The position numbers and the translations under genes were made by a program. From a virus, in IMG/VR virus record IMGVR_UViG_3300032163_000002, positions 62,001 to 126,000 of that record: DNA of 64,000 nt; one strand, 5' to 3'. The number at the start of each line of letters is the position of its first letter. The first letter of the stretch is position 1. The notes below the pieces were generated by a model. It was not told where the DNA came from. It did no database searches and saw nothing but the letters and a program-made list of their open reading frames with translations. This document shows positions 1 to 64,000 of the stretch, piece after piece.

Positions 1-67
1 TTACGAAACACCCGATGGAAAAACCGAGTAGAGTCCAGAGCACCCGAAGACCCCATATCTTCGTCAT
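1..67 (-). CDS. Small membrane or exported protein, partial (3' end outside window)
   Basis: Only the first 22 residues are visible; the gene runs off the left edge. They begin MTKIWGLRVLWTLLGFSIGC and form one hydrophobic stretch, so the product is probably a membrane or signal-bearing protein; a lipobox-like FSIGC is possible. The ATG lies 2 nt after the TAA of the upstream gene, and GGAGGCGGAG at the end of that gene can serve as ribosome binding site. The pair is therefore translationally coupled. Function unknown. Confidence 0.55.
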   Translation of the reverse strand, partial: MTKIWGLRVLWTLLGFSIGCFV

Positions 68-69
68 GA

Positions 70-327
70 TTACTCCGCCTCCATCTCCATGAGCAGGCCA
101 CGCAGTAGCTTCAGCGCCGCTGTACGCTCGGAGGTTGCCGTGAGAGGGTAGGAAGGCAGGTACTTGCCGTTCGCGTCACGTAGCTCTCCGTGGACATGCA
201 GAAGAGCCGAAGCTTCAGGGCTGACCTTCCAGATCAAACAGATAGGGGAAAAAAGCTTGGCGGAATCCGGCCAGACCGTATATCCGGCTTTTTGAAGCTC
301 GCGGATAACCTCAACGCGATTCATCAC
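70..327 (-). CDS. Hypothetical early protein, probably leaderless
   Basis: 85 residues if read from GTG 327, or 84 from the ATG at 324. No family recognised. It is the first gene after promoter-operator cassette P1: the -10 box ends at 334, so transcription should start at about 327, on the start codon itself. It is followed at once by a small membrane protein gene. The product has a mixed alpha/beta composition with no membrane segment or cysteine pair. Confidence 0.75.
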   Translation of the reverse strand: MMNRVEVIRELQKAGYTVWPDSAKLFSPICLIWKVSPEASALLHVHGELRDANGKYLPSYPLTATSERTAALKLLRGLLMEMEAE

Positions 328-333
328 CCTTAT

Positions 334-362
334 AACTTACACCTGTAAGAATAAAAAGTCAA
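334..362 (-). promoter_or_regulatory. Promoter-operator cassette P1
   Basis: Read leftward: -35 TTGACT (357-362), 17-bp spacer, -10 TAAGTT (334-339). The palindrome CTTACAGGTGTAAG (336-349) overlaps the -10. The same arrangement recurs at P2 and P4-P8. A repressor bound here would block RNA polymerase. It drives the gene ending at 70, whose GTG lies at the expected transcription start. Confidence 0.85.
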
Positions 363-402
363 GGGAAAAAGAAAAGGGTAATAACCCACGAAACTGCTTA
401 CT

Positions 403-609
403 TTAGAAGGTTACTACCCCGTTTCCTTCTGCACGAACCGGGCCATATAGCCTGTGGGAAATTCTAGCGGGACGCTTCAAAGGGGGGACGAAGCGCTGCA
501 TTTGATGGTGAGGCGTTATGGCAGGACGAAGAACAGACGCTCGCAGGGCGAGCATGAGAAGTCCGCTCGCGCAGATCGAAGAAAACACGAAAATCGAAAT
601 ACGCCGCAT
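403..609 (-). CDS. Small membrane-anchored protein
   Basis: 68 residues from ATG 609, beginning MRRISIFVFSSICASGLLML. This is a single hydrophobic N-terminal segment followed by a basic, proline-rich tail, so it is likely a membrane anchor or uncleaved signal. The start was chosen because it follows the upstream TAG by one base and sits after GGTGG. A longer reading from 681 would overlap the upstream gene and lacks a ribosome site. Function unknown. Confidence 0.55.
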   Translation of the reverse strand: MRRISIFVFSSICASGLLMLALRASVLRPAITPHHQMQRFVPPLKRPARISHRLYGPVRAEGNGVVTF

Positions 610-610
610 T

Positions 611-1048
611 CTATTTCCACCACCAGTTTTTTGTACCACTGAGAAGAATCGAGTTACCGTGATCAGAGATAGTGAAAACATTAGGCCAAAACTTGTCTTT
701 ATCCATTTTTACTTTCAGTCCAAGCCGATCTCCAGTAAAGTACAACTTCCCGTACTGATACCAATGCTCGTCATCTCTACTAGCAATATCTCCACCTTCC
801 TGATAAAATTCGTCTTCCTCTTCCTCACGGATGGATTCCTTTTTCGGTCCACCTCCACGCGCATAATTTATAGGTTCCGCATGAAGTTTATACCCCGGTT
901 CAAGCTGCCTCTTGTCATCCTCAATGCACTTGTCACAATAATCCGATCCTTGATTCCACGGAACTTTACAGCACTTGCAACCTATGCACTGACGACTATT
1001 ATTATTTTTTTCCCTGATTTGCTTAAAGAGTTCGCTGAAAATTGTCAT
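611..1048 (-). CDS. Zinc-finger hypothetical protein
   Basis: 145 residues. Near the N-terminus a cysteine cluster (CIGCKCCKVPW, then CDKC) suggests a treble-clef or ribbon zinc site. The middle is acidic (EEEEDEFYQEGG). Start at ATG 1048, since AGGAG lies 6 nt upstream; an ATG at 1054 overlaps that site. It ends with TAG, one of the few amber stops used normally here. Possible nucleic-acid or protein binding; no specific family recognised. Confidence 0.7.
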   Translation of the reverse strand: MTIFSELFKQIREKNNNSRQCIGCKCCKVPWNQGSDYCDKCIEDDKRQLEPGYKLHAEPINYARGGGPKKESIREEEEDEFYQEGGDIASRDDEHWYQYGKLYFTGDRLGLKVKMDKDKFWPNVFTISDHGNSILLSGTKNWWWK

Positions 1049-1082
1049 GACCATCTCCTGTCAAGATAGTCCATTTCAAAAG

Positions 1083-1364
1083 TCAATTCCAGTGATCATG
1101 AGCCCACTCGGTCCACAAAACATGAAGTACTTCTTTGATTTGTTCTCGGTTAGGCATATGCATCTCCACGTCATTACGAGACGCCAAAGGCGCGGCACAT
1201 TGCCCACAAAAGATTTCGGCATTCTTCTCCGCAACGATACACCTTCCTGTCGGAGCTATGAGAACCGGCTCCTTGCACTGGCTGCATATATCCATTGAAG
1301 TACCAGAAACGGACCCGAGAGCGTTTGATTTCCGTACGCAGACAAGTATATTTTTGTCGTTCAT
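1083..1364 (-). CDS. Small zinc-ribbon protein
   Basis: 93 residues with two cysteine pairs, CSQC at about residue 27 and CGQC at about residue 53, spaced as in a zinc ribbon. Its ATG overlaps the stop of the upstream gene (ATGA), indicating coupled translation. Function unknown; small zinc ribbons are common in early phage regions and may bind host proteins or nucleic acids. Confidence 0.7.
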   Translation of the reverse strand: MNDKNILVCVRKSNALGSVSGTSMDICSQCKEPVLIAPTGRCIVAEKNAEIFCGQCAAPLASRNDVEMHMPNREQIKEVLHVLWTEWAHDHWN

Positions 1365-1879
1365 ACATCCTCTTTTAGATTTTCCGGTAGCGAAATTTGA
1401 AGTACAGCTTTCACAAACTCTTCCGGAGGAGCATACCCGTGAGCCTTGACATAATGGTAAATCATGTCCGGCGCCATGTAGACCACGCCCTCACCCACGA
1501 CGTAAATTTCCGATGCGCCCCCTTCGTCCTCATACCCCCACTGAACCGGATTCCGTATGCACTGCTTCAGTGCGATGAACGGACAAGGATGCCAGCCCAA
1601 CGTGTGATTGCAAGAAACGAGCCTCCAACCGTCACCCGTAGCACAAAGAAAATGGAGAGCGTTCAGAAATTCTTTGGACGGCGTAGCTGTAGGAATCGAG
1701 TGTTCTGCTGGATTCAGCCAGCCAATGTTCAGTGCCGGAAATTTCTTCAATTCCTCCCTGCGAAAACTCATAGGTGTCTTACCCTTGAGCCACTCCCACG
1801 ACACGGCCTTCTGCCAGTAAATCTCGTAGGGAGGATAGGGTTTGTCAGTATAAGGGGTAAGATCCGCAAAATAAGCCAT
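1361..1879 (-). CDS. Hypothetical protein
   Basis: 172 residues from ATG 1879, beginning MAYFADLTPYTDKPYPPYEI. The open frame extends upstream to 1975, but ATG 1879 has AAGGAG 8 nt away and overlaps the previous stop as TGATG, so it is the likely start. Rich in Trp, Tyr and Pro; one Cys-His-containing stretch (SCNHTLGWHPCPF). No family recognised. Confidence 0.7.
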   Translation of the reverse strand: MAYFADLTPYTDKPYPPYEIYWQKAVSWEWLKGKTPMSFRREELKKFPALNIGWLNPAEHSIPTATPSKEFLNALHFLCATGDGWRLVSCNHTLGWHPCPFIALKQCIRNPVQWGYEDEGGASEIYVVGEGVVYMAPDMIYHYVKAHGYAPPEEFVKAVLQISLPENLKEDV

Positions 1880-2127
1880 CAGGCTTTCTCCTTCGCCGCA
1901 AAAAAACGCCAAAGCTTCCACCATACCCGAATAAATATGTTCACTTTTCTTCTCCATACACAATGCCCGACGCACACATAAGGATTACGGTAAATAAGTA
2001 AACCTTCCTTGGTTGTGCCAATAAAAGTTGTGCTATTTTCAGAATCAGGTTCATTAGAAGGTTGAAAACCCTCCTGTGTTCGAAATGACATAGCTGCGTC
2101 AGGCCCAATCATGAAAAACCGTTTCAT
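1879..2127 (-). CDS. Hypothetical protein
   Basis: 82 residues, beginning MKRFFMIGPDAAMSF and ending in an aromatic, basic tail. It overlaps the upstream gene by ATGA and has GAGGTGG as ribosome site. The preceding genes of this transcript come from promoter cassette P2. No domain recognised. Confidence 0.65.
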   Translation of the reverse strand: MKRFFMIGPDAAMSFRTQEGFQPSNEPDSENSTTFIGTTKEGLLIYRNPYVCVGHCVWRRKVNIFIRVWWKLWRFFAAKEKA

Positions 2128-2528
2128 GGCACCCCACCTCTTTCTACTGAAATTTTTACCCGAAGCTTTTTGAGCGCCTCTTCATCTATTTCTATTTCAG
2201 GAAATGGTGTGGAATTTTTCGGAACAAATTTACCATTTACTATATCCGCTGGTGCAGCAATAGATTCGCGGAGCTTTTTCGTTTCCTCTGACACGACATA
2301 CATTTCTTCTTCTTTAGATATGACTTCAAGAAGCGCTTTTATCGCTTCTTCGCTTTCTCTTATGCGCGCTTCTTCTTCAAGACTTCCTATCCTGCTCCCG
2401 GCACGCTCCTCCATAATAGGTGACGTATCTGCCATATTTTTGACTATGAGAACTTCTTTACGACGGTCCAGCACCCCATAATGCCGACGAGAGCCTGAGC
2501 TGTAGTCCCGCCGCCAAGGGCCACCCAT
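2124..2528 (-). CDS. Acidic coiled-coil hypothetical protein, probably leaderless
   Basis: 134 residues. Residues about 40-90 form a charged Glu/Lys-rich helix, likely a coiled coil. The ATG at 2528 lies 7 nt downstream of the -10 box of P2, so it should be at the 5' end of the mRNA. An internal ATG at codon 32 (MADTSPIM) is an alternative, but no clear ribosome site precedes it. Function unknown. Confidence 0.65.
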   Translation of the reverse strand: MGGPWRRDYSSGSRRHYGVLDRRKEVLIVKNMADTSPIMEERAGSRIGSLEEEARIRESEEAIKALLEVISKEEEMYVVSEETKKLRESIAAPADIVNGKFVPKNSTPFPEIEIDEEALKKLRVKISVERGGVP

Positions 2529-2534
2529 ACTCTT

Positions 2535-2563
2535 AACTTACACCTGTAAACTAAAAATGTCAA
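2535..2563 (-). promoter_or_regulatory. Promoter-operator cassette P2
   Basis: Leftward TTGACA (2558-2563), 17-bp spacer, TAAGTT (2535-2540). The operator TTTACAGGTGTAAG at 2537-2550 differs from the perfect palindrome at one outer base. The TGA stop of the upstream gene lies inside the -35 element. Transcription is expected to begin on ATG 2528. Confidence 0.85.
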
Positions 2564-3009
2564 GCCCTTTTTTTCGTTCGATTCACTATGGCACACCCCG
2601 ACATTAAACGTTCATGAACGTGCCGAACAAATTTCGTGCTGAACTTGTAATGCCCGGACACCTGCTTGTAAATTGTCTCTAAATCCGTGTCTGTCTTCTC
2701 TCGGGCTGCTTCGACAGCTAGATAAAGTTGAAGCTCAGTCCAGATTCGATTCCAGACCCGCATGCGGGGAATAACAAATGTCTTGCCACTATACAACGAA
2801 AGAAATTGTCGAAAAGTTTCAAGAGTAAACCCAAAACCAGCAAAATCCACAAGCTGTGGGCAAGCAGGAGACGCCAGCGCGATGAAAAGTCGAAGTGCAT
2901 CCTTCTCACTAATCTTGCTTGTGAAATATCTTGCAGAAATTTTCGGAAGTGGAGCGAAATCTGTGGCAAGAATTTCAATAGATTCCCTGATCTCCCTCTT
3001 CAATGTCAC
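2560..3009 (-). CDS. Hypothetical protein
   Basis: 149 residues, largely helical by composition, with a basic C-terminus. It overlaps the sigma-like gene upstream by ATGA, so the two are co-translated. The stop codon is embedded in the -35 of P2. A role linked to the sigma-like protein is possible from context only. Confidence 0.65.
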   Translation of the reverse strand: MTLKREIRESIEILATDFAPLPKISARYFTSKISEKDALRLFIALASPACPQLVDFAGFGFTLETFRQFLSLYSGKTFVIPRMRVWNRIWTELQLYLAVEAAREKTDTDLETIYKQVSGHYKFSTKFVRHVHERLMSGCAIVNRTKKRA

Positions 3010-3776
3010 GGCATTTCTCGATTTTTCAGAAGTTCAGGAACCTGAAGAATCGCATTACGAGCAAGATGCTCTCCGTATTGAATGATGAAAAATGGATCAG
3101 GAGGTTTCCATTGTGATCGAATAAGAGTAGGGGAAGGAAACCGACCTCGTAAACGTTGAAAAGCAGAAAAACGAACAGCCTCTCCCCACGGAGTCAACGC
3201 GTAAATATTCAAAGAATCCACCGCTTTTACGACCGCTGTCGGAAATGATTCCTCAAGAAACATCTCCTGCATCATCGGATCGGAGTTGTTAACTTCGTGA
3301 GGCTCTACCGCATCATCATCAGAGACATCTTCTTCACTAAGCGAAAGCGCCACACGCATCAAATGCTCTTCTTCCGGAAAGTCACCCTCATCATCTTCAC
3401 TTTGTGCGGTCCCATAAGACAAAAGAGAACCTTTTTTCAACCGAGCAAGCTCGCGGAACATAGAATATTTTGCCACAGAGTAAAGCACACGAAAAAGTAT
3501 ATCAGGACTAAGCGTATCCGTGAGGATAGCCAATTTTTTTGCGCTTCGATGAAACTCAAGAAGTGCCGCTTGCTCCAAATCCTCACGATCAGGAGAATTC
3601 CGCATACTTGCAAACTGGACAACGAAGACAGCTTTCGTCAAGTCGATAGCCGCGTGTATCCATACCTCGCTACGTTTGACTGAACGTGGAGCTTTTCGTA
3701 AATCCTGAAGAGCGTAAAATAACGTCAAGTTCCGAGTGCTAGCTACTGAAACCGCTCTGGACCTATTCACGCTCAC
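3006..3776 (-). CDS. Putative late-transcription sigma factor (T4 gp55-like region 2)
   Basis: 256 residues from GTG 3776, which has GGAGG 6 nt upstream. Residues about 60-120 hold DREDLEQAALLEFHRS followed about 30 residues later by LFRVLYSVAKYSMFRELARL. That order (an acidic DL..AAL motif, then an aromatic, basic helix) resembles sigma region 2 as in T4 gp55, the late sigma that recruits host RNA polymerase. An acidic linker (EDDEGDFPEEE) separates a C-terminal domain. Known: gp55-type proteins drive late transcription. Inferred: this one does the same. No region 4 is apparent in it. Confidence 0.45.
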   Translation of the reverse strand: MSVNRSRAVSVASTRNLTLFYALQDLRKAPRSVKRSEVWIHAAIDLTKAVFVVQFASMRNSPDREDLEQAALLEFHRSAKKLAILTDTLSPDILFRVLYSVAKYSMFRELARLKKGSLLSYGTAQSEDDEGDFPEEEHLMRVALSLSEEDVSDDDAVEPHEVNNSDPMMQEMFLEESFPTAVVKAVDSLNIYALTPWGEAVRFSAFQRLRGRFPSPTLIRSQWKPPDPFFIIQYGEHLARNAILQVPELLKNREMP

Positions 3777-3793
3777 GGGCAACCTCCACTATG

Positions 3794-3830
3794 AAAAAAG
3801 AGGGGCGTGGAGCAATATACTCCTCACCCC
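3794..3830 (-). terminator. Rho-independent terminator after the AT-hook gene
   Basis: Read leftward, a GGGGTGAGGAG / CTCCACGCCCC stem (3802-3830, one mismatch and one G-U pair, 7-nt loop) is followed by TCTTTTTT. It separates the AT-hook transcript from the sigma-like gene. Confidence 0.7.
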
Positions 3831-3854
3831 CCCCTTCCCGCAAGGGAAAGCACC

Positions 3855-4523
3855 TTAGAGAATCGCAGCCGCGCCAAGCACCGGAGGAAGGCCCTCACCA
3901 CCAAGCTTGAGGGACAGCACTTCGGCGTCAGTAACCGGAATGTCCCCCGGAATCTCCGGGACAACCGGAAGCCCCGTAGCCACCTTGATCGCACGAGCGG
4001 CTTCAGTTTCCGACGTGATCTTCCGAGGGCGCCCCCGACCGCGCTTGATCGGAATACCGTCCGACCCGAGTGTGACAGGCTTCGGGGGACGGCCACGACC
4101 GCGCTTGATCGGAATACCGTCCGGCCCGAGTGTGACAGGCTTCGGGGGACGGCCACGACCGCGCTTGACTGGGGCGCCAGCCACGACAGGCTTCGGGGGA
4201 CGGCCACGACCGCGCTTGACGGGGGCGCCAGCCACGACAGGCTTCGGGGGACGGCCACGACCGCGCTTGACGGGGGCGCCAGCCACGACCGGTAATGCAG
4301 ACACAGCCGCCGCAGGAGAAGAACCTGCAACAGCGGGAGTCTGCTGCCCCTGAGCGTACTTGTGGAGCGAAATGAACTCAGTTTGCGCCGCCGTCAGTGG
4401 ATGAACTCCACCAGAGATCCGACGCGCGATGTTCGAAAACATGAGGTAGGCGTAAGGGTTTGCCTCCATCGCCTGCGCGATGACATTAGAGGCGGCTTCG
4501 ATAGGGGTCAGGATCTTTTTCAT
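3855..4523 (-). CDS. AT-hook DNA-binding protein with five hooks
   Basis: 222 residues from ATG 4523, beginning MKKILTPIEAASNVIAQAME. The first ~90 residues form a helical domain. Five AT-hooks follow (each KRGRGRPPKP or KRGRGRPRK), three in 17-residue units and two in 20-residue units, then a C-terminal hydrophobic segment. AT-hooks bind the minor groove of AT-rich DNA. The protein could compact or silence DNA, like an H-NS or histone analogue, or take part in host takeover. GGAG precedes the start; it is coupled to the gene upstream and followed by a terminator. Confidence 0.8.
   Translation of the reverse strand: MKKILTPIEAASNVIAQAMEANPYAYLMFSNIARRISGGVHPLTAAQTEFISLHKYAQGQQTPAVAGSSPAAAVSALPVVAGAPVKRGRGRPPKPVVAGAPVKRGRGRPPKPVVAGAPVKRGRGRPPKPVTLGPDGIPIKRGRGRPPKPVTLGSDGIPIKRGRGRPRKITSETEAARAIKVATGLPVVPEIPGDIPVTDAEVLSLKLGGEGLPPVLGAAAIL
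4023..4292. repeat. Tandem coding repeat encoding AT-hooks
   Basis: Three 51-bp and two 60-bp units in the AT-hook gene, nearly identical at the DNA level (core ggacggccacgaccgcgctt). This suggests recent expansion by slippage or recombination. Confidence 0.85.
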
Positions 4524-4525
4524 GA

Positions 4526-4969
4526 TTACTTCTCTCCTTTTCTTTCCAGATTCATGATGTTCGTTACGGTTCCAAATTGAATCCACTTCGGGGCGTTTTC
4601 TCCTTCGGACCAAGAGACTACCATATATTTTCCGGGTTTCAAAATTCCAAGGTAAGATTTCGGGACAGACGCTACCGCTGAAGGCCGAGACTTGCTGTAG
4701 GAAATCCTGTATGAGGTATCGGCAGTGCCGTCCGAGGAAACCAGACGGATGAAGCCGGTATTCTTGTCGTAGAGCCAGATGATGTGACTCGGACGGCCCA
4801 ACGCGGCCAGTGCGTCACGAGTCAAGGTAATCTGCACTCCGTTTCTCGTTATCCTCACGTAAGGCTGCTCAAGCACGGCGTTGAGCGGAACCGGCAACTT
4901 CACAGGACGCCGCCTGCGCGCCCCACGTTTCGGCCCTATCATCACGTTAGAGACTTCCATTTCATTCAT
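4526..4969 (-). CDS. Hypothetical protein
   Basis: 147 residues. A basic segment (KRGARRRRPVKLPV) near the N-terminus precedes a beta-rich domain with the phrase ITRNGVQITLTRDAL. AAGGAAG lies upstream of ATG 4969, and the stop is 2 nt from the AT-hook gene start. Possible nucleic-acid binding from the basic patch; not recognised otherwise. Confidence 0.7.
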   Translation of the reverse strand: MNEMEVSNVMIGPKRGARRRRPVKLPVPLNAVLEQPYVRITRNGVQITLTRDALAALGRPSHIIWLYDKNTGFIRLVSSDGTADTSYRISYSKSRPSAVASVPKSYLGILKPGKYMVVSWSEGENAPKWIQFGTVTNIMNLERKGEK

Positions 4970-4984
4970 CTAAAAGCACTTCCT

Positions 4985-5230
4985 TTAGTCTTTGACCCTG
5001 CTCTGCCATTCTTCCTTTACCGCAGGCAGTAACCGCAGGATGTTCTCACCTTCACTGAGAATGATCTCTTCAAGTCGGGTTCTGGCTTCAACCCGAAGAC
5101 GCTCGAAACAAGCATCCTTTTCCTCCTGCGAGTTATCCGGGGCATCCTCCTCGAACCCCACGTCTGCACGAAAAAATTCGTAGTTACCGAGATTCACCGT
5201 TACCCCTAAACCGACCTTACATCGGGCCAT
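4985..5230 (-). CDS. Small hypothetical protein (NLGNYE motif)
   Basis: 81 residues. It carries VNLGNYEFFRADVGFE, a phrase I associate with a conserved small phage protein of unknown role, then a long C-terminal helix. ATG 5230 was chosen because GGAGG stands 5 nt upstream, which makes this a normally leadered gene of cassette P3. Confidence 0.7.
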   Translation of the reverse strand: MARCKVGLGVTVNLGNYEFFRADVGFEEDAPDNSQEEKDACFERLRVEARTRLEEIILSEGENILRLLPAVKEEWQSRVKD

Positions 5231-5243
5231 GCGCCCCTCCACG

Positions 5244-5278
5244 CTTACGAATGTAAGACTTCAAAAAGGAAAAGTCAA
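5244..5278 (-). promoter_or_regulatory. Promoter-operator cassette P3 (shifted register)
   Basis: Leftward TTGACT (5273-5278), 17-bp spacer, -10 TACATT (5250-5255). The operator CTTACATTCGTAAG (5244-5257) is displaced 8 bp relative to the other cassettes, so its other half-site forms the -10. The operator still covers the -10, which supports repressor binding rather than a fixed promoter sequence as the reason for its conservation. Confidence 0.75.
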
Positions 5279-5279
5279 G

Positions 5280-5474
5280 TTAATCTTGCAGCAGTGTTTT
5301 CTTTGAATCGGCGCGCTCTGACGGAGACACCAAAACGGGAGGTTCAACGACAAGATGTGTAGCTGTCAGAGAAATAACCCTATAACCCTTTTTCGTATAG
5401 CTACTTACGAACAGCGTAGCTTCACGAGGATCATCCGGAAGGGTATACACTTCCTGTATCGGTTTCTCAGGCAT
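5280..5474 (-). CDS. Small hypothetical protein
   Basis: 64 residues from ATG 5474, with AGGAGA upstream; a longer open frame to 5516 lies inside the upstream gene. Sequence such as ATLFVSSYTKKGYRVISL looks like a small alpha/beta fold. Function unknown. Confidence 0.65.
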   Translation of the reverse strand: MPEKPIQEVYTLPDDPREATLFVSSYTKKGYRVISLTATHLVVEPPVLVSPSERADSKKTLLQD

Positions 5475-6153
5475 TTTCTTTCTCCTCGCTGGTAATGACC
5501 GGCAGCAAACCGGCATCGGTTGAAGGTGTGTCTACGGGTTCAAGAGCAGGAATCACTTCGGCCTTCCCCAACTCCACGCTATAAGCGATGAGTTCTTCAG
5601 GAGTGAAAAGCTGCTCCACGTCAAGATGAGTACCTGTTGCAATCGTATATCGAGTCACGATATCCACGTTGTCAGGATTCTTCTTCAACCAGTAGACGAG
5701 ACCAGTGACATAACCCCCATAGATATAATGATCCGAATGCTCTTCGTTCCATTGGAGAACGAGCGTCACCCGGTCCCGCAGCGGAACCTCCTTCATCATG
5801 AAGTTCACGGTGTCAAGCACCTGCTTAAACTGAAGCTGCGTATTCGCCGTTTTCTTGTACTTTTCCATATCGAGAAAACCACCAGTAACAAGCTCACGAA
5901 CCAAAGCCTCAAACTTACTATCAAGCTCCCCATTGAAATGCGAAAGAAGCCCAATCCCATTTCCAAGACGTTTGAAATCAGCTACGACATCTCTGCGTTT
6001 TACGTCACCCGCTAACCATTTCTGATATTCCTCCGGTGTACGAAATACCGGAGCACCCTGTTCCAATAACGAAGGCTCATCATATTCCGGAATGGAAGAA
6101 GCCCGTTTCTGACTCCCACTACGATTCTTCGGCATAGTCGTCTTGTTACTCAT
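5467..6153 (-). CDS. Hypothetical protein
   Basis: 228 residues. Basic, Ser-rich N-terminus, helical middle, acidic C-terminus (ending EEKENA). Overlaps both neighbours by a few bases. No family recognised. Confidence 0.7.
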   Translation of the reverse strand: MSNKTTMPKNRSGSQKRASSIPEYDEPSLLEQGAPVFRTPEEYQKWLAGDVKRRDVVADFKRLGNGIGLLSHFNGELDSKFEALVRELVTGGFLDMEKYKKTANTQLQFKQVLDTVNFMMKEVPLRDRVTLVLQWNEEHSDHYIYGGYVTGLVYWLKKNPDNVDIVTRYTIATGTHLDVEQLFTPEELIAYSVELGKAEVIPALEPVDTPSTDAGLLPVITSEEKENA

Positions 6154-6764
6154 TCAGTTTCTCCCCTTTCTTCCTCTGGAATCTCTTCCGTTTTTTCAGC
6201 TTCAACTTCAGCAATCGCTTCCTCAGCACGGCCAGCAACAGGTAACTTTAATTTTTCCGGAGCAACCTTCGGGAAATAATCACCAAGAAAATCGAGTGTC
6301 GTTTTCAAATGGCTCTCTCGACGTTGTGTAAGCATTAAAAGAAACTGCATCACTGCTTCGTCACGCAACTTCCAATCGCCACGCCCCTTGAGAATGAACG
6401 AATCCTGAATTGGAGCACCTGTTTCATCAAGAGCTTGTTTATAAAACTGAGTCTCAAGAATATCCTGTGCATTGTTCAGCAACCGTCCTGTATTTCGAAG
6501 CTCTAATGCAGCTTCTGTGGCAATCCTCTTCAATTCCTTTCGCGCCAGATGCCTTTCCAATCGTTGTCGCTCAGTCCGCCAGTGTCCAGTCTTCGCCCAT
6601 ACGACAATAGTATTCAAAGGAATTTTAGTTTCCAGTGCAACTTTCCGAAGCGAAAACCCGTTTCTCAAATACAAATTCCTCGCTTTGAGACGAGTCTCGA
6701 ACGGATGAACTTTACGTATCTCCCCCGGCTTCAACTTCGATTCTTCTTCAGACACGGTCAACAT
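6150..6764 (-). CDS. Helix-turn-helix protein, small-terminase-like fold
   Basis: 204 residues from ATG 6764 (TAATG overlap with the upstream stop). Residues about 25-65 contain RNGFSLRKVALETKIPLNTI followed by VVWAKTGHW, a homeodomain-like HTH of the kind seen in small terminase subunits and phage DNA-binding proteins. A long helical region and an acidic tail follow. It lies in the early block, far from terL, so a regulatory or packaging role cannot be decided. It is one of several candidates for the operator-binding repressor, without direct evidence. Confidence 0.55.
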   Translation of the reverse strand: MLTVSEEESKLKPGEIRKVHPFETRLKARNLYLRNGFSLRKVALETKIPLNTIVVWAKTGHWRTERQRLERHLARKELKRIATEAALELRNTGRLLNNAQDILETQFYKQALDETGAPIQDSFILKGRGDWKLRDEAVMQFLLMLTQRRESHLKTTLDFLGDYFPKVAPEKLKLPVAGRAEEAIAEVEAEKTEEIPEEERGETE

Positions 6765-7345
6765 TACCCACTTTTCGTCTTTCCACCGCTCCAACGAAGA
6801 GTATCATTGAGAGGCAGAATCTTGTCGGCAATACGCCGATACTCGGAATTGAGATCCCCTGCTCGAATGAACGCCACAACCCATAATACCTTCCCGGCTT
6901 CCTTGACCATATTCGCGGTCGGAAGAAGCGCCCCAGCTCCTGAGACAAGAACTACCTTATCATAATAGGCGAGCACTTCCCTCACATCCTGATAAACCGC
7001 ATGAGCCATCGAGGTACGAACGTAGTTGACATGACGAACTTCAGCAGTTTCATTTACCTTCATGGAACAAAAGCTTCGACGAACTTTATATCCGAGTCTC
7101 TTTAGCAGCTCTACGAAGGAATCATCTATGAAACCTGTCTGTTGTTCTGGCGGTATCAAAGATTTTTCCTGTATTTCCGTGGAAGCCACAGGCGTCACGA
7201 TGTAGGCTGTCAATAACGTTTCCTCTCCGGGGTGTGTAACGATCCGTTTTAGCTTAACATAATCCACACGAGCACGCGGATCTCCCGTGGTTCGTATCAA
7301 CCCGTGAAAAATATTTTGAATATCACATACAACGAAGGTTTTCAA
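6764..7345 (-). CDS. NYN-domain (PIN-like) putative ribonuclease
   Basis: 193 residues. N-terminal FVVCDIQNIFHG matches the first motif of NYN domains (Asp then Gln-Asn). The later LVSGAGALLPTANMVKEAGK resembles the SGDSDF...REAGK motif, but with Ala where the catalytic Asp usually is. NYN proteins cleave RNA. Given the missing Asp, activity is uncertain. It sits between the HTH gene and a PDDEXK nuclease gene. Confidence 0.65.
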   Translation of the reverse strand: MKTFVVCDIQNIFHGLIRTTGDPRARVDYVKLKRIVTHPGEETLLTAYIVTPVASTEIQEKSLIPPEQQTGFIDDSFVELLKRLGYKVRRSFCSMKVNETAEVRHVNYVRTSMAHAVYQDVREVLAYYDKVVLVSGAGALLPTANMVKEAGKVLWVVAFIRAGDLNSEYRRIADKILPLNDTLRWSGGKTKSG

Positions 7346-7941
7346 GGAGTCTCCTCCGCATTTTCATGAGCAAAAGTAAGTGCTACCCGATTAAGAAAAG
7401 CTACTGCGAATACTTCAAGTTTCGCAATTCGATACATTCCTACGCGAAGACATAAACATTTTACGTCCCCAAAAGCATCAGTGCTGTTCCAAAGTATAAG
7501 CGGCTCTCGATAATTTTTCATAAGCACCACAACCGGGAGAAGAAGCTTTGGCGCAGTCTTTCTGTCTTGCTCCCCACGCAATTTTTCAGTAGCTTCCTTA
7601 AGCCATTCAAACCCGACCCACTTCATTTCGAGTTCAAGCAGATTATCAAATGTCCATATTTCCCGGTTTTTGACTTCTATGTAAACCGGAAAACGGGCGC
7701 GTACTTCATCAGACATGCGCAAATCAGACCGTTCAATAAAAGCACCAGAATTCGGAGTTCGACACAAAGCCTTGTATTCAACTCCGAGAATTTTCCCAAG
7801 TATCTTGGCAATTTTCAGTTCACCTGATTTCCCCTTCGTCCGAGCCCTACGGCCATGTCCTGCCTTCGTCCGAACCATGACTTTCCCGAAACCTTCACAT
7901 TTAGGACAGGTCTTTTCGGTAAAACTTTCAGCTTCGCTCAT
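7342..7941 (-). CDS. PDDEXK-type nuclease, probable Holliday junction resolvase
   Basis: 199 residues. CPKC starts a short N-terminal zinc-like motif. Then GKSGELKIAKILG is followed by CRTPNSGAFIERSDLRM and FPVYIEVKNRE: the Glu, Asp and E-x-K order of the PDDEXK nuclease core as in Hjc-like phage resolvases. Expected role: cleavage of branched DNA in recombination and packaging. It overlaps the NYN gene by four bases. Confidence 0.7.
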   Translation of the reverse strand: MSEAESFTEKTCPKCEGFGKVMVRTKAGHGRRARTKGKSGELKIAKILGKILGVEYKALCRTPNSGAFIERSDLRMSDEVRARFPVYIEVKNREIWTFDNLLELEMKWVGFEWLKEATEKLRGEQDRKTAPKLLLPVVVLMKNYREPLILWNSTDAFGDVKCLCLRVGMYRIAKLEVFAVAFLNRVALTFAHENAEETP

Positions 7942-8150
7942 TCAGCTACCTTAATCCACTCTGCCCCATCCCATTTTACAGTCACCGAAGTCAAAAAAAG
8001 ATCAACCTGAAACTCCGGATCTTTGGAGGGGTTAACCTCCGAGTAAAAAAACATGCACAACTTGCTCTTATCTGCGCGTTCAGCCTGCTTTTCAAAAGAC
8101 AAAGGCACCCATCTACCCTTACACTCGGCAACGAATTCTAGAATAGTCAT
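7938..8150 (-). CDS. Small hypothetical protein
   Basis: 70 residues, one beta-rich domain ending VTVKWDGAEWIKVAE. Overlaps both neighbours, so it is part of the same polycistronic message. Not recognised. Confidence 0.6.
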   Translation of the reverse strand: MTILEFVAECKGRWVPLSFEKQAERADKSKLCMFFYSEVNPSKDPEFQVDLFLTSVTVKWDGAEWIKVAE

Positions 8151-8686
8151 GCTGCAATCTCAAGGGCCTTCAAAAATGCTTTCCGAATTGCCCACGCATA
8201 ACTACTAAGCGTAACATGCACGCCACCACAGCACTGTCCACAATGAAGACCAACCTCGTTCATTGATATTTCTTTCACAAGAAGTCTAAACTTTTTCACG
8301 TCAATACGCGCTAATTCTTCATCAGAAAGATTCAACTCTTTCAAAACTTCATTAAGTGCGCGTCTAGGCCAATATGTATCGTAAATCGGAACTGCGGTTT
8401 TACGAAGCCAACACCACATTTCAGTAGCGTCATTAACATTCGGAGCTTCATCGTGACAGCGCGTGCATAACGCAACAATATTATTCACATCATCTGTTCC
8501 ACCAAGTGAAACCGGAACGATATGACACCTCTGAAGTTGAGCTTCATAGCCGCATCTCCAGCAGCGTTCATGTGCCTCAGCCCAATCAACACCAAGCCCT
8601 ACTTCTGTTTGACGGATCTCCCAATAGCGTACGGTTTCCGCCAACCAATCTTTTTTCTTATTCCGTCTTCGAGATAATACTCCCAT
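8147..8686 (-). CDS. HNH endonuclease
   Basis: 179 residues. CWRC at about residue 42, then CHIVPVSLGGTDDVNNIVAL and CTRCHDE: a standard HNH/ββα-metal nuclease with a zinc-binding Cys frame. A second CGQC pair is near the C-terminus. It is free-standing and could be a homing endonuclease or a replication or packaging-associated nicking enzyme. It lies between the resolvase and the SbcC-like gene. Confidence 0.75.
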   Translation of the reverse strand: MGVLSRRRNKKKDWLAETVRYWEIRQTEVGLGVDWAEAHERCWRCGYEAQLQRCHIVPVSLGGTDDVNNIVALCTRCHDEAPNVNDATEMWCWLRKTAVPIYDTYWPRRALNEVLKELNLSDEELARIDVKKFRLLVKEISMNEVGLHCGQCCGGVHVTLSSYAWAIRKAFLKALEIAA

Positions 8687-8687
8687 A

Positions 8688-10604
8688 TTAAACTCTAGCT
8701 ACTTCGATGACTTGATCTACAAGAGCACGCGCAGTATTCATGTGAGAAATCAAATACGTCGGTCTGTTCTGTTCCCGCGCTCGTGTCTGAAGATATGTCA
8801 CAGCCCTCATTGTACCCTCTTCATCAAGGGCATCCAGAATTTCATCATAAACACACAAAGAAATTCCACGCTGAGCGCGCATTCCAATAAGATCCTGAAG
8901 AGCAAGAAGAATTGCAAGATCAATTCGTCGCTTCTCCCCACCGGAATTTCCTTCGTAAATTTCCGCCCCACGAGTGTTAATAATATTCACACTCATGCGC
9001 TCCGCTGCCGTCCCTTTTTTCAACATCGTCGTCGCCTGAATTTCAGCACTAAACCCGCCACCTGTCAAGGCATATAAATGATCGTTCACCCGCCGGTTTA
9101 ACTCAGGGAGCAACCCTTCGATGATAAAAGCCTTGATCCCCTTTGATCCAAAAGCGTCACGCCAAAAATCATATATCCCCAATTTTCCTGAAACCTCATC
9201 TAGAGCTTTCTGGACCTCTGCCGTTTTAACTTTCGCCTCCATGAGCTTCTGTTCAACGCTCGCAAGGCTCACCGTATAAGGGTCCACCTCCCTATCAAAT
9301 TTTTCCACCGCACCAAGAGCATTGCTAAAAGCGGTCTCTGCCGTAGCCTTCCACTGCTGCGTCGTCTGATATCGTAGCAAAACCTCCGCAAGTTTTGCTG
9401 AAACATCCGTAAGAGATTTCTGCCGTACGGTCATATCACTTCGCAATTTTTCCAGTTCCGTACTTAATAAACCGTGATCTTCTTTAACCTGCATGATGAG
9501 CCCGTCAAGGTTCTTCTTCTCGTTTCCTTTCGCTATCACTTCAGCAGCAGCTTCGGCGCGCTGCACAGCAATGTGCATCTCCGCTGAACCGTCATGTTTT
9601 ATTTCCTGCCCACAGGTCGGACAAACCTTCATGACCACGGACAGCTCCTCAATTTTCCGCTCCAACGCCCGAATATCGCCGTCAATAACTGCACGATTTG
9701 CAAGAAGCTCCGTAAAATAATCCTTCAATTCCGCCACGGATTGTTCTGTCAAAACAATTTCAGACAATATGTTCTGTGTCTCTGTCGTATCCAATATTTT
9801 CTTGTGTGTGGTCTCCTGAGTCATCAAATCTTTTACAAGAACATTCTGCTCCGTGAGCGTCTTTTTGCACTCCTCCAACGAAACCATTGCCCCGTCAGCC
9901 TGCTCAATAAGAGTTTTTCGAGTCTCCACACGCCCTTGCCGCCATGCTTCCCTAGCCACCTTACCCCCAGCAAGCGTCTGTTGGTGGATTTCCTCCGTTG
10001 TAATAGACAGATTTAAGGTATTCTGATATTCAGACAAAACTCCAGTCAATTCACCATACTTGTTTTCAGCGAGTTTCAATGCGGTGTCATACTCATCCAA
10101 TCCATAAATCCTATCAAAAATGGATTTACGTTCAGCGTCACTCATGTTTCCAGATGCGAAAAAAGCCCCAAGCCCCTGCCCGAAAATAATGGAATTCGTG
10201 AAGGTCCTATAATCCAGTCCAAGCCACTCTTCAACCTTTTTCTGTTGCTCCGCAAGATTCGCGGCTGCGAAAATAGGAAGGCCATCACGCAAAGTATAGA
10301 GTACCTGAGCCGCCACACGAGGCTTCACCCGACGTATCTGATAAGTGCTTCCGTCATCACTATCTTGAACGGTAACGGTTACGTCAGTTGATGCACATTC
10401 TTTATTGATCACATCATTGACGGTCTTTTTTGGGCGGACAGTATCTCCGAATAGACACCACGTAACAGCTTCGCTATACCGACTTGATTTCCCTGCACCG
10501 TTCTTTCCAATGACAAGAGTCAACCCCGGAGCAGTCAAATCCACCGTCTCCGTCCCAATGACGTTCATGAAATCCGCAAGAGTAACCCTTACGAAATGCA
10601 GCAT
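8688..10604 (-). CDS. SbcC/Rad50-like ATPase (T4 gp46 type)
   Basis: 638 residues from ATG 10604, with AGGCGG 6 nt upstream. Walker A VIGKNGAGKSS is near the N-terminus. Long coiled coils flank a zinc hook, CPTCGQ, at about residue 327. ABC signature NSGGEKRRIDLA (~550) and Walker B CVYDEILDALDEEG (~585) follow. With the SbcD-like nuclease two genes upstream it should form the Mre11-Rad50-type complex that resects DNA ends for recombination-dependent replication. ATG 10604 follows the previous stop at 10606. Confidence 0.92.
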   Translation of the reverse strand: MLHFVRVTLADFMNVIGTETVDLTAPGLTLVIGKNGAGKSSRYSEAVTWCLFGDTVRPKKTVNDVINKECASTDVTVTVQDSDDGSTYQIRRVKPRVAAQVLYTLRDGLPIFAAANLAEQQKKVEEWLGLDYRTFTNSIIFGQGLGAFFASGNMSDAERKSIFDRIYGLDEYDTALKLAENKYGELTGVLSEYQNTLNLSITTEEIHQQTLAGGKVAREAWRQGRVETRKTLIEQADGAMVSLEECKKTLTEQNVLVKDLMTQETTHKKILDTTETQNILSEIVLTEQSVAELKDYFTELLANRAVIDGDIRALERKIEELSVVMKVCPTCGQEIKHDGSAEMHIAVQRAEAAAEVIAKGNEKKNLDGLIMQVKEDHGLLSTELEKLRSDMTVRQKSLTDVSAKLAEVLLRYQTTQQWKATAETAFSNALGAVEKFDREVDPYTVSLASVEQKLMEAKVKTAEVQKALDEVSGKLGIYDFWRDAFGSKGIKAFIIEGLLPELNRRVNDHLYALTGGGFSAEIQATTMLKKGTAAERMSVNIINTRGAEIYEGNSGGEKRRIDLAILLALQDLIGMRAQRGISLCVYDEILDALDEEGTMRAVTYLQTRAREQNRPTYLISHMNTARALVDQVIEVARV

Positions 10605-10605
10605 T

Positions 10606-10908
10606 TCATACCGCCTGAAGTCCATGCCTAGAAAACTTGGTAGTAGGCTCGACAGCCTTAACCTTATCCTCAAAGATCACACGGGGAGCCGGGCATCCGG
10701 GACCAACAGAATCATCCGTTGTTGAATACATAAGCTGATTTTTCATTGGAGACCAAAAAAGCTCTCCAACTCGCGGAGGTCGAACTTCTCCCGTCGGAAC
10801 ATACCCATCATCTAAAACCCACTTCGGTACAATTTCACCAACAATAACCCACTCAACAGGTTTCTCTTCACCTTCCGCTGTAGTACTTCCTATTTTGAAT
10901 AAGCTCAT
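10606..10908 (-). CDS. Hypothetical protein between the SbcC and SbcD genes
   Basis: 100 residues, starting at ATG 10908 with GGGAGAG upstream. No domain recognised. Its place between the two subunits of the end-resection nuclease suggests a recombination accessory role by context only. Confidence 0.65.
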   Translation of the reverse strand: MSLFKIGSTTAEGEEKPVEWVIVGEIVPKWVLDDGYVPTGEVRPPRVGELFWSPMKNQLMYSTTDDSVGPGCPAPRVIFEDKVKAVEPTTKFSRHGLQAV

Positions 10909-12045
10909 TCAAACTCTCCCGTTACGCATAACCGTTTCCAGAAATTCCCGCCCCACTTCAAGGAGATTTTCTTCTGTAACTCCACTCGGTAATCCCTTAC
11001 TGTCTTTCATGTATCCAATGTATTTCCGCAAAACCTCATTCACACCTTCAACACCAGTAAAAGAAATTCGAGTAAGTTGGGCTCCAGAAGAAGCCGCAAG
11101 CCGAAGAGAAATCGTATCAGGAACCTGCCGCGCAAGTATATCAAACATTGTAGGTTCACCTTTCCATTCAACACGATAATATGTCCCGAGAATCGCCGTG
11201 TCTTCCTCCAACATAGTTAATTGCACGACATTATCCACCTGTTGAACAACAAAACGCGGAGAATATTTATCTTCAATATGTTCGAAAGTTTCCGTATCTT
11301 CGTGATAAACAAGCCAACCGGGCGTGTAAGTTCGCTCACCAAAATTATGCTGAACCAGCCCTCCAACATAAATTACAGGAGCAGGAGCAACAAGAGCTTG
11401 GTGCTCGTGGTAATGCCCGGTAACAACTGCTATCGCCTCTTTTGGCACGTCCGTCTCCGGGTTCAATCCCTCACGCATGATGAATTCGTGTGGTCCCGTC
11501 TTAGCTCCAGAAAAAGACTGATGCGCAATGATGATCGGGGGGCGCTCAAATGACTGCGTAGCCACGGCCTGCATGAGGCGCTGAGCTTCCTTCATCCATT
11601 GCTCTCGTGAAGCCGTGTAAGGAATGACACAGTAAGGCGTCTGAATACCCCCCAACCGGGTCACAGCAGGCTCGTTGAAGACGACAGCGCTCCCCATCGC
11701 ATAGAGTGCGTGCAGCCCGTCATAAGACTGCCTTCCCTGTCGGTCTACGACATCATGATTCCCGGCCATGACATATATCTTCACCCCGGCTTCCTGTGCC
11801 ATTCTGAATGCTTTCGAAACAGCATTGAAGACCGCTACGTTGATTATTCCACGTCGATGAAATACATCTCCGGGAATGAAAATAACCGGAATACCATGAG
11901 CTTGTGCATAAGCCACTGCCCGCAAAAACGCTTCTAAAATTCGCACCATACGGGAATTACATCCCGGATAATTAGGGGAAGCATCCGGAGTAGAAAATTC
12001 CGAGTGATTATCGAAATGTGTGTCCGACAGAAAGAGCACGTCCAT
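10909..12045 (-). CDS. SbcD/Mre11-like nuclease (T4 gp47 type)
   Basis: 378 residues. The calcineurin-like phosphoesterase motifs appear in order: LSDTHFD, GDVFHRRG, GNHDVV, IIIAHQS, VVTGHYHEHQ. These bind two metal ions. Partner of the SbcC-like ATPase, acting in DNA end processing. The C-terminal 100 residues probably form the capping domain. Confidence 0.92.
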   Translation of the reverse strand: MDVLFLSDTHFDNHSEFSTPDASPNYPGCNSRMVRILEAFLRAVAYAQAHGIPVIFIPGDVFHRRGIINVAVFNAVSKAFRMAQEAGVKIYVMAGNHDVVDRQGRQSYDGLHALYAMGSAVVFNEPAVTRLGGIQTPYCVIPYTASREQWMKEAQRLMQAVATQSFERPPIIIAHQSFSGAKTGPHEFIMREGLNPETDVPKEAIAVVTGHYHEHQALVAPAPVIYVGGLVQHNFGERTYTPGWLVYHEDTETFEHIEDKYSPRFVVQQVDNVVQLTMLEEDTAILGTYYRVEWKGEPTMFDILARQVPDTISLRLAASSGAQLTRISFTGVEGVNEVLRKYIGYMKDSKGLPSGVTEENLLEVGREFLETVMRNGRV

Positions 12046-12065
12046 TATTTTTATGCCTCACCCAT

Positions 12066-12557
12066 TCACTTATAGAACATCACCGGATCATTGTCCGCCA
12101 GAAACGCCGAATAATCGAAAGGTATTTGCAAAACCTCTTTCACCGATATATCTGGACCTTCAAATTGCATCAGTGTATCCCGGAACAACCAAACATACTT
12201 CGGAAGCAAAATAGCTCCTGATGCAAATTCAATTCCTTTTTGAAGTGGTCTCCATAACCCAAGATCACGACGGGTCGGATCAACGTCATTCGGCTTAGCT
12301 TCACTAAGCCCCCAATGTTTTGTAACGGGGATCGCTGATGTCCCATAAATATGACGTGGGGCAGCATCCGGGACATCTACCCAACCATAGGTGCGCTTCT
12401 ATTTCCAAATTAACCACAAAAGTCCCCTCGCCATAGAGGCATTCAACGACCTTCGATAAACCTTATCAATTCTTTCACACAGGGGGCACTTAACCCAATC
12501 TCCTTTAATTATTTCATTGATGAAATGCTCCCTAGCGGCGTCAAGGCTTAATGGCAT
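12066..12557 (-). CDS. Conserved phage protein interrupted by one in-frame TAG
   Basis: Read from ATG 12557 to TGA 12066, 163 codons with a single TAG at codon 53 (12399-12401). Before it: a domain with VKCPLCERIDKVYRRSL and ASMARGLLWLIW. After it, in the same frame: YGWVDVPDAAPRHIYGTS, KHWGLSEA, LWRPLQKGIEFASGAI and LLPKYVWLF. Both halves look like one protein of a kind I recognise as widespread in phages (CPxC, ARGL, WVxVP and HWGL blocks); function unknown. AGAGGG lies 10 nt before the start. TAG may be suppressed, may be a CAG-to-TAG mutation, or may be an assembly error. Confidence 0.65.
12399..12401 (-). other. In-frame amber codon
   Basis: TAG at codon 53 of the gene at 12066-12557. 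The coding character is unbroken on both sides, and no frameshift is needed to join them. A Gln codon CAG differs by one transition. Confidence 0.8.
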
Positions 12558-12578
12558 TCGCGTTAAACCCTCTTCAGT

Positions 12579-12842
12579 TCACGAAAGACAGAAATCACGC
12601 TTGAAGTCTTCGTTTGAAACAACCACGTAATTCAAAGGACGAACTTCTACAATCCAATCTCCGGGAAATGCGAGTGCCCCATATATGCAACCGATATGTG
12701 ATACCAGCAGCCCTTTATTACGCCCCCAGCCAAAAAATTGAGTACCATTAAATCCAGAGTGACTCGCCCAATCCTGCACCTTAGAAACATTTTCTCTCGT
12801 TAGTTGAATAGCCCTTACATATTGTATGTAGGAGGTGTCCAC
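12579..12842 (-). CDS. Hypothetical protein, paralogue A
   Basis: 87 residues. It shares WASHSGFNG and the pattern DWIVEVRPLNYVVVSNEDF with the protein at 13114-13401, so the two arose by duplication. The insert between the blocks differs in length. Function unknown. Confidence 0.7.
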   Translation of the reverse strand: MDTSYIQYVRAIQLTRENVSKVQDWASHSGFNGTQFFGWGRNKGLLVSHIGCIYGALAFPGDWIVEVRPLNYVVVSNEDFKRDFCLS

Positions 12843-12843
12843 G

Positions 12844-13095
12844 TTAATTTCCCCCTAATACTTGTTGCTGCTTTTCTTTCTCTCCGGGTTCCACCAGCCA
12901 GATCCGCAACCCCTCGCGCCCTGAATTCCAGAACCCGCCCGGTTTTTTACAGCAAGGGCACATAGAAGAACCGGTGCCATTCTGTGTTACGTTATTTTGA
13001 TAGGTGCAATGATAACAGTAGAAAATCTGATCTCCCACATTCGCCTGCGATAGATCAGGCCAGTGAAAAAGTGGAACTTTCAGCTTTTCCCACAT
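12844..13095 (-). CDS. Zinc-ribbon protein
   Basis: 83 residues. CYHC and CPCC pairs about 25 residues apart form a zinc ribbon. It sits between the two paralogous genes, so the duplication spans or flanks it. Function unknown. Confidence 0.7.
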   Translation of the reverse strand: MWEKLKVPLFHWPDLSQANVGDQIFYCYHCTYQNNVTQNGTGSSMCPCCKKPGGFWNSGREGLRIWLVEPGEKEKQQQVLGGN

Positions 13096-13113
13096 GCTCC
13101 AGCTTCCTACCTC

Positions 13114-13401
13114 TTATATGCATTCCAAGAAATCATGACAGAAATCGTCATTACTAATGACCACATAATCTAAAGGCCGAATTTCAACAATCCAGTTCGA
13201 CGGAAGCGCCCAAGAATACTTCACACACCGAACACTGTTTACTTCCATGCCTATGAACCTAACACCGTTTATTTCCATACCCTTTGTGCTCCACCCGTAA
13301 AAGACAACACCATTAAACCCCGAGTGAGAAGCCCAATCCACCACTTCCTGTGCGTTATCCCATAGCACTTTAATAGCGCGCACTTTATAAAGATATAACA
13401 T
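13114..13401 (-). CDS. Hypothetical protein, paralogue B
   Basis: 95 residues from ATG 13401 (TGATG overlap with the upstream stop). It shares VDWASHSGFNG and NWIVEIRPLDYVVISNDDF with paralogue A. A central duplication, ING[V]RFIGMEVNSVR, contains two near-identical short strands. Function unknown. Confidence 0.7.
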   Translation of the reverse strand: MLYLYKVRAIKVLWDNAQEVVDWASHSGFNGVVFYGWSTKGMEINGVRFIGMEVNSVRCVKYSWALPSNWIVEIRPLDYVVISNDDFCHDFLECI

Positions 13402-13871
13402 CAGGCACTTTCCACAGGAAGAACTTTTTTCGCAAAATGAGTCATGATTCGTCCGCATTGATCTACGCTGTAAATCGGAATCCACATAGCAAATAAATAG
13501 CAAGAAGGGGCAACTAGCGCAAGATCCTTTTCAATCTCTCGAACCAAACATTTCGTATATCGTTTTGAAAAATCCTCTCCGCCAAATCGCTCACGTATTT
13601 TTTTAGGGCGAGACATGATAACGATGCCTTCAAGCTCTGGCATCGGACCCCCCGCAGCGTACAACTTCAACCTGTCAGAATCTCTCAACGGAAAATTCGA
13701 GAATACCTCACGCACGAAATCGTCTAGAGTATTCGGAGTAATGACCCCTACAAATGGCAACTTGTAGTTACCTCTATTTATTCCCTCGCGGGAGTCAGAG
13801 CTACCACTTGACTCTAGACAAGTCTTAATTTGCTTCCGTTGATTTTCTACAAGAAGATCCACGTCAAACAT
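13401..13871 (-). CDS. Hypothetical protein
   Basis: 156 residues beginning MFDVDLLVENQRKQ. Mixed alpha/beta, with two cysteines near the C-terminus. The ATG overlaps the end of the upstream gene. Not recognised. Confidence 0.65.
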   Translation of the reverse strand: MFDVDLLVENQRKQIKTCLESSGSSDSREGINRGNYKLPFVGVITPNTLDDFVREVFSNFPLRDSDRLKLYAAGGPMPELEGIVIMSRPKKIRERFGGEDFSKRYTKCLVREIEKDLALVAPSCYLFAMWIPIYSVDQCGRIMTHFAKKVLPVESA

Positions 13872-14073
13872 GATAAGCCTTCCCCAAAGTAAAAGTCACA
13901 AATTCAGGGGTAGAAACAAAGGAAGAAAAAAAAGCAACAGGCTCAGGTTCACGTCTTGTTCCACAATATTCACATGGCTTACTGATCAGCCAGCAATACA
14001 ACGAAACGTTATAAGGAGAAGCCCCCTTCGGCATTCTGAAAGGGGCTCCGCAGTTCTTGCAGTTCTTAAACAA
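13864..14073 (-). CDS. Small zinc-ribbon protein (TTG start)
   Basis: 69 residues from TTG 14073, with AGGA 7 nt upstream and an overlap with the upstream stop. CKNCG and CEYCG pairs make a zinc ribbon. The longer open frame to 14217 covers the neighbouring gene in another frame and is unlikely. Start moderately sure. Confidence 0.6.
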   Translation of the reverse strand: MFKNCKNCGAPFRMPKGASPYNVSLYCWLISKPCEYCGTRREPEPVAFFSSFVSTPEFVTFTLGKAYHV

Positions 14074-14317
14074 GATACGATCCTGTATGTACAACCCCGT
14101 TTTTTTCCTGCCCCCACTCAAGCTCCTCATCCACTTCGGCGCCACAATCCTTCCTAAATTTCCAACCAACATTCGAAGGGCCACAATAAATGAATTTCTC
14201 GTCAACTTCGGTGACACGAAGCTTCATTGGTTTCATTGCCGCCCGCCCCAATTTAGCAGAAGCAAACATGCGGTGAATGATATCACCAACTTTAACGTAT
14301 TCGAACTTCAATTCCAT
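14066..14317 (-). CDS. Hypothetical protein
   Basis: 83 residues, beginning MELKFEYVKVGDIIHRMF; a small beta-barrel-like composition (KVGDIIH, MKLRVTEVDEKFIYC). Overlaps the zinc-ribbon gene downstream. Function unknown. Confidence 0.65.
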   Translation of the reverse strand: MELKFEYVKVGDIIHRMFASAKLGRAAMKPMKLRVTEVDEKFIYCGPSNVGWKFRKDCGAEVDEELEWGQEKNGVVHTGSYLV

Positions 14318-14320
14318 GAA

Positions 14321-14605
14321 TTACTTCCCGGTCGTTGCTCCACTATCATCAGATTCCGGAACTTCACCCCCCTCTTCCGGCTCACCTGTCATTTCATCAA
14401 ACGCATCCATGAAAGTCACGCTCGGGTCCGGATATTGTGCCGGGTCTGGACGTGCTCCCATTGCCGTGATGAGGGCGCAAAATCCAGCTTGCAGAGTTTT
14501 TGAAATGGAAACGGCTTGCGCATGATGCATCGCTAACAGCACAATCAAATCGTCCGGCGTCAAGCTATTGATCTGTGCTTCTGGCTCTTTCTTCCTACGC
14601 CCCAT
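14321..14605 (-). CDS. Hypothetical protein after uvsX
   Basis: 94 residues. Basic N-terminus (MGRRKKEP), a hydrophobic helix in the middle, acidic tail. Its start lies inside the end of uvsX, with GAGGAGG as ribosome site, so it is translationally coupled to it. Not recognised. Confidence 0.65.
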   Translation of the reverse strand: MGRRKKEPEAQINSLTPDDLIVLLAMHHAQAVSISKTLQAGFCALITAMGARPDPAQYPDPSVTFMDAFDEMTGEPEEGGEVPESDDSGATTGK

Positions 14606-15698
14606 CGACTTCCTCCTCTTCTATCGCTGCGACGAAAGCAGGGGGTTCCATAGCCAACTTCCGAAGCTCTGTGTGAATTTTTTGAATATCAGGTGTAACA
14701 AATCCTGCTACAAAATCTGCCCTACGAAACTTTCCACCGTAAACTTTATGTGAAAAGAATCCCGGTGATTCCTTGATGAAAACCCCACGGGATACACCAA
14801 AATCAAAAACACTAGCTGGATAATTGATGCCCTTGTTGAAGTAAAACTCAAACATAGCCTTCCCGAACGGAGCAGCAACTTTATTTTTCTTGATTGTAGC
14901 TTCAATTTCGATGCCAATGATCGGCGCCGTCTTATCATCATCCGTCCCGCTAACCTTAATTGCCTTGGCCTTCCGCAGAATAATCCGCTGCGAAGCATAA
15001 AATTTCATCGCTCGCCCGCCGGGAGTATCATCCGGATCACCAAACATCACTCCAATTTTAGTCCGAGATTGATTCAGCAAAAGCAGCGTCGTTTGTGTCT
15101 TCGTGATGGTGGGATTCAATTTTCTGAGTCCCGATGAAACCGCCCGTGCCTGTTCCGCCATTTGTTTATCTTCATATTCAGCGTCAAGCTGAGACTTCGT
15201 CTGCGAAGCCGCAACAGAATCTACGACAAACAAAAACGGACATGTTTCGTTCTGCTCACGCACGCCTTCGGCAAATGCTTCGATGATTCCGAAAAGATGC
15301 TCCAAAGTATCAGGCCGAGACAAGTAGAAATTATTTTCCACATCCACGCCTAACGTTTTGAAATAACTCTCGTGCGCTGTCTGCTCCATGTCACCATAAA
15401 CCACGCACCCACCCATTTTCTGACATTCACGAGCTATGTGCGCAGCAATCGACGTTTTTCCTTCAGATTCATTTCGACTGAAAAGTTCGATGATACGCCC
15501 ACCAGCTATTCCACCACCAAGCACCGCATCAAAATTTAAGGCTCCTGTAGAAATCCAATAAGGTATATTCGTCACTCCACCGACTGCCCCTGAAAGACGA
15601 ATCGCCGCCTCCGGCCCGTATCTTTTCTGAATGCCTTTCACTACCCCCTTGAAAAGATCAAGAGGCGCTTTTACGCCCCCCTCATCTCTTTCTGCCAT
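14595..15698 (-). CDS. uvsX: RecA/UvsX-type recombinase
   Basis: 367 residues. Begins with a RecA-like N-terminal helix. Then ISTGALNFDAVLGGGI, the P-loop SRNESEGKTS, Walker B FLFVVDSVAA, a glutamine-bearing LLLNQSRTKIGVMFG and TPGGRAMKFYASQR (DNA-binding loop 2 region), all in RecA order. The P-loop lacks the usual first Gly (RNESEGKT against GPESSGKT of RecA). It carries out strand exchange in recombination-dependent replication together with the SSB just upstream. Ends with TAG. Confidence 0.93.
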   Translation of the reverse strand: MAERDEGGVKAPLDLFKGVVKGIQKRYGPEAAIRLSGAVGGVTNIPYWISTGALNFDAVLGGGIAGGRIIELFSRNESEGKTSIAAHIARECQKMGGCVVYGDMEQTAHESYFKTLGVDVENNFYLSRPDTLEHLFGIIEAFAEGVREQNETCPFLFVVDSVAASQTKSQLDAEYEDKQMAEQARAVSSGLRKLNPTITKTQTTLLLLNQSRTKIGVMFGDPDDTPGGRAMKFYASQRIILRKAKAIKVSGTDDDKTAPIIGIEIEATIKKNKVAAPFGKAMFEFYFNKGINYPASVFDFGVSRGVFIKESPGFFSHKVYGGKFRRADFVAGFVTPDIQKIHTELRKLAMEPPAFVAAIEEEEVDGA

Positions 15699-15699
15699 T

Positions 15700-16758
15700 T
15701 TAACTAACCGCCTTCCCCATCCGCGCAGTAACCCGAGCCCTAAGCGCCTTCAGATCCATGCCTGTGAGAACAGAAGGAGCGGTAGGAGCGGTAGGAGCGG
15801 TAGGAGCGGTAGGAGCGGTAGGAGCGGTAGGAGCGGTAGGAGCGGTAGGAACGACGGGGGACACTGGAATGACCGGCACCGGGGCACCAAAGGCCGCAGA
15901 ACCCCCTGAAACCACCGGAGGAACAACAAGAACAGGCGAGATAACCGGAATTGTAGAAGCCTCCACAGGAACAGCCGCAGAAAACATTCCAAAAGCACCG
16001 GGAACAGTTTCAGGAATACCCACCTCAACAGGTATATCTACTCCACCAGTGACAGGCAGAACGCCAGCCGAAGTCATAGGCAAAACTTTCTGACTTCCAA
16101 AGTAAGCCTCATCAACTCCAAGAAAACGCGCGATGACTTTTTGAAGCTTCTCCTTTGATTCAACCTTGATCTCTTCCGTAAGATCCTTGGCGGTACTGAA
16201 AAGCGCAAGAGTCTCAGCATCCGTCCGAAAAACCGGGCAGCGATTTTGAAGTAGCTGCACCGTGTATGTGACAAGTTTTCCAACACCCTGCCTTTTCAAG
16301 AGCATGTCGATTCCAGTCTTCAAATTGAGTACGTCTGGAAAATGCTCCATGTCCATGATGTAGGCAAGAAATTGCTCTTGCACTTTCCTCCCGCATTTGT
16401 AAACCTTGACTCCTTCTTTCTCTTTATTCCGCACGATGAGATTCCAGAGAAAGACTTTCTTTGGTTGAATAGAAGCGCCGACTTCCTGCTCGACCGGATC
16501 AGGGCTTTTCTTCAACCTGCGCGACTCGTGACAAATCGGACATGCTTCTTCGAGACCGGGCATGCCGAGACAATAAAAGCTTTGATTCACATCGCCCCCG
16601 ACAAAATGATCCACAGCCTCTACCCAAGGAACCTGTGCGTCCGGCCAACCGGGAAGCAGCCGAATATGATTTTGTCCGGACTCGGGACGGAAAAAGCCAC
16701 CAGCAGATTTTGTGAAATGTTCGTACAACGCGCGCATTTTAGCAATGTCGAGTGTCAT
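15700..16758 (-). CDS. Single-stranded DNA-binding protein (gp32-like)
   Basis: 352 residues. Residues about 20-210 resemble the gp32 OB-fold core: FFRPESGQNHIRLLPGWP, a zinc element CPICHESRR, KKVFLWNLIVRNK and VYKCGRKVQEQF. The C-terminal 130 residues are low complexity: Pro/Val/Ala-rich, then eight or nine Thr-Ala-Pro repeats, and end in a basic helix (KALRARVTARMGK) instead of the acidic tail of T4 gp32. It coats ssDNA at the fork. AAGGA precedes ATG 16758. It lies between the uvsX and UvsY-like genes. Confidence 0.8.
   Translation of the reverse strand: MTLDIAKMRALYEHFTKSAGGFFRPESGQNHIRLLPGWPDAQVPWVEAVDHFVGGDVNQSFYCLGMPGLEEACPICHESRRLKKSPDPVEQEVGASIQPKKVFLWNLIVRNKEKEGVKVYKCGRKVQEQFLAYIMDMEHFPDVLNLKTGIDMLLKRQGVGKLVTYTVQLLQNRCPVFRTDAETLALFSTAKDLTEEIKVESKEKLQKVIARFLGVDEAYFGSQKVLPMTSAGVLPVTGGVDIPVEVGIPETVPGAFGMFSAAVPVEASTIPVISPVLVVPPVVSGGSAAFGAPVPVIPVSPVVPTAPTAPTAPTAPTAPTAPTAPTAPSVLTGMDLKALRARVTARMGKAVS
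15776..15847. repeat. Perfect 9-bp tandem repeat, 8 units
   Basis: GGAGCGGTA repeated eight times without change; on the minus strand it encodes the Thr-Ala-Pro linker of the SSB. The exact identity suggests recent expansion, and length may vary between isolates. Confidence 0.95.
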
Positions 16759-16825
16759 GAAAATTTATCCTTTCAGATTGTGGTTAGTTTTCTTTTTTAA
16801 TTCGCGCGTAATACAAATCCATATT

Positions 16826-17326
16826 TCAGACACCTCCTCTGTGCCTGATGTACTCTCTACCCATTTGTTCGATCTCAGAACGGATATGCGCACCAAGAGA
16901 AATTAAAACGGAGCCTTTTTCACGAATCGCCTCAAAAGCACGGCGGGTCAATTCAGCCTGTGCTTTAAGTGCGTCTACTCGTTGCCGCCGAGAAATGTAT
17001 TCCTCATCAGCCATTACGAGTTGCTTGATGAAAGTTTCAGTCACTTTAACTTTTTCTTCCACACATTGTCGAGCTTCGTTACAAGCTTTTGCTTCAAAAA
17101 TTTCGAGTTCTGTTTTCGCGGTCTCGTAACTATTATTTGCTTGCTGGTATATTACACCAAACCACGCGAGAAGTGCAGGTTGCTTTGAAAATTCAGCAGT
17201 GATATTTTCTGAGTCAATATAGCTGTCAGCAACTAAGTCGATGTGATAAGTTTTTCCTTGAACGATGACAGGAAAACGAAGAATTGATTGATCGTGTGAA
17301 AAAGGATGAGATGCCGGAAGCGACAT
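16826..17326 (-). CDS. Coiled-coil recombination accessory protein (UvsY-like)
   Basis: 166 residues. A beta-rich N-terminus (PVIVQGKTYHIDLV) precedes about 100 residues of heptad-rich helix ending ISLGAHIRSEIEQMG. This layout, immediately beside the SSB and polymerase genes, is what I associate with phage UvsY-type mediators that load the recombinase on SSB-coated DNA. The assignment rests on context and architecture. It ends with AGGAGG-type ribosome sequence at its stop. Confidence 0.5.
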   Translation of the reverse strand: MSLPASHPFSHDQSILRFPVIVQGKTYHIDLVADSYIDSENITAEFSKQPALLAWFGVIYQQANNSYETAKTELEIFEAKACNEARQCVEEKVKVTETFIKQLVMADEEYISRRQRVDALKAQAELTRRAFEAIREKGSVLISLGAHIRSEIEQMGREYIRHRGGV

Positions 17327-17329
17327 ATA

Positions 17330-19924
17330 TTACTCCCACTCGAATTCCCTTACCGCACCCCAATCAGGACCTTCCGAACCAGAGACTCTAAGAGGCACTC
17401 CGGGAGATTCAGGGCCGTCGATAAACGGGAGTCCGAGGTGTTCAAAAATTTCCTTGATCTTGTAGGCAACCTCAAGAAGCTCATCGTTAGGGACCGAAAG
17501 AACCACGGAGTCATGGACCGTGGCTAGAATATGCGCCCGACTCTTACCGTTGTCAAGCCATTCCATCAGCCGAATGAGGCTCCATAGGCAGATATCTGAG
17601 GCATCTGCTTGGATTGGCGAGTTCACTCCTCTACGAAGAGCCGCATTGATCCGACCTACATTGGCAGGCACATTCGGCAAAAGGGCATCAGAGAGTATCC
17701 GGCGCCTACCGAAACGGGATTCGGAGTAACCCATCTTCTTGACTTGACGCTGAACTTTCTCGATCCATTCGTTCAGGATAGGATAACGAGCCTTATAAGA
17801 CTGGATAAATAATTCTGCCTCCGTCTCTGTCACTCCAAGCTGTTCGGCAATTTTTCTAGCTCCCGCCCCGTACAGAATTGCGAAATTCAAAGTTTTTGCT
17901 TTCTGACGCAACGGCTTGTTAGCTTCAGTTTTCATCTCCTTCGGATCTTTCCCGAAAATTTCTGCACCAACTGCTGAGTGAATATCATAACCTGCTTTGA
18001 AGGCCGCAACCAGCTTGGGGTCTTCGCTATGGATAGCAGTTACAACATATTCCAGTGTCGTGAAGTCGATATCAAGAATGACAGAATTCTCATCATCTGG
18101 AACAAAGACGTGTCGTAAATCAGGATCTTTTGGGATCTGCTGACAATTTCCAGCAGGACCAGAACTCGACAGTCTTCCAGTTATTGCCCCCGAACTATCA
18201 TCTTCCGTTTCATTGAAAAAAGAAACGAGATTATACCGAAAATGAAGGCGTCCATCCTGTGCCATGCCCCGCTTCCAACGATCATAAAAGGTCGTGTAAA
18301 GCTTTTCGACCTTACGATGCTCCAACATGAGTGGAATGGACGGGTGTTGATCTTTCAATTTCGTAAGCGCGGCTTTTGCCGTTGAAGGCATACCCTTCGG
18401 AGTCACAAAAGTTTGTGGGAGATGAAGCACCTGATAAAGCAACGTACGCAGATGCGGGTTGCTCGTCATAATAAATTCTTGTTCCGTAATTTCCTTGAAA
18501 GTATCAAGTGCCGATCCAAGCGTTTTCACAATCTCCGTTTCAATACGAGCCTGTTCTTTCAAAAGACTTTGCCCATATTCTTCTAATCGTTTAGAATCCA
18601 GCTTCCAACCATATGTCTCAATACGAGATAACGCATTCGATGCCTTTGCAAGAAACTCCGAAAGAAAACCCAACCGTGTTTGTTTCTTCGAAAAGAGTTC
18701 AGGAAGAAAATGCTCTGCCAACCGATAGGTCACATCCGCATCAAGACAACCGTACCAGAACAGTATTTCAAGCGGATAATGGTAAGAATCATTTTCCTGA
18801 TCCACATTTTCATTACCTATCGCCACATCCACAAGGCGTTTCTCCTGCTCATATCCTCCGTAAGGTGTAACCTCCCACGCAATTTTCTTCAACGACCGAG
18901 CGGGTAAACCACGACGCAGATGATCATAAATCATGCCATCAAAGAAAATTTGAGGAGCAACTCCAAGAGCGGCCAAGACAGCAACCTGATCGAATTTCGC
19001 ATTAAACGCAACCAGCTTTCCTTTATAGTTTGAAAAAAATCGGTGCATCTGCTCGCAAACGACTTCATACCATTGCGCTTGATCCCCAACCAATGTAGGC
19101 ACCTCTTTATGCACGACAGGAAGAAAAAAAGCTTCACCTACCTTGTCACTAAATTGAATCGAAGAAATAAAGCACTCTGGTGATGAACCATCAATAATAT
19201 GCCAAGGGTCCAAGCCCCGCGTCTCCGTATCGAATGCAACAAGCGGAGCCCTCAAAAGACGTGTCACCATTGCCTTGAGAGCAACAAGCTTCGTTACCAG
19301 TCTGTAAGTCTTCGCATGTGTGCGCTTATGTTCGTCCAGAGAAAATGGCTTCCAACCGGGCGTCGCAAAATTCTTGGCAAGGACAAGATCGAAAGCAAGG
19401 GCTTCACAGTCCGAAGCCGAGATGAGCGCTTGATAAGAATGTACGGTCGGGATTACTTTAACAATACGCTTATCAAAAAAAATATCGTGAATCTGTCCAC
19501 GTAACATACCAGATTTTGTTAACGGAATTACCAGAGTAGCCGCCGTCGCCAATTTCCCAAGAGAGACAATGACCTGCACCTCCGGATGTTTATCAATCTC
19601 TTCTCGCAACCACGGACGACACGCATTCAATTCCGTTTTTCCAAGCTTATACCCGTTAAATGGAATCGAACATCGAGTCGCATAGGTAAATGCTATTGAA
19701 GCTGCGTCTATTCCAACATTCTGAAGGATAGAACGAAGAAGTACATGCTTATCTTCGCCCGTGAAGAGCTTTCCAGAATCGGTTTCAATGACTCCCGGAT
19801 TATCCCCAGCAATTAAAAGACGAGCATTCGCGGGGCCATCCCAACGCACGGGTATTAAATTGCGATTAACTCGCCCCTCAAAAAGAGGGCACTTTTCACA
19901 AACATCCAGAGGATTTATAGACAT
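17330..19924 (-). CDS. DNA polymerase A with N-terminal uracil-DNA glycosylase-like domain
   Basis: 864 residues, two enzymes in one chain. Residues 1-200 resemble family 4 uracil-DNA glycosylase: CEKCPLF, GDNPGVIETDSGKLFTG, then two further Cys (ATRCS, NACRPWL), enough for a 4Fe-4S cluster. Residues ~225-420 are a 3'-5' exonuclease (FDTETRGLD, FNAKFD, YGCLDADVTY). The polymerase domain has motif A VILDIDFTTLEY (~618), motif B RQKAKTLNFAILYG (~675) and motif C TVHDSVV (~803). Motif C has Ser where Glu is usual. The Phe in motif B predicts low ribonucleotide/dideoxy use. No 5'-3' exonuclease. Confidence 0.92.
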   Translation of the reverse strand: MSINPLDVCEKCPLFEGRVNRNLIPVRWDGPANARLLIAGDNPGVIETDSGKLFTGEDKHVLLRSILQNVGIDAASIAFTYATRCSIPFNGYKLGKTELNACRPWLREEIDKHPEVQVIVSLGKLATAATLVIPLTKSGMLRGQIHDIFFDKRIVKVIPTVHSYQALISASDCEALAFDLVLAKNFATPGWKPFSLDEHKRTHAKTYRLVTKLVALKAMVTRLLRAPLVAFDTETRGLDPWHIIDGSSPECFISSIQFSDKVGEAFFLPVVHKEVPTLVGDQAQWYEVVCEQMHRFFSNYKGKLVAFNAKFDQVAVLAALGVAPQIFFDGMIYDHLRRGLPARSLKKIAWEVTPYGGYEQEKRLVDVAIGNENVDQENDSYHYPLEILFWYGCLDADVTYRLAEHFLPELFSKKQTRLGFLSEFLAKASNALSRIETYGWKLDSKRLEEYGQSLLKEQARIETEIVKTLGSALDTFKEITEQEFIMTSNPHLRTLLYQVLHLPQTFVTPKGMPSTAKAALTKLKDQHPSIPLMLEHRKVEKLYTTFYDRWKRGMAQDGRLHFRYNLVSFFNETEDDSSGAITGRLSSSGPAGNCQQIPKDPDLRHVFVPDDENSVILDIDFTTLEYVVTAIHSEDPKLVAAFKAGYDIHSAVGAEIFGKDPKEMKTEANKPLRQKAKTLNFAILYGAGARKIAEQLGVTETEAELFIQSYKARYPILNEWIEKVQRQVKKMGYSESRFGRRRILSDALLPNVPANVGRINAALRRGVNSPIQADASDICLWSLIRLMEWLDNGKSRAHILATVHDSVVLSVPNDELLEVAYKIKEIFEHLGLPFIDGPESPGVPLRVSGSEGPDWGAVREFEWE

Positions 19925-22131
19925 TAAGCCGCTAATTTCCTCTTCCCGTTTAGAAAAAGACGCATGAGCAACTCCGGAAGTTGAGTAAAATCTTTGAGAA
20001 CTACGTAATTCCTGTAAAAATCCTCCACCGCGCTGTCGTCTCCCTCCTTGGGTGAAGAAAGCCCCACAGCGTAGACCTCCAGCCCCGGTATTCTTTCAAG
20101 CTTTTTGACTACAGCCTTCAGATGATTCGAAAGCCCTTGTTGGTCAGTCGCACCAGCCGGATACCCGTCTGACAGCACAATGAGAATTTTCCGTTTTTCA
20201 GACCGGAGAAGCAAGTGCTGTGAAAGCGTAGCGATAGATTCTCCGTCAATGTTATTACACTTAGGAACAGCATCTCCATTAGCAAACGAAGGAAACGCCA
20301 ACTTGAAAGACATGCCAAACGGTTTGAAGATTGGAAGATTTAAGGCTTCAACACGAAAATACGGATCAGGCTTTTCTGTGTAATGACATGGTGTACCCGC
20401 TCTTAAATTTCCTCCCGTAGTAAACCCATATACCGAAAACGGAATGGTCAGCTTATCGAGAAGAAAACTGAGGGCACCCGCAGCCAACATGGCATTTTGA
20501 AATTTCATTCCTGACATTGAGCCGCTGCAATCGACAATCAATTCGACGGCAATATTTTTTCTCATCCGCTTTTCAGCTCGTGTCAAGAAAGCCACGTCAA
20601 GAGCCGGAAATGGAGTTGAAAACGTCGCAAGCTGGCGCTGATTCAACCGAGGACCTTCCGAAGCCGGAACATACCGCCGAGAAAACTCCCCGAGAAGATG
20701 TCTGCCAAGATGCCCTAACGAAATAGCTGTAGCGTTCTTGCGGAAGATTTCTGTTCCTGACGCAGATGCGGGGGGAACCTGCTCAGACCTGTCCTTTTCC
20801 GTAGTAAGTACATGCCAATTACGAAGAGGGTCTCCCTCAAGATTCGGAGGAACCCTTTTCATCTTCAGGGCTTCCACAATTTTTGCAAACTTCGATGACG
20901 TGGACAGCGCCTCTTCTACCAGATTCAGAAGCTCAATAAGCACCTTAGCATCGAGCTTCTGCTCTTCGCCAGAAATGGAGTCATCTCCAAGCTCCTCTTT
21001 CTCTTCGCTACTTTTTCCAGCATTTCCAGTAGCATCACCAAAGGAGGTTTTGATTTTTCCTGTGGCATTACTCTCTCCGTCACCTTCTTCATCACCCTCT
21101 TCGTCACCTTCTTCATCACCCTCTTCGTCACCCTCCTCGTCATCCTTTTCATCAGGAGAGATCCTCTTATCCGTCTTCTCTTTTTTCTCAACCTTTTCTT
21201 TTTTCTCTTTCTTGCTCTTGGATGAATCAGAACTAGAATTACCAGCGTTCTCGTCATGCGCTTCGTCAACCTCAACGTCATCACTAGCCTTCGACTCTGA
21301 CGCCCTCTCGCTCCCTTTCTTCGGCTCCTGCTTCTCACAAGGCTGCGAGGATTTCGATTTTTCCTTCTGCGTCTTGAAGGCATCCTTTAGGAATTCAATC
21401 GTCGGGGACACAGCATATGTAATAACTGCATTTGCCGAATCGAGAGCCACAAGAGCTTCATAATTAACGAGGTTGAGAATCTCCTCTTCACGCGAAGTTG
21501 CAGCAGACACGTTATCTTTCCGCTCTGCTATGGCTTCTGTCATCCACGGAGCGCCCCGCCTAGCAAAGATCAAAGACACTAATCTAAAAAATTTCTCTGC
21601 AAATGTCTTTTCACCAACCGCTTCTTTATTACGTGACAAAACGGGATGTGTAACCTCGTCAATATAAGTTGCGTAAAAAAACCCCCGGCTTCCCTTGAAC
21701 CGCTCCACCCAGCGGCTTTCGCAACGAATATCTTCAAAGACATTGAACAGGATGAAAAGAACTTTTTCAACAATCAAACGATGCTCCGGCTTGACACCAT
21801 AAGGTGCTAACGTAGACAAAATCGTAGAAGCTTCACGCTGCGTCACAAATTTTAAGGTCTCCGTCCCTGCTTTCTGATTAAAAGTAAAAACAGTATGCGC
21901 CGCCTCGTGGTCGAGCAATCCATTAACAATATCAAGGCCAGAAATTCCCTTTGCCGCATAAACCTTTGTTACTTCCTCAAGCTGAGCGTCACTCAACGCC
22001 GGAAGAACGATGCACTTACCGTCCGTCTTCGGAATAGCGTTCTCCCGAAGAATAACCTGAAGCCCACTTCGCGCCGCCAGAACACGCGCCAGCCTGCCCA
22101 AGTAGTTTTCAGTATTAACCGGTACGTTCAC
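19924..22131 (-). CDS. VWA-domain protein (CobT-like), partner of the AAA ATPase
   Basis: About 735 residues from GTG 22131 (AGGTGG 5 nt upstream); the open frame reaches GTG 22140. HEAAH at ~72 is a possible metal site. A long acidic region follows, including five Gly-Asp-Glu-Glu units. The C-terminal third is a von Willebrand A domain with an intact MIDAS, VDCSGSMSG, and LIVLSDGYPAG. Together with the MoxR-type ATPase upstream it resembles CobS/CobT and MoxR-VWA chaperone pairs, which remodel proteins or insert metals. The role in the phage is unknown. The reading frame is the same as that of the ATPase, with a TAG between. Confidence 0.8.
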   Translation of the reverse strand: MNVPVNTENYLGRLARVLAARSGLQVILRENAIPKTDGKCIVLPALSDAQLEEVTKVYAAKGISGLDIVNGLLDHEAAHTVFTFNQKAGTETLKFVTQREASTILSTLAPYGVKPEHRLIVEKVLFILFNVFEDIRCESRWVERFKGSRGFFYATYIDEVTHPVLSRNKEAVGEKTFAEKFFRLVSLIFARRGAPWMTEAIAERKDNVSAATSREEEILNLVNYEALVALDSANAVITYAVSPTIEFLKDAFKTQKEKSKSSQPCEKQEPKKGSERASESKASDDVEVDEAHDENAGNSSSDSSKSKKEKKEKVEKKEKTDKRISPDEKDDEEGDEEGDEEGDEEGDEEGDGESNATGKIKTSFGDATGNAGKSSEEKEELGDDSISGEEQKLDAKVLIELLNLVEEALSTSSKFAKIVEALKMKRVPPNLEGDPLRNWHVLTTEKDRSEQVPPASASGTEIFRKNATAISLGHLGRHLLGEFSRRYVPASEGPRLNQRQLATFSTPFPALDVAFLTRAEKRMRKNIAVELIVDCSGSMSGMKFQNAMLAAGALSFLLDKLTIPFSVYGFTTGGNLRAGTPCHYTEKPDPYFRVEALNLPIFKPFGMSFKLAFPSFANGDAVPKCNNIDGESIATLSQHLLLRSEKRKILIVLSDGYPAGATDQQGLSNHLKAVVKKLERIPGLEVYAVGLSSPKEGDDSAVEDFYRNYVVLKDFTQLPELLMRLFLNGKRKLAA

Positions 22132-22140
22132 GCCATCCAC

Positions 22141-23109
22141 CTACAAATTGATCTCATTCCGCTTCGCCAGATCGCAGACAATATTCCGCTCGTTCTGCGG
22201 CACGGCAGCGAGGAAGGAAAGCTTCACAGCACGCGAAAGCGAACCAAGAAAAATAGTGGCTTCGATTATGTTGTGAAGCATCCGCGTACTGAATGGAATG
22301 GTGAGTTCCATGCTACCGTCAAATGCCTTCCGATATTGCTGAAGGAAAGAAAAGATAGGCTCGATAGCTTTGAGCGGCAGGTCAAGATATTTTTTCGTGA
22401 TGATCTCACGCTCACGACTGATCTCGTTGTAGCCAACCTCGACGCGGTACGCGAAGCGGTTGAGTGAAGCGAAATTCTGTTGCTGCGTGCCAGCGTACAG
22501 GCCACGCGGGTCCGGGTTCACACCATCCGTGTTCCCCGTCGCCACACAGCGCCACTCTTTATTCGGACGAACGAATTCACTCGTCTCCGGAATATGGAGT
22601 GCGGGTGCATCCGACTCAAGAATCGGGTTAAGGAGCACGGTCGCGGCAGGCGAGCCCGTATCAAATTCGTCCAACAGATAGGTTGCCGGGCGCAAGACAC
22701 TCAGAGCGAGCGATCCGCGCCTGAACTGGAAAATGAGATGCTGCTTGCTTTCATCGGCGACAGCCGTATACGACCCGACGAGTTCGCTTCTAGCAATATG
22801 CTCGTCGAGATTCTGTCTCACGAGTTCTTTCGATCGTCTCGCACAAAACTGCACGACATGCGCCGTCTTGCCAGTGCCCGTATGCCCGTAGAGATACGTG
22901 TGCTTTCCCAGCACCTCTCCGAGAATGAGCGCCTCAAGAACCTGCGGCTGAAACATGAAAGCCGGGTCTACCTTCGGAACAAGTACCCGGTGGGGCTCGT
23001 CTTCGGAATGAGTGTAAACCCACAGCGAGAGATTACGAACCGACGAACTTAGCTCCGTAACCTCCGGAAAGAGTTCCGAGACTTTACGTGCGGTTTTCGT
23101 AATCGCCAT
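22141..23109 (-). CDS. MoxR/CobS-type AAA+ ATPase
   Basis: 322 residues. Walker A GHTGTGKTAH at about residue 85, Walker B TYLLDEFDTGSP, sensor-1-like VATGNTDG, and an arginine-rich C-terminal lid. First gene of cassette P4, with CAGGAGG as ribosome site and a 25-nt leader. It should form a hexamer that works on the VWA protein encoded directly downstream. Ends in TAG. Confidence 0.85.
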   Translation of the reverse strand: MAITKTARKVSELFPEVTELSSSVRNLSLWVYTHSEDEPHRVLVPKVDPAFMFQPQVLEALILGEVLGKHTYLYGHTGTGKTAHVVQFCARRSKELVRQNLDEHIARSELVGSYTAVADESKQHLIFQFRRGSLALSVLRPATYLLDEFDTGSPAATVLLNPILESDAPALHIPETSEFVRPNKEWRCVATGNTDGVNPDPRGLYAGTQQQNFASLNRFAYRVEVGYNEISREREIITKKYLDLPLKAIEPIFSFLQQYRKAFDGSMELTIPFSTRMLHNIIEATIFLGSLSRAVKLSFLAAVPQNERNIVCDLAKRNEINL

Positions 23110-23134
23110 TTCCCGTTAGCCTCCTGACCCTTAT

Positions 23135-23163
23135 AACTTACACCTGTAAGTTAAAAAAGTCAA
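23135..23163 (-). promoter_or_regulatory. Promoter-operator cassette P4
   Basis: Leftward TTGACT (23158-23163), 17-bp spacer, TAAGTT (23135-23140), operator CTTACAGGTGTAAG (23137-23150, perfect palindromic arms). It drives the AAA/VWA/polymerase/SSB/uvsX stretch. A normal leader with a strong ribosome site follows. Confidence 0.88.
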
Positions 23164-23172
23164 GGGGTATTT

Positions 23173-24126
23173 TCAGATACGGTATCTATTAGCGTTTTCA
23201 ATGACTTCCGTAATCTCTTCATCAGGGGCCTCACCCGGATCTTTCGACCGAAGAAGGGTCGCAACGTAAACCTCCGGTATATGCGCAACGAGCCGCCCAG
23301 CCAGAAATTTAGCCGCCAGAGACGCATCAGCATCGAGCAGCACTGTCATTTTCGTGATGCCTTTCGCTCTCATCGTGAGCAGCACAGCGATCTGCTGAGC
23401 CGTCGGATTTTTCCCGAGCAGCGCTACGAAATTAGGACCGTGTCGCATGGCATCAAAGACACCTTCGACGACAACGATCTCCGAAAAATACTGCGCCTTG
23501 TCGAGCCCGAAGATATGATTTTTAATGGATTCGACTTCGTTCGAAGAAGACAGGATCTTGAGAAACTGTTCCCCCGTCAGATCCCTTGCGACCCATCCGA
23601 CAAGCCGAGAATCCACTGCGCGAACCGGAACAATCACACGCCCTCTAAGCTGCCCGATAGTAGCGAAGCCAATCTCGTAAGCGTGAGCGGTAATAACAGA
23701 GACCCCACGCGAATCAAGATACGCAAGCGCCTTTTTCCGTGCTTCTTCATAACCGGGAGCTTCAAGCCAAACTGGAAGATACCCTGCCGGAAGCGGCTGA
23801 ATCTTCGGTGTCTTCGCCAGTACAGGCATTGACAGGTGGAGGAGGCTCGCACCAGCCTCCCCTTCACCATCGAAGATCACGTAGTCATGCAGTTTCAGAT
23901 CGGGTCTGCTGGCGAGTGCTTTTCGCGCAAAACGGACAAACCCGCCGTGCTCGTCGCATCGAAAGCAGATCCACATGCCAGTTTTGATGTTGATGTAAGC
24001 GTGCTTTTTCGCTTTTCGGTCATCATGGAAGGGACACGGAACATTAAACTCTTTTCCATTTCCAGATAGGCTAGACCGTCCGGGATAGACATCTCGAATG
24101 AATTCTTTTACGTGAATACTTGACAT
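23173..24126 (-). CDS. DNA primase (zinc finger plus Toprim)
   Basis: 317 residues. N-terminal CHC2-type zinc finger: CPFHDD then CFRCDEHGG. Central Toprim motifs: VVVEGVFDAMRHG (the Glu) and MTVLLDADAS (the Asp-x-Asp). This makes RNA primers for lagging-strand synthesis, working with the DnaB-like helicase directly upstream. The start ATG lies one codon after the helicase's TAG and in the same frame. AGGA stands upstream. Confidence 0.88.
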   Translation of the reverse strand: MSSIHVKEFIRDVYPGRSSLSGNGKEFNVPCPFHDDRKAKKHAYINIKTGMWICFRCDEHGGFVRFARKALASRPDLKLHDYVIFDGEGEAGASLLHLSMPVLAKTPKIQPLPAGYLPVWLEAPGYEEARKKALAYLDSRGVSVITAHAYEIGFATIGQLRGRVIVPVRAVDSRLVGWVARDLTGEQFLKILSSSNEVESIKNHIFGLDKAQYFSEIVVVEGVFDAMRHGPNFVALLGKNPTAQQIAVLLTMRAKGITKMTVLLDADASLAAKFLAGRLVAHIPEVYVATLLRSKDPGEAPDEEITEVIENANRYRI

Positions 24127-24129
24127 TTT

Positions 24130-25518
24130 CTATGTTCCTGTTGAGGGTAATGTTTCAATTTCTTCTTCGAGTGTACCAATCTTGTTTAGAATTTCAGGAG
24201 CACTGACTTCACGAGTAGAAAAGATTCCGGGTTTTGCAAACACACAAATGGAGTAATCTTGATCAAAAGAAATTTCTTGATATGGTTTTCCAGAACGGTT
24301 TTTTGCGACGAAGATTCTAGCTTTATTTTGCTGGGATTCTTCAAGTGTTTGACAGATACCAAAAATGTGATCAGAAATCCAAGCTTTACTGATGTCTTCT
24401 GAAATATCTGCAAGCCCAACAATCTTTTTACCGATGGCGTCACGTTTGGCCTGAGTTGCGGTAATAACGGATATTTTATGATCTTTTGCAATTTTGTGTA
24501 GCATGGTATAGATTGAGTTTAATTCAAAACGACGGTCTTTGTAAGTATGTGAAGGTTTCATCAGATCCGCGTAATCGACTATGACGGTATCCGGAGCAAA
24601 CCCCGAATCCTGCTTCAATGTGTCGATCAGGCCAGAAAGCTGTTCAGGTGTCAAGGTCATTTCAGAATAGCCAACAATCCTGAGGGCATCTCCATATTTT
24701 GAAAATTGCGTTTGCATCCGTCGCTGCACTTCTCCTGTCATGTCTGTGAGTCGGTCGAATGGAATACCAGAAAAAGAGGAATCGAAACGGTCAGATACGG
24801 CATCCGGTTCTAATTCAAGGGTCACATAAAGAGCCTTAAAACCATAAAGTACAGCCTGCCGCGAGCAATGAACTAAAGCCTGCGATTTTCCTATTCCTGT
24901 TGCTCCAACAAAAACAGTCAACGTACTTGGGCTTATCCCCCCTCGGAGATAACTGTCAAGATTTCCTATCGCACAAGGTATACGCCGGTTGTAGATACTC
25001 GTTAAATCAAGACGCCGATCTGAACGCTTTTCCACAACTTCAGGAAGAAAGAAATCTACAGTACCAAAATCCCGGTCCACAGCAACCATGTTCGCTGCGG
25101 TGATCTCCTTTAGAATATCATCAAAATTGTTTCGTTCGAGGGCTTTTTCTGACTCGGCCAATGCATCCGAAAATGCTCGATGCCGAATATAGACCCGCAA
25201 ATGATCCACATAAAACGGTAAATCTACAAGCGGAGCATCCAGAAGATCCTCGAAGGTTTTCGCATATACGTTCCGTTGTTCTTCTGTGAGCGCAGGATCG
25301 GTAGCGAAGAAATCTACCATGACTTCGAAGCTCGGTGCATGCCCGTAAGTCTTAACATATTCAGCTATGAAATTTGCAATCGCGTTATAATAAGTATCCG
25401 ACCAGAAATCCGGCGTCAGAAGAGGCCAGAATTTCCGATAGAATCCTTCGTCAAAAAATACAGCCGCCAACAAGACACGAAGTGCCTGTGGGCTAAGCTC
25501 GACAAACGTAGCGGGCAT
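24130..25518 (-). CDS. DnaB-like replicative helicase
   Basis: 462 residues. A helical N-terminal domain precedes a RecA-fold motor: Walker A FVGATGIGKSQ at about residue 205, LYVTLELEPDAVSDR, Walker B TVIVDYADLMKPS and ITATQAKRDA. It unwinds DNA at the fork. It overlaps the DUF2493-like gene upstream (TAATG) and is followed by the primase, so helicase and primase are made from adjacent cistrons. Confidence 0.88.
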   Translation of the reverse strand: MPATFVELSPQALRVLLAAVFFDEGFYRKFWPLLTPDFWSDTYYNAIANFIAEYVKTYGHAPSFEVMVDFFATDPALTEEQRNVYAKTFEDLLDAPLVDLPFYVDHLRVYIRHRAFSDALAESEKALERNNFDDILKEITAANMVAVDRDFGTVDFFLPEVVEKRSDRRLDLTSIYNRRIPCAIGNLDSYLRGGISPSTLTVFVGATGIGKSQALVHCSRQAVLYGFKALYVTLELEPDAVSDRFDSSFSGIPFDRLTDMTGEVQRRMQTQFSKYGDALRIVGYSEMTLTPEQLSGLIDTLKQDSGFAPDTVIVDYADLMKPSHTYKDRRFELNSIYTMLHKIAKDHKISVITATQAKRDAIGKKIVGLADISEDISKAWISDHIFGICQTLEESQQNKARIFVAKNRSGKPYQEISFDQDYSICVFAKPGIFSTREVSAPEILNKIGTLEEEIETLPSTGT

Positions 25519-25892
25519 TAGCCGCCAAGCTCTAGTACCGGGATTCCTTTCGTTCGAGCACGTTCCACCATATCCGCTGTACCTCTACCCCCCGGAAAAG
25601 CCAGCAAAACATCTGGATGCCAGTGTTCGAGAAGTCGCTCATTACGAAGTGGTCCAGCCGCTTTTCCTTCAGTTTTCCAGTCTGCATTTTCAACCGCTAC
25701 GCTAAACCCAAAAAATCGTTTTGCTAAAAATTCAGCTAATGCGTCCGCTCCTTGCGCTCCACCAGTTACAACTGTCACCTTGGGGACGTAAGAATAACGG
25801 TCCAATGCATTGAAAACACCGTCTTCATTGTTGTAATTACGCCCACCACAAACAGCGACAACCAAACCACGGCCATTCAAGCGTCCGTCCAT
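25518..25892 (-). CDS. DUF2493/SLOG-domain protein
   Basis: 124 residues. CGGRNYNNED, VVTGGAQGADALAE, ADWKTEGKAAGPLRNERL and FPGGRGTADMVERA are the usual motifs of this nucleotide-binding Rossmann family (SLOG). Such proteins are thought to bind nucleotides or derivatives; the phage role is unknown. It overlaps the helicase start. Confidence 0.85.
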   Translation of the reverse strand: MDGRLNGRGLVVAVCGGRNYNNEDGVFNALDRYSYVPKVTVVTGGAQGADALAEFLAKRFFGFSVAVENADWKTEGKAAGPLRNERLLEHWHPDVLLAFPGGRGTADMVERARTKGIPVLELGG

Positions 25893-25908
25893 TTTATTCC
25901 TCTTTCAG

Positions 25909-26448
25909 TTATTGAAGGTAATCGGCTAAGACGGCAGACATTGCCGGATCACTGCTAAGCGTCGGGGCTAACTGCCTGAACTCCGGAAGAGACCAGACAT
26001 AGTCACGAGGAAGAAGCCTGACTAAGAACGGATCTAAAAGAACATCCGATATCGTCTTCATATCTACACGCGATACCATGATGTTTTTGAGCGTAGCCTC
26101 ACCAGATTTCAAAATATTCTCCGGACACCGCGCGCCCTGAGACATTTGCACCCGACGGAGCCACGCTTTATACCGAGATACGCACCCAGCGTTGACACCT
26201 AAATACCGCCACGTCGGATAAGTCGTGGCGTAAGGTGTTGGCTTAACCCACTCGACAAATTGTGCTTGTAGAAAATGAAAAACGCTAATGTGCTTTTCCC
26301 CGCAGAACCGAAGAATAGCACAAATCGGTTTCCAAAGCTTTAGATTTTCAGCATGAATTCCATTACGCAACACACCCCGGTAATAAGTCGTAACAGAATG
26401 TTGTTGCACAAGTTTTTCATAAAATTGAAGGGCTTGAATAACCTGCAT
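25909..26448 (-). CDS. Hypothetical protein
   Basis: 179 residues from ATG 26448 (GGAAGG 10 nt upstream). The frame is open to 26601, but that part overlaps the UvsW-like gene and has no good start. Helical with several Trp/Tyr. No family recognised. Confidence 0.6.
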   Translation of the reverse strand: MQVIQALQFYEKLVQQHSVTTYYRGVLRNGIHAENLKLWKPICAILRFCGEKHISVFHFLQAQFVEWVKPTPYATTYPTWRYLGVNAGCVSRYKAWLRRVQMSQGARCPENILKSGEATLKNIMVSRVDMKTISDVLLDPFLVRLLPRDYVWSLPEFRQLAPTLSSDPAMSAVLADYLQ

Positions 26449-26488
26449 CCGGTTGAGACCTTCCGGATTTCGTAAATGAACCGAGGTC

Positions 26489-28093
26489 TCATACGCTAGT
26501 TTTCTCCGCTTTATTGTTGGGCCAGAGGAATTCTTGGTCTTCCCCGTCGTCATCATCGTATTGCTCCAACGATGCCGTAACAGGTTGCTGCTGTGCGACA
26601 CCGCTCTCGTACACGGAAATGGTTGAGAAAATCTTCTCGTCTTCGTAAACCTTCAATCGCGCCTTGAAATGTTTGAGCAAATAAGGATTCGTCAAATCAA
26701 GAAAATCTATGACCTCAAGCGAATGCCCTCCTTCCTTGATACGAAGTCCGCGCCCGATCCGCTGCATCACCCGCACAAAGCTTTTTGTTGGAGCCGCAAG
26801 AATGACCACATCAAGATCAGGAACATCGGTGCCTTCATCAAAAATAACCGTGGAGACAAGAATTGAAAGCGCCCCGCTTCGAAGATCAGCTACGGCCTTG
26901 TTGACAATACTCCGGTAAGACACGGAAGCCATATCTTTTCGTGCAATGAAAATGGCAGGGGGGAGAGTCGGATCACCTTTTTTCAAAGCTACATATTCAG
27001 CTTCAAGATTCCGAACCAATTTAACGCTAAAGCCCCCGACGACCAGAACCCGCTTTCCAGTCTTCGCCCGCTCCACAGCAAGCTCCATGATCCTTCGGGA
27101 CCGGCCTTCATTGCCAATGATCAGGTAGTTCAGGGCCTCCCGCCAGTTGTAATGACTGCACCCTGCGGGCTCTGAGACCTCGTAGACGATCAACCCAGCC
27201 TGTGCCAGCTTACCTTGCCTCTGAAGCCGTTCAGGCGGAACATCGACCAACAGGGGGCCTGTGCAGCCCATCAGGACCAGATCCGTCTCCTCATCCTTCG
27301 TGAAGGGGGTGCCGGACATGCCGACTCTAACCTGAGCCGGACAAGCGTCGAGAATCGCCCTGAAGGTGCGATCACCCTTTCCAACCCGATGGGCTTCGTC
27401 AGCTATCACAACGCGACTCTCCCGTAGAAGAGACAAAACGTAGGGGTCTCTAACGTAGAGCCGGGAAGCCAGCGTGTCAATGCTCCCGATGAGAAACTTC
27501 CCCGGTTTGTTGGTCTCGGCCATGATGATGCCAACACGCTCAGATCCGAGAAACTCGCAGAATCGTTCGTAGGTTTGGTCCACAAGCTGTTGTCCATGAA
27601 CGAGTACAAGGGTCGGGACATCGAAAGCATGAGCTATCATCGCTCCCACAAGGGTCTTACCGCCCCCGGTCGCAATCCGAAGAACGCCACGCTGATCACC
27701 GGGGTAGTTGGCCCGGAGAACCCTCTTGACAGCGTCTACCTGATAGTCCCACGGAGTCAGTGACCCGAACGGCCCGGTAATGGGGTTGACGACGGGTAAG
27801 AACTCAAAACCTTCCGGCATGAAAAGTTCGACCGGAAATCCTGCTTTCGTGAGAGCTTCCGTAACTAAAGACAAAACACCTGAAGGAAATGCCCCTCCTG
27901 TACTTAACAGATGAAGCTTTCCATCCCAACGTTTCTGCTTATAAGCTGTTGTCCAGAAATAACCTTTCTTGTAGCAGGAGGTTACTTCGTCAACAATATT
28001 ACGGGGATATCGGCTTAGAAACCTCGCGCGCTGCGCCCCAACCAGAATGTTCATTTTTGTTCCAAGCGGAAGAGGAAGCTGCACAGCAGGCAT
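26489..28093 (-). CDS. UvsW-like SF2 DNA/RNA helicase
   Basis: 534 residues. An N-terminal domain with YPRNIVDEVTSCYKKGYFW and QKRWDGKLHLL resembles UvsW. Motifs follow: I IATGGGKTLVGA, II VVIADEAHRVG, III GMSGTPF, V DEGTDVPDLD, VI MQRIGRGLRIKEGG. UvsW-type enzymes regress forks and unwind R-loops, switching from origin to recombination-dependent replication. The ATG is 7 nt from the -10 of P5, so leaderless translation is likely; an internal ATG at codon 14 is a weaker alternative. Confidence 0.88.
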   Translation of the reverse strand: MPAVQLPLPLGTKMNILVGAQRARFLSRYPRNIVDEVTSCYKKGYFWTTAYKQKRWDGKLHLLSTGGAFPSGVLSLVTEALTKAGFPVELFMPEGFEFLPVVNPITGPFGSLTPWDYQVDAVKRVLRANYPGDQRGVLRIATGGGKTLVGAMIAHAFDVPTLVLVHGQQLVDQTYERFCEFLGSERVGIIMAETNKPGKFLIGSIDTLASRLYVRDPYVLSLLRESRVVIADEAHRVGKGDRTFRAILDACPAQVRVGMSGTPFTKDEETDLVLMGCTGPLLVDVPPERLQRQGKLAQAGLIVYEVSEPAGCSHYNWREALNYLIIGNEGRSRRIMELAVERAKTGKRVLVVGGFSVKLVRNLEAEYVALKKGDPTLPPAIFIARKDMASVSYRSIVNKAVADLRSGALSILVSTVIFDEGTDVPDLDVVILAAPTKSFVRVMQRIGRGLRIKEGGHSLEVIDFLDLTNPYLLKHFKARLKVYEDEKIFSTISVYESGVAQQQPVTASLEQYDDDDGEDQEFLWPNNKAEKTSV

Positions 28094-28099
28094 GGTTAA

Positions 28100-28128
28100 A
28101 ACTTACACCCGTAAGAGAAAAAAGTCAA
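28100..28128 (-). promoter_or_regulatory. Promoter-operator cassette P5
   Basis: Leftward TTGACT (28123-28128), 17-bp spacer, TAAGTT (28100-28105), operator CTTACGGGTGTAAG (28102-28115). It drives the UvsW-like gene, whose ATG 28093 is at the expected transcription start. It is back to back with a rightward promoter at 28138. Confidence 0.85.
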
Positions 28129-28137
28129 GAGATACCC

Positions 28138-28166
28138 TTGACAGTCAAACGTATTGAACCTAAGTT
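28138..28166 (+). promoter_or_regulatory. Rightward sigma-70-type promoter of a putative small RNA
   Basis: TTGACA (28138-28143), exactly 17 bp, TAAGTT (28161-28166): the same boxes as the leftward cassettes but without the CTTACA palindrome, so it should be free of the shared repressor. The expected start is near 28173. Confidence 0.65.
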
Positions 28167-28172
28167 ACAGGC

Positions 28173-28246
28173 TGCTGCTGTGCTCGCTGGGCCGAACACC
28201 CTGCGCGTACGTTTCGCCCCCGGTGTCCACCGGGGGCGTTCTTTTC
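28173..28246 (+). ncRNA. Candidate small RNA, about 75 nt
   Basis: Lies between the promoter at 28138-28166 and a hairpin terminator at 28215-28246. No convincing ORF occurs in this stretch. The 5' half contains a CTG-rich segment, and ACACC can pair alternatively with GGTGT of the terminator stem. It is transcribed opposite to all surrounding genes, and its 3' end abuts the stop of the coiled-coil gene at 28250. Target unknown. Confidence 0.5.
28215..28246 (+). terminator. Strong hairpin terminator
   Basis: CGCCCCCGGTG / CACCGGGGGCG, an 11-bp perfect stem with a 2-nt apex (28215-28238), followed on the plus strand by TTCTTTTC. On the minus strand no T-run follows, so it works rightward. Confidence 0.8.
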
Positions 28247-28249
28247 TCC

Positions 28250-28810
28250 TCATGCCGTCTCCGACGACGAAACCACAGCTTCATCCAGAATCACTTCAAT
28301 TCCATAAACCTTACGAAAAAATTTCTCTATGTAAATCGAGTAAGGTAATCCAGATTCAAGAACGGCTCCAGCAGCATCCTGTGTCAGTAAAAGCTTTCCA
28401 TCATCACGCTGAAGAAGCTCGAAAAGGTTCAAGTCTTCGATATAAACAAGAAAGCTGGGGTGCTTTCCCTGTGTATGGACGATCCCTTCATTCATTTCCT
28501 TTGCAGCTTCTACCCGTTCCTCCACTGTTTTCATTTTTCGAATCTCAGCTAATGCTTTGTCATGTTCAGCATAACCGTCAGCATATACGGAATGCATTTC
28601 CCGACTAAGGACATTCGTTGCGTAAAGTGCTCCGAACATGCCTTCACTTCGATGCGACAGAACTTTTACGAGTCCAAGCACTTTTTCCATCTGCTCTACA
28701 ATGAGTTTCTGGTTAGCCTCAACTCTGGCAAGCCGTTTTTCAAATTCCTCTTTACGCTTTTCAGATTCCTCTTTTTCATCAGTAATAAGTTCGCGCTTAC
28801 GAATCGGCAC
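28250..28810 (-). CDS. Coiled-coil hypothetical protein (GTG start)
   Basis: 186 residues from GTG 28810; GGAGG is 6-7 nt upstream and the start overlaps the previous TAG. The first 50 residues are a very charged Glu/Lys/Arg helix, then a helical region and a globular C-terminus. Function unknown. Confidence 0.65.
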   Translation of the reverse strand: MPIRKRELITDEKEESEKRKEEFEKRLARVEANQKLIVEQMEKVLGLVKVLSHRSEGMFGALYATNVLSREMHSVYADGYAEHDKALAEIRKMKTVEERVEAAKEMNEGIVHTQGKHPSFLVYIEDLNLFELLQRDDGKLLLTQDAAGAVLESGLPYSIYIEKFFRKVYGIEVILDEAVVSSSETA

Positions 28811-29238
28811 TAAGCACCTCCATAAATAATTCCAACTTCACGTTCAGCCAATGTTCGCCATTTTCGAGCATCATTAGAATCAAAAGAGTTCAAACACTTA
28901 ATACGATTATGTTCCAACCCATAATTATACCAGTCAGACACCCTTTCCTCTTGTTTACACAAAATAACCCACGGTAGAGAATGAGAATAAGGTAATGCAG
29001 AAGACGCAAATCGAGTCAAGAACTGCTTCCGACTTTGCTTAAAAAACTTTCCCCCCTCTGGAAATACAACAGGCGGGCTACCCTCAACCGTAATAACAAA
29101 TTGATCATCCACATAAACCACAAACAACCAAAATGAATACATCTCGTGAAAACTATCACCGACTTTCGGGTTTTGCAGCGCATCAAGCGTCAACGTGATA
29201 AGTTCGTTCCAAGATATTTCTTTACCCTCTAATTCCAT
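28810..29238 (-). CDS. Hypothetical protein
   Basis: 142 residues beginning MELEGKEISWNELITLTLDA. Contains FWLFVVYVDDQFVITVEG, a beta-rich segment. GGGAGGA lies upstream. A degenerate operator-like sequence is at 29260-29272, just before the gene. Not recognised. Ends in TAG. Confidence 0.65.
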   Translation of the reverse strand: MELEGKEISWNELITLTLDALQNPKVGDSFHEMYSFWLFVVYVDDQFVITVEGSPPVVFPEGGKFFKQSRKQFLTRFASSALPYSHSLPWVILCKQEERVSDWYNYGLEHNRIKCLNSFDSNDARKWRTLAEREVGIIYGGA

Positions 29239-29259
29239 GACGTTATCATTCCTCCCACA

Positions 29260-29272
29260 CTAAACCTGTAAG
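29260..29272 (-). promoter_or_regulatory. Degenerate operator half-site without promoter boxes
   Basis: CTTACAGGTTTAG on the minus strand resembles the shared operator with one base deleted and the second arm damaged. No TTGACA-like -35 stands at the right distance. It may be a decayed cassette or a weak repressor site. Confidence 0.3.
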
Positions 29273-29283
29273 AGATAATCCTT

Positions 29284-29772
29284 TCACGAGCTATCTTTGT
29301 TAAGCGCCTTGAATCGTGTCAGCGTCTTTAATTTATGCTGTATCGGGCGTAACCCCTCACGAAGACGACGCCGATTGATCGCAGCACAAATTGACAAGTA
29401 ATTTGCTGTGTGACAAGACTCACACCGACAACCTCGTTGATACCGCGCGCAAGTCCCATGCTGAGACAGTGCCCGTTTTATTCCAGCTTCTGTTACACGC
29501 AACCGACTAACATGAGCAATACGTCTGACTGCTACTCCAGTTATAGGCTCATTTTTTTCACGCAACAATTTCATGGCATTTTCAAAGCGCTTGTTTCGAG
29601 CATATTGAGAAGCATGAAAGCGAGCAAGAACAGCCTGCTCCTCCTGTCCAGCCCGTGTAACGATTTGTCGAACCCGCTCACGACTTATTTCAAATTGACG
29701 GCCTATCGCAGAAAGCGGTGCGCCTTTCAAAGCCAATTCAATAATCAGCATTTCACGAGTCTTGTTAACCAT
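29284..29772 (-). CDS. Sigma-region-4-like HTH protein with zinc motif
   Basis: 162 residues. KGAPLSAIGRQFEISRERVR followed by QIV is a close match to the sigma-70 region 4 helix-turn-helix that reads -35 boxes. After a helical linker, HGTCARYQRGCRCESC introduces a zinc-binding Cys cluster of the kind found in many small phage DNA-binding proteins. It could act on promoters, including the cassettes described here. Start at ATG 29772. Confidence 0.6.
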   Translation of the reverse strand: MVNKTREMLIIELALKGAPLSAIGRQFEISRERVRQIVTRAGQEEQAVLARFHASQYARNKRFENAMKLLREKNEPITGVAVRRIAHVSRLRVTEAGIKRALSQHGTCARYQRGCRCESCHTANYLSICAAINRRRLREGLRPIQHKLKTLTRFKALNKDSS

Positions 29773-29779
29773 ACTTCAT

Positions 29780-30562
29780 TTAACGAAGTTTGAGCGTGGA
29801 CACTGGAATGAACCATGCAATCAAAAAATCAAAATTTCGAGACAGATATTTAATCCTCCCAACAACGACCGGATCTTTTTTCCTAAACGTACGCGCCGGA
29901 CTAACCCCAATCTCATCGAAGATTTTCAGTGCCATTGCCCGCTCAGTCGCTGTGAGAATATGAGGCTTCGAAAGAGCAAAGGGAAACGTGATCTCTTCGC
30001 GGAATTTTTCAGCCCATCGGTTAACCAGCATAACAGGAGAAACCGTTCCATCAGCCGCCTTTTTATCAATAGTATAAGTTTTCTCCGCTGTTATTGCCTC
30101 CTCAGAGACATATCGCCCTTCTCCAAGAGCCGGAGCTTCTGATTCCTGAGCACGAACAGTTGGACCATTCCAACGGTTTTCACCACTTCTAAAATTCTTC
30201 GTCGGCTTCTTCCGTGTCGTCCTGACAGCAAAAATATCAATGGTAAAATCCGGAACGAGAATATACCCTGCCTCAAAAGCTGCACGCAACTTATGATAAG
30301 TCTCTGCTTTTTGAGACAACCTATGTAAATCCTGTTTGATCCGAACGAGATTCCAATGGTTTTTCTTGGCAATCTCGAAGTTTTCAGTCCGCTCTTTTAG
30401 CTCTACCTCCGTTTTTCTGATCAACTGAGATATCCAAGCAATAAGAGTTGTCTGTGAGGATGTAGCATCTACTTCAGACCCCACAACGACAGACACTTCA
30501 TCAGGAACCAACTCAGCCATTACTGGCGTTTCCAGTGCAGCAAGTTCCAGCGTCGCGCTCAT
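29780..30562 (-). CDS. Hypothetical protein
   Basis: 260 residues. Acidic N-terminus, a coiled coil (residues ~45-85), basic linker (RTTRKKPTKNFRSGENR) and a C-terminal globular domain. GAGGAGGGA precedes ATG 30562, which lies within the end of the upstream gene. Not recognised. Confidence 0.65.
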   Translation of the reverse strand: MSATLELAALETPVMAELVPDEVSVVVGSEVDATSSQTTLIAWISQLIRKTEVELKERTENFEIAKKNHWNLVRIKQDLHRLSQKAETYHKLRAAFEAGYILVPDFTIDIFAVRTTRKKPTKNFRSGENRWNGPTVRAQESEAPALGEGRYVSEEAITAEKTYTIDKKAADGTVSPVMLVNRWAEKFREEITFPFALSKPHILTATERAMALKIFDEIGVSPARTFRKKDPVVVGRIKYLSRNFDFLIAWFIPVSTLKLR

Positions 30563-30968
30563 TTTTCACTCCCTCCTCTTTACCAAGCAAAACTTTCACC
30601 ATAGCATTAATTTCAGCACAGATCGGGGCGTCAATATAAATTAAATCCCCTTCATCCGCCTCAATGTCTTCCCCGTGAATCTTCGGATCGTAAGCCACTT
30701 GAAAAAGAAGTCCAACTTCATGCGCCCATTCCTGAAACACCGGATCATTATAACCGGGATCAAAAAGATCCTCACGGATTTTTCCCCAAAACAACGCAAG
30801 AGGAAGCAACATTTCCATTATGGCAGCGGCATGAGTGAACATCTCTGAACGAATCTTGTTGAAATCAGGCGGTTTTTGCTCGGTTTCTCCGTGACCAGTG
30901 ATACACCCTGCAAGAAAAATGTCGTTGAGATTCTTGTCTATTTCTTCAGGCGTTAGGATTTTTTTCAT
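30513..30968 (-). CDS. Hypothetical protein
   Basis: 151 residues from ATG 30968, beginning MKKILTPEEIDKNLNDIF; helical, acidic. An upstream extension of the frame lies in the neighbouring gene and is not needed: AAGGAGG lies upstream of this ATG. The start overlaps the previous stop (ATGA). Function unknown. Confidence 0.7.
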   Translation of the reverse strand: MKKILTPEEIDKNLNDIFLAGCITGHGETEQKPPDFNKIRSEMFTHAAAIMEMLLPLALFWGKIREDLFDPGYNDPVFQEWAHEVGLLFQVAYDPKIHGEDIEADEGDLIYIDAPICAEINAMVKVLLGKEEGVKNERDAGTCCTGNASNG

Positions 30969-31216
30969 ACCCGTTGTGCCTCCTTTTTTGCCGCTTGAAG
31001 TTCCCGCCGTTTCTTTTCCCACTCCCGCTTCGCCTGCATGTCTGCGAAAGCGGTCTTACCCCGTTGCGCAGCATCATCGCGGAACTACTGCCACGGCCCA
31101 ACACGCAGATAAGCACGCACGTAGACACGTCGCTGAAGCTTTATCATAGCCCGATACTTGATAAGCTCGGCGGCTTCCCGTGGATCTTTGTCATTAACGA
31201 AAAATTTCAATTTCAT
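30965..31216 (-). CDS. Small protein interrupted by one in-frame TAG
   Basis: ATG 31216 to TGA 30965, 83 codons with TAG at codon 44 (31085-31087). Before it: MKLKFFVNDKDPREAAELIK and RRVYVRAYLRVGPWQ. After it, same frame: FRDDAAQRGKTAFADMQAKR and a Lys/Glu/Arg-rich helix. The TGA overlaps the next ATG, as expected for a real cistron in this operon, and the AGGAGG of the next gene lies within its end. TAG at the place of a CAG would restore WQQF. Suppression, mutation or assembly error are possible. Confidence 0.65.
31085..31087 (-). other. In-frame amber codon
   Basis: TAG at codon 44 of the gene at 30965-31216; coding sequence continues without frameshift to a TGA that overlaps the next start codon. 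Confidence 0.8.
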
Positions 31217-31218
31217 AA

Positions 31219-31380
31219 TTACATCTCCCTAGCGCTTTTTTCAGCATTTGCAACCCACACGAAACAAAATACTCCAACTGCCACCATCCAATTACTCCCC
31301 AACCAAATCAATAACAGGCTTACAATATAAAGCACCCACGAAAAAATCAGCACAAACCAGTATGCCCATTTATTTTTCAT
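31219..31380 (-). CDS. Small membrane protein, two transmembrane segments
   Basis: 53 residues. Two hydrophobic stretches: YWFVLIFSWVLYIVSLLLIW and MVAVGVFCFVWVA, joined by a short loop, with a charged C-terminus. GGAGGA is upstream of ATG 31380. It could be a small holin-like or superinfection membrane protein; no specific evidence. Confidence 0.65.
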   Translation of the reverse strand: MKNKWAYWFVLIFSWVLYIVSLLLIWLGSNWMVAVGVFCFVWVANAEKSAREM

Positions 31381-31580
31381 TTTCCTCCTTCAGCTATAGC
31401 ATTTCGTTTATTTAACCAATATTGCTGAAACCACCCAAGACGATGTACTGGCCTGCAATACCCGCATCCCGGAAGAAGACACCGATCTACGAGAATCGAC
31501 CAGTTATACCAAAACATCCAACGAGGCGTCGCGGGCGCTATACGTTGTTGGCTACCATAACCATGCGTGTGAGGTCTCAA
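31377..31580 (-). CDS. Small Trp/Cys-rich protein (TTG start)
   Basis: 67 residues from TTG 31580, with AGGAAG upstream and a TTGA overlap with the previous stop. Contains CLLPGCGYCRPVHRLGWFQQ. The stop overlaps the next ATG (ATGA). Overlaps on both sides support it, but other frames in this stretch are also partly open. Function unknown. Confidence 0.5.
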   Translation of the reverse strand: MRPHTHGYGSQQRIAPATPRWMFWYNWSILVDRCLLPGCGYCRPVHRLGWFQQYWLNKRNAIAEGGK

Positions 31581-31999
31581 ATTTTCTTCCTCGCAACACG
31601 AATATAGTGAAGAGGAGGCCAACGCGGCGGAATATTCTTGTATTGATCAGTACAGGCCATATCCAATGCTTTCCGTAATACCTTCACCAATTTTTTTGTT
31701 TCAGCAAGATCGCTCCGAAGAGATGCATCTGTAAAAAGAAACTCTTCAATATAAGGATGGTCTGAATCATCTGGCAACGCCTTGAACATGAACTCTATCG
31801 CTTCTCGTGTCAATCTGGTCAATTTACTGACACAAGTTATATCTGGAATTTTAACTCGTGATTTTGTCGTTTGTAGAGCCAAGATATTCACTGTTCTCAA
31901 CAACTTACTTCGCTGTTCATTCAAATCTGTAACAGCAACGCAAGTACCTTCATGCTTCAATTCAAAACACCGAAAACATATTGTTGGGCGCTGATTCAT
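31577..31999 (-). CDS. Hypothetical protein with CxxC motif
   Basis: 140 residues, starting MNQRPTICFRCFELKHEGTC, which holds a possible zinc site. The rest is helical with a basic end. Overlaps the zinc-ribbon gene upstream by ATGA. Not recognised. Confidence 0.65.
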   Translation of the reverse strand: MNQRPTICFRCFELKHEGTCVAVTDLNEQRSKLLRTVNILALQTTKSRVKIPDITCVSKLTRLTREAIEFMFKALPDDSDHPYIEEFLFTDASLRSDLAETKKLVKVLRKALDMACTDQYKNIPPRWPPLHYIRVARKKI

Positions 32000-32475
32000 A
32001 CTTTTTTCTTCTCACCAAGAATAATCTTTTCAACTTGGTCGTCACTCAACCCTCGCCAACGACACCACCGAATAACACAACCCACTTTGAAATTGAGCCA
32101 CACATTTTCACAGGCATGTTTCACAAGCTCAAAAGCTGCCCGCCAGTAACTACCGTACCACGCACGAACTAAACACCACAGATTAAGCTGCCATATAGGT
32201 TCTACTTTTATTCCCCGATCCTGAAATACACGAAGCCCCCGCAAGGCATTCTCCCACGGAACAGAGTAAACAGGATATCGACGGTTCACTTCAATACTCC
32301 GCGTTTTCATGCTGCATATCTTGCACACTACACGCCGCTTGTGACCTGCAAAAACGCCATGACAAGAACAGCACTCATTCCAATAATTGCCGTTCTCGTG
32401 CTTAAAATCTTCAGGCCAATCCCGTTCCGTTGCTTTCCAGTCCCGTTCATTTACTTTGTAAGAAGAATCAGCCAT
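31996..32475 (-). CDS. Zinc-ribbon phage protein
   Basis: 159 residues. NGNYWNECCSCHGVFAGHKR followed by CKIC is a zinc-ribbon pattern common in phages (GNY...C..C...F.GHKRR..C..C). The C-terminal part is Trp-rich. Overlaps the upstream alpha-CTD-like gene. Function unknown. Confidence 0.7.
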   Translation of the reverse strand: MADSSYKVNERDWKATERDWPEDFKHENGNYWNECCSCHGVFAGHKRRVVCKICSMKTRSIEVNRRYPVYSVPWENALRGLRVFQDRGIKVEPIWQLNLWCLVRAWYGSYWRAAFELVKHACENVWLNFKVGCVIRWCRWRGLSDDQVEKIILGEKKKV

Positions 32476-33085
32476 TTTTCGTTACCTCAAATAATTTGTT
32501 CTTTTCATAAATCGCCTGTACCCAACTGGCAGAAAGACCAAAGCGCTTTCCAATCAAACCGTATGCTTCTCCCTTATTGCGAGCTTTAACGATTTCGTGA
32601 TCCCTTTCTTTTCTTGCCGGAGCACCAAGTGCCCGAACAGAAAGTACCGGAATCACACGACGCTTCGGAAATCTGGTATTAAGCATGCACTCTCTATTAT
32701 GAAAATATTGACTCTCATGCTTCGGATTGAACGAAACCCCACAGCCTTCACACTGTCGCAAACGTGCCCCGCAAGTAGGACACACCGAACCACCCTCCGC
32801 AGAGGGCTTCTTGTATCGTTTTTCCAGCCCCGTTTCATATCCTGTAACAATCGGTAATTGAACACCATACCTCTTCAATATACAACACAGTAACTGATGC
32901 GAATTCTCCCCAAAATTACGAAGGAGAAACATTGCCCTCCATTGCAAACCATCTCGGTAAAGAAGACACCCCGTAGATGTACGCGCAAGGTCTAAAGTCG
33001 TTTTCAAATTGGCACTACGCAAACAATTTTTTAAGCGCTCCGTCAAATCGAGTTCTTCCAAAACGATAGATTTCTGCTCAACCAT
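32468..33085 (-). CDS. Alpha-CTD-like, zinc-ribbon and HTH transcription protein
   Basis: 205 residues. Residues 8-75 resemble the RNA polymerase alpha subunit C-terminal domain: LEELDLTERLKNCLRSANLK, then TLDLARTS, and LLRNFGENSHQLLCCILKRY (compare the LxLxxRxxNCL and LGxxSLxEI...L blocks of RpoA). The middle has CPTCGARLRQCEGC and another Cys/His pair (zinc). The C-terminus has YGLIGKRFGLSASWVQAIYE, an HTH like sigma region 4. Known: alpha-CTD binds UP elements and activators. Inferred: a phage factor that engages promoters or host polymerase. Confidence 0.55.
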   Translation of the reverse strand: MVEQKSIVLEELDLTERLKNCLRSANLKTTLDLARTSTGCLLYRDGLQWRAMFLLRNFGENSHQLLCCILKRYGVQLPIVTGYETGLEKRYKKPSAEGGSVCPTCGARLRQCEGCGVSFNPKHESQYFHNRECMLNTRFPKRRVIPVLSVRALGAPARKERDHEIVKARNKGEAYGLIGKRFGLSASWVQAIYEKNKLFEVTKNG

Positions 33086-34034
33086 GAAATTCTCCCGGAA
33101 TTTCTTTATAGATTTTTCCGATCACGCCTGTCTTCATATCTCCAACAAGACTCGGGGGCCAATAAAAAGTTCCGATTGCATGCCCGAGCAATGGGCGTTC
33201 GGACAAATATGTTTTGAAGTGTCCCCGCCGCAAATGCACCCCGATTAAAACTTTTTGCTGTGTCGCGCGGCGGATCTCGTCTTCAGAAAGAATTCGCTGT
33301 GTGCCGGGCACTCTAATTCGCAAAGTGTGATAACGAAGATACAGAAGACCACCACGGCGCACATGTTTCTTCGACAACTTCTCCGGAGGATTGATCTCCT
33401 CCGGCAAAACATTTCGACAGGATAAAAGCCCCTGAAAAAATAAAGCGACGTGACAAGAAGCGGGCACAGAGATATCCCCGAGACGTATATCCGTATCCGG
33501 CACGGTTAAATCATCGAGCTGAGAAACGAATTCTCCTCGATAAGTGTAAGCTGTACGTAAAACCCGTCCATCCTTTTCAAGCACAGCAATCATTGTCACA
33601 GTCGGCTGAATGACAATATTCCCCGCTTCAATAAACGGAACTAGTACCTGAATCCACCGTGCCCCGGCTATAAAATGCTGCCATAAAACGACACCTGCCG
33701 GGTCAAGGAACTCAGGACACATAAAGTGGTCAGGTGTAATTTGCTGCTGGTCAAACGTCACAATAGCCACAGCAGAGCATGCACCTTTCTCGTGCCATTC
33801 ATACCACACATTTTGATACGGCGGAGCAGCAGGTGGAATATCATAGATAGAAGTTTGAGCGATAACGGGAAACGTCTGTAACCCGTGGGCATGCTGAAAA
33901 TGTTCAAGCGCAAGTGGAAATACGGACGTACATTCGAAACTCTGGAATAACCCTCTCGGTGCAGACGGAAAAGTGCCAAACGGTATGACAACTTCAGTCA
34001 TCCGGTCAAGAAGGAGCGTTCGGTAGCTGCTCAC
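33078..34034 (-). CDS. Conserved phage hypothetical protein
   Basis: 318 residues from GTG 34034: AAGGAAG lies 7 nt upstream and GTGA overlaps the upstream stop. The C-terminus contains VHLRRGHFKTYLSERPLLG and GTFYWPPSLVG, a pattern (RGHFK...G.YWW) I have seen in unassigned phage proteins. Beta-rich. Function unknown. The frame is open to 34193, inside the methyltransferase-like gene. Confidence 0.7.
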   Translation of the reverse strand: MSSYRTLLLDRMTEVVIPFGTFPSAPRGLFQSFECTSVFPLALEHFQHAHGLQTFPVIAQTSIYDIPPAAPPYQNVWYEWHEKGACSAVAIVTFDQQQITPDHFMCPEFLDPAGVVLWQHFIAGARWIQVLVPFIEAGNIVIQPTVTMIAVLEKDGRVLRTAYTYRGEFVSQLDDLTVPDTDIRLGDISVPASCHVALFFQGLLSCRNVLPEEINPPEKLSKKHVRRGGLLYLRYHTLRIRVPGTQRILSEDEIRRATQQKVLIGVHLRRGHFKTYLSERPLLGHAIGTFYWPPSLVGDMKTGVIGKIYKEIPGEFHG

Positions 34035-34618
34035 CGAAAATCTTCCTTCCACGCGCTTATCCAACCACCGCAAGCAAGGAAAGGACGAAACACGCGCTTT
34101 AGCTTCCGAATTTCCACGAGGTTGTCCACACAGATGCTCGACCAAATATCGAAGTAGATCGTGTCGTAGCGCGTGCCTCGCTTTGGACGCCACTTAAAAA
34201 TGTCGGCCACGACAACACGCATACCCAGCGGAAGCGAGGGGTTCACGAGCGTCACAACATCAGGATATTTCTCGACAACTGTGATCTCGGTGACGTTCTT
34301 TTTCTTGGCGAGCGCATGCAAGACAAGCCCGATACCGAGCCTGGCGACCAGAACTCGACCATGCGCCTCTTCCACGATTTCACGGTTCGTCCGCTTCTCC
34401 ATCTGTGTGTCGCTCATCACAAGCTCACCATTCACCTTGAGCATGACGTAGCGACCCAGCGACACTAAAGCATCGCGCCTCCCGTGGATCATGGTGTGCA
34501 GATTAGCGAACCGCACGTCCTGCTCCGAAAGAGTGAAATGCGTCACCTCAGCGACCCCAGCCTTGCCCGGAGGCAGGAGTGTCGTCATGGTCTTCGGGAA
34601 ACCTGCGGAAGCGTCCAT
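34031..34618 (-). CDS. SAM-dependent methyltransferase/spermidine-synthase-like protein, leaderless
   Basis: 195 residues from ATG 34618. Motif I region VLVARLGIGLVLHALAKK, acidic strand 2 end VTEITVVEKYPDVV, then VVVADIFKW and YDTIYFDIW follow the order of class I SAM-binding folds of the spermidine-synthase type. Motif I has Ala-Arg-Leu-Gly instead of a clear GxGxG, so catalysis is uncertain. The ATG sits 8 nt from the -10 of P6; the longer frame to 34654 is just translated promoter sequence. Confidence 0.65.
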   Translation of the reverse strand: MDASAGFPKTMTTLLPPGKAGVAEVTHFTLSEQDVRFANLHTMIHGRRDALVSLGRYVMLKVNGELVMSDTQMEKRTNREIVEEAHGRVLVARLGIGLVLHALAKKKNVTEITVVEKYPDVVTLVNPSLPLGMRVVVADIFKWRPKRGTRYDTIYFDIWSSICVDNLVEIRKLKRVFRPFLACGGWISAWKEDFR

Positions 34619-34625
34619 AAGGGAT

Positions 34626-34654
34626 AACTTACACCCGTAAGAGAAGAATGTCAA
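34626..34654 (-). promoter_or_regulatory. Promoter-operator cassette P6
   Basis: Leftward TTGACA (34649-34654), 17-bp spacer, TAAGTT (34626-34631), operator CTTACGGGTGTAAG (34628-34641). Transcription should begin at ATG 34618 or one base before. Confidence 0.87.
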
Positions 34655-34657
34655 GAG

Positions 34658-35230
34658 CTATTTCGCTATACCCCTGTCATCTTTTATCGACCCCTCTGGC
34701 GGAAACTCCACCGCTCGTGCCCGACGAGCCTCGATTAACAGTGCCCTCACATCGGCCCGTGCCTGTGCAGGATAGGCAACGAAACGCCTCTCAATCTCCA
34801 AGAGGATTTCCTCGCTCATCCTCCCGCTCGCGGGTAAAGGCGGGACGGAAGAAACGCAGGGATACCCAGCAAGCCGCTCTCCGACACGAGGCTCCAGTGG
34901 GGAGGCAGATTCGCGCCACTCCATCAAAGCTTTATTGTCGTCCGACACCACCCGCCATGCTCCACGCGGTTTTACAGGCGAGGATGAGGAGGAAGGAGCT
35001 GGCTTATTCATTTTGAAAACAAGTTCTGCCATGTTGCATAAAGCGTTCAGCTCTGGCAGCCCAATCGTAGTGCAGTTGTTTTTTTCGTCACGTCCTATTT
35101 TTCTGATGCAGTCAATTTGCTCCTGTGTTAAAACTGCCTTGAAAATAGGACGGGTACATATACAACCCGGCTCCAAGCAACCAAGTCCAGTATGAGTGGT
35201 ATGAATACAGTAAGAACACAATTCGATCAT
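34658..35230 (-). CDS. Hypothetical protein with N-terminal Cys motif
   Basis: 190 residues. CSYC, then CLEPGCICTR, suggests a zinc-binding N-terminus. A Ser/Pro-rich linker separates it from a helical, Arg-rich C-terminal domain (ADVRALLIEARRARA). TTGGAG precedes ATG 35230. The TAG stop borders the -35 of P6. Not recognised. Confidence 0.65.
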   Translation of the reverse strand: MIELCSYCIHTTHTGLGCLEPGCICTRPIFKAVLTQEQIDCIRKIGRDEKNNCTTIGLPELNALCNMAELVFKMNKPAPSSSSSPVKPRGAWRVVSDDNKALMEWRESASPLEPRVGERLAGYPCVSSVPPLPASGRMSEEILLEIERRFVAYPAQARADVRALLIEARRARAVEFPPEGSIKDDRGIAK

Positions 35231-35233
35231 TTT

Positions 35234-35488
35234 TCACTCCAAGAATTTCTCGAATGCCTTTTCGAGTTTTGCAAAGCCTGTATGGTCATACAACCGCTGC
35301 ATCATTACCGACTGGCACGGCATTTCCATGTGCGCCAAATAAAACCAGTGCTGACGTTGAGCGGTATCCTCGGGAGCATTCGAAAAGAAAAACATCCAAG
35401 AATCGTTCTTTTCCTTGTTGGAAATCAAATTCTTTGCTGTGTGCAGAATGATTGCAGCGGCCATACGGCGATAAGGAAGATCGTTCAT
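35234..35488 (-). CDS. Small hypothetical protein
   Basis: 84 residues; helical, with the phrase YRRMAAAIILHTAKNLISNK. ATGA overlap with the upstream gene. Function unknown. Confidence 0.65.
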   Translation of the reverse strand: MNDLPYRRMAAAIILHTAKNLISNKEKNDSWMFFFSNAPEDTAQRQHWFYLAHMEMPCQSVMMQRLYDHTGFAKLEKAFEKFLE

Positions 35489-35805
35489 GGTTTTTCCTCA
35501 ACATAAGGCCAAACAGGAGGAGCAGGCAAAGGCATCCACGCACGTACTTTCCGACCTGTGTTTCCGAAAAGAGAACCTTCTGAGCGCCAGTAACCGGAAT
35601 AAAACACAGTCTTACCATCTTTCTTTTGATTTTTTGGGGGTTTTTCAAAAGTGTCAATGAAAATGGAATGCTCATCCCACACTAAAAAGCAACCGCCGTA
35701 ATGTTGATAACTTCCTTTTTCAAATGTCACTTTCAAATCTGGCAAATCTGGCTGCCGTACAGAAGCATCAATCCAACCAAGATCCGATTCTCGGTCAACC
35801 ATCAT
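35485..35805 (-). CDS. DUF551-like protein
   Basis: 106 residues. GWIDASVRQPD near the N-terminus and KVRAWMPLPAPPVW near the C-terminus are the hallmarks of DUF551, a small phage family of unknown role. The start overlaps the upstream stop. Confidence 0.7.
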   Translation of the reverse strand: MMVDRESDLGWIDASVRQPDLPDLKVTFEKGSYQHYGGCFLVWDEHSIFIDTFEKPPKNQKKDGKTVFYSGYWRSEGSLFGNTGRKVRAWMPLPAPPVWPYVEEKP

Positions 35806-36122
35806 TGAGAAACGACCTCCTCACCAAGCTCATCATCGAAAATCAGTTCTCCAAGCCCTTCAATTTTTCCATACCACACCGGACTACGAAGATTCAAGGA
35901 TGCCTCCGATACAGTCTGCCGCAAGGCAAACATGATACACGCAGGGTTTCTTACTTGTGCTCCCCAAGATCCACCGAAAACTTTGGTATCCCGATCTTCG
36001 ATCTCAATGGCAATAGGCATGAAGGGAGTGGGAACACCCATTCGATATTTGCTGGTGAAATAAGGGTTCACAGGAGACTTCAAATAGAATGTCTTACCAC
36101 AACGGTCAATCTTTCGTCGCAT
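35802..36122 (-). CDS. Hypothetical protein
   Basis: 106 residues. Basic N-terminus, beta-rich centre (FMPIAIEIEDRDTKVF), acidic end. Overlaps neighbours on both sides. Not recognised. Confidence 0.6.
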   Translation of the reverse strand: MRRKIDRCGKTFYLKSPVNPYFTSKYRMGVPTPFMPIAIEIEDRDTKVFGGSWGAQVRNPACIMFALRQTVSEASLNLRSPVWYGKIEGLGELIFDDELGEEVVSQ

Positions 36123-36369
36123 CGGGGGCCTCCGTCTTCACGGCAGCCGCCTCCAGTTGGGCGGCCTGTTTCAAGAGTCGTCGCCTCCGGATCGGATGCC
36201 ACCACGGTACGCCGAGCGCCATCGCGCGACAAACTGCCGCGATTTGGATGCCAAACTCTTTAACAGTGATTGGATAAAGGCCCCCTTCAGCATCTTCTTC
36301 TAGAACACGGTCGATGTGATCTGCCAGCCCTTCAATTCGGCGCTTAGTCATCTCGTCAATTTCGCTCAT
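36106..36369 (-). CDS. Hypothetical protein
   Basis: 87 residues from ATG 36369, with AGAGAAGAG upstream; the frame extends to 36471 but without a better start. Helical, with WWHPIRRRRLLK in the second half. Function unknown. Confidence 0.6.
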   Translation of the reverse strand: MSEIDEMTKRRIEGLADHIDRVLEEDAEGGLYPITVKEFGIQIAAVCRAMALGVPWWHPIRRRRLLKQAAQLEAAAVKTEAPDATKD

Positions 36370-36652
36370 CTCTTCTCTTTTTTTGCAACTCTCGTCGCGT
36401 CGCGCGAGATAGCGGTTGGGCGGGCGCTTCCCCCGCCGAGGGCTCAACCACCCTACTTTCATTCCGGTCATCGGTGTTGCTCAACAATGACTCTCCGGGC
36501 GTCTCTATTCGGAGCTTACGGCGTCGCTGGACCCTCTTGTTGATGTCTTCTCGGGAATCCCTGTGCGGCGAGTCTGTCGCCACTCGCAACCGCATAATCA
36601 TTTCGTCGCCCGGCGCGTCATGTTTTTCTCGGACTTCCTCTTCGTTTTTCAT
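36356..36652 (-). CDS. Highly charged hypothetical protein
   Basis: 98 residues with about 40% Glu/Asp/Lys/Arg, likely disordered (VQRRRKLRIETPGES, ATRRELQKKRRDERN). TAATG overlap with the leaderless gene upstream. Function unknown. Confidence 0.6.
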   Translation of the reverse strand: MKNEEEVREKHDAPGDEMIMRLRVATDSPHRDSREDINKRVQRRRKLRIETPGESLLSNTDDRNESRVVEPSAGEAPAQPLSRATRRELQKKRRDERN

Positions 36653-36882
36653 TAGCAGTCCAGCACGATGTGAACGAAACCCTTACGTAACCGTGACTGC
36701 CCACAACGTATGCGCTGTCGGAGTCTCATGTCTTCAGACACCCTCCAGCCCATCGAAGTGCCAGAAGGCTGAATGGAGTCAGCGAAAGCCTTCACCTGTT
36801 CGTTCGTCCAGTCAGAAGGGACGCAGACCTGTATGGCCAGAGGACGAGCTTGAATCAGCGTAGGCTTCGGCTTCGAGTCCAT
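36652..36882 (-). CDS. Hypothetical protein, leaderless
   Basis: 76 residues from ATG 36882, which is 8 nt from the -10 of P7; the frame upstream is translated promoter. Contains a run LAIQVCVPSDWTNEQVKAFA and a basic C-terminal half. Not recognised. Confidence 0.65.
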   Translation of the reverse strand: MDSKPKPTLIQARPLAIQVCVPSDWTNEQVKAFADSIQPSGTSMGWRVSEDMRLRQRIRCGQSRLRKGFVHIVLDC

Positions 36883-36889
36883 GCCCGAT

Positions 36890-36918
36890 AACTTACATCC
36901 GTAAGAAGCGAATGTCAA
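36890..36918 (-). promoter_or_regulatory. Promoter-operator cassette P7
   Basis: Leftward TTGACA (36913-36918), 17-bp spacer, TAAGTT (36890-36895), operator CTTACGGATGTAAG (36892-36905). Start codon at 36882. Confidence 0.87.
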
Positions 36919-36990
36919 GGACTTTTTCGCTATGCTTTGAAAAAAATAGAACCGAAGTTGAAATTTACACCTAGCAGAGTTTCATATTTT

Positions 36991-37041
36991 TTTACACTTC
37001 ACTTTTCTTTACACTTCACTTTTCTTTACACTTCACTTTTT
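36991..37041. repeat. Three 17-bp iteron-like direct repeats
   Basis: TTTACACTTCACTTTTC at 36991-37007 and 37008-37024, with a third copy at 37025-37041 differing only in its last base. Head to tail with no spacer, in AT-rich non-coding DNA. This is typical of replication iterons or protein-binding arrays. Confidence 0.85.
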
Positions 37042-37155
37042 CTATTCTTCAAAAAGATAGAATTTGTTGACCGACAGTGATTTATGCGGAGCGAAGCGAA
37101 GCCTAACCACGTAAGGGGGGAGATTCCCAAGTGCGAAGCACGAAGGGATTCGGGG

Positions 37156-37184
37156 GGAATACGCCTGCCAGAATGGCGTGTCAA
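37156..37184 (-). promoter_or_regulatory. Second type of leftward promoter
   Basis: TTGACA (37179-37184), 17 bp, TATTCC (37156-37161). The spacer contains GCCATTCTGGC, a small palindrome unrelated to CTTACA, so this promoter would answer to a different regulator. It points into the iteron region, which has no gene before P7. Confidence 0.4.
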
Positions 37185-37378
37185 GTACTATCTTTCGACA
37201 GCATCTAAGTAGTATAAAACACAATGATTTAGACGTGTATCGAAAAGTTACACATTGATCACACCCCCTGTTTTCTTACGGCAAAAACGCTTCTTTGCAG
37301 CCCCCGACCGCATGTAATGCATGATGGCTAAGTGCTTGTTTGCCGTACCATCGCTTTTAAGCCGATTCGCTCTCCAAA

Positions 37379-37410
37379 GGCCCTAACTGCAAAGCTTTAC
37401 AGTCAGGGCC
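37379..37410 (-). terminator. Terminator of the gene at 37429-37803
   Basis: Minus-strand GGCCCTGACTG / CAGTTAGGGCC, an 11-bp stem with one G-U pair and a 10-nt loop, followed by TTTGG. It ends the short P8 transcript 19 nt after its stop codon. The U-run is short. Confidence 0.65.
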
Positions 37411-37428
37411 TCTCAACCTTTCATGGCC

Positions 37429-37803
37429 TCAGTCCGCCGGGGAAGCGCCGCGCACCTCCAACTTGGCGAACTCGATGATCTTGGAGTACTTTGCGATCTG
37501 TTCCGGGGTCAGAAGACTCTTGTCGATGTCCGTCCGCTTCGACGGAATGGCCTGCACAACACCTTCCGGGGTCGTGAAGCTGGACACATCCGCCTCGATG
37601 AGAGCAGTCCCCAGCCGGGCAACGAGGGCCTTCTCCTTGTCTTCGAGCTGATGTTTGAGACTCCGGACCTCGACCAGCTCCTTGATGTTTTCGGTCACAT
37701 CCTTTCGGACAGTCTGCTTGAAGCCGCCTTTCTTCGCAGCTTCCAGTAGTGCAGCCTTATCCAGCGTAGGGGTGGCCTCGGTAACGTGTTTCTGGCTCGA
37801 CAT
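37429..37803 (-). CDS. Hypothetical early protein in its own transcript
   Basis: 124 residues beginning MSSQKHVTEATPTLDKAALL. Helical with a central charged coiled coil (KHQLEDKEKALVARLG). It is the only gene between P8 and a terminator, and has a 31-nt leader with AGGAGG. A gene expressed alone from a repressor-controlled promoter beside the early/late divide could be regulatory, but no DNA-binding motif was recognised. Confidence 0.75.
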   Translation of the reverse strand: MSSQKHVTEATPTLDKAALLEAAKKGGFKQTVRKDVTENIKELVEVRSLKHQLEDKEKALVARLGTALIEADVSSFTTPEGVVQAIPSKRTDIDKSLLTPEQIAKYSKIIEFAKLEVRGASPAD

Positions 37804-37834
37804 AGTCTGGTTCCTCCTTTTCCTTTCAATCTAT

Positions 37835-37863
37835 AACTTACATCTGTAAGATCGAAAAGTCAA
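37835..37863 (-). promoter_or_regulatory. Promoter-operator cassette P8
   Basis: Leftward TTGACT (37858-37863), 17-bp spacer, TAAGTT (37835-37840), operator CTTACAGATGTAAG (37837-37850). Divergent from the rightward late promoter at 37891. Confidence 0.87.
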
Positions 37864-37890
37864 GGGAAATCTTATGCCAGAAACAACCTC

Positions 37891-37920
37891 TTGACATCGG
37901 AGGAGTTAACCAGATAAGGT
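37891..37920 (+). promoter_or_regulatory. Rightward promoter of the packaging/head operon
   Basis: TTGACA (37891-37896), 18 bp, TAAGGT (37915-37920). No CTTACA palindrome, so it is not under the shared operator. The GTG of the first gene (37927) is at the expected transcription start. GGAGGAG lies in the spacer, too far upstream to act as a ribosome site. Confidence 0.6.
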
Positions 37921-37926
37921 ATTACC

Positions 37927-38586
37927 GTGGCATCCTTCCTGCCTCCGGACGAAGACGAAGAGGAGCTGCTTGAGGCCGACATCGACTTAGAAGAATTTCG
38001 TGTCAACACCCAGCATACGATTTATGACCTGATTCTTCGGTGGGTGCAGGAGGCGAGCGCATCCGTTAGAAGTCTGGCGGAAGCCCGAGAGACTCTCATG
38101 GACGCCACGGTATACGGAGACTACCGTTCAATCAAACTCGCAGCAGATAGCCTCGGAAAAACTTTGGAAGCAGCTATTGAGCAGCTTCTTGCCATTGCCG
38201 GACAATTTGATTCTCCGCTTCAAATTAAATCTGCTCTCGCCGAACGTGAAAGTGGTGAGAAAAAATCGAGCCCCATTGTGGATGCTTTGTTCAAGCTCGA
38301 TGGAACGGCACGAGAACATCTACGTGTTGCTTTTCTGACCCTTCTGCGTGACGCTCAAAAATTACAAGATCCTGTCACCGTAACAGTGCTACCAGAACCG
38401 GAGAAACTTGGTGAACAAAGTACATCCGTCACTGACAGCGCTACCGCTGCTCCTGACAAAAAGGTTAACCGACGCACAAGCCGAAGCGTTAGAAACAGGC
38501 TGCGAATCCTACGCAAAAAGTCCTCAGTTAAACGTAGTACTCCATTATATTTACGGACTCTTCGTAAACTGTCAAAGCGACGCTGA
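37927..38586 (+). CDS. First gene of late operon; possible small terminase
   Basis: 219 residues from GTG 37927. Acidic N-terminus, helical body, then a very basic tail (NRRTSRSVRNRLRILRKK). It stands directly before the large terminase, the usual place of the small subunit, and the basic end could bind DNA. No HTH is obvious. Its last 176 nt overlap terL in another frame, and the unusual tail composition may simply reflect that overlap. Probably leaderless; AAGG also stands 7 nt before the GTG. Confidence 0.6.
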   Translation: MASFLPPDEDEEELLEADIDLEEFRVNTQHTIYDLILRWVQEASASVRSLAEARETLMDATVYGDYRSIKLAADSLGKTLEAAIEQLLAIAGQFDSPLQIKSALAERESGEKKSSPIVDALFKLDGTAREHLRVAFLTLLRDAQKLQDPVTVTVLPEPEKLGEQSTSVTDSATAAPDKKVNRRTSRSVRNRLRILRKKSSVKRSTPLYLRTLRKLSKRR

Positions 38587-41500
38587 ATTTCTACTTTTAC
38601 AACAAGTTCTCATGGAATTTGTGGTTCACCACAACATTGAAGGACTAGTACGACTTTGGAAAGATGAATTCATTGACGGTGTTCCACCTGTAGACGCTAG
38701 TAAATTTCTCGAAGATCCTTACTTTCTAGGTGAATTTGGAAAATCCCTTTATCCTGTATGGAAAAAAGACCTTCTTTACGTTCTCAATCCAATCAATAAC
38801 ATTGAAGAGTGGGCTCTTGTAGGCGCGCAAGGTTCTGGAAAATCGACCGCGGCCCTCGTTGGGCAGACCTATAAACTCTATTGGCTGTCTCGGCTGAAAA
38901 ACCCGCAAAAATACTTCTTTCTCGACCCGACCACAAACATCTATTTCGGGTTCTTTACGTTGAATAGGGAAAAAGCCGAAGATATCCTTTACAGTAAATT
39001 TCATGCCATCTTGGAACAATCCAGCTATTTCAAGGATCGGTTCCCGATGCGCAAACGCCGTGTTGGCGGAATCAAGGTCTCGAAGAATATACAAGATCAG
39101 ACAACGGAAGGCTCTGACTGGAATTACGAATTGCTTTTTCCAAAAGGTGTACACATCGTTTCAGGATCGCAAACCTCCCACGCCCTTTCCATTGATCTGA
39201 TGAGCGTCGTACTTGACGAAATGAACTGGCGGCGAAAAAAAACTCTTCGCCCTGAAGAAGACATAAACTCTGCTCTCACACTTTATGAGCAAGTTCGTAC
39301 ACGTATCTCCTCGCGCTTCATGACACAAGGTGTAAAACCGGGACTCTTGACTGTCATCTCTTCAAAACGCGCCACGACAGACTTCATGGATTCACTTGTG
39401 GCTCGAATGAAAAAGGAGCCATATCGTTGTTATATTTCAGATTATGCTCTATGGGAAGCCAAACCAGACAGAATTTATTCAGGGAAAAAATTCTACGTCT
39501 TCGTCGGGGGCTCTCAAACCAAGAGCCATATCATCGACGACACACATCTCCATGAGTACGATGTATCCCTGAAAAATGTTTACGCTATTCCCGTCGAATA
39601 CCGTGCTGAATTTGACATGAGCTTGACCACAGCTCTACACGACATCGCAGGTATTTCAACTGTACCTCATGAACTTCTTTTTGATAAAGAAGAACATTTA
39701 ACGCAATGCATTGACCTAACCCGAACTTCTCCTTTTACACAAGATGTCATTGAACTTGGCCTTTCCTCTCCTTACTCCCTCAACAAATTTTTCAAGCAAG
39801 CCGAATTCACTCACCACGACGGTTTCAAACTCAAGCCGAAATACTGGCCGGAGTCAGAAAGGTACATTCATATAGACCTTTCAAAGACAAAAAACGCCAC
39901 AGGAATAACAATGCTATGTCCGTACAAAGTCGGACGAATGGTTATACCCGTTCCCGGAGGATCACCGGTCGTTACTCTTGTTCCGCTTGTCTGGATTGAT
40001 CTCATGATGCGTCTCGTGGCTCCAAAGGAAGATCAAATTGATTATGACAAAATCAGAGAGTTCGTTCAATATCTTCGGAATTGCGGATTCCGTATCGTAA
40101 ATGTTTCCTACGATACTTACCAATGCTTAGCCGCTGGAACACTCGTGAACACATCCAGAGGACTTATTCCCATTGAAAAAGCAAAAATTGGAGACCTCGT
40201 CGCCTCTAGAATAGGTCCGCGTCCAGTACAGAAAACATGGTCATTCGGTGAACACAGCACAATTAAAATCACCATGAAAGATGGAGACACTCTCGAAGGT
40301 ACAGAAAAGCATTGTATTGAAGTTCGTACAGCATGGGCGCAGGGGAAAGATAGGCGCGTAGTCTCTAAATGGAAATGGAAACGTCTGGATGAAATCAAAT
40401 TAGGAGATGTGGTTCATCTCGTGGAAGAAGCCGTACCATTAAACACAAGAAAAAATACAATACTGTGCGGCAGTAAACTCAACTTCGGATGGAGACGCGG
40501 TGCTGGTAGAAAAAGCAAAGCGGACACTTGGGAATTTCCAAAACGAATGACGCCTGAACTAGCAGAAGTACTAGGGCTTTTGTGGGGGGATGGAAATATC
40601 TCTGAAGACAGCTTGCGCCTTACAGTTACTCCAAATGAAGCTCCTAATGCCCGTCGTGTATTCCGTGCATTATTCGGGTTCTCTCCAAAATACAGAGCGC
40701 GTAAATCTACCCACGGTGTCATATCCGTTTCTGGTAGATGGATAACAAGATGGATGAAAAAGAACGGGTTACTGAAGCCTCTGATTCCGGAAGCCATTCT
40801 CACAAGCAGTCGAGAAGTTCAGGCCGCATTTATTCAAGGTTTATTCGCAACCGATGGCTCTGTTAATAAAAACACAGGGCAGGTGAGTTTTTCCACCAAG
40901 CATCTCAAGCTGGCCGAGCAAGTAATGATCCTTCTCCGCACAGAATTCGGCCTCGCCTGTCATCTAACAAAAATACAGCGCGGGCATAAAGGGGATTACC
41001 TACAAGAAGGCATTCAGTATGTTGTTTTAGTTCGAGGAAGTCGCAACGCATTCATCAGTCAGATCGGGTTCAGTTACACTAAAAAAACCCGCGATCTAGC
41101 TCTGCACAACAACAGACCGGGACGTAGAATTTTTTCTCGCATCGCTAAAATTGAATCTTCCAGAGCAAGAGTATTCGACCTTCAGGTAGAAGGCGATCCG
41201 TCTTATACGGCTAATGGCTTCGTGTCACATAACAGTGCTGATAGTATTCAGTTGCTCTCAAAAATGGGCTTCAACACATCAAATATTTCTGTAGAAGCCG
41301 ACCTTCCTTATCTCAATCTACGCACAGCATTTGCACAAAAGCGCATTAACTGGTATCGGTACGATCCGGCTATCGAAGAATTAAAAGCCCTGATTCACGA
41401 TCTTGAAAAAGACAATGTTGATCATCCAGACATGGACCCTTTCGGAGGTCCGGGAAGAAAAGACATAGCTGATTCCATTTGTGGTGCCTATACAGCGTTA

Positions 41501-41773
41501 GCACGAGCTATCGCAACGAAAAAAGTCAGCACTGCCAGTCCAACAGCCATTAATCTCGGACAGATCCGCCCGAAAGAACCGGCTGTTGTAGACGCAAGTG
41601 TGGTTGAATTTTTCAGGGGAGTTATACCTGTAGTTCCAGATTCCGTAACTGGTCATCGAACAGACCGCTTTATCACGGAAGACTATCAGGAATACCCAAA
41701 GAATGCCACGATAGAAGAAGTGTTGAAGGAGGAAAAAGAAGATGAGAAAAAAGAAATACTTAAGCCCGGATGA
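38411..41773 (+). CDS. terL: Terminase large subunit with intein
   Basis: 1120 residues from GTG 38411 (GGAG 7 nt upstream). ATPase: Walker A GAQGSGKSTAAL at ~145, Walker B LMSVVLDEMNW. Nuclease domain: HIDLSKTKNATG, then VNVSYDTYQ. Here the chain is broken by an intein (residues 572-941) starting CLAAGTLVNT and ending GFVSHN. The extein resumes with SADSIQLL, so splicing rebuilds DTYQSADSIQ, a conserved block of the nuclease domain. The mature protein is about 750 residues. It packages DNA into proheads through the portal encoded next. Enzyme activity before splicing is unlikely. Confidence 0.93.
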   Translation: MNKVHPSLTALPLLLTKRLTDAQAEALETGCESYAKSPQLNVVLHYIYGLFVNCQSDAEFLLLQQVLMEFVVHHNIEGLVRLWKDEFIDGVPPVDASKFLEDPYFLGEFGKSLYPVWKKDLLYVLNPINNIEEWALVGAQGSGKSTAALVGQTYKLYWLSRLKNPQKYFFLDPTTNIYFGFFTLNREKAEDILYSKFHAILEQSSYFKDRFPMRKRRVGGIKVSKNIQDQTTEGSDWNYELLFPKGVHIVSGSQTSHALSIDLMSVVLDEMNWRRKKTLRPEEDINSALTLYEQVRTRISSRFMTQGVKPGLLTVISSKRATTDFMDSLVARMKKEPYRCYISDYALWEAKPDRIYSGKKFYVFVGGSQTKSHIIDDTHLHEYDVSLKNVYAIPVEYRAEFDMSLTTALHDIAGISTVPHELLFDKEEHLTQCIDLTRTSPFTQDVIELGLSSPYSLNKFFKQAEFTHHDGFKLKPKYWPESERYIHIDLSKTKNATGITMLCPYKVGRMVIPVPGGSPVVTLVPLVWIDLMMRLVAPKEDQIDYDKIREFVQYLRNCGFRIVNVSYDTYQCLAAGTLVNTSRGLIPIEKAKIGDLVASRIGPRPVQKTWSFGEHSTIKITMKDGDTLEGTEKHCIEVRTAWAQGKDRRVVSKWKWKRLDEIKLGDVVHLVEEAVPLNTRKNTILCGSKLNFGWRRGAGRKSKADTWEFPKRMTPELAEVLGLLWGDGNISEDSLRLTVTPNEAPNARRVFRALFGFSPKYRARKSTHGVISVSGRWITRWMKKNGLLKPLIPEAILTSSREVQAAFIQGLFATDGSVNKNTGQVSFSTKHLKLAEQVMILLRTEFGLACHLTKIQRGHKGDYLQEGIQYVVLVRGSRNAFISQIGFSYTKKTRDLALHNNRPGRRIFSRIAKIESSRARVFDLQVEGDPSYTANGFVSHNSADSIQLLSKMGFNTSNISVEADLPYLNLRTAFAQKRINWYRYDPAIEELKALIHDLEKDNVDHPDMDPFGGPGRKDIADSICGAYTALARAIATKKVSTASPTAINLGQIRPKEPAVVDASVVEFFRGVIPVVPDSVTGHRTDRFITEDYQEYPKNATIEEVLKEEKEDEKKEILKPG
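40124..41233 (+). other. Intein in terminase, LAGLIDADG type (370 residues)
   Basis: Begins with Cys (CLAAGTLVNTSRGLIPI), block B EGTEKHCIEV, ends VSHN before Ser. Two dodecapeptide motifs, EVLGLLWGDGNI and IQGLFATDGSV, mark a homing endonuclease with both acidic residues present, so it may be active. Inserted in an essential conserved motif, as usual for homing inteins. Confidence 0.93.
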
Positions 41774-41808
41774 AAAAAGGACTATCCTATTGAGGAGAAC
41801 TTCATCAC

Positions 41809-44748
41809 ATGGCTAGAATTGCTGAAGACAGAATTATTCCTTTGAGTCAGCTTAATCGGGTGCAAAAAGCCCTCATTAGAATCTTCGGCATTGACAGGTG
41901 GATTTTCGGGCGCAAAGCCATCACCAAGACGGGCGGCGGAGATCCAGAAGCAGTACGCCAAGAACAGATGTCCCTTCTCATGGGGGAATTCTCAGCCTAT
42001 ACGCAGTTAAGCAATGACAGACACGTAAAATACGCAGACTATGACGCGATGGACGAAGGTAGCCCTGAAGTTGCTTCTGTCCTCTCTCTCTACGCACAAG
42101 AAGCTTCTCCGGAAGACTTGCACACGCGTAAGGTGATATGGGTGACGGCAAAAGAAAAGGATCTTGAAAAAACCCTGAACCGACTGATACGAGAACTGAA
42201 TCTCGAAGAGCGCGCGTGGGGCACAATTCGAAATCTGGCAAAATATGGTGATTGCTTTTTGCTCAATTTATTTGCCGAAGGAAAAGGGGAAGGTACAGCA
42301 CACGAAAAGAACAAGACATATCTACGTTCTTTACAATATATTTATCCCGGTCGTGTTAAACGTATTGAAGCTGATACATTGCTTGGGTATGTTTCAGAAG
42401 ACCTTGCCACAATTATTCCTCCTGATGACGACGAACATAATATGTATGCTCCGTGGGTTTTCTGTTACGATGCTGAGACGGAAGTTCTTACATCTCGTGG
42501 CTGGCTACATTTCAAGGATCTTGAAAAAACCGACATGATAGCTACTCGAAACCTTCGAACAAAGCAATTCGAATGGCAAAAACCTACAGAATACGTCAAT
42601 CACCCGTATTCTGGTCCTATGGTTAAATTCAGTTCTAATACGGTGGATCTTCTCGTTACACCTAATCATAGAATGCTGGTTTGGATTCCCACCAACAATA
42701 AAATTGGAACTGAACGAATCATCAAGGCCGAAGATATCATAACAGACAAACACAACCGCTCTCATTTTTCAATTCCGATGACATCTTCTTGGGCGGGTAA
42801 CGAAATCAAAAATGTTACATTTAATCCGATAACTTCTCAGGTAACACGTCAAGAGCGTAACGGAAAAATAGCTACGCGCAATCAATGTAACCAGCAGCCT
42901 CTAAGTCTATCTGGAGATGATTATTGCGCGCTCATGGGAGCATGCCTTTCCGAAGGTAGCGTTGATCGTAAAAAAGGACTGCAAATTGCACAGCGCACCA
43001 CATCAAAAGGATACACTAAATATAAAGAACTGTTCGAACGCATTAACGGGGGAAATGCTAGGCACAACGGTAAAGTGTTTTGGATTTATCGTCGTTGTTT
43101 AGTGCCTTTCTTCAATGCATTCGGATATTCTCACGAAAAGTTCATTCCTGACAACATCATGAACGCTATCCCTAGACAACTTAAAATCTTTTGGGAGTAT
43201 TACGTACTAGGTGACGGCTGGTTCACACGAGATAGAAAAACACGAAACGGAATAGACCCGGTTATGATTGCAACCAGTAGCTTCCAGATGGCAGGACAAC
43301 TTCAAGAAATCGCACAAAAATTAGGTTTTTGCGCCACCATGCGAACATTTCCAGCCAAAGACAAGATAATCAAAGGCCAGCGCACTCATATGCGCAAAAA
43401 TTACCGTATTACGCTTCGAAATACTAAAGCTGTAACTTTTAAGTCTGAAATGACTGAATACACCGGTACAATTCACTGCGCGACAGTCCCTAACGGAGTC
43501 ATGTATGTTAGGCGAAACGGTAAGCCTGCATGGTGTGGAAATACTCATGGACGACTGATGGCATACGATCAAGAAAGTATTTACGGGAGATCAATGTGCG
43601 AGGAAGTTCGAAAAATTTGGAAAATGCTGAGTATCCTTGAAACGATGGTGGCACTCGCACATGTCCAAAGGGCCATTGACCGAAATGTGTTCATGATAGA
43701 TGTGGGGACCGCATCCGAAGAGGAAGCTCTTGCTCTCGTAAAAAAATACAAACAGTGGCTTCGTCGAAAGGAATTTTTCGATCCTCAGACGAATCAATTC
43801 AAAAATGACTTCAACCCTACCACGATCCAAGAAGATATTTTCTGGCCGACTCGTCCCAATTCCAATTCACGAGTTGATACACTTCAAGGAAAAACAGTAC
43901 CACAAGGACTCGTAGATGATCTGAATTACTTTCGCAATAAGCTCTGTGGAGGGCTAGGTGTTCCGCGTGAATACCTCGACGGTACAACACAAGGTTCAGT
44001 CTTCGACTCAAAAGCTGCTCTCGTTCTACAAGATATTCATTTCGCCCGAAAAATCGAACGGCTTCAACGAAGCTTTCGCCAGATGATTCATCGTATCTGT
44101 CAAGTTCATCTTGCTCTTGATGGTGTAATAACAAACGAATTTGAAATACGCATGGCTCCACTTTCTCTTATTAGCGATAGGCTCAATGAAGACTTGTGGC
44201 AACGACGTGCAGAAGTTCTTGGAGTGTTGACTCTGCTTGCTACACAAATGGGTTGGCCGCAAGATGTTTGGAATATTTATCTCACAAAAAATTTCATTCG
44301 AGACATTCCAAGTGACATATTGGAAAAACTAATCGAAGGTATCAAAAAAATGGTGCCGCCAGAAGGACTCCCACAAGATGTGAGCACATCGGGAGAAACC
44401 GGAAACGGCGAGAAAGGGGGAAAATCCAGCGGACCCCCAATGACTCACAACCCAAAGAATCCACTCTCACCTGATGTTCCGAAAAAAATACCTCATGCTG
44501 ATTTCCCTCTTACCCCGAAAAACCTTTTCAAAGATGCATTCGGAAAGATAGCAGCAGATAGCTTGGAAGAATCTCTTTATGAAAGCTACGGCGAAACAGA
44601 AACACTCGAACGGCTAAAAAGAGACCTCTCAAAAATGAAGCGGGGCATCATTGAAAAATATCCAGAACTTGAAAATATGGCAAAAGCTGCGGAAAAAGAA
44701 CTAGATGAAGACGAGAAGAAAGAGTCGAATGAAGATGAGGAGGAGTAA
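41809..44748 (+). CDS. Portal protein with intein
   Basis: 979 residues. GAGGAG precedes the ATG. The extein (about 619 residues) has a T4-gp20-like layout: AKYGDCFLLNLF, YIYPGRVKRIE, HGRLMAYDQESIYGRSMCEE, and DVGTASEEEALALVKKYK. The intein occupies residues 219-578, between APWVF and THGRLMAY. The portal forms the dodecameric ring at one vertex for packaging and tail joining. C-terminus acidic and disordered. Followed by the HU-like gene in a TAATG overlap. Confidence 0.88.
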   Translation: MARIAEDRIIPLSQLNRVQKALIRIFGIDRWIFGRKAITKTGGGDPEAVRQEQMSLLMGEFSAYTQLSNDRHVKYADYDAMDEGSPEVASVLSLYAQEASPEDLHTRKVIWVTAKEKDLEKTLNRLIRELNLEERAWGTIRNLAKYGDCFLLNLFAEGKGEGTAHEKNKTYLRSLQYIYPGRVKRIEADTLLGYVSEDLATIIPPDDDEHNMYAPWVFCYDAETEVLTSRGWLHFKDLEKTDMIATRNLRTKQFEWQKPTEYVNHPYSGPMVKFSSNTVDLLVTPNHRMLVWIPTNNKIGTERIIKAEDIITDKHNRSHFSIPMTSSWAGNEIKNVTFNPITSQVTRQERNGKIATRNQCNQQPLSLSGDDYCALMGACLSEGSVDRKKGLQIAQRTTSKGYTKYKELFERINGGNARHNGKVFWIYRRCLVPFFNAFGYSHEKFIPDNIMNAIPRQLKIFWEYYVLGDGWFTRDRKTRNGIDPVMIATSSFQMAGQLQEIAQKLGFCATMRTFPAKDKIIKGQRTHMRKNYRITLRNTKAVTFKSEMTEYTGTIHCATVPNGVMYVRRNGKPAWCGNTHGRLMAYDQESIYGRSMCEEVRKIWKMLSILETMVALAHVQRAIDRNVFMIDVGTASEEEALALVKKYKQWLRRKEFFDPQTNQFKNDFNPTTIQEDIFWPTRPNSNSRVDTLQGKTVPQGLVDDLNYFRNKLCGGLGVPREYLDGTTQGSVFDSKAALVLQDIHFARKIERLQRSFRQMIHRICQVHLALDGVITNEFEIRMAPLSLISDRLNEDLWQRRAEVLGVLTLLATQMGWPQDVWNIYLTKNFIRDIPSDILEKLIEGIKKMVPPEGLPQDVSTSGETGNGEKGGKSSGPPMTHNPKNPLSPDVPKKIPHADFPLTPKNLFKDAFGKIAADSLEESLYESYGETETLERLKRDLSKMKRGIIEKYPELENMAKAAEKELDEDEKKESNEDEEE
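42463..43542 (+). other. Intein in portal, LAGLIDADG type (360 residues)
   Basis: Begins CYDAETEVLTSRGWLHF, block B LVTPNHRMLV, ends PAWCGN before Thr. The penultimate residue is Gly rather than the usual His, so the last splicing step may be slower or need another residue. Endonuclease motifs ALMGACLSEGSV and YYVLGDGWF are present. Confidence 0.92.
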
Positions 44749-45122
44749 TGACCGGAATACCTTCTCCTCAAACTCTTCTCGCCAAACGCACTGTTGAAAA
44801 ATTACGAAATACCTTGCTTCCGAGTGCTGCACCTTACGAACCTGACTGGAATATGGCAATGATCCAGCGAGTTCTCGGTGCCCTTGGAGAAGTTATTCTC
44901 GATGCCGTTTCTCACGGAGAAGAAGTTCAGCTTGGGCGACTCGGTTCTTTTTTTCCGAAAGTTTTTGATGAACGAATTGTTGCTTCCAATTTACAAGGTG
45001 GCGAGAAAAAAGTAATCCCAAAGCGTATACATCTCGGCTTCGATGCTACTACAAGCGCAGAAACACGCGTGCAAGAGTTCAGCAAATTTCTCAATGAATT
45101 CGATAAGCGGAAAACAAGTTGA
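44748..45122 (+). CDS. HU/IHF-like protein in the head operon
   Basis: 124 residues. LGALGEVILDAVSHGEEVQL then GRLGSFFPK, and after a basic segment KKVIPKRIHLGF: this follows the HU order of helix, GxxVxLxxFG-type turn, beta arm and final helix, extended at both ends. HU-like proteins bend or coat DNA. Its position between portal and head morphogenesis genes suggests a role in packaging or a virion component; a fold resembling HU without DNA binding is also possible. Confidence 0.5.
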   Translation: MTGIPSPQTLLAKRTVEKLRNTLLPSAAPYEPDWNMAMIQRVLGALGEVILDAVSHGEEVQLGRLGSFFPKVFDERIVASNLQGGEKKVIPKRIHLGFDATTSAETRVQEFSKFLNEFDKRKTS

Positions 45123-47176
45123 TGAAAACTCCTGTGGATCTCTTCGCCGAAGCCACACTGTATGAAGCACTGGTGGGCGCCATGATTTACGAATCCAAAT
45201 ATTTTCCGACACACGGACACGTTAGACACGCGCCTTCTTCCAGAAATAGAATACGAACGCAACTTCATACGTATGACGCGCTGGCAAACTACGATCAATG
45301 GAAAAATGCCAAACGTTATCAGGCAGGTGTAGTGAAAGCTGCCTTCGACCGAGTAAAATCAGATTTCAAAAGAGCACTACTTGACGCTACGCAGGGTTAC
45401 AGAGCAAAAAAATACAATGCCAACGAAATGAAGGTGCTATCAAAAGTTGCTTTCGATAATGCTTATACGAGTGCTTACGCTCTTGGTCTACGCGCAGCAG
45501 GGCTAACCCGTCTAAGCATGGGGCAAAAAACAGCCACCTCTGGCCCGACAATGGACCCACACGACAAAGAATGGCTGAAAAGCTCAGTAGCGCATGAACG
45601 CCGGTACTGGAATGAATTCGTAAGCTCCATCATTTCGGGAAGCATTGACGCTAAATGGCGTGCTTTCACGATGGAACAGCGTGTAGAATTTTATGTGCGT
45701 ACACTCGACCACGTATATGAAACTGCCCGAGTCGTAGGACATCCTGTTCACACAATTTTTTACTGGACCCTGCACCCAGCAGAACACTGTATCGCTGAAT
45801 CAGCATGGCTCGTGACCGATCAAGGGCTTCTTACCATGAAAGAAGCAGCTAAAACAATGCAATGCCGCGTTGCCACTGGAATGACAAACGGGCTCGGCAA
45901 TATTAGAAAAGTAATTTCAAAAGGTCATCAGCCAGTCCTGTGTATCACGACACATCTTGGCTATCACCTCGAAGGTACGAATGAGCACCGTATTGTGATT
46001 TATGATGTAGCAACAAAAAATCTTGCGTGGAAAACACTCGGTCAAATTAAACGTGGGGATCTACTTGTCATGACACGCGGACAATTCGACCGTTACGGAG
46101 CAGGCCGCCACATTGATCCGGAAATTGCAGAGCTTCTTGGGTTTATCGAAGGAAACGGTTACTACTGGCACGAAAAACACGCCACACGAAAAACTCCAAG
46201 GCAAATACTTGGATACCTTTTAGATCGTCGAGACATGGATCTTTGGACTCGTTACAACGACGCTCTTTTACGAAACGGTATGGAAACCTTCAGAGCCAAC
46301 AACTATTCTGGTTCTAATCATGTCTTAAATATTCGGACAGGAAAACTCAGCACAATAAAGACCCTTCGTTTACTCGGAGCCAAATCAGGATTTTCCGAAG
46401 TCATCAGGGCATTCTCCCCCGATTCATTAGCTGCGTATCTACGTGGACTTTTTGAAGCTGATGGTTCGTGTGGTAGGAGAAAAACCGACACAAAACTAAT
46501 TTCGATTAGCGTCTGTTTTTCCTCTGCAAAGGAAACATTCATTCGAGACATTCAGATGGCCCTCTTCTCCCTTGGCATTTTAAGTCGTATTTACAAACAA
46601 ACAGGAAACACAAACTTCAAGCAAAACCGAACTCTGTGGACCCTGAAGATTCTCGGAGGAGCTAATCTCGTTCGATTCATCGAACGTATCAATTTCGCCA
46701 GTCGAAGAAAGCGTCTTCAACTCAGAGAAGTCCACGAAAAAGAGACCAGAGGTGATACATTCCCGGTTCATGAAAAGAAACGTGCATCAGTTGGTCAGCT
46801 TATTGAAATGAACGTCAAAAACCACAAAATTCAAGAGTGGCTGACATCCGACATTCATTTTGCTAGAGCCGTAACACTGAAAAAGCTTAAGCCACGCGAA
46901 GTCTATGACGTACTTGACAGCTCAACACATACTTTTTCGGCCAATGGTTTTCTCGTGCATAATTGCGATGGCTGTATCATGTTAGCAGATAATTCTCCTT
47001 ACACACGCGAAACACTTCCTGCCGTACCACGTTCAGGAGCTACACAGTGCCTTGCAAACTGTAAATGTGAACTTCGTGTCGTGACCCCTTCCAATACAAA
47101 TCAATGGGATCAAATCAGGAAACAAGGAAATCGAAATATCCTTCTTGCAAAATTAAAGTCCCTCAAACGTAGATGA
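45122..47176 (+). CDS. Head morphogenesis protein (SPP1 gp7-like) with intein
   Basis: 684 residues from ATG 45122 (TGATG overlap). Extein about 292 residues: helical N-terminal domain, then WTLHPAEH and, after the intein, CDGCIMLADNSPYTRE followed by QCLANCKCEL. These blocks are characteristic of the minor head protein family (gp7/Mu gpF). The intein covers residues 223-614 and splits the CxxC motif from its preceding His. Gp7-type proteins are internal minor head proteins involved in DNA delivery. Confidence 0.88.
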   Translation: MKTPVDLFAEATLYEALVGAMIYESKYFPTHGHVRHAPSSRNRIRTQLHTYDALANYDQWKNAKRYQAGVVKAAFDRVKSDFKRALLDATQGYRAKKYNANEMKVLSKVAFDNAYTSAYALGLRAAGLTRLSMGQKTATSGPTMDPHDKEWLKSSVAHERRYWNEFVSSIISGSIDAKWRAFTMEQRVEFYVRTLDHVYETARVVGHPVHTIFYWTLHPAEHCIAESAWLVTDQGLLTMKEAAKTMQCRVATGMTNGLGNIRKVISKGHQPVLCITTHLGYHLEGTNEHRIVIYDVATKNLAWKTLGQIKRGDLLVMTRGQFDRYGAGRHIDPEIAELLGFIEGNGYYWHEKHATRKTPRQILGYLLDRRDMDLWTRYNDALLRNGMETFRANNYSGSNHVLNIRTGKLSTIKTLRLLGAKSGFSEVIRAFSPDSLAAYLRGLFEADGSCGRRKTDTKLISISVCFSSAKETFIRDIQMALFSLGILSRIYKQTGNTNFKQNRTLWTLKILGGANLVRFIERINFASRRKRLQLREVHEKETRGDTFPVHEKKRASVGQLIEMNVKNHKIQEWLTSDIHFARAVTLKKLKPREVYDVLDSSTHTFSANGFLVHNCDGCIMLADNSPYTRETLPAVPRSGATQCLANCKCELRVVTPSNTNQWDQIRKQGNRNILLAKLKSLKRR
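45788..46963 (+). other. Intein in head morphogenesis protein, LAGLIDADG type (392 residues)
   Basis: Begins CIAESAWLVTDQGLLTM, block B EGTNEHRIVI, ends NGFLVHN before Cys. Motifs LLGFIEGNGYY (Asn after Gly) and LRGLFEADGSC. Inserted in front of the conserved CDGC of the extein. Confidence 0.92.
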
Positions 47177-47907
47177 ACTATCTTCATGAGGATCTCATGA
47201 AGAAACCACTGAACGAAACATTACTTCCTCCCGCCGTAGAAATAATCACGATAATCCCCCTAAAAACCACCGACAAATTCCTCGGCGGAAAACCTGAATA
47301 TGACGCAGACATAAAATGGAGTCCTGTAACCGCAGAAGCTTTTAGGAATTCCTTCCATGAATACAGCCCCGAATACCCTCTCATCGCGCAATTCATTGAT
47401 GCCGCGATGCAGCAACCTGAAGCTGTCTTCGGTTTTCGAGCTGGAGACGTGGATCTTCCTATCCTGCTTTCCTTCCGTCCCGCCAAAGGTGGGCTATGCA
47501 TAGGAACCGCAAGTCCAGACTGGTTCTCCTCGGCAGGCCCGGACGCCGACGAAGACGAGGATGACCCCGGCTTCATCAGTCCCGGAACCGTTGAAAGCAC
47601 CGTTTTCCGTCTTCTCTTACCCGGTAAGAGCCCTGTTCCTGTCAAGGAGGGCTTAGGCTGGAAGATCTGTGTTCCTCGCCATAGACGGGCACAGGGCATG
47701 GCTGAGTCTATCTCTACGGCAGCCGCAGCCTACCTCGTCAGTCTCTCTCAGCGGAGCCTCACCATTCGAGAAGGAAAAGAAACCTACAGTGCCATCTTCA
47801 AATTCGAAGAAGACGCGAAAGAGTTCGCACGGATACTCGGTGCTCCTGAGCCTCTTATCGAAGATCAAGCCGAAAAAATCGCTCTTCGGCTTCTGCGAGA
47901 GGAGTGA
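47173..47907 (+). CDS. Hypothetical virion-operon protein
   Basis: 244 residues from ATG 47173, which overlaps the previous stop; ATG 47197 (codon 9) has an AGGA ribosome site and may be the true start. A central acidic loop (DADEDEDDPG) separates two alpha/beta parts. Not recognised; probably a head or decoration-associated protein from position. Confidence 0.7.
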   Translation: MNYLHEDLMKKPLNETLLPPAVEIITIIPLKTTDKFLGGKPEYDADIKWSPVTAEAFRNSFHEYSPEYPLIAQFIDAAMQQPEAVFGFRAGDVDLPILLSFRPAKGGLCIGTASPDWFSSAGPDADEDEDDPGFISPGTVESTVFRLLLPGKSPVPVKEGLGWKICVPRHRRAQGMAESISTAAAAYLVSLSQRSLTIREGKETYSAIFKFEEDAKEFARILGAPEPLIEDQAEKIALRLLREE

Positions 47908-47910
47908 ACC

Positions 47911-48321
47911 TTGAGTTTGACTTTGACCCTTAATGGAAATATCGGGCGCTCTACTTCTTCATACCAACGTGAAGTTCTGAGAGATTTAGCACTTGCTTCA
48001 GAAGAATGCACCCTAGAGACGGGTATCAAAAGATTCCTGCTTCGGTATGGCACAGGCTCGAACCCAGCGCCTACAATACTTCCGATTGTTGTTGCTTTCG
48101 ATCAAATCGTTGTGGTGAAATTTCTTTACGTCCATGTCACAAATGACGCTGTAATTCGGATAGAAAACAGCGCGGGGGCTACCAACAACAAATCCTGTGA
48201 CATTACGCTTGGCGGGCCAGAAGGCACACTCATTCTGTTCCCTGTATCCGTCACGAAGCTGTCAATTATTTCCACGACGACAGATTCAACAGAAGTTGAA
48301 ATTTATATGGCTGGAAATTAA
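47911..48321 (+). CDS. Hypothetical structural protein (TTG start)
   Basis: 136 residues, TTG 47911 preceded by GAGGAG. Almost all beta-strand (LYVHVTNDAVIRIENSAGA), like phage head-decoration or tail proteins. Position in the late operon supports a virion role. Confidence 0.65.
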   Translation: MSLTLTLNGNIGRSTSSYQREVLRDLALASEECTLETGIKRFLLRYGTGSNPAPTILPIVVAFDQIVVVKFLYVHVTNDAVIRIENSAGATNNKSCDITLGGPEGTLILFPVSVTKLSIISTTTDSTEVEIYMAGN

Positions 48322-48324
48322 GTC

Positions 48325-48564
48325 GTGAGTGAAAATCTTCAAGAAACTATGGGTGGCGAAAAGCAATACAGTTACTTCGACTTCATGCTGGCATTAAAAA
48401 CACTGCCAGATTCGGTAGCTACTCTCGCATTTACAGAATGGCTGACTGCCTTTGCTCTTGATAAAGACCGACAAGCAATCTTTCAAAAATACATAGAATG
48501 GTCAAAGACACCAAGCTGGAAAAGAAAACCGTGGGAAAACCCTCCAATGTGGCAAGACGGGTAA
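48325..48564 (+). CDS. Hypothetical protein, last gene of the rightward operon
   Basis: 79 residues from GTG 48325. Helical, ending in a Trp/Pro-rich tail (WKRKPWENPPMWQ). The strong hairpin at 48597 follows. Function unknown. Confidence 0.6.
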   Translation: MSENLQETMGGEKQYSYFDFMLALKTLPDSVATLAFTEWLTAFALDKDRQAIFQKYIEWSKTPSWKRKPWENPPMWQDG

Positions 48565-48591
48565 TAATTTCCAACCTCATCATTCAAATAC

Positions 48592-48624
48592 AAAAAAATA
48601 AGGGGGTCGAAAGATCCCCTTATT
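48592..48624 (-). terminator. Terminator between convergent operons
   Basis: AATAAGGGGGTC-GAAA-GATCCCCTTATT: a 12-bp stem (48597-48624, with one G-U) closed by a GAAA tetraloop. On the minus strand it runs into a seven-T tract, ending the tail operon. It probably also slows rightward transcription. Confidence 0.85.
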
Positions 48625-48642
48625 CATTAAAACCACTCTTGT

Positions 48643-49101
48643 TCAAATAACCAACGCTTCCGGATTTATGACGCCAAACAGCTTCAAAAGATTAGGAATC
48701 GTATCTGCTGAAATAGTGATGACTCGTCCGGGGCCAAGGTTGATCGTTGCTGACGCAGGAACACTTGATGCGGGTACACCCGGCGCAGCACCCGGAGCCG
48801 TACCTGCCACCGCAGATGCGAAAGCATTTGAATAACCGGGAACATTCGGGAACGATCCCCCTAAGCTGTTCAAATCCGCCTGCATAGCTTTCAAATCAGA
48901 CAGTGTGTATTTCTGGCCATTAATTGCTCCGATAATGTAAGGAATCAAACGCTTCAGCGCTGTATCTGCAAGCCCAATGATTGGGCCTGCTGCCGGAAAG
49001 ATCATGGTAAGCCCGACCGTGAGAACCTCCTCGACAGATTGAATGACTTCAGGGCTGATAGTGGATGCAACAGCCGGAGTAATGGAAGGATTAGCACTCA
49101 T
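48643..49101 (-). CDS. Hypothetical protein with hydrophobic helix
   Basis: 152 residues. A 35-residue hydrophobic part (LTVGLTMIFPAAGPIIGLAD) could be one or two membrane or packing helices. The rest is Ala/Pro/Gly-rich. It ends the tail operon. It might be a holin-like or minor virion protein; nothing decides. Confidence 0.6.
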   Translation of the reverse strand: MSANPSITPAVASTISPEVIQSVEEVLTVGLTMIFPAAGPIIGLADTALKRLIPYIIGAINGQKYTLSDLKAMQADLNSLGGSFPNVPGYSNAFASAVAGTAPGAAPGVPASSVPASATINLGPGRVITISADTIPNLLKLFGVINPEALVI

Positions 49102-49110
49102 GGTAATTCC

Positions 49111-49608
49111 TTACTTGACCGCAAGCGCACCGCTGGGCGGTGCGGCAGGAAGTGCAGGAGGAGTAGATGAAATAAAATAAGCCGGATCGTAAGCAACAGT
49201 GTTTTTTCCACCCGGAAGATTGTACGTGACCGTAGTGTTCAGAAAATTAGAGTCAAATGCACGAACAGTTGTAATTATCTGAAATGCGGCACCCCAAGCG
49301 TTTGCTGCACAAGGAGAAAAGTCTGACAGATTCACGTTTACAGCTTGCCCCTCTGGAATTCCCGTTGCAGCTTTTACGTAAGCATTATACATGCAATTCC
49401 ACGCTGTATCGTAAGAACCTTCAAGTGCGTTGATCTTGGTTTGCGTTGCTATGTCTGTAATTTTGGCTTGAATTTGAGGAGAGGTCATCATATCGTGTTC
49501 TGCGCGTCGAAAGGCGTAGGATACTGTTAGTACGGTAGGAGCTAACGTACACCCACACAAGACTACCGTAAGGATAAATGCCAGCCCGAGCTTGAACGCT
49601 TGTTTCAT
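49111..49608 (-). CDS. Lipoprotein
   Basis: 165 residues from ATG 49608 (AAAGGAGAA upstream). The N-terminus MKQAFKLGLAFILTVVLCGC is a type II signal peptide with lipobox LCGC, so Cys is predicted to be acylated. The mature part has four further Cys and an Ala/Pro-rich end. Phage lipoproteins can be spanins or superinfection-exclusion factors; no specific match. Confidence 0.75.
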   Translation of the reverse strand: MKQAFKLGLAFILTVVLCGCTLAPTVLTVSYAFRRAEHDMMTSPQIQAKITDIATQTKINALEGSYDTAWNCMYNAYVKAATGIPEGQAVNVNLSDFSPCAANAWGAAFQIITTVRAFDSNFLNTTVTYNLPGGKNTVAYDPAYFISSTPPALPAAPPSGALAVK

Positions 49609-49621
49609 CTCTTCTCCTTTT

Positions 49622-50008
49622 TCAGCCGTGTTTAACGGCTGCCTCTTCGTTCTGGAAATTTTGAACACTGATAAGATAAGACTCTAATTCCTCGATTGTC
49701 AAGCATTCTTTTGACGAAAACATTTCCAAAGGTAAGTTAAGAGCGTGCAGGGAGTGCTCGACAAAAGGATAGAATTTGTTTTCTTTTACTATCCCGGCAG
49801 AAACGTCATAGAGCAACATTCCAACCATCAAGAATTCTCGTGCCGTAATGGCTTGTACACCGTAACCGTTTTTGAAAAACCAATGGCGAATCTCCGGGTC
49901 CGGAATGTCTTTCCCTGTACCACGAAAATGCAGAAGAGCACTCGTAAGTTGAAAATCCCATACCGGGTCCAACCGCTCAATAAATGTTGGATTCATGTAT
50001 ATCCGCAT
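49622..50008 (-). CDS. Hypothetical protein
   Basis: 128 residues from ATG 50008. No clear ribosome site; ATG 49996 is also possible. Upstream in the same frame lies a further ORF from ATG 50071, separated by one TAG (50012-50014), so the gene may really begin there if that amber is read through. Helical; not recognised. Confidence 0.6.
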   Translation of the reverse strand: MRIYMNPTFIERLDPVWDFQLTSALLHFRGTGKDIPDPEIRHWFFKNGYGVQAITAREFLMVGMLLYDVSAGIVKENKFYPFVEHSLHALNLPLEMFSSKECLTIEELESYLISVQNFQNEEAAVKHG

Positions 50009-50048
50009 AATCTAAATGCCAAACTTTCTTTTGAATTTGGCTACGAAG

Positions 50049-50122
50049 GGGTGAGATGTGTCGGAACTCATGTGCGGAAAGGAGAGAAGGAGAGAACGCT
50101 CAGGAGATGACACACCTCACCC
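50049..50122. repeat. 14-bp inverted repeat around a purine tract
   Basis: GGGTGAGATGTGTC (50049-50062) and GACACACCTCACCC (50109-50122) are complementary except one position (G-U in the minus-strand RNA). The 46-nt loop has a run of GGAGAGAAGGAGAGA. It may form an RNA structure in the leader of the gene at 49622, or a processing or termination element (TTTTTT follows on the plus strand). Confidence 0.6.
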
Positions 50123-50132
50123 ACAGGATTTT

Positions 50133-50615
50133 TTAAGACACTGTCTGCATCTGTTTGTTAGAAAAAGAATGTTGTAACGCAAGTAGAAGGCAAGCACGTA
50201 AGAGCGCAATTTCAGGAGTCGGTCCATACGCGATTGCCTTCATTTTTGCTTCCGTTTCCCACCAGAGAGCTTCATCGTTTAGATTGCCTCCATGAGGGCC
50301 ACATTCAATTTCATAGGCATGAAGGCCAAATCCAGCTACATAAGCTCGATCTTTTGTTACCGTTTTCAAGTTTTCTGTAATGGACAACGGCCATGTATAG
50401 GAAACAGAAATACCAGTTCGCAGTAATGATGCTACTTCCATGATTTTTTCGAAACTAGTATAATGAGGAATAGTACAAAGCTTTTTGGCATCCGTAATAC
50501 CATAAATGATTCGTCCAACAAGAGCATTTAAGAATGTGGGAGAACCAACGAGAATAGAATCTCTTAGCTCCTGATAATTTTCAGGAAGTTCTTCTATCCG
50601 TTTTTGTGTTGCCAT
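50133..50615 (-). CDS. Hypothetical protein (NinX/DUF2591-like C-terminus)
   Basis: 160 residues from ATG 50615, preceded by GGAG. The C-terminal KMKAIAYGPTPEIALLRACL resembles the end of DUF2591/NinX-type proteins (AxxxGxTPxxAxxRxxV). Otherwise unassigned. Confidence 0.55.
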   Translation of the reverse strand: MATQKRIEELPENYQELRDSILVGSPTFLNALVGRIIYGITDAKKLCTIPHYTSFEKIMEVASLLRTGISVSYTWPLSITENLKTVTKDRAYVAGFGLHAYEIECGPHGGNLNDEALWWETEAKMKAIAYGPTPEIALLRACLLLALQHSFSNKQMQTVS

Positions 50616-50632
50616 ACTCACAATCTCCACCG

Positions 50633-50950
50633 TTAAACATTTCCAATTTCATCAAAAAGTAGTTGTTTCAGTTCTCGGTAAGCACTTAATTTTCCCTCAA
50701 AATAAAGATCCATGTACGAAGAGCTACCTTCGTGAAGTTTAACGTGTTCTTTGATGATTTCTTCTACAATGCTTTTGAAAAGAATAAGACCTTCGCGGCG
50801 GCTATCCATTGTAAGAATTTCAACTATACGAATTAGTTTTTCACGTTCTGGAAACCGATCAAGTTCATATTGCATCAACTGACGGACACGGTCCCGAACT
50901 TGTCGGGCCGTATCCGCCAAAGGACGCTGCTGCGTCGCTACGACACTCAT
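50633..50950 (-). CDS. Hypothetical protein
   Basis: 105 residues, entirely helical (QVRDRVRQLMQYELDRFPER). TAATG overlap with the NHL fibre gene, so it is co-translated with it; it might be a chaperone or partner of that fibre. Confidence 0.6.
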   Translation of the reverse strand: MSVVATQQRPLADTARQVRDRVRQLMQYELDRFPEREKLIRIVEILTMDSRREGLILFKSIVEEIIKEHVKLHEGSSSYMDLYFEGKLSAYRELKQLLFDEIGNV

Positions 50951-53900
50951 TATACCGTCAGGAGAAAGTCGTCCATGTCTCCGTGATGCCTAAGCATTGG
51001 ATGTCCTATAGGGCGATAAAGCTCAACAACATCGCTGATATTTTCTCCAAGCTCATTCGTCAAGGTAGTCGTGTAACACTGTACACGAACCGCCAGAAGA
51101 ATTTCACCTTCCACCGTCACAAGATAAGGTGTTGCCACATATCGGTAGCTCGGCGCCGATGCACACGAAAATGAAGCCACTGTCGGTCCAGCAGCATTAT
51201 AGGGCATAATGAGCCCCATCGGGCCGGGTACATATACAATACTACGAAAGCCCCCTCTAACTCCCGCGTCTGCTACAGCCCGAGATACATAAGAAAGTAG
51301 TGAACTATCCTGCCAAAACGATGCATTTTCCTGCTTAAGTGTTCCACGGAAATTAGACACAGTGTTTAGAATCAGAGTGTAATAATGTGCCCGAGAAGTC
51401 ATCAGGTTTCCGCTTAAAGCAAATTCCACAGGTCTAACTGCGCGCTCATCAAATCCAGAAAGAGGAATAGGAAGCCGCTGAATACAATTCGCGTAACTGA
51501 TGACACCCGGATCATTGAACAAATTTTCACTTGTTCCCTGCCCCAACGTTGTGATAAGCATTTTTTGGGGGGCCATCAATATATTTTTTCCGGCCAACCG
51601 AGGATAAAGCGTTTTCGCGTCCGAGAAATTCATTGTAGTTGTTGGCTTTCCTCGTTGATAAACGCCTTGATAGGGCGTAAATCGGAAATGACCATACCAC
51701 ATCGAGCTTACTTCGGGAGGCACAAGAAATTCTGTTCGACTTACATTTGGTTCGACATAAGCACAATGCTGATCTAAAATAAGAATACGCCCGTTATTGT
51801 GATCACAGATGAAAATATATCGAGTATCTACTGCGATACCTGTCGGACGCATCCACGAAGCCTTATCGTTGCTTCCTGTACCTGCAACACCCGCTTTACC
51901 TGTGAAGTAATAATCTGCTGCACTGACACAGGCAAGCTGATTCGTGCTAGCATCAGACCAGAAAATATTACCACCAACAACTTTAGTAACACTGAAAAAG
52001 TCATTTCCTCCAAACTCCGGGGCATATCCGGCCAAAGTAAGCGGAACATAAACAGTCGCATAAGAACTAGCATTTGCGTCTACATAAACCGGCGTATCAC
52101 GATTTGACCCAGCAACGTTTACTTCAAATGGTCCGTTGTTATCCTGACACCAAAGCTTGCCTGTACCAGTTGTAAGGGCATAACTGCGCCCGGAAAGCAT
52201 GGTAGGAAAAACTTGAATACGAGCGTGGGTCCACTGCGCAGAATAACATCCGGACGAACCACTCGTATTGAAATTTCCATTATCCTTGAGAATCATCATA
52301 CGTTGGTTGGCAGTATCTCCAACATAAATTCGTCCACTGGCATCTGTAGCCGTAGCAACCATGACTCTAAGTTGTCCGGTCAGTGTTTTTCCACCAGCAT
52401 TAACAAAATTCAAATGGTACGTATCATTACCGGGTGTCGAAGTATACCCGAACCTACCTACATAGGTCATCGTCGCACCAGTCGTGTTCAACTTGATGAC
52501 AGTATTATTGTCGGTAATGTAAAGCCCGGAACCATCATCAGCCAAACCCATCCCCTGACCATAAGGAGTAATGTGCAAAAGTCGAGTGTTATCGTAACTT
52601 GATGAAAGCCACGCTACCCAAATATTTCGTCCCTTTGTACCAGAATATTGAATCCATTGATCGCCAAAGCTGTCTGCGAACGTCCACGTATCCGGGTCAG
52701 TATTTGTAGCTGACCATTTTTCAACACGCTGGCGTTCACCCGCCTCATAATCCGAATCTATGTATCCACTACATCCAACGTAAAGATAATGATTTATAGA
52801 ATCAAATTCCACACTCGCAGGACGAAGCCCCGGATAAGAAATTCCCCACGGGGCTAAATCCTTAAACATAGTTGAGTCTTTTGTCCGCCAAGATTGAATC
52901 GGTCCATAAGGAGTCATCGCTCCCGAACCCGGTGCCGGGCTACTATACCTTACTTGATACAGCGACAAGTCACTCATCTTGATGGAAACAATTCGATTTT
53001 GACGCGCACCGAGTACGACGAGACCTGATTGCGTCATATCCAGAGCGTCGTGTCCTTCATTTGATTCGAAAATATGAACTGCATCATTCGGTTCATCTAA
53101 TGCAAAGTCCACTGCAAATGTTAATCCATTTTTCGTTCCCGCGTTTATTCCACCCCAACGACCACCCGTATCCCATGCGGCTCCGTACCGCGCAAGATAC
53201 CCCCAAGTGCTATCATATTTTGTAAAAACATAACCACCATGCCCACCGGGCAAATCCGCATTTCCGTTACTCGTGAGCGTATATTTATTTCCAGATGAAT
53301 CTTCACGATATCTTGGACTGGTTTTCCACGGATCAACGGCTTGAACTGATGCTGTCTTTGCCGCCGGAATCGAATAGCCGTTTTGAAGAAATACTGTTGG
53401 CAACATTGACGTTACATTCATGACTATGATACGGCTGCGGTCAGCCACGTACAAGTAACTATCATCCCCAAAGAATGAGTGACGCGGAAAGACACAGTGC
53501 CCATTATCCGGCATCGACACCCCTACAACTCCGAAAGCAGAGGTATAGCTAAATCCGGACGAAACTTTCATAATTCGGTAATTCAAAGTGTCAGAAATAT
53601 AAATGTTGCCAGAGCCATCCACTGCTACACCTTGAGGTGTATTCAAGTGACTAGTATCCGTACCCGGTGTACCGGTTGTTCCAAACTGCCCTTGATAGAC
53701 CATCGACGAGTTCAATTTAACTATCCGGTGATTACTGGCATCCGCTATGTAGACGTTTCCTGATCCATCAAGAAAAATTGCCGCAGGAGCATTGAGGTGA
53801 GTATTATCGGCTCCAGAAGTGGCATAAACACCAAATGACGCTGAAATAGCCAGCGTTGAACGGTTGACTTTCCATGCTTTATGTGCAAGACGATCACACA

Positions 53901-55875
53901 CATAAAAATAAGTAGCGTCTACTGCAATACCAGTAGGTGCAAGAAATTGATCTGTTCCTATGTAAATTACGCTTTGTACTGAAGCCGCAGACGCCGATGG
54001 ATTCGTGTAAGTTTGTCCGACGATTGATTTGTTGGCTTTATTAAACCCCACAACAGGCGGGAAAGAAACTTTTATCAACCCGACAATGGTGCCCGTGGCT
54101 GAATAGTTGGCATCTCCTGTGTTTAATGTTGCAGTAAGAGTAGACGCACCAAGAGTCGCCCAAGCCACAGAAAGTGCCACCGGCTTTTTAGATCCGCTCC
54201 ACCAAAGAAGCGGAGCTTCAAACATGGCCGTTCCAGCATTTCCCACTGTTTGTCCGGATGATTTCAAGGTAATAACTGCGTCAGCAACAGACGCAAAATT
54301 CGTGGGCGTTCCCGTGGTAGATTGAAGATTGATTGTAAACCCGACAACTTGTATTTCTGCCTGCGCACTATAAAGCCGCTGAAAGGCATTCGGAATCATT
54401 CGATTCGCGCCAGTGTCCACCAACTGCCACGTTTTTGACTGTGCAGACGCTGCAAGTGAATACGCACCAACAATTCCCGATCCGCCAACCGCTTCGTTTG
54501 TTCCAGCAATCGTATCCTCAACATAATACTGACCATAATCCAGATACCCATGTCGAGTTTTCAATTCACCTCGCAAAAGCCGGTCAAATGATTCCTCCAA
54601 AATTCGGTTCAAATTCGTCCGTTCAGATACGACAGACGGAGCAATAAACACGAGATCATTAGGTTCAATTTTATCATGGAAGAAACCATCAGGTCGTGCG
54701 GAATCCCCTGTAACCCATGTTCCAGTACCTCCAGAAGTCTTTGTACCATTCTGATTCGAAATCGTCCATTGCCCGGTATTTCTACGAAAAACAAGAGCCA
54801 CAGGAATCGCATATACGTAACCATCAATGGTATTCAATTCTGTCTTCGAAGTACCATCACCACTACCAGCCATCCAAAGAGAGGGGTCTCCTTTCGTGTC
54901 CTGCGCAGCAATAAAGACGTTCCGCGCCGTCGGAGAACCGGGTACAGAGCTATTACCCCCCTGTGCGAGCACATTTGCTTGATCTGACATTCCCATCGGG
55001 TTATAGTCTGGTGAAGCCACTGGCGAAACACGCAGCCGATGACGTACCTGAAAGTAATCTCCGTTATTGCCGCCCCAAAATCCAACATTACCTTGCAAGG
55101 TTGAATCATCAGGTGAAGTAATAACAGCAGCTTGTGAGCCCACAGCACCGTAAGCATAGAAGCTGGGGCCACTACGCGCGACATTCTGAAACCAAACCTC
55201 AATCCAAAGCAAATCTACTCTACTATTTGCAGCCGGCGCAGCAGGGAGATTCCAACAAATTTCATTGGTAATCCCAAAAGTGCTTGCCCCTCCCGCTTCA
55301 TTAAACAAAGTAACGAGCACGCCCCCGACGTTCACATAAATAGGACGGTAAGCCAGAAAATCTCTTGCGCCTGTACCGCCATTCATCCGCATGTTGTTCC
55401 CGTTCCCGAGATATACCTTATTCGTTCCTTTTGTAACATCCTCATCTCGCAAATAAATTTGTCCAAATACTGACAAAGAAGATGTACCTGCAAGAGGAAC
55501 AGGAACGGTTCCAACGCCAAGCGATGCAGAAATGTCGCTCGTCTTTAATACATCCGTAATCGGAAAAAGCACCCCGGAAGCATACCGTGCTTGCCACGAT
55601 TGCGCTCGTGCCATGAATTCAGCGAAGGCAATCTGCTTTTGTGGGTAGCCTGCCGCGAGTTCAAGATCATCGAGCCGTGCATCAAGTGAAGCGTAGGTCT
55701 GCTGAAGCCCTGTGCGTGCCTGTATGACCTCCGCTGTCGTCGCTTCTAATTCAGTATTCAGCGCGATGTCATTAAGAATTAAATTCCGAAGTGGTCTGTT
55801 ATCGACATCAAATCTGTAAATATCCGATGAGGTAAAAAGCTGTACGTCTGAGTCACTTGTCAATATAGTTGCCAT
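50950..55875 (-). CDS. Giant NHL-repeat tail/receptor-binding protein
   Basis: 1641 residues, the longest gene in the window. The N-terminus (~1-110) begins MATILTSDSDVQLFTSSDIY and has a coiled coil, likely the baseplate-binding part. The middle and end contain NHL beta-propeller blades such as APTGIAVDATYFYVCDR, AAIFLDGSGNVYIADASNHR, TPQGVAVDGSGNIYISDTLN and MRPTGIAVDTRYIFICDHNN. NHL propellers bind sugars or proteins, so a host-recognition role is likely. GGGAGAG precedes ATG 55875. Confidence 0.75.
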   Translation of the reverse strand: MATILTSDSDVQLFTSSDIYRFDVDNRPLRNLILNDIALNTELEATTAEVIQARTGLQQTYASLDARLDDLELAAGYPQKQIAFAEFMARAQSWQARYASGVLFPITDVLKTSDISASLGVGTVPVPLAGTSSLSVFGQIYLRDEDVTKGTNKVYLGNGNNMRMNGGTGARDFLAYRPIYVNVGGVLVTLFNEAGGASTFGITNEICWNLPAAPAANSRVDLLWIEVWFQNVARSGPSFYAYGAVGSQAAVITSPDDSTLQGNVGFWGGNNGDYFQVRHRLRVSPVASPDYNPMGMSDQANVLAQGGNSSVPGSPTARNVFIAAQDTKGDPSLWMAGSGDGTSKTELNTIDGYVYAIPVALVFRRNTGQWTISNQNGTKTSGGTGTWVTGDSARPDGFFHDKIEPNDLVFIAPSVVSERTNLNRILEESFDRLLRGELKTRHGYLDYGQYYVEDTIAGTNEAVGGSGIVGAYSLAASAQSKTWQLVDTGANRMIPNAFQRLYSAQAEIQVVGFTINLQSTTGTPTNFASVADAVITLKSSGQTVGNAGTAMFEAPLLWWSGSKKPVALSVAWATLGASTLTATLNTGDANYSATGTIVGLIKVSFPPVVGFNKANKSIVGQTYTNPSASAASVQSVIYIGTDQFLAPTGIAVDATYFYVCDRLAHKAWKVNRSTLAISASFGVYATSGADNTHLNAPAAIFLDGSGNVYIADASNHRIVKLNSSMVYQGQFGTTGTPGTDTSHLNTPQGVAVDGSGNIYISDTLNYRIMKVSSGFSYTSAFGVVGVSMPDNGHCVFPRHSFFGDDSYLYVADRSRIIVMNVTSMLPTVFLQNGYSIPAAKTASVQAVDPWKTSPRYREDSSGNKYTLTSNGNADLPGGHGGYVFTKYDSTWGYLARYGAAWDTGGRWGGINAGTKNGLTFAVDFALDEPNDAVHIFESNEGHDALDMTQSGLVVLGARQNRIVSIKMSDLSLYQVRYSSPAPGSGAMTPYGPIQSWRTKDSTMFKDLAPWGISYPGLRPASVEFDSINHYLYVGCSGYIDSDYEAGERQRVEKWSATNTDPDTWTFADSFGDQWIQYSGTKGRNIWVAWLSSSYDNTRLLHITPYGQGMGLADDGSGLYITDNNTVIKLNTTGATMTYVGRFGYTSTPGNDTYHLNFVNAGGKTLTGQLRVMVATATDASGRIYVGDTANQRMMILKDNGNFNTSGSSGCYSAQWTHARIQVFPTMLSGRSYALTTGTGKLWCQDNNGPFEVNVAGSNRDTPVYVDANASSYATVYVPLTLAGYAPEFGGNDFFSVTKVVGGNIFWSDASTNQLACVSAADYYFTGKAGVAGTGSNDKASWMRPTGIAVDTRYIFICDHNNGRILILDQHCAYVEPNVSRTEFLVPPEVSSMWYGHFRFTPYQGVYQRGKPTTTMNFSDAKTLYPRLAGKNILMAPQKMLITTLGQGTSENLFNDPGVISYANCIQRLPIPLSGFDERAVRPVEFALSGNLMTSRAHYYTLILNTVSNFRGTLKQENASFWQDSSLLSYVSRAVADAGVRGGFRSIVYVPGPMGLIMPYNAAGPTVASFSCASAPSYRYVATPYLVTVEGEILLAVRVQCYTTTLTNELGENISDVVELYRPIGHPMLRHHGDMDDFLLTV

Positions 55876-55957
55876 TTACGATCTCTCCCTATTCAGATAA
55901 TGCCTTCAGAGCTAAAACTTGTTTCCAAAGTAAAGACGGAGCTGAATTTTGGTATAG

Positions 55958-56521
55958 CTAAAATATGTAGGTCCAAACAGCGGTCAGAACTACCGTGTTG
56001 TCCTTCGTGATAGCTCCTGAAACCTTATGACTGAAAATGTCTCCATTACCTTTCACAAGACAAGCTTCGTGATAAGTCTGCGTTCCAGAACCATTACCTT
56101 CACTTGATCCAACGACCGCTGTAAACCGCACTTTCAATCCCGTAGAACCATCAGGGAAATCGTAAGACGTAGATTTCTGAATGATGAGCGAACCCGATAA
56201 TCCAGTATCATCCACCGTTGGAGCCGTTGAACCGTCTCCGAATTTCATAGCAACGACTTTATGATTATCAGTGGAATCTCCGGCCAGAAGATGCGCAAGA
56301 CTAATTCTTCCAAGCTTCACAACAATATTGTGTCCAGTATCTATACCAAGGATTTCACCTGTCAACGCATGTGAACGAATAATCGTAAGGATGCCAAAGC
56401 CCGCAGGAGCCCGATCAACACCAACACTTAACCAAATAGCTCGAAAAGCCATTTCAGCGGAATGTTCAATTTCACGCAACTTAGCTTCAAGAAGCGGATG
56501 AAGTTTTTTCGTACGAGACAT
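55958..56521 (-). CDS. Tail fibre-associated or tail protein
   Basis: 187 residues. A helical start, then a beta-rich part with VAMKFGDGSTAPTVDDTGLS and a C-terminus ending TAVWTYIF, a pattern common in phage tail proteins. TAGGAGG is the ribosome site and at the same time the stop of the gene upstream. Between the tail I and fibre genes, it may link fibre and baseplate. Confidence 0.65.
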   Translation of the reverse strand: MSRTKKLHPLLEAKLREIEHSAEMAFRAIWLSVGVDRAPAGFGILTIIRSHALTGEILGIDTGHNIVVKLGRISLAHLLAGDSTDNHKVVAMKFGDGSTAPTVDDTGLSGSLIIQKSTSYDFPDGSTGLKVRFTAVVGSSEGNGSGTQTYHEACLVKGNGDIFSHKVSGAITKDNTVVLTAVWTYIF

Positions 56522-56530
56522 GACAACCTC

Positions 56531-58390
56531 CTAAACGTGTGTTGTTATAACAAGCCGCGAAGCATATTCATAAGTCTGATCTCTTGTGGGAGGGTAATAA
56601 GGATTTCGAGACGGCCAATCATTCATGTCTACTACACCGATAGGAGACCCAACCGGATATCCTCCAACCCCCAAGCCGTCACGGTGCATGATAAAATGAT
56701 AGGTTTCTTCTTCTATCGGTGATTCGTCCCAATAGAAGTCTTCTTGAGGGTGACAATAACCACGTTCAGGAAGCCTTTTCATGTTAATTGTCGGGTCCGT
56801 AGAAGAGTGAAGACCCGGCTCTTTTCGTGTAACCCCAAGTGCGAGCAACCCTTTTCCATCAAGGCGAGTTGAACGTATGGCATCTCGGTAATAAATAGGA
56901 TCGTCAGGTAAACAGTATGGAAGATACCAACCCGGTTCTTCTGGATACCAGTCTACGTCCATTTCAGTCTGCTCAGTAGGAATCGGGCCACACTCGACAA
57001 ATGGAATTACGAACATGATATAGTCAAGCACCGTGTGAGCAGGACGGAAATAATCAATCCTCTCCATGAGATATTTCAAGTCTTCTGTAGAAAATGAAAC
57101 AGACGTTCCACTCGATTCCATAGGACATGCAACAGGGTCCGTATTGTACGGATATATTGGTGTCGGAACCATAATTGAAAGTGGCTGAATACGAAGGCCG
57201 AAGTAAGGTGACTTATACCAGTTCCCACCATTCTCTAACAGGTAGGAAGAATTATCTGGAGGTGGAAGTGGATTCCCTGCATCATCCTTGTAAACATAAT
57301 CAGTATAGGTGTTCGTCATCACCGTCGGATAAAACAGAGAGTAATTATCCGTCCAGAGTTCTTGAATAGAAAGGTCATAATCGAGCATGTAGAAAAGAAT
57401 TTTGAAGACTTCAAAGGTTCCTTTCCATTTCCAAAGCTCGACAGCATTTTTGAGTTGAAATCGCTGAGATTCAATGGAATCAAGCCGGTTCAATGGATAC
57501 CCAAGTAAATAAGCAAGTGCATCAAAATACTTCGAATCACAATGTTCTATGTCAAAAATATCCGTGAACTGGTCTATCAGCGATTTGACTTCATCTTGCG
57601 TCAACGCTAGGATTTGAATGAAATTCTGCAAATCCCCCGTCTGTTTGTCATCATCCTGCATTACCGCAGGTAAGTAACTAAAAAGACGTGTTTGAAAAAA
57701 TCCACTAAGCACTTCTGTAGCTGGAGACTCAACAGAAGGAGCCAGAAGTTCAGTCTTCGCCCCATCCTGTGCCACAGAATAGCGGAGTGCTCGTGCTGTA
57801 ACAAGATCATTTTTAGAGAGCGGAAGCAAAGGAGAATCCGATACACCCAATAAATCAAATGTCCAGTGCCCCATCTTATTTGACTGTGTGTTAGCAAGAA
57901 AGGTACTATTAACGTAAATCGAAATCGCTACACCTTCAGCAATATTATTGGAAAGATCCGCGTTAAACGGCGTGATGCCATTTAACAAAGGCACGTCCCC
58001 GGCAATATATCTCTGACGTTCATAAATTGGTGACGGTGCTTTCGAAAGATCATCCTGAGCATAAGGTGCGCGCGGTTGATCAATACCCCCAACAATGTAA
58101 ACGATAGTCGAATCGGAAACATCTTTTCCAACAGCCCGAGCTTTTACATAAAGCTGATCACCAAATTTAACTCGTTGAATACCACCGACAAAAACAAACT
58201 CTGAAATATTAACCTGCCAACTTTTAACAGACAAAGAATCCGCACGAGTAAAAGCTGTAGCCACACGTCGTGTGTTCAAATAAACATAAATGATCGCTCC
58301 GGCAACTTCTTCATTCAAAGTTCCACTGATTTGCGCAGTGCCACTAAAAATAGTAGCACGATCAACTTTCGGTGTAACTGTTTTAACCAT
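56531..58390 (-). CDS. Baseplate tail protein I-like (P2 gpI type), enlarged
   Basis: 619 residues. The N-terminal 220 residues are beta-sandwich like. The centre holds the tail protein I signature: RLFSYLPAVMQDDDKQTGDL, CDSKYFDALAYLLGYPLNRL and WKWKGTFEVFKILFYMLDYD. The C-terminal extension is specific. It forms part of the baseplate wedge together with the J-like protein upstream. P2 gpI is only about 180 residues, so this is a fusion or expansion. Confidence 0.8.
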   Translation of the reverse strand: MVKTVTPKVDRATIFSGTAQISGTLNEEVAGAIIYVYLNTRRVATAFTRADSLSVKSWQVNISEFVFVGGIQRVKFGDQLYVKARAVGKDVSDSTIVYIVGGIDQPRAPYAQDDLSKAPSPIYERQRYIAGDVPLLNGITPFNADLSNNIAEGVAISIYVNSTFLANTQSNKMGHWTFDLLGVSDSPLLPLSKNDLVTARALRYSVAQDGAKTELLAPSVESPATEVLSGFFQTRLFSYLPAVMQDDDKQTGDLQNFIQILALTQDEVKSLIDQFTDIFDIEHCDSKYFDALAYLLGYPLNRLDSIESQRFQLKNAVELWKWKGTFEVFKILFYMLDYDLSIQELWTDNYSLFYPTVMTNTYTDYVYKDDAGNPLPPPDNSSYLLENGGNWYKSPYFGLRIQPLSIMVPTPIYPYNTDPVACPMESSGTSVSFSTEDLKYLMERIDYFRPAHTVLDYIMFVIPFVECGPIPTEQTEMDVDWYPEEPGWYLPYCLPDDPIYYRDAIRSTRLDGKGLLALGVTRKEPGLHSSTDPTINMKRLPERGYCHPQEDFYWDESPIEEETYHFIMHRDGLGVGGYPVGSPIGVVDMNDWPSRNPYYPPTRDQTYEYASRLVITTHV

Positions 58391-58396
58391 TACTAT

Positions 58397-60193
58397 TCAC
58401 GGCAAAGTCAAGCAAGGATTCGGCAGTGGATCAGGAACGGGTGAATCAATATTAGCAGTCGTTGTGATTCTAACGTGCTCAATGGCACTACCATCTTTAG
58501 CATCTCCAAGAATTGCCTTATTAGACTTGTCAAAATCGTTGATACGAATAAGTTTCCAGCGAGACACCGGAATATCCGCATAATCAGGTATCGTTTCTAT
58601 CCACCGATAAACGGTTTGATATATGCCTGTACCTATAATACCTCCATCATTATCATCGCTAGAACCCCCCTGCGAACCAATCGGTTGAAAATTCGTACCC
58701 CCAACAAGAATTATACCTTGTGTATACACAGACTGACTGAGCTTGACCGTCGCCCATGAAACTCCCGGTACACTGGAAATGAGTTTTGCTACGAGCGACT
58801 GCCGAGCATCCTGTCCAAATTCCACGTTGGCGTAAGAGAAATAATCCTGTACTGCCAGCTTTACATCTGCCGCGACAATTTCCGGGTCATACCGCATTCG
58901 ATCCACGGCAACGATAGCCGATATGATGATGTCTACCCATTCTGGCGCGCGAAAAACAAGACGAGTTGTAACCGGCTTTCGTTCTTCCAAGAGTGTTTGT
59001 ACGTTGGATTTAATTGTTGTATAAGCTGTGGAGTCTGATTCGACAAGATTTCCGTTAGTGTCAAGCGCCAAAAATACTACCATGACTCGATTGATAAGCT
59101 TGACGTTTGGATGCTCTTCTTCCTGTTCACCCCACGCATTTGCTTTATCGACACCGTTGATACTACGAGTAAGAGCTATGTAATCATTCTTGGACATTGC
59201 CCGAAAAAGCGCAGACAATAACGCTGGTCCATTCTGTTTCGCATTTTCAATCGTCTCAGGATCTGCGCCTCCCGAAATTGGAAGAATATTCGTAGCAATT
59301 AGCTGTACAGGAATTCCGTTCGCGTCTGTAATAACAGAAGAAACACTGGTAATAGTGCCCGCAGCTAGATTTCCTACGGAGCCTAAAGTGAGAATCGGAT
59401 AAACATAAATATTTTGGCCTAATGCTGGAATTTTCCCGAACTTTCCATCTCCAAATTGCACGTAGACATTTCCTCGTGCATCTTCACTTGACTGAAAAAC
59501 TTGATCATTTGACTCGGAAGTAAGAAACGATGAAACATTGGACCAAGAAAGCGAGGAAGCTTCCGATGAGCCAATCTTGACGATGAGCAGGTTTCGATCA
59601 ATACCTTGTATGCTTAATACGTATCGTTGATTTGCCGTACCATCTGCTGAAAAAACTTCCGGAGCAGTTATTTTTTGCCCTTGAATGACTCCAACTATCA
59701 CAGAACCCGGAGCACCCGGTTCTGACGCTGTTAAGTAAGCATCTTCCGTAGTATAAAAATCCACAGAGTCTACGTTGTCACTACGCCCGGAAAGTTGAGT
59801 TCCAGCCGGAATATAAATTGAATTCGCGTGTCCATTCACAGTTCCATATGTAGGACTACTAGCCGCTGGAGACACGGAGAGTGTAACTTGTCCTTTGGCT
59901 GCACCATACCCCAACAAATCATAATCTATAAGCTTCAACAAATTTTTGACATTAGCTCGTTGTACCGCAGTTGGAAGCTGTGTCTCAGAAAATTTCTTAT
60001 CAAGGTAAAAGAGCAACTGATCTTGCATGGCAATGAGAAGCTCAAGAACCGCAATACCAAGATCAGATTCATTTAGATCCGTCCAACGCCCGACGCTTAA
60101 TACCGGAATTCGCGCAAAAAGTTCATCTCGCAACGAGCGCCAATCTGCATTCGTATAAGAAATTTTAGCAGCAGGAGTAAGTTGTAAAGTCAT
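58397..60193 (-). CDS. Baseplate J-like protein (gp6/gpJ)
   Basis: 598 residues. Starts with DWRSLRDELFARIPVLS and DLGIAVLELLIAMQDQLLFY, then VYVQFGDGKFGKIPALGQNI, GGADPETIENAKQNGPALLS and DYIALTRSINGVDKANAWG, the J-family blocks. The J and gp6 proteins form the inner ring of the baseplate. It begins where the gp25-like gene ends. Confidence 0.87.
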   Translation of the reverse strand: MTLQLTPAAKISYTNADWRSLRDELFARIPVLSVGRWTDLNESDLGIAVLELLIAMQDQLLFYLDKKFSETQLPTAVQRANVKNLLKLIDYDLLGYGAAKGQVTLSVSPAASSPTYGTVNGHANSIYIPAGTQLSGRSDNVDSVDFYTTEDAYLTASEPGAPGSVIVGVIQGQKITAPEVFSADGTANQRYVLSIQGIDRNLLIVKIGSSEASSLSWSNVSSFLTSESNDQVFQSSEDARGNVYVQFGDGKFGKIPALGQNIYVYPILTLGSVGNLAAGTITSVSSVITDANGIPVQLIATNILPISGGADPETIENAKQNGPALLSALFRAMSKNDYIALTRSINGVDKANAWGEQEEEHPNVKLINRVMVVFLALDTNGNLVESDSTAYTTIKSNVQTLLEERKPVTTRLVFRAPEWVDIIISAIVAVDRMRYDPEIVAADVKLAVQDYFSYANVEFGQDARQSLVAKLISSVPGVSWATVKLSQSVYTQGIILVGGTNFQPIGSQGGSSDDNDGGIIGTGIYQTVYRWIETIPDYADIPVSRWKLIRINDFDKSNKAILGDAKDGSAIEHVRITTTANIDSPVPDPLPNPCLTLP

Positions 60194-61818
60194 TATGGCC
60201 TACCTTGAATAGGAAGTACCATACCCTTAGTAGAAATTCTATTTGATTCAAAACCTGTCACGCTGCTCGTCATAGACATTCCCTTGATTTCAAAAGGAAA
60301 GACGAAAGATCCCGTTTGGTGTGTCTGTACCACGTAGAAATTGATGACGATTCCAATATACTCAGGACGATTATCGTCCCTCTGGAAATAGACATTTGTG
60401 ATGGTAATACGCCGTTCCCAACGCCGCAAAGACTCGACAGTGTAATAATAAAGAAGTTGATTCGTAAACCCATCACTCGGTTCAAAAACAAGATCATAAA
60501 GCCTTGAATTATGGATGAAAACCCCAGCACTTACAGCATAATTTTCAGTCGTTGAATTTGCCAAGTCAAATACTTCGAGAACCAACCCGGTTTTTTCTAC
60601 AAAAAGAACTTTATGATTATGCCATTTATTTCCCTTCAGTATTTGTGGGGCTAACAAAGCTACTGGAATTCGACGTATCAAGGTCGCGCGACTAATCTTA
60701 AAATGCGAACATACACGCTGCACAACTTCAGTTCTATTCTCAACCCGCAAAGTAGTTGAAAATTTACGAATAACCTCTGCTGATATTGGCTTTTTGCGCA
60801 CTAATCCAAGCGTGCGTGCATAAGCCCGCCCTAAAAGACTGCGCGACCACACCCCACTTTGCCCTACTCTCCTACATACTTCTACACGATGCTCATGTGC
60901 AAGACGCTGTCGCTCTGGACTGTGCCTACGCGCGTACTCTTCAAGCCGTAACATCTCTCGACGTTCCCGCATGATTTTCCAACGCTCTGCCAAAGATGCC
61001 TTCATTTTCGAAATACGCCTCTCTTCCGAATGTGCAGAGCGTCTGTAAGCAGCCAGATTTTTCAAAGCAATAGCTCGCATTTTTTCCCGGTGCTTCGGGT
61101 CTTTCCAAAGTCGTTCCAAAGGCATTCCCGGAGTAAACATATGCTTGATATGCTGAGCATGAAGCTCAATATGTTCTTTTTTCTCCAGCGCCACAAGATT
61201 ATCCGGACTATTGTTTCGCTTACAAAAATCTTTATGATGTACGATATGTCCAACTTTTACGTTTAATACTACCCTGTGGGTAGGACACCATTTGTTCAAG
61301 TGAGAAAGATATGTTTCCTCATATCCTTTTCGATTTATCTTGCGATAAAGAGGCATTAAAGACATTCCAGTAAGAAGATTTTCAGCCGAACAATACATAC
61401 CCCCCCGTAACATGAAGGGGTGTCCAGCCGTCACCAAAATAGATTCCATGTTATCTAGCGTAACACGAAGCACTTCTTGAAATCCACGAGATACGGCACC
61501 GGGAGAGAACGCAGGAACCATTTTACCGTCCCTATTCCCGTAAACCCATACCGGAACACCTACAAGTTCTCTAATTAAACGCTCTGTGCCGTTCAAGAGT
61601 GGGATTTTCGTATCTCCTGACACGCAACCGAATTCTGGTTGCATAATACGTTCACCGGGACGGGTACGTAAAATCGTCTGAATCGAAGAGATAATTTTGT
61701 CAAGCCCGTTGGCCGTTGTGACTGCACGAACTCCTTTTCCCACAGAAAAAGAAAAAGGAGACCGCATTCCGGTTCCAATTACGTCGCGCGAGCCGAGAGG
61801 TACACCAGTAAGTGACAA
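60193..61818 (-). CDS. Baseplate wedge protein (gp25-like) with intein
   Basis: 541 residues from TTG 61818 (AGGAGAG upstream). Extein of 168 residues: TRPGERIMQPEFG, then after the intein SRLYDLVFEPSDGFTNQL. This is the gp25/W core (GER.M.P.FG..L..L.FEP). The intein fills residues 65-437. Gp25 is the sheath initiator in contractile tails and baseplate-like systems. The C-terminal ~100 residues are beta-rich. Confidence 0.88.
   Translation of the reverse strand: MSLTGVPLGSRDVIGTGMRSPFSFSVGKGVRAVTTANGLDKIISSIQTILRTRPGERIMQPEFGCVSGDTKIPLLNGTERLIRELVGVPVWVYGNRDGKMVPAFSPGAVSRGFQEVLRVTLDNMESILVTAGHPFMLRGGMYCSAENLLTGMSLMPLYRKINRKGYEETYLSHLNKWCPTHRVVLNVKVGHIVHHKDFCKRNNSPDNLVALEKKEHIELHAQHIKHMFTPGMPLERLWKDPKHREKMRAIALKNLAAYRRSAHSEERRISKMKASLAERWKIMRERREMLRLEEYARRHSPERQRLAHEHRVEVCRRVGQSGVWSRSLLGRAYARTLGLVRKKPISAEVIRKFSTTLRVENRTEVVQRVCSHFKISRATLIRRIPVALLAPQILKGNKWHNHKVLFVEKTGLVLEVFDLANSTTENYAVSAGVFIHNSRLYDLVFEPSDGFTNQLLYYYTVESLRRWERRITITNVYFQRDDNRPEYIGIVINFYVVQTHQTGSFVFPFEIKGMSMTSSVTGFESNRISTKGMVLPIQGRP
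60508..61626 (-). other. Intein in gp25-like protein, HNH type (373 residues)
   Basis: Begins CVSGDTKIPLLNGTERL, block B LVTAGHPFML, ends AGVFIHN before Ser. Unlike the other three it contains an HNH nuclease (HIVHHKDFCKRNNSPDNLVA then EHIELHAQH), followed by very basic helical repeats typical of DNA-binding modules in HNH homing enzymes, and an HTH-like VCSHFKISRATLIRR. Confidence 0.93.
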
Positions 61819-61843
61819 CGAAGTTCTCTCCTACGAAGATAGT

Positions 61844-62101
61844 TCAGATTACTTGCATTTTTGTTGCGCCAGCAATAATAGTTGATCCTTCATCCGTCAT
61901 ACTTCCAACCATACCAACAAATTTTCCTTCAACTTTCGTTTTCGTAGAAAGTGCTGCTACTAAAGTTGCTGTGCCGTGCCCTGTCAAAATTGAACCAAGA
62001 AATGCCACAAAAAGTCCTCCTATCTTAAACTTTGTGGATACATTACTCGTAACTGTACGGCCATCGTCATCAGGAGAAGTAAGAGTGGCGATAGCTGGCA
62101 T
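61844..62101 (-). CDS. PAAR-like spike tip protein
   Basis: 85 residues from ATG 62101. Gly/Thr-rich beta repeats (SILTGHGTATLVAALSTKTK, GSMTDEGSTIIAGATK) resemble PAAR/gp5.4-type tips of the tail spike. Position just before the gp25 gene fits. The longer frame to 62269 is antisense-like sequence within the neighbouring gene. Confidence 0.6.
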   Translation of the reverse strand: MPAIATLTSPDDDGRTVTSNVSTKFKIGGLFVAFLGSILTGHGTATLVAALSTKTKVEGKFVGMVGSMTDEGSTIIAGATKMQVI

Positions 62102-62105
62102 TTTC

Positions 62106-64000
62106 TTAATTCCAATTATACAAAGAAGCAGTACCCGAAAGCGTTCCGGCAACCGAAATTGCCATTGCCGCAGATTGTTCCGTAAGAGTTCCAGAAACGT
62201 CAAGAAGCATTGTCGCAGCATATTCCGAAAGAGACGTAATGGCCGTAATGGAAATAGCAGACCCATCAAATACCATCACGTCGCCCCACATATCACGAAT
62301 TTTGATGGAGGAAAGAGTAACTTCGACATAAGTAACACCCGGCACAGGCTCCCCTGCTCCAATACTGAGAACCGCACCTGCTCCAGCAACCGTAGCCGAT
62401 CCTCCAAAAAGCCCTAAATAACCAGCCGCAAGTGCGAGAGCCCCCAACGAAATTCCTGCGGAAACAACAACTCCTCCACTTATAAATGATGAAGCCATCA
62501 CTCCAAGGGCTCCAACGGTCGCTCCACTACTTTGTGTGAAAACCCCACTGACTACGGAATTCCATTCTTCATAAATCGTATCCGTAACCGTGACATCGCC
62601 TCCGAAAATATCTGCTACACTTCGAATATGACTCATCGTAGCAATCATCGCGGAAGGTCCAGAATAAGTCGTTCCCCGCGATACTACGAAAGTATCCTGA
62701 ACATCAAGCCCTACGGCAGCTCCTATGATTGCACAGCGATCAAACCTGAGTCGGGTCTGCTTCACCCCTGCTCCTGCCGAAGAAACCCCATTCACCACTC
62801 CGGAAATAACCGGGCACAAAACCGCATCCACATCAGTCTGCGTAAGATTCAACCCGTCTCCAGCTAATCCACTGATTGATTGAACCTTCCTGAGCTTGAT
62901 TAGAGATTCGGTCGCTTTGATGCCGTCTCCGGCCAACCCGGAGATCGAATCCTGCCCTACCACGTTAACCGTAGAGCCCGCACCTGCCACGATACCGTCT
63001 CCGGCCTGCCCTGTGATGGCCGTACCCTTAGAGGCCGTAATTTGACAGTCTGAACCCGCGTTTACACCATCCCCAGCCATTCCGGTAACTGCCTGACACT
63101 GTGACAGGATGAGCCGGGCTGCTGCCCCCATCTTGACCCCGTCTCCTGCCATTCCAGTAACTGCTGCCGCTCCCTGTAAGGAAGCATAAGAATCATCTCC
63201 AAGCGTAACCCCGTCCCCACCCTCTCCTGTAATGTTCTCAACAAAAAAGGTAGCGAGACGAGAACCTTCAATAATTTTTGCGCCGGAACCCGCTAGTCCA
63301 TTGACCTTCGCAACTTCATAAAGTTGGAGAAGAGATTTATTTGCGGCGTAAACTCCATCCAAACCCATCCCCTCAATGGTAATAACGTCGTTTACATAAA
63401 GCTCAGAAGTCTCATCAAGATGAATTCCATGCCGACCAGTTCCTATAAGTGATTGCACACTGACAACATGACCGTGGCCGCCATTTTCAAGCTGAATAGC
63501 GTCCTTCGCGTCACTCTTAATAAGTTGCCCACCAAGCATAAAAATCGAATTCAGATTTGCACCACGAATAGCAGAATTTCCTTGACCACGAATTATTTTG
63601 AACGTACGAACTTCCGCCCCAGCATGATTATCAAGGAAAATTGCAGAGTCAGAGTTTCCGATAATTTGATCGCATTTGTTACAGAGCACAAAACCGTGTG
63701 TATCTCCGAAAATGGCCTGTATCTGTCCTTGAATCAGCGCACAGTTCAACCCTTCGATTCGGGCGTAATTTTCAGCATGAGCAGCATAAGTAGCTACGCC
63801 TTCAATTACAGCACACTCGATAGCCTGAATTACGGAACGATCAAGTGCCCATAATGCTTTCACACCTTTGATTGAAGGACATTTTGAAAGAAGCACAAAA
63901 GAAGCACCGTCAGCTTTGATTGCTGCCGTCCCATGAGCCGAATAACTACAACGAGTAATTCGCCCCTGCGAACCGCTAGAAAAATCACATCCAATATCAC
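62106..64000 (-). CDS. Parallel beta-helix tail protein, partial (5' end outside window)
   Basis: The frame is open from 64000 to TAA 62106, at least 630 residues; the true start lies beyond the window. Repeats of about 22 residues with AVTGMAGDGV, AITGQAGDGI and SISGLAGDGI cores indicate a right-handed beta-helix, as in tailspikes and depolymerases. The C-terminus is hydrophobic and Gly/Ala-rich. It may be a surface polysaccharide-binding spike; no catalytic motif was identified. Confidence 0.7.
   Translation of the reverse strand, partial: DIGCDFSSGSQGRITRCSYSAHGTAAIKADGASFVLLSKCPSIKGVKALWALDRSVIQAIECAVIEGVATYAAHAENYARIEGLNCALIQGQIQAIFGDTHGFVLCNKCDQIIGNSDSAIFLDNHAGAEVRTFKIIRGQGNSAIRGANLNSIFMLGGQLIKSDAKDAIQLENGGHGHVVSVQSLIGTGRHGIHLDETSELYVNDVITIEGMGLDGVYAANKSLLQLYEVAKVNGLAGSGAKIIEGSRLATFFVENITGEGGDGVTLGDDSYASLQGAAAVTGMAGDGVKMGAAARLILSQCQAVTGMAGDGVNAGSDCQITASKGTAITGQAGDGIVAGAGSTVNVVGQDSISGLAGDGIKATESLIKLRKVQSISGLAGDGLNLTQTDVDAVLCPVISGVVNGVSSAGAGVKQTRLRFDRCAIIGAAVGLDVQDTFVVSRGTTYSGPSAMIATMSHIRSVADIFGGDVTVTDTIYEEWNSVVSGVFTQSSGATVGALGVMASSFISGGVVVSAGISLGALALAAGYLGLFGGSATVAGAGAVLSIGAGEPVPGVTYVEVTLSSIKIRDMWGDVMVFDGSAISITAITSLSEYAATMLLDVSGTLTEQSAAMAISVAGTLSGTASLYNWN

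Follow-up and report, generated by a model that had tools for sequence, protein, structure and literature searches.

The window analysed here is a 64,000 nucleotide stretch comprising bases 62001-126000 of a 141,027 bp IMG/VR virus record, the genome of a large bacterial virus that is probably virulent. Pfam and PHROG searches with 128 proteins of the early region identified UvsX, DnaB-type and other helicases, a primase and SbcCD, representing replication, recombination and nucleotide metabolism. A sequence-only reading had described eight leftward copies of one promoter-operator cassette in the window, and all were found on the minus strand at the positions it gave (Table 1). Scanning the full genome for the same site added four cassettes to the left of the window (genome 39249, 42088, 51449 and 58523); the regulon is thus real and larger than first described. 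The resulting 12 'class I' cassettes share the minus strand, span 39-100 kb of the genome within the early/DNA-metabolism region, and each lies directly upstream of an ORF.

Table 1. Class I cassettes, associated genes, palindrome-free promoter-like sites and candidate regulators (window coordinates)
Feature	Position	Strand	Details
Class I cassette	334..362	-	-35 TTGACT; palindrome 336-349, CTTACAGGTGTAAG on promoter strand; -10 TAAGTT
ORF	70-324		start 9 nt past -10 of 334 cassette
Class I cassette	2535..2563	-	TTGACA; palindrome 2537-2550, TTTACAGGTGTAAG; TAAGTT
ORF, leaderless-type	2124-2528		ATG 6 nt past -10 of 2535 cassette
Variant cassette P3	5244..5278	-	TTGACT-17-TACATT at 5250-5278; palindrome 5244-5257
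ORF	4985-5230		Shine-Dalgarno GGAGG; behind P3 cassette, further genes below
Class I cassette	23135..23163	-	TTGACT; palindrome 23137-23150; TAAGTT
ORF, MoxR-type AAA	22141-23109		Shine-Dalgarno AGGAGG; behind 23135 cassette
DNA polymerase and UvsX-type genes			further downstream of 23135 cassette
Class I cassette	28100..28128	-	TTGACT; palindrome 28102-28115; TAAGTT
Helicase ORF, leaderless-type	26489-28093		ATG 6 nt past -10 of 28100 cassette
Class I cassette	34626..34654	-	TTGACA; palindrome 34628-34641; TAAGTT
ORF, leaderless-type	34031-34618		ATG 7 nt past -10 of 34626 cassette
Class I cassette	36890..36918	-	TTGACA; palindrome 36892-36905; TAAGTT
ORF, leaderless-type	36652-36882		ATG 7 nt past -10 of 36890 cassette
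Class I cassette	37835..37863	-	TTGACT; palindrome 37837-37850; TAAGTT
ORF	37429-37803		Shine-Dalgarno AGGAGG; behind 37835 cassette
Palindrome-free promoter-like site	28138..28166	+	TTGACA-17-TAAGTT, rightward
Palindrome-free promoter-like site	37891..37920	+	TTGACA-18-TAAGGT, ahead of rightward terminase/portal genes
Candidate regulator	32468..33085	-	RpoA-CTD-like N-terminus, E 1.1e-6; HTH near C-terminus
Candidate regulator	29284..29772	-	sigma-70 region 4-like HTH, E 4.8e-6
AT-hook repeat protein, DNA-binding candidate	3855..4523	-	downstream of 5244 cassette

The class I consensus, read in the promoter direction, is cTTGAC(T/A)TTtt...(C/T)TTACRRRTGTAAGTTat, in which a -35 hexamer (TTGAC(T/A)), a 17 bp spacer and a -10 hexamer (TAAGTT) are combined with a 14 bp operator-like palindrome of consensus YTTACRRRTGTAAG lying over -22 to -9. 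The exact palindrome CTTACNNNNGTAAG is present in seven of the eight window cassettes, that at 2537 having one mismatch (TTTAC...GTAAG on the promoter strand), and genome-wide the class comprises ten exact palindromes and two TTTAC variants. The TTGAC of the -35 is intact at every site, the geometry, including the distance from the -35 to the palindrome, is identical in 11 of the 12, and the left half CTTAC, which falls within the spacer, is invariant in ten. All sites other than that at 5244 have an asymmetric centre, RRRT. Across the whole genome the exact palindromes are found exclusively at promoters, with no free-standing copies.

Such a distribution is far from that expected by chance. 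CTTAC-N4-GTAAG occurs ten times in the genome, against an expectation of 0.07-0.13; the mean across 60 Markov-simulated genomes was 0.07 and the maximum one. The cassette, scored as TTGAC-N8-palindrome, was observed 11 times and in none of the same 60 simulations, and the palindrome is the most over-represented 5-mer dyad at gaps of 0-20 (ten observed, 0.127 expected). A scan of the window allowing two mismatches yielded 29 matches where 18.9 were expected, and the signal therefore resides only in exact or near-exact copies. The suggestion that these are not recent copies holds for most cassettes, the flanks of which are mostly at background identity, but not for the pair at genome 39249 and 85137, which have 15 of 25 upstream bases in common (~0.02 expected among 66 pairs); because these flanks are alike, a few cassettes may be related by duplication.

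An ORF begins 6-31 nt past the -10 at all 12 class I sites. These starts form two groups, one more distant and mostly preceded by a Shine-Dalgarno sequence, the other consisting of five sites (genome 42088, 64537, 90102, 96628 and 98892) with an ATG 6-7 nt past the -10 and no Shine-Dalgarno sequence. Relative to a background of 1.5%, the rate at which an ORF of 41 codons or more opening with ATG is met at this spacing, five of 12 class I sites corresponds to P ~6e-7, and six of 18 when both promoter classes (see below) are combined to P ~2e-7. Bacterial leaderless genes have as their published signature a TANNNT motif some 12 bp before the start codon (PMC3160421), and the spacing seen here suggests leaderless mRNAs for these five class I genes. 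The case is less certain for the helicase gene at 26489-28093, which has an alternative in-frame ATG 45 nt past the -10, while the ATG 9 nt past the -10 at 336 (genome 62336) is near the leaderless range and outside the 6-7 nt test window. The positions of ORF starts and the leaderless-type ATG spacing independently support the cassettes being promoters, with +1 positions and temporal class predicted from sequence. With an ATG only 6-7 nt past the -10, the +1 should lie downstream of the palindrome, leaving it untranscribed; an interpretation of the palindrome as an RNA hairpin was rejected on the basis of this predicted start, and Rfam has no match within the window.

The cassette at 5244 (P3) departs from the common geometry as the sequence-only reading had described, and in a further respect as well. 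Its palindrome has moved 8 bp downstream, so that the left half forms the -10 (TACATT) with the 17 bp spacing kept; the -10 nonetheless remains covered, an argument for binding of the palindrome by a protein. In addition, the centre of this palindrome is ATTC when read with the promoter and GAAT when read against it (CTTACGAATGTAAG), matching RRRT only when inverted. The operator therefore looks to be inverted as well as shifted, which is suggestive rather than proof at this one site of the 12, given that a random centre would fit RRRT when inverted approximately once in 32. A site both moved and flipped and yet still hiding the -10 is what would be expected of a repressor operator, and is hard to explain through a promoter consensus or a rigid contact with an activator. 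Taken with the copy number, the exclusive link to promoters and the otherwise fixed geometry, this exception lends good support to the proposal of a regulon defined by a protein-binding palindrome.

The two rightward sites at 28138 and 37891 do indeed lack the palindrome, and a second class of promoters without it is found outside the window. This 'class II' comprises at least six promoters (genome 30505, 31829, 33661, 34874, 40634 and 41527) and a degenerate copy at genome 28047, and spans 28-42 kb with the sequence cTTGACTTTCTGTAATAARTAACC-TATATT or TATCTT. It has the -35 and 17 bp spacing in common with class I, but differs in its conserved spacer, its better -10 and its lack of a palindrome. 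Since class II has cTTGACT-17-TANNNT without the palindrome, promoter and palindrome can be uncoupled. The early region, as read from these motifs, is thus divided between two cis-codes. A search upstream of late genes gave nothing clear, and no motif comparable to those of class I or class II.

Neither the DNA polymerase nor one late-region protein identified relatives, and the capsid protein identified only distant ones. The cassette and palindrome are absent from the three distant relatives searched (G003, L010 and L011). The nearest useful record, the 83 kb G003, encodes a capsid protein 43% identical and has TTGACA-17-TATACT promoters without the palindrome, and is too distant for this to refute the regulon. 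When 2.9 million virus contigs were scanned with patterns for the cassette and for class II, no second regulon emerged; the matches inspected mostly had the same near-identical, coding-like flanks, and only one pair recurred within its own stretch. This pair, in an unrelated GC-rich virus contig (L100), is divergent and twice presents the same promoter-operator geometry, TTGACA-N7-CTTACGGTTGTAAG, with an HTH_3 (Cro/CI-type) gene directly downstream of one copy (E 1.8e-12). This suggests that a Cro/CI-type dimer can make use of such a layout. BLAST of one cassette against phages gave only weak matches (E ~4), one of them in Rhodothermus phage RM378, where a promoter-like CTTGACTTTT...TATGTT lacks the palindrome.

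No recognised palindrome-binding repressor was found through the Pfam and PHROG searches of the 128 early-region proteins or through direct domain searches of the genome, which returned no match to Phage_integrase, HTH_3, Peptidase_S24, TetR_N, MazE or RHH_1 at E<=1. The protein encoded at 32468-33085, the sole match to an HTH pattern among called genes, and the sigma-70 region 4-like protein at 29284-29772 are candidate regulators, both lying downstream of the 34626 cassette. Structures predicted for two candidate regulators (mean pLDDT 43 and 40) are too poor to use. Assignments of 4526-4969 as AbrB-like and 3006-3770 as sigma-like were not supported by searches.

On balance, the class I sites probably, if by no great measure, serve as operators through which a single dimeric repressor sets the timing of early genes. 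Under this model, each of twelve sigma-70-type promoters would carry a single operator over -22 to -9, and binding of one dimeric protein would hide the -10 and prevent open-complex formation. The class I units, including the helicase, the MoxR-type AAA gene, the replication region and numerous small early genes, would then respond together, firing early and being turned down in concert once the protein had accumulated, perhaps with its own synthesis limited in the same way. Class II promoters, with their better -10, would be outside operator control, so the original idea of one repressor silencing all early units would apply to the units sharing the palindrome and not to the six or more of class II. 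Protein binding, the preference for repression over activation and the role in timing are all inferred from sequence.

The weak TAAGTT hexamer would also fit an activator-dependent promoter. In that case class I would be middle promoters, at which a phage activator or sigma-appropriating factor on the palindrome rescues the poor -10, with class II, near consensus at the same hexamer, acting as immediate-early promoters. The two classes with distinct conserved spacers and the sigma-70 region 4-like protein encoded by the phage are in keeping with such a scheme, and there is a wider likeness to T4 in the capsid, portal and recombination genes and in the presence of two conserved host-sigma-type promoter classes in the early region. 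However, the MotA box of T4 replaces the -35, whereas here TTGAC is retained at 12 of 12 sites and it is the -10 itself that is covered; a rigid activator-polymerase contact would also not usually allow the 8 bp shift and inversion at 5244. Activation is consequently considered unlikely. An explanation dispensing with a separate binding protein, in which the palindrome is an extended -10 and spacer favoured by a phage-modified polymerase, could draw on the overlap of the right half with TAAGTT and on the plus strand TTGACA-17-TAAGTT at 28138, where this hexamer occurs without the palindrome and may itself be a preferred -10. It is nevertheless very improbable, as the CTTAC half is conserved despite its position within the spacer, and at 5244 the palindrome is displaced and inverted as a unit.

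The protein might instead be supplied by the host. Host repressors of LexA-, Cro/CI- or TetR-like type typically have palindromic sites over the -10, and none of the tested repressor families provides a phage-encoded candidate, such that the phage could be reading the state of its host; a virulent phage would gain little from host repression of 12 early units, making this rather doubtful. More improbable again is an immunity regulon like that of mycobacteriophage L5, with one repressor silencing dispersed sites in a prophage. The likeness to L5 and other cluster A phages is in the many dispersed copies of one site at early promoters, here all on the early-transcription strand; those of L5 are likewise aligned with transcription (PMC9283540). 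No known dispersed regulon comes closer than the L5 stoperators, yet symmetry, placement and lifestyle set the two apart: the L5 sites are asymmetric 13-mers bound by a monomer and are also found in intergenic spaces away from promoters (PMC9283540), whereas those here are 14 bp palindromes at promoters only, with no free stoperator-like copies, in a phage with no detectable integrase. The genome has no match to PF00589, PF01381 or PF00717 at E<=1, and neither a serine integrase nor partition genes appear among the early-gene Pfam matches; the absence of the tested integrase and repressor domains argues against a temperate silencing system, and lysogenic silencing by class I sites is not supported.

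Two further families bear comparison with the proposed repressor. Lambdoid Cro/CI (HTH_3) operators are likewise palindromes of dimeric type over a promoter, a geometry that L100 displays beside an HTH_3 gene, but they are clustered at one switch, in contrast to twelve single sites over 60 kb, and no HTH_3 protein was found in this phage. BlaI, MecI and CopY operators (TACANNTGTA) also place a TAC...GTA palindrome over a promoter. The resemblance of the core to this type, proposed in the sequence-only reading, fails at eight of the 12 sites, the sixth base usually being G, as only four have the A/T beside the core, and no such repressor was seen in the phage.

The principle of one protein switching all class I promoters is a familiar one, in an unfamiliar phage. 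It is chiefly in temperate phages, mycobacteriophage L5 among them, that dispersed regulons with a single operator are known; a counterpart in a large phage in which neither an integrase nor a known repressor is detectable, with leaderless starts locating the promoters, constitutes a directly testable case of one operator timing early genes, and a route to an undescribed regulator. As a tentative and somewhat doubtful extension, a virulent large phage may time its early genes through a genome-wide single-operator regulon, governed by a DNA-binding protein of an undescribed family, with class II alongside, such that two cis-codes would produce two coordinated sets of early genes.

At least six dispersed promoters of a second family, with the sequence cTTGACTTTCTGTAATAARTAACC-TATATT, lie outside the window at genome 28047-41527, in the loci L006 and L007 to its left. 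Their spacer is conserved within the family and distinct from that of the class I promoters, the minus-strand cassettes with a palindrome over the -10. The region of the latter also contains a gene resembling S-adenosylmethionine lyase, typically an early gene with an anti-restriction role.

The adenylosuccinate synthetase relative retains the aspartate of the PurA WGDEGKG motif, whereas S-2L PurZ has at this position a serine, which is among its distinguishing residues. Intein or homing-endonuclease domains are present in three late genes.

Coding features, in window coordinates unless marked genome
Feature	Position	Strand	Remark
AT-hook protein	3855-4523	-	KRGRGRPPKP unit repeated
Putative terminase large subunit	38411-41773	+	intein or homing-endonuclease domain
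T4-like portal	41809-44748	+	intein or homing-endonuclease domain
gp25-like baseplate wedge protein	60193-61818	-	intein or homing-endonuclease domain
S-adenosylmethionine lyase-like gene	genome 51820-52332 (L007:11820-12332)	-	E 2.4e-8
Adenylosuccinate synthetase relative	genome 54394-55572 (L007:14394-15572)	-	best PHROG, PurZ family

As the two ends of the record share a direct repeat (genome 1-200 and 140828-141027), apparently within a repetitive stretch, their sequence suggests that it is either circularly complete or broken inside this repeat.

Small early proteins encoded at genome 44635-45319 and 51527-51817 have in common an MKxxSxLxEKLIE-like N-terminal motif, and two others (genome 39272-39931 and 61134-61856) a C-terminal VEDLLxxARExLL motif; such shared termini may represent a common tag.

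Follow-up and report, generated by a model that had tools for sequence, protein, structure and literature searches.

The region described here lies on the minus strand of a 64,000-nucleotide stretch of viral DNA, referred to below as the window, which corresponds to positions 62001-126000 of a source record of 141,027 bp. The record carries a direct terminal repeat of 109 bp and so it is probably a complete genome. It includes tail-sheath and T4-like portal genes, and no relatives at the DNA level were found by blastn when an 8-kb region was compared with about 50,000 phage records. Within a tightly packed run of genes, the flanking genes leave a space of 533 bp, put at about 500 bp in the initial annotation, and this gap is filled by a single interrupted frame (12557-12066). 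The frame begins with ATG, with the sequence AGAGGG upstream, and it consists of 52 codons, an in-frame TAG at codon 53 and a further 110 codons that end in TGA (12068-12066), giving 163 codons in all. The CPxC and ARGL blocks that had been pointed out before the TAG and the WVDVP and HWGL blocks after it are all present. The surroundings are those of a replication and recombination cluster, with UvsX-like, SSB-like and SbcD-like genes nearby, and the features of the locus are listed in Table 1.

Table 1. The interrupted gene and its neighbors, with positions given relative to the window.
Feature	Start	End	Strand	Evidence or remark
SbcD-like nuclease/metallophosphoesterase, downstream neighbor	10909	12045	-	phrog_100, E = 4.6e-39
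3' part of the PHROG_2693 gene, 110 codons	12066	12398	-	query-free profile, E = 3.8e-18; structure model
In-frame amber codon (TAG), codon 53	12399	12401	-	the five closest homologues carry Tyr at this position
5' part of the PHROG_2693 gene, 52 codons	12402	12557	-	CPLC and MARGLLWLIWK blocks; query-free profile, E = 4.6e-10
Small protein, upstream neighbor	12579	12842	-	paralogue of 13114-13503
UvsX-like recombinase, further upstream	14595	15698	-	phrog_97, E = 3.4e-61

The small protein encoded immediately upstream and its minus-strand paralogue share 47% identity over 89 aligned positions and represent a local duplication next to the interrupted gene. On the other side, a 100-aa ORF (10606-10908, minus strand) shares the frame of the SbcD-like gene and has its ATG directly past the TGA of that gene, and there is a further overlap with the SbcC-like ATPase ORF, at the 5' end of the latter.

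With the TAG masked, the translated frame matches PHROG_2693 (E = 1e-18) over residues 4-155 of its 163 residues and positions 12-156 of the 158 in the profile. A tblastn search matched 228 phage records (best E = 4e-15) with at least 80% of the frame covered in each, and these are nearly all mycobacteriophages, with identities of 23-33% among the matches listed. The match of our alignment A1 to the genome itself (E = 2e-55) is not independent as A1 includes the query, and a query-free profile derived from viral homologues was used instead and searched against every segment between stops in the record (2,609 in all). The 3' piece of the gene ranked first and the 5' piece second, while all of the other segments were non-significant. 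The interrupted frame is a PHROG_2693 member by descent and, unlike the other members examined, it is not open throughout but has the in-frame TAG at codon 53. What it has in common with its relatives is similarity over the full length, the CPxC and W-G-L motifs and a replication/recombination gene setting, since the relatives adjoin genes for a helicase, an exonuclease or an annealing protein, and within the stretches compared there were no neighbors shared with the closest family homologues. PHROG_2693 comprises phage proteins of unknown function, such as gp67 of Mycobacterium phage Whirlwind and gp184 of Tonenili, and the member from phage I3 is labeled 'DNA binding protein'. When IMG/VR was scanned with individual proteins, namely the target, the UvsX-like protein and the DNA polymerase, no near relatives emerged, and the exact DNA pattern around the TAG, with that codon masked, gave no match.

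That the frame is coding on both sides of a single TAG, as first described, is confirmed in that each half matches PHROG_2693. The 110 codons after the TAG have a codon-usage score of 0.127, which is also the mean for windows taken from real genes and is matched by only 0.3% of off-frame windows. The 52 codons before the TAG score poorly, and only 3% of real windows are equally low. Past the TAG, the first ATG, GTG or TTG is codon 117 of 163, and the lack of a start up to this point together with the normal codon usage means that the 3' half is not a second gene. Hence 12557-12066 is one gene rather than two. Of its 163 codons only one carries an inactivating change, and the most conserved residues of the family are retained on both sides of it. 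A standard gene caller would report either a 52-aa protein or a gap at this position, and the PHROG_2693 member would be overlooked.

A confident AlphaFold model (mean pLDDT of 86, pTM of 0.79) was built on the alignment of homologues, with Gln standing in for the TAG. The 3' part of the gene encodes most of the predicted fold and residue 53 is located within a helix (residues 40-56), so that a truncated product of 52 residues, which according to the model would miss most of the fold, should be non-functional. Comparison with the PDB using Foldseek gave weak winged-helix/MarR-like matches, none of them significant (best E = 0.11), so that a role in DNA binding is inferred rather than observed. 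The product is probably a small protein that binds DNA, has a CPxC motif and includes a winged-helix-like domain, and our best guess, based on the CPxC motif, the label of the phage I3 protein and the gene context, is an accessory DNA-binding role in recombination.

The residue that stands at codon 53 in other viruses was determined in a homologue set of 30 and then 69 IMG/VR loci, from which 70 distinct viral segments were aligned. None of these segments, which are all at most 38% identical to the query, has a stop in this column, and thus the inspection of homologues that had been recommended returned a sense codon in 70 of 70 cases. Stops do occur inside a few of the matched segments, and these sit at the C-terminal ends of the proteins concerned. 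One homologue (L039/L094, the same contig) was considered as a precedent and rejected, as the protein ends about five residues early with a TAA directly before an ATG, an arrangement that resembles the normal end of a gene. In a separate case from a Methylocystis MAG (L123, from about position 4001), the homologue is, by simple translation, apparently out of frame after the first third, possibly because of a frameshift.

The codon-53 column is itself variable, Tyr being the commonest residue (11 of 70) followed by Gly, His, Phe and Ser. The five closest homologues (L070, L051, L053, L054, and L020; 34-38% identity), two of which (L070 and L053) are nearly identical to each other, all have Tyr encoded by TAC, and Tyr, encoded by TAT or TAC, is also found in three homologues of about 30% identity (L052, L055, and L057). 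Other homologues at 30-32% identity (e.g., L023, L114, and L059) have residues other than Tyr at this position. Because all of the five closest have Tyr, the ancestral residue was more probably Tyr than Gln, and codon 53 most likely encoded tyrosine originally, as judged from the alignment, although at such a distance this does not amount to proof. Both of the Tyr codons are one substitution away from TAG. The origin by a CAG-to-TAG mutation that was suggested at the outset is therefore probably wrong.

There is no sign that the genetic code of this phage is altered. TAG terminates seven of the 42 genes in the record that encode 250 aa or more and eight minus-strand genes of the window, in agreement with the initial annotation that about eight other genes use it as a normal stop and that it is not globally reassigned. 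Among 233 coding-like segments on the minus strand, the only strong one that lacks a start near its 5' end, leaving aside one truncated where the record stops, is the 3' half of this gene, with a score of 20.5 as against 6 to 9 for the others, and no other clear in-frame interruption was found among these segments. A search for a phage tRNA with a CUA anticodon, which had been proposed, was extended to the full 141-kb record and gave no tRNA of any kind, whether by ARAGORN, by Rfam at the gathering score or by RF00005 at E <= 10, and no release-factor gene was found in the record. The absence of tRNAs is not decisive by itself as some recoding phages are without suppressor tRNAs (PMC10607447), and the stronger arguments against recoding are that the event is a lone one and that TAG is in use as a stop. 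In TAG-recoding phages many genes, including core ones, are interrupted by TAG, whereas here only one stands out; their long genes are not terminated by TAG, as some are here; and a phage suppressor tRNA (CUA) is usual in them, if not universal. For example, in phAss-1, a phage of similar size that recodes TAG, three suppressor tRNAs accompany 41 interrupted ORFs (PMC10607447). Both phAss-1 and the code-15 crAss-like phages (PMC9523058) resemble the present phage in having TAG inside a conserved phage gene and in their genome size, but compared with phAss-1 there is here one interrupted gene, no tRNA and a TAG that serves as a stop.

We propose that the interrupted gene is most likely an ordinary case and not a new way of reading the code. 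The explanation that we consider likely is that one amber nonsense substitution interrupts a conserved gene that is otherwise intact, and this substitution would be either real and young or an error in the consensus. Codon 53 would have been changed to TAG by one substitution, most likely from a tyrosine codon, and translation would normally stop at this point to give a 52-residue fragment without most of the fold, with the full-length protein produced at most in a small amount by background readthrough or by a host suppressor. As the rest of the frame is undamaged, the change should be young, either a recent loss or a polymorphism in the population, or else the consensus base is wrong. Thus, of the four options initially offered, the best fit is provided by a nonsense mutation of recent date or an erroneous base, while recoding and readthrough are left without support. 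Against a nonsense change is the fully normal codon usage of the half after the TAG, which would also fit production of the protein in useful amounts. In-frame stops are common in bacterial genomes and mostly short-lived, seldom outlasting the stage of polymorphism within a population. Genes assigned to 'Mobilome: phages and transposons' are over-represented among those that contain them (PMC7918605). As in those cases, the stop described here lies within an otherwise intact conserved gene, but the stops analyzed in that study are common to orthologues, whereas here only one sequence is known with the stop. As things stand, the interrupted gene is mainly a point of annotation.

Within this explanation, an error in the consensus or the assembly, with a sense codon in the phage itself and an intact gene, is a possibility that we regard as doubtful if taken alone. 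It would involve one base in a single metagenomic record, and it is consistent with the Tyr found in the nearest homologues and with a gene that is otherwise undamaged. However, the assembly shows no sign of being generally error-rich, in that the main coding strand is without other clear interruptions. Host-dependent amber suppression, in which a host suppressor tRNA or the partial use of TAG as a sense codon would yield the full-length protein, seems unlikely. The half after the TAG is intact and codes normally, as would be expected, and some stop-recoding phages do not have a suppressor tRNA of their own, but seven of the 42 longest genes end in TAG, the record is without a tRNA or release factor, and one interrupted gene contrasts with the 41 in a TAG-recoding phage of similar size (PMC10607447). 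It is very unlikely that the host is amber-suppressing and that the lone TAG ties production of an accessory DNA-binding protein to the decoding state of the host. If the TAG were conserved and read as sense by the host, this would be a rare example of a phage with one codon switch that depends on the host, and nothing here favors it.

We consider programmed readthrough, in which the TAG would be a regulatory element that leads to both a short and a long product, to be highly improbable. The AAA TAG AAG context corresponds to no readthrough motif known to us, and RNA structure 3' of the TAG is not significant (z = -1.44, with 14 of 200 shuffles equally stable). In addition, none of the 70 distinct viral homologues, all of 38% identity or less, has a stop at codon 53, and the 52-aa product would terminate within a helix. 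The initial assertion of a straight read through the TAG is thus unsupported, there being no tRNA, release factor, other clearly interrupted gene, significant RNA structure or recognized motif. On the other hand, the frame past the TAG is intact, and in-frame stops may lower bacterial expression without killing the gene (PMC7918605), as programmed readthrough would have it. That there are two adjacent genes, or reinitiation past the TAG, is hardly credible, for although in-frame neighbors separated by a stop exist in the record, in every other such pair no more than 10 codons separate the stop from a start, in contrast to codon 117 here, and no homologue is split at codon 53.

Apart from the amber codon, this is an intein-rich phage, in which four large genes of the window have intein-like insertions, although several of the intein matches are under Pfam's cut-off. 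A terminase-like gene (38408-41773, plus strand) and a third gene of the head region (45119-47176, plus strand) each have intein splicing and LAGLIDADG matches, while the T4-like portal gene situated between them (41809-44748, plus strand) has a LAGLIDADG match and a weak one to Hint. In the gene for a gp25-type baseplate wedge protein (60193-61818, minus strand), intein splicing is combined with HNH.

Follow-up and report, generated by a model that had tools for sequence, protein, structure and literature searches.

The DNA analysed here, hereafter the window, has a GC content of 46.5% and spans 64,000 nucleotides (positions 62001-126000) within a virus record of 141,027 bases (IMGVR_UViG_3300032163_000002). 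Its packaging genes form an island on the plus strand (37927-48321), and most of the remaining window lies on the minus strand. Four intact, in-frame inteins are present, one each in the genes for the terminase large subunit (TerL), a T4-type portal protein, an unclassified protein (the third gene) and a gp25-type baseplate wedge protein (Table 1). Four separate searches of the whole 141-kb record returned these four inteins only; one of the search models had been trained partly on them, and the independent evidence comes from three public families. A search with Rfam revealed neither structured RNAs nor group I introns in the window.

Table 1. Intein-bearing genes of the window, their inteins, and window sites that are empty here and occupied in a related phage
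Feature	Position in window	Strand	Details
TerL gene, interrupted	38408..41773	+	1121 aa precursor, 751 aa spliced; start codon uncertain; PHROG terminase matches
Empty site in TerL Walker A (GAQGSGK/S)	38840..38845	+	401-aa intein here in relative L009
TerL intein, 370 aa, LAGLIDADG	40124..41233	+	site DTYQ/S, three residues past Asp569
T4-type portal gene, interrupted	41809..44748	+	979 aa precursor, 619 aa spliced; Portal_T4 E=4.9e-49 (spliced)
Portal intein, 360 aa, LAGLIDADG	42463..43542	+	non-canonical CGN/T end
Third gene, unclassified, interrupted	45119..47176	+	685 aa precursor, 293 aa spliced; after portal and a small DNA-binding-protein-like gene
Third-gene intein, 392 aa, LAGLIDADG	45788..46963	+	first motif GNG
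gp25-type wedge gene, interrupted	60193..61818	-	541 aa precursor, 168 aa spliced; GPW_gp25 E=2.4e-15 (spliced)
gp25 intein, 373 aa, HNH	60508..61626	-	site EFG/S
Empty RecA P-loop site (SEGK/T)	15454..15457	-	345-aa intein here in relative
Empty PolA site (SGAI/T)	18180..18183	-	299-aa intein here in relative
Empty AAA (MoxR-like) ATPase Walker A site (GTGK/T)	22865..22868	-	363-aa intein here in relative

All four inteins begin with Cys1, contain a block B TxxH motif (TEKH in TerL, TPNH in the portal, TNEH in the third gene, TAGH in gp25) and end with Asn, which is followed by Ser, Thr, Cys and Ser, respectively, as the +1 residue. The junctions read YDTYQ/CLAAGTLV...GFVSHN/SADS in TerL, APWVF/CYDAETEV...KPAWCGN/THGR in the portal, HPAEH/CIAESAWL...GFLVHN/CDGC in the third gene and QPEFG/CVSGDTKI...GVFIHN/SRLY in gp25. 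An earlier note on this DNA had described four complete inteins in four genes, and their positions, frames, Cys1, TxxH blocks, terminal Asn and +1 nucleophiles were all confirmed. A penultimate His precedes the terminal Asn in only three of the four; the portal sequence reads Cys-Gly-Asn rather than His-Asn. This Gly-Asn end is common to all aligned relatives of the portal intein, which are those of Lak-A1, P1201 ThyX, a mycobacteriophage methylase and a huge-phage protease.

Searches with Pfam, NCBIfam and PHROGs placed Hint/intein, LAGLIDADG_3 or HNH domains inside the four inteins. In Pfam and NCBIfam, the TerL, portal and third-gene inteins combine Hint/intein with LAGLIDADG_3, in agreement with the three LAGLIDADG endonucleases named earlier, and the fourth, in gp25, is of the HNH type (HNH_3). 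Profiles of the LAGLIDADG inteins matched solved inteins and homing endonucleases (PI-SceI, PI-PkoII, V-ATPase inteins and I-DmoI), a solved-structure profile search with the gp25 intein gave nothing significant, and AlphaFold2 run on the single sequence of the portal intein gave an unusable model (pLDDT 37). The endonuclease catalytic residues are intact in TerL (GDG, TDG), the portal (SEG, GDG) and gp25 (HNH). In the third-gene intein, the first LAGLIDADG motif carries Asn in place of Asp (GNG, not GDG), so that one catalytic acid is missing; because of this change, its endonuclease may be dead or a nickase.

The possibility that these are not real inteins but chance Hint-like matches, or products of a frameshift or of assembly, draws on two observations: the curated cut-off of the Intein_splicing model was reached by the third-gene intein alone, and the end of the portal intein is non-canonical. 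Nevertheless, independent N- and C-terminal models matched in addition to the LAGLIDADG and HNH models, no stop codon interrupts the approximately 370 codons of each intein, and a related phage (see below) carries exact empty alleles as well as same-site alleles that are 47-49% identical. We thus give an artefact almost no credence.

Removal of the inteins in silico turned the split extein matches of TerL, the portal and gp25 into continuous ones, and the spliced lengths (Table 1) match the sizes of about 750, 619, 292 and 168 residues predicted in the earlier note. Several hundred terminase records aligned with the spliced TerL extein through the splice junction, at ~30% identity over ~90% in the best ones and to Vibrio phage terminases; a solved-structure profile search with this extein gave nothing useful. 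The spliced portal covers positions 5-412 of 433 of Portal_T4 as a single stretch, and the gp25 match rose upon splicing from 40.9 to 56.5 bits, covering profile positions 3-94 of 96. Extein continuity of the third gene was judged against its homologue in the related phage only. For this gene, Pfam, PHROGs and named phages provided no significant family match or homologue, leaving its previous label of head morphogenesis protein unsupported. A profile match to the phage minor head proteins (Mu F-like) was also lacking, so a head morphogenesis identity is only a guess from gene position. AlphaFold2 on the single sequence of the relative's third protein was likewise unusable (pLDDT 35).

The claim that the insertion sites lie in conserved extein motifs held for TerL and gp25 but not for the portal. 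The TerL site ranks at the 89th percentile of conservation, next to Asp569, a probable nuclease-domain acid, and Ser, Thr or Cys is kept at the +1 position in all 82 gp25 homologues. In contrast, the portal site ranks at the 53rd percentile and is not broadly conserved; at this site, the notion of inteins as markers of the best-conserved stretches failed. No intein was present at the gp25 site in any of the 82 homologues, or at the TerL nuclease site in the best 30 terminase homologues listed.

Scans with the portal, TerL and third gene all returned the same 32.7-kb contig, IMGVR_UViG_3300021090_000077 (L009/G001), which is collinear with 14.6-47.2 kb of the window. With the gp25 intein as query, two further contigs were retrieved, L109 and L110; they are nearly identical to each other and collinear with 56-64 kb of the window, and one of them comes from the same metagenome as L009. 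Because of their equal GC (53-54%), common relatedness and shared metagenome, these contigs are probably pieces of one phage. The comparison below thus involves one relative, in pieces from two metagenomes, and is a small sample. Further scans of viral and prokaryote genome contigs yielded the same phage contigs or nothing, and the scan of viral contigs found no relatives of the portal intein.

Over the window phage and this relative there are eight insertion sites, of which two are occupied in both and six differ in occupancy. The shared sites are the TerL nuclease site, where L009 carries an allelic intein of 416 aa (49% identical), and the gp25 site, where L109 and L110 carry one of 379 aa (47% identical). 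The portal and third-gene sites are filled in the window phage only: the portal of L009 is gapless and intein-free at the exact site (YAPWNF/THGR), as is its third-gene homologue (64% identical; NPAEH/CQSC). Conversely, four sites are filled in the relative only, namely TerL Walker A, the RecA P-loop, PolA and the AAA ATPase Walker A, and the window carries the exact empty allele of each.

The window PolA (17333-19924, minus strand) is a DNA polymerase I with a match to uracil-DNA glycosylase in its N-terminal part (a UDG-PolA fusion); the intein-bearing PolA of the relative is 56% identical to it over the whole length, including the N-terminal part. At 19927-23109 (minus strand), the AAA ATPase lies beside a CobT-type VWA protein, a MoxR/VWA-like pair in a phage.

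Together, these observations make it very probable that the window holds four independently acquired, self-splicing inteins of class 1 type, kept by homing between co-infecting relatives. That the inteins splice and cut, and in which direction they were transferred, we infer. Each precursor would be translated whole, and the Hint domain would then excise the intein through an acyl shift at Cys1, transesterification to the +1 Ser, Thr or Cys and cyclization of the terminal Asn, so that a functional terminase, portal, third protein and gp25 result. Alleles of other phages that lack the intein would be cut by the endonuclease and acquire a copy of the intein upon repair. Splicing would thereby make the insertion nearly harmless, while the endonuclease would spread the intein during co-infection. 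The suggestion of strong homing pressure in the earlier note gains support from the eight sites with only two shared, from the reciprocal empty sites and from the compositionally foreign inteins of the relative.

The latter were revealed by GC content at four-fold sites, which in the relative is lower in the intein than in its own extein in all six cases, significantly so in four: the TerL nuclease-site intein (0.35 versus 0.64, p=5e-11), the TerL P-loop intein (0.40 versus 0.64, p=3e-8), the AAA ATPase intein (0.50 versus 0.69, p=2e-4) and the gp25 intein (0.41 versus 0.61, p=0.002). For RecA and PolA the difference was not significant. Because a long-shared genome should not leave one reading frame compositionally split, this points to arrival of the relative's inteins from AT-richer genomes. 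In the window, three of the four inteins match their exteins in composition and the portal intein is slightly lower, so a recent arrival is unsupported there.

It was also considered that the inteins might be long-standing residents that have kept splicing but lost mobility, and persist since precise loss is rare. The Asp-to-Asn change in the third-gene endonuclease would agree with this, as would the presence of the TerL and gp25 inteins in both lineages. Moreover, the TerL intein and extein diverge alike between the two phages (dN 0.39 and 0.43, respectively; synonymous sites are saturated, making dN/dS uninformative), which would also fit vertical inheritance at the TerL site. However, the endonuclease is about as conserved as the N-terminal Hint region in both allelic pairs (54% versus 53% identical in TerL, and 52% for the HNH region versus 56% in gp25), as expected if cutting is still selected. 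Together with the intact catalytic acids in three of the four, this implies continued selection for cutting. The differing occupancy of six of the eight sites and the foreign composition of the relative's inteins argue in the same direction, and we consider loss of mobility unlikely.

A different role was raised in the earlier note, in which splicing controls the timing of virion assembly: the packaging motor, portal and baseplate proteins would stay inactive until their inteins leave. The genes that hold the four inteins of the record do all belong to DNA packaging or the virion, or lie next to such genes; the TerL insertion is beside predicted nuclease-domain acids, so that the unspliced precursor would probably be inactive, and conditional splicing exists for some inteins (PMC5790916). 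Yet insertion beside active residues is also typical of selfish inteins, and all 82 gp25 homologues and the best 30 terminase homologues listed do without an intein at the respective site. For a checkpoint the inteins would have to be indispensable, but two of them are absent from the relative, at the same portal and third-gene sites, which argues against it; the relative's other inteins are, in addition, mostly in RecA, PolA and the AAA ATPase, the majority of them in replication and recombination genes. Assembly timing thus found no support and seems very unlikely. Both known members of the lineage carry an intein at the TerL nuclease and gp25 sites, and splicing at these two sites might have been taken over as a checkpoint for DNA packaging and baseplate assembly; we regard this as hardly probable. 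The gain and loss between the window phage and its relative support homing and lend no support to splicing-timed assembly, and the four inteins look like ordinary mobile parasites rather than an assembly-timing device.

The separate acquisition of the four inteins is indicated by their nearest annotated phage relatives, which sit in different genes: ThyX and methylase; PolA; NrdE; and the SP-15 TerL and dCTP deaminase. An origin by duplication of a single intein across the four genes was rejected, because the inteins belong to different families; among them, only those of TerL and the third gene are weakly alike (23%). The portal intein shares its family and its GN end with those of P1201 ThyX, the mycobacteriophage methylase and Lak-A1, whose hosts are enzymes or unknown, whereas its own host is a portal. 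The gp25 intein belongs to the family of the HNH intein in TerL of Bacillus phage SP-15 (SP15_022; 27% identical over the full length), which is placed near Walker A of TerL rather than in gp25. SP15_022 (SP-15 contig 11674-13293) is annotated as hypothetical and corresponds to the N-terminal part of TerL, with the HNH intein just before Walker A; the remainder is annotated separately as SP15_026, ~2.5 kb downstream.

Among tailed phages, mycobacteriophages are known to carry inteins in TerL, portal, ThyX and other genes (Kelley et al. 2016, PMC5050341), and splicing and endonuclease activity have been shown for the mycobacteriophage TerL inteins (PMC5050341). These are located in the ATPase domain, while that of the window is in the nuclease domain; the relative also has one at the ATPase P-loop. 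Unlike the window phage, the mycobacteriophage intein table (PMC5050341) holds no gp25 intein. A literature search limited to open-access papers found no published gp25 intein, and the gp25 and third-gene insertion sites appear to be unreported before. Zeta/Delta crAss-like phages have a heavy load of inteins and introns, TerL included, with no more than three inteins per genome reported and many group I introns (PMC7886860), whereas Rfam detected no intron in the window.

The earlier note had considered this many inteins in structural proteins uncommon. This is weakened by LR756508.1, an uncultured huge phage (484 kb) in which a 16-kb stretch of head genes holds at least five inteins: three in a T4-type portal, one in a prohead protease and one in the gene that follows TerL. 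The intein density of the window thus has a precedent. The window portal intein has a homologue in the protease intein of LR756508.1, and the window gp25 intein has one in the third portal intein of that phage; since the protease and portal of LR756508.1 hold relatives of two window inteins, virion-gene inteins are drawn from a shared phage pool. The two phages differ in their insertion sites, and in LR756508.1 some inteins are mini-inteins without an endonuclease and replication genes are also intein-bearing. Two of the three inteins in the LR756508.1 portal (5023-9183) are such mini-inteins (150 and 141 aa long).

The window phage and its relative thus offer a natural comparison of intein gain and loss, with eight sites, allelic pairs and reciprocal empty sites. 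The range of intein hosts thereby grows by a baseplate wedge protein of the gp25 type and a late gene of no known class, and both HNH and LAGLIDADG inteins become available together with their natural empty targets. The accepted view of intein function is unchanged.

Two further proteins were observed. A repetitive glycine-rich protein of 596 aa (62106-63896, minus strand) adjoins gp25; this protein has no Pfam match and is ~50% identical to a 774-aa protein in L109. A 1641-aa protein with NHL repeats (50950-55875, minus strand) lies among the tail genes.
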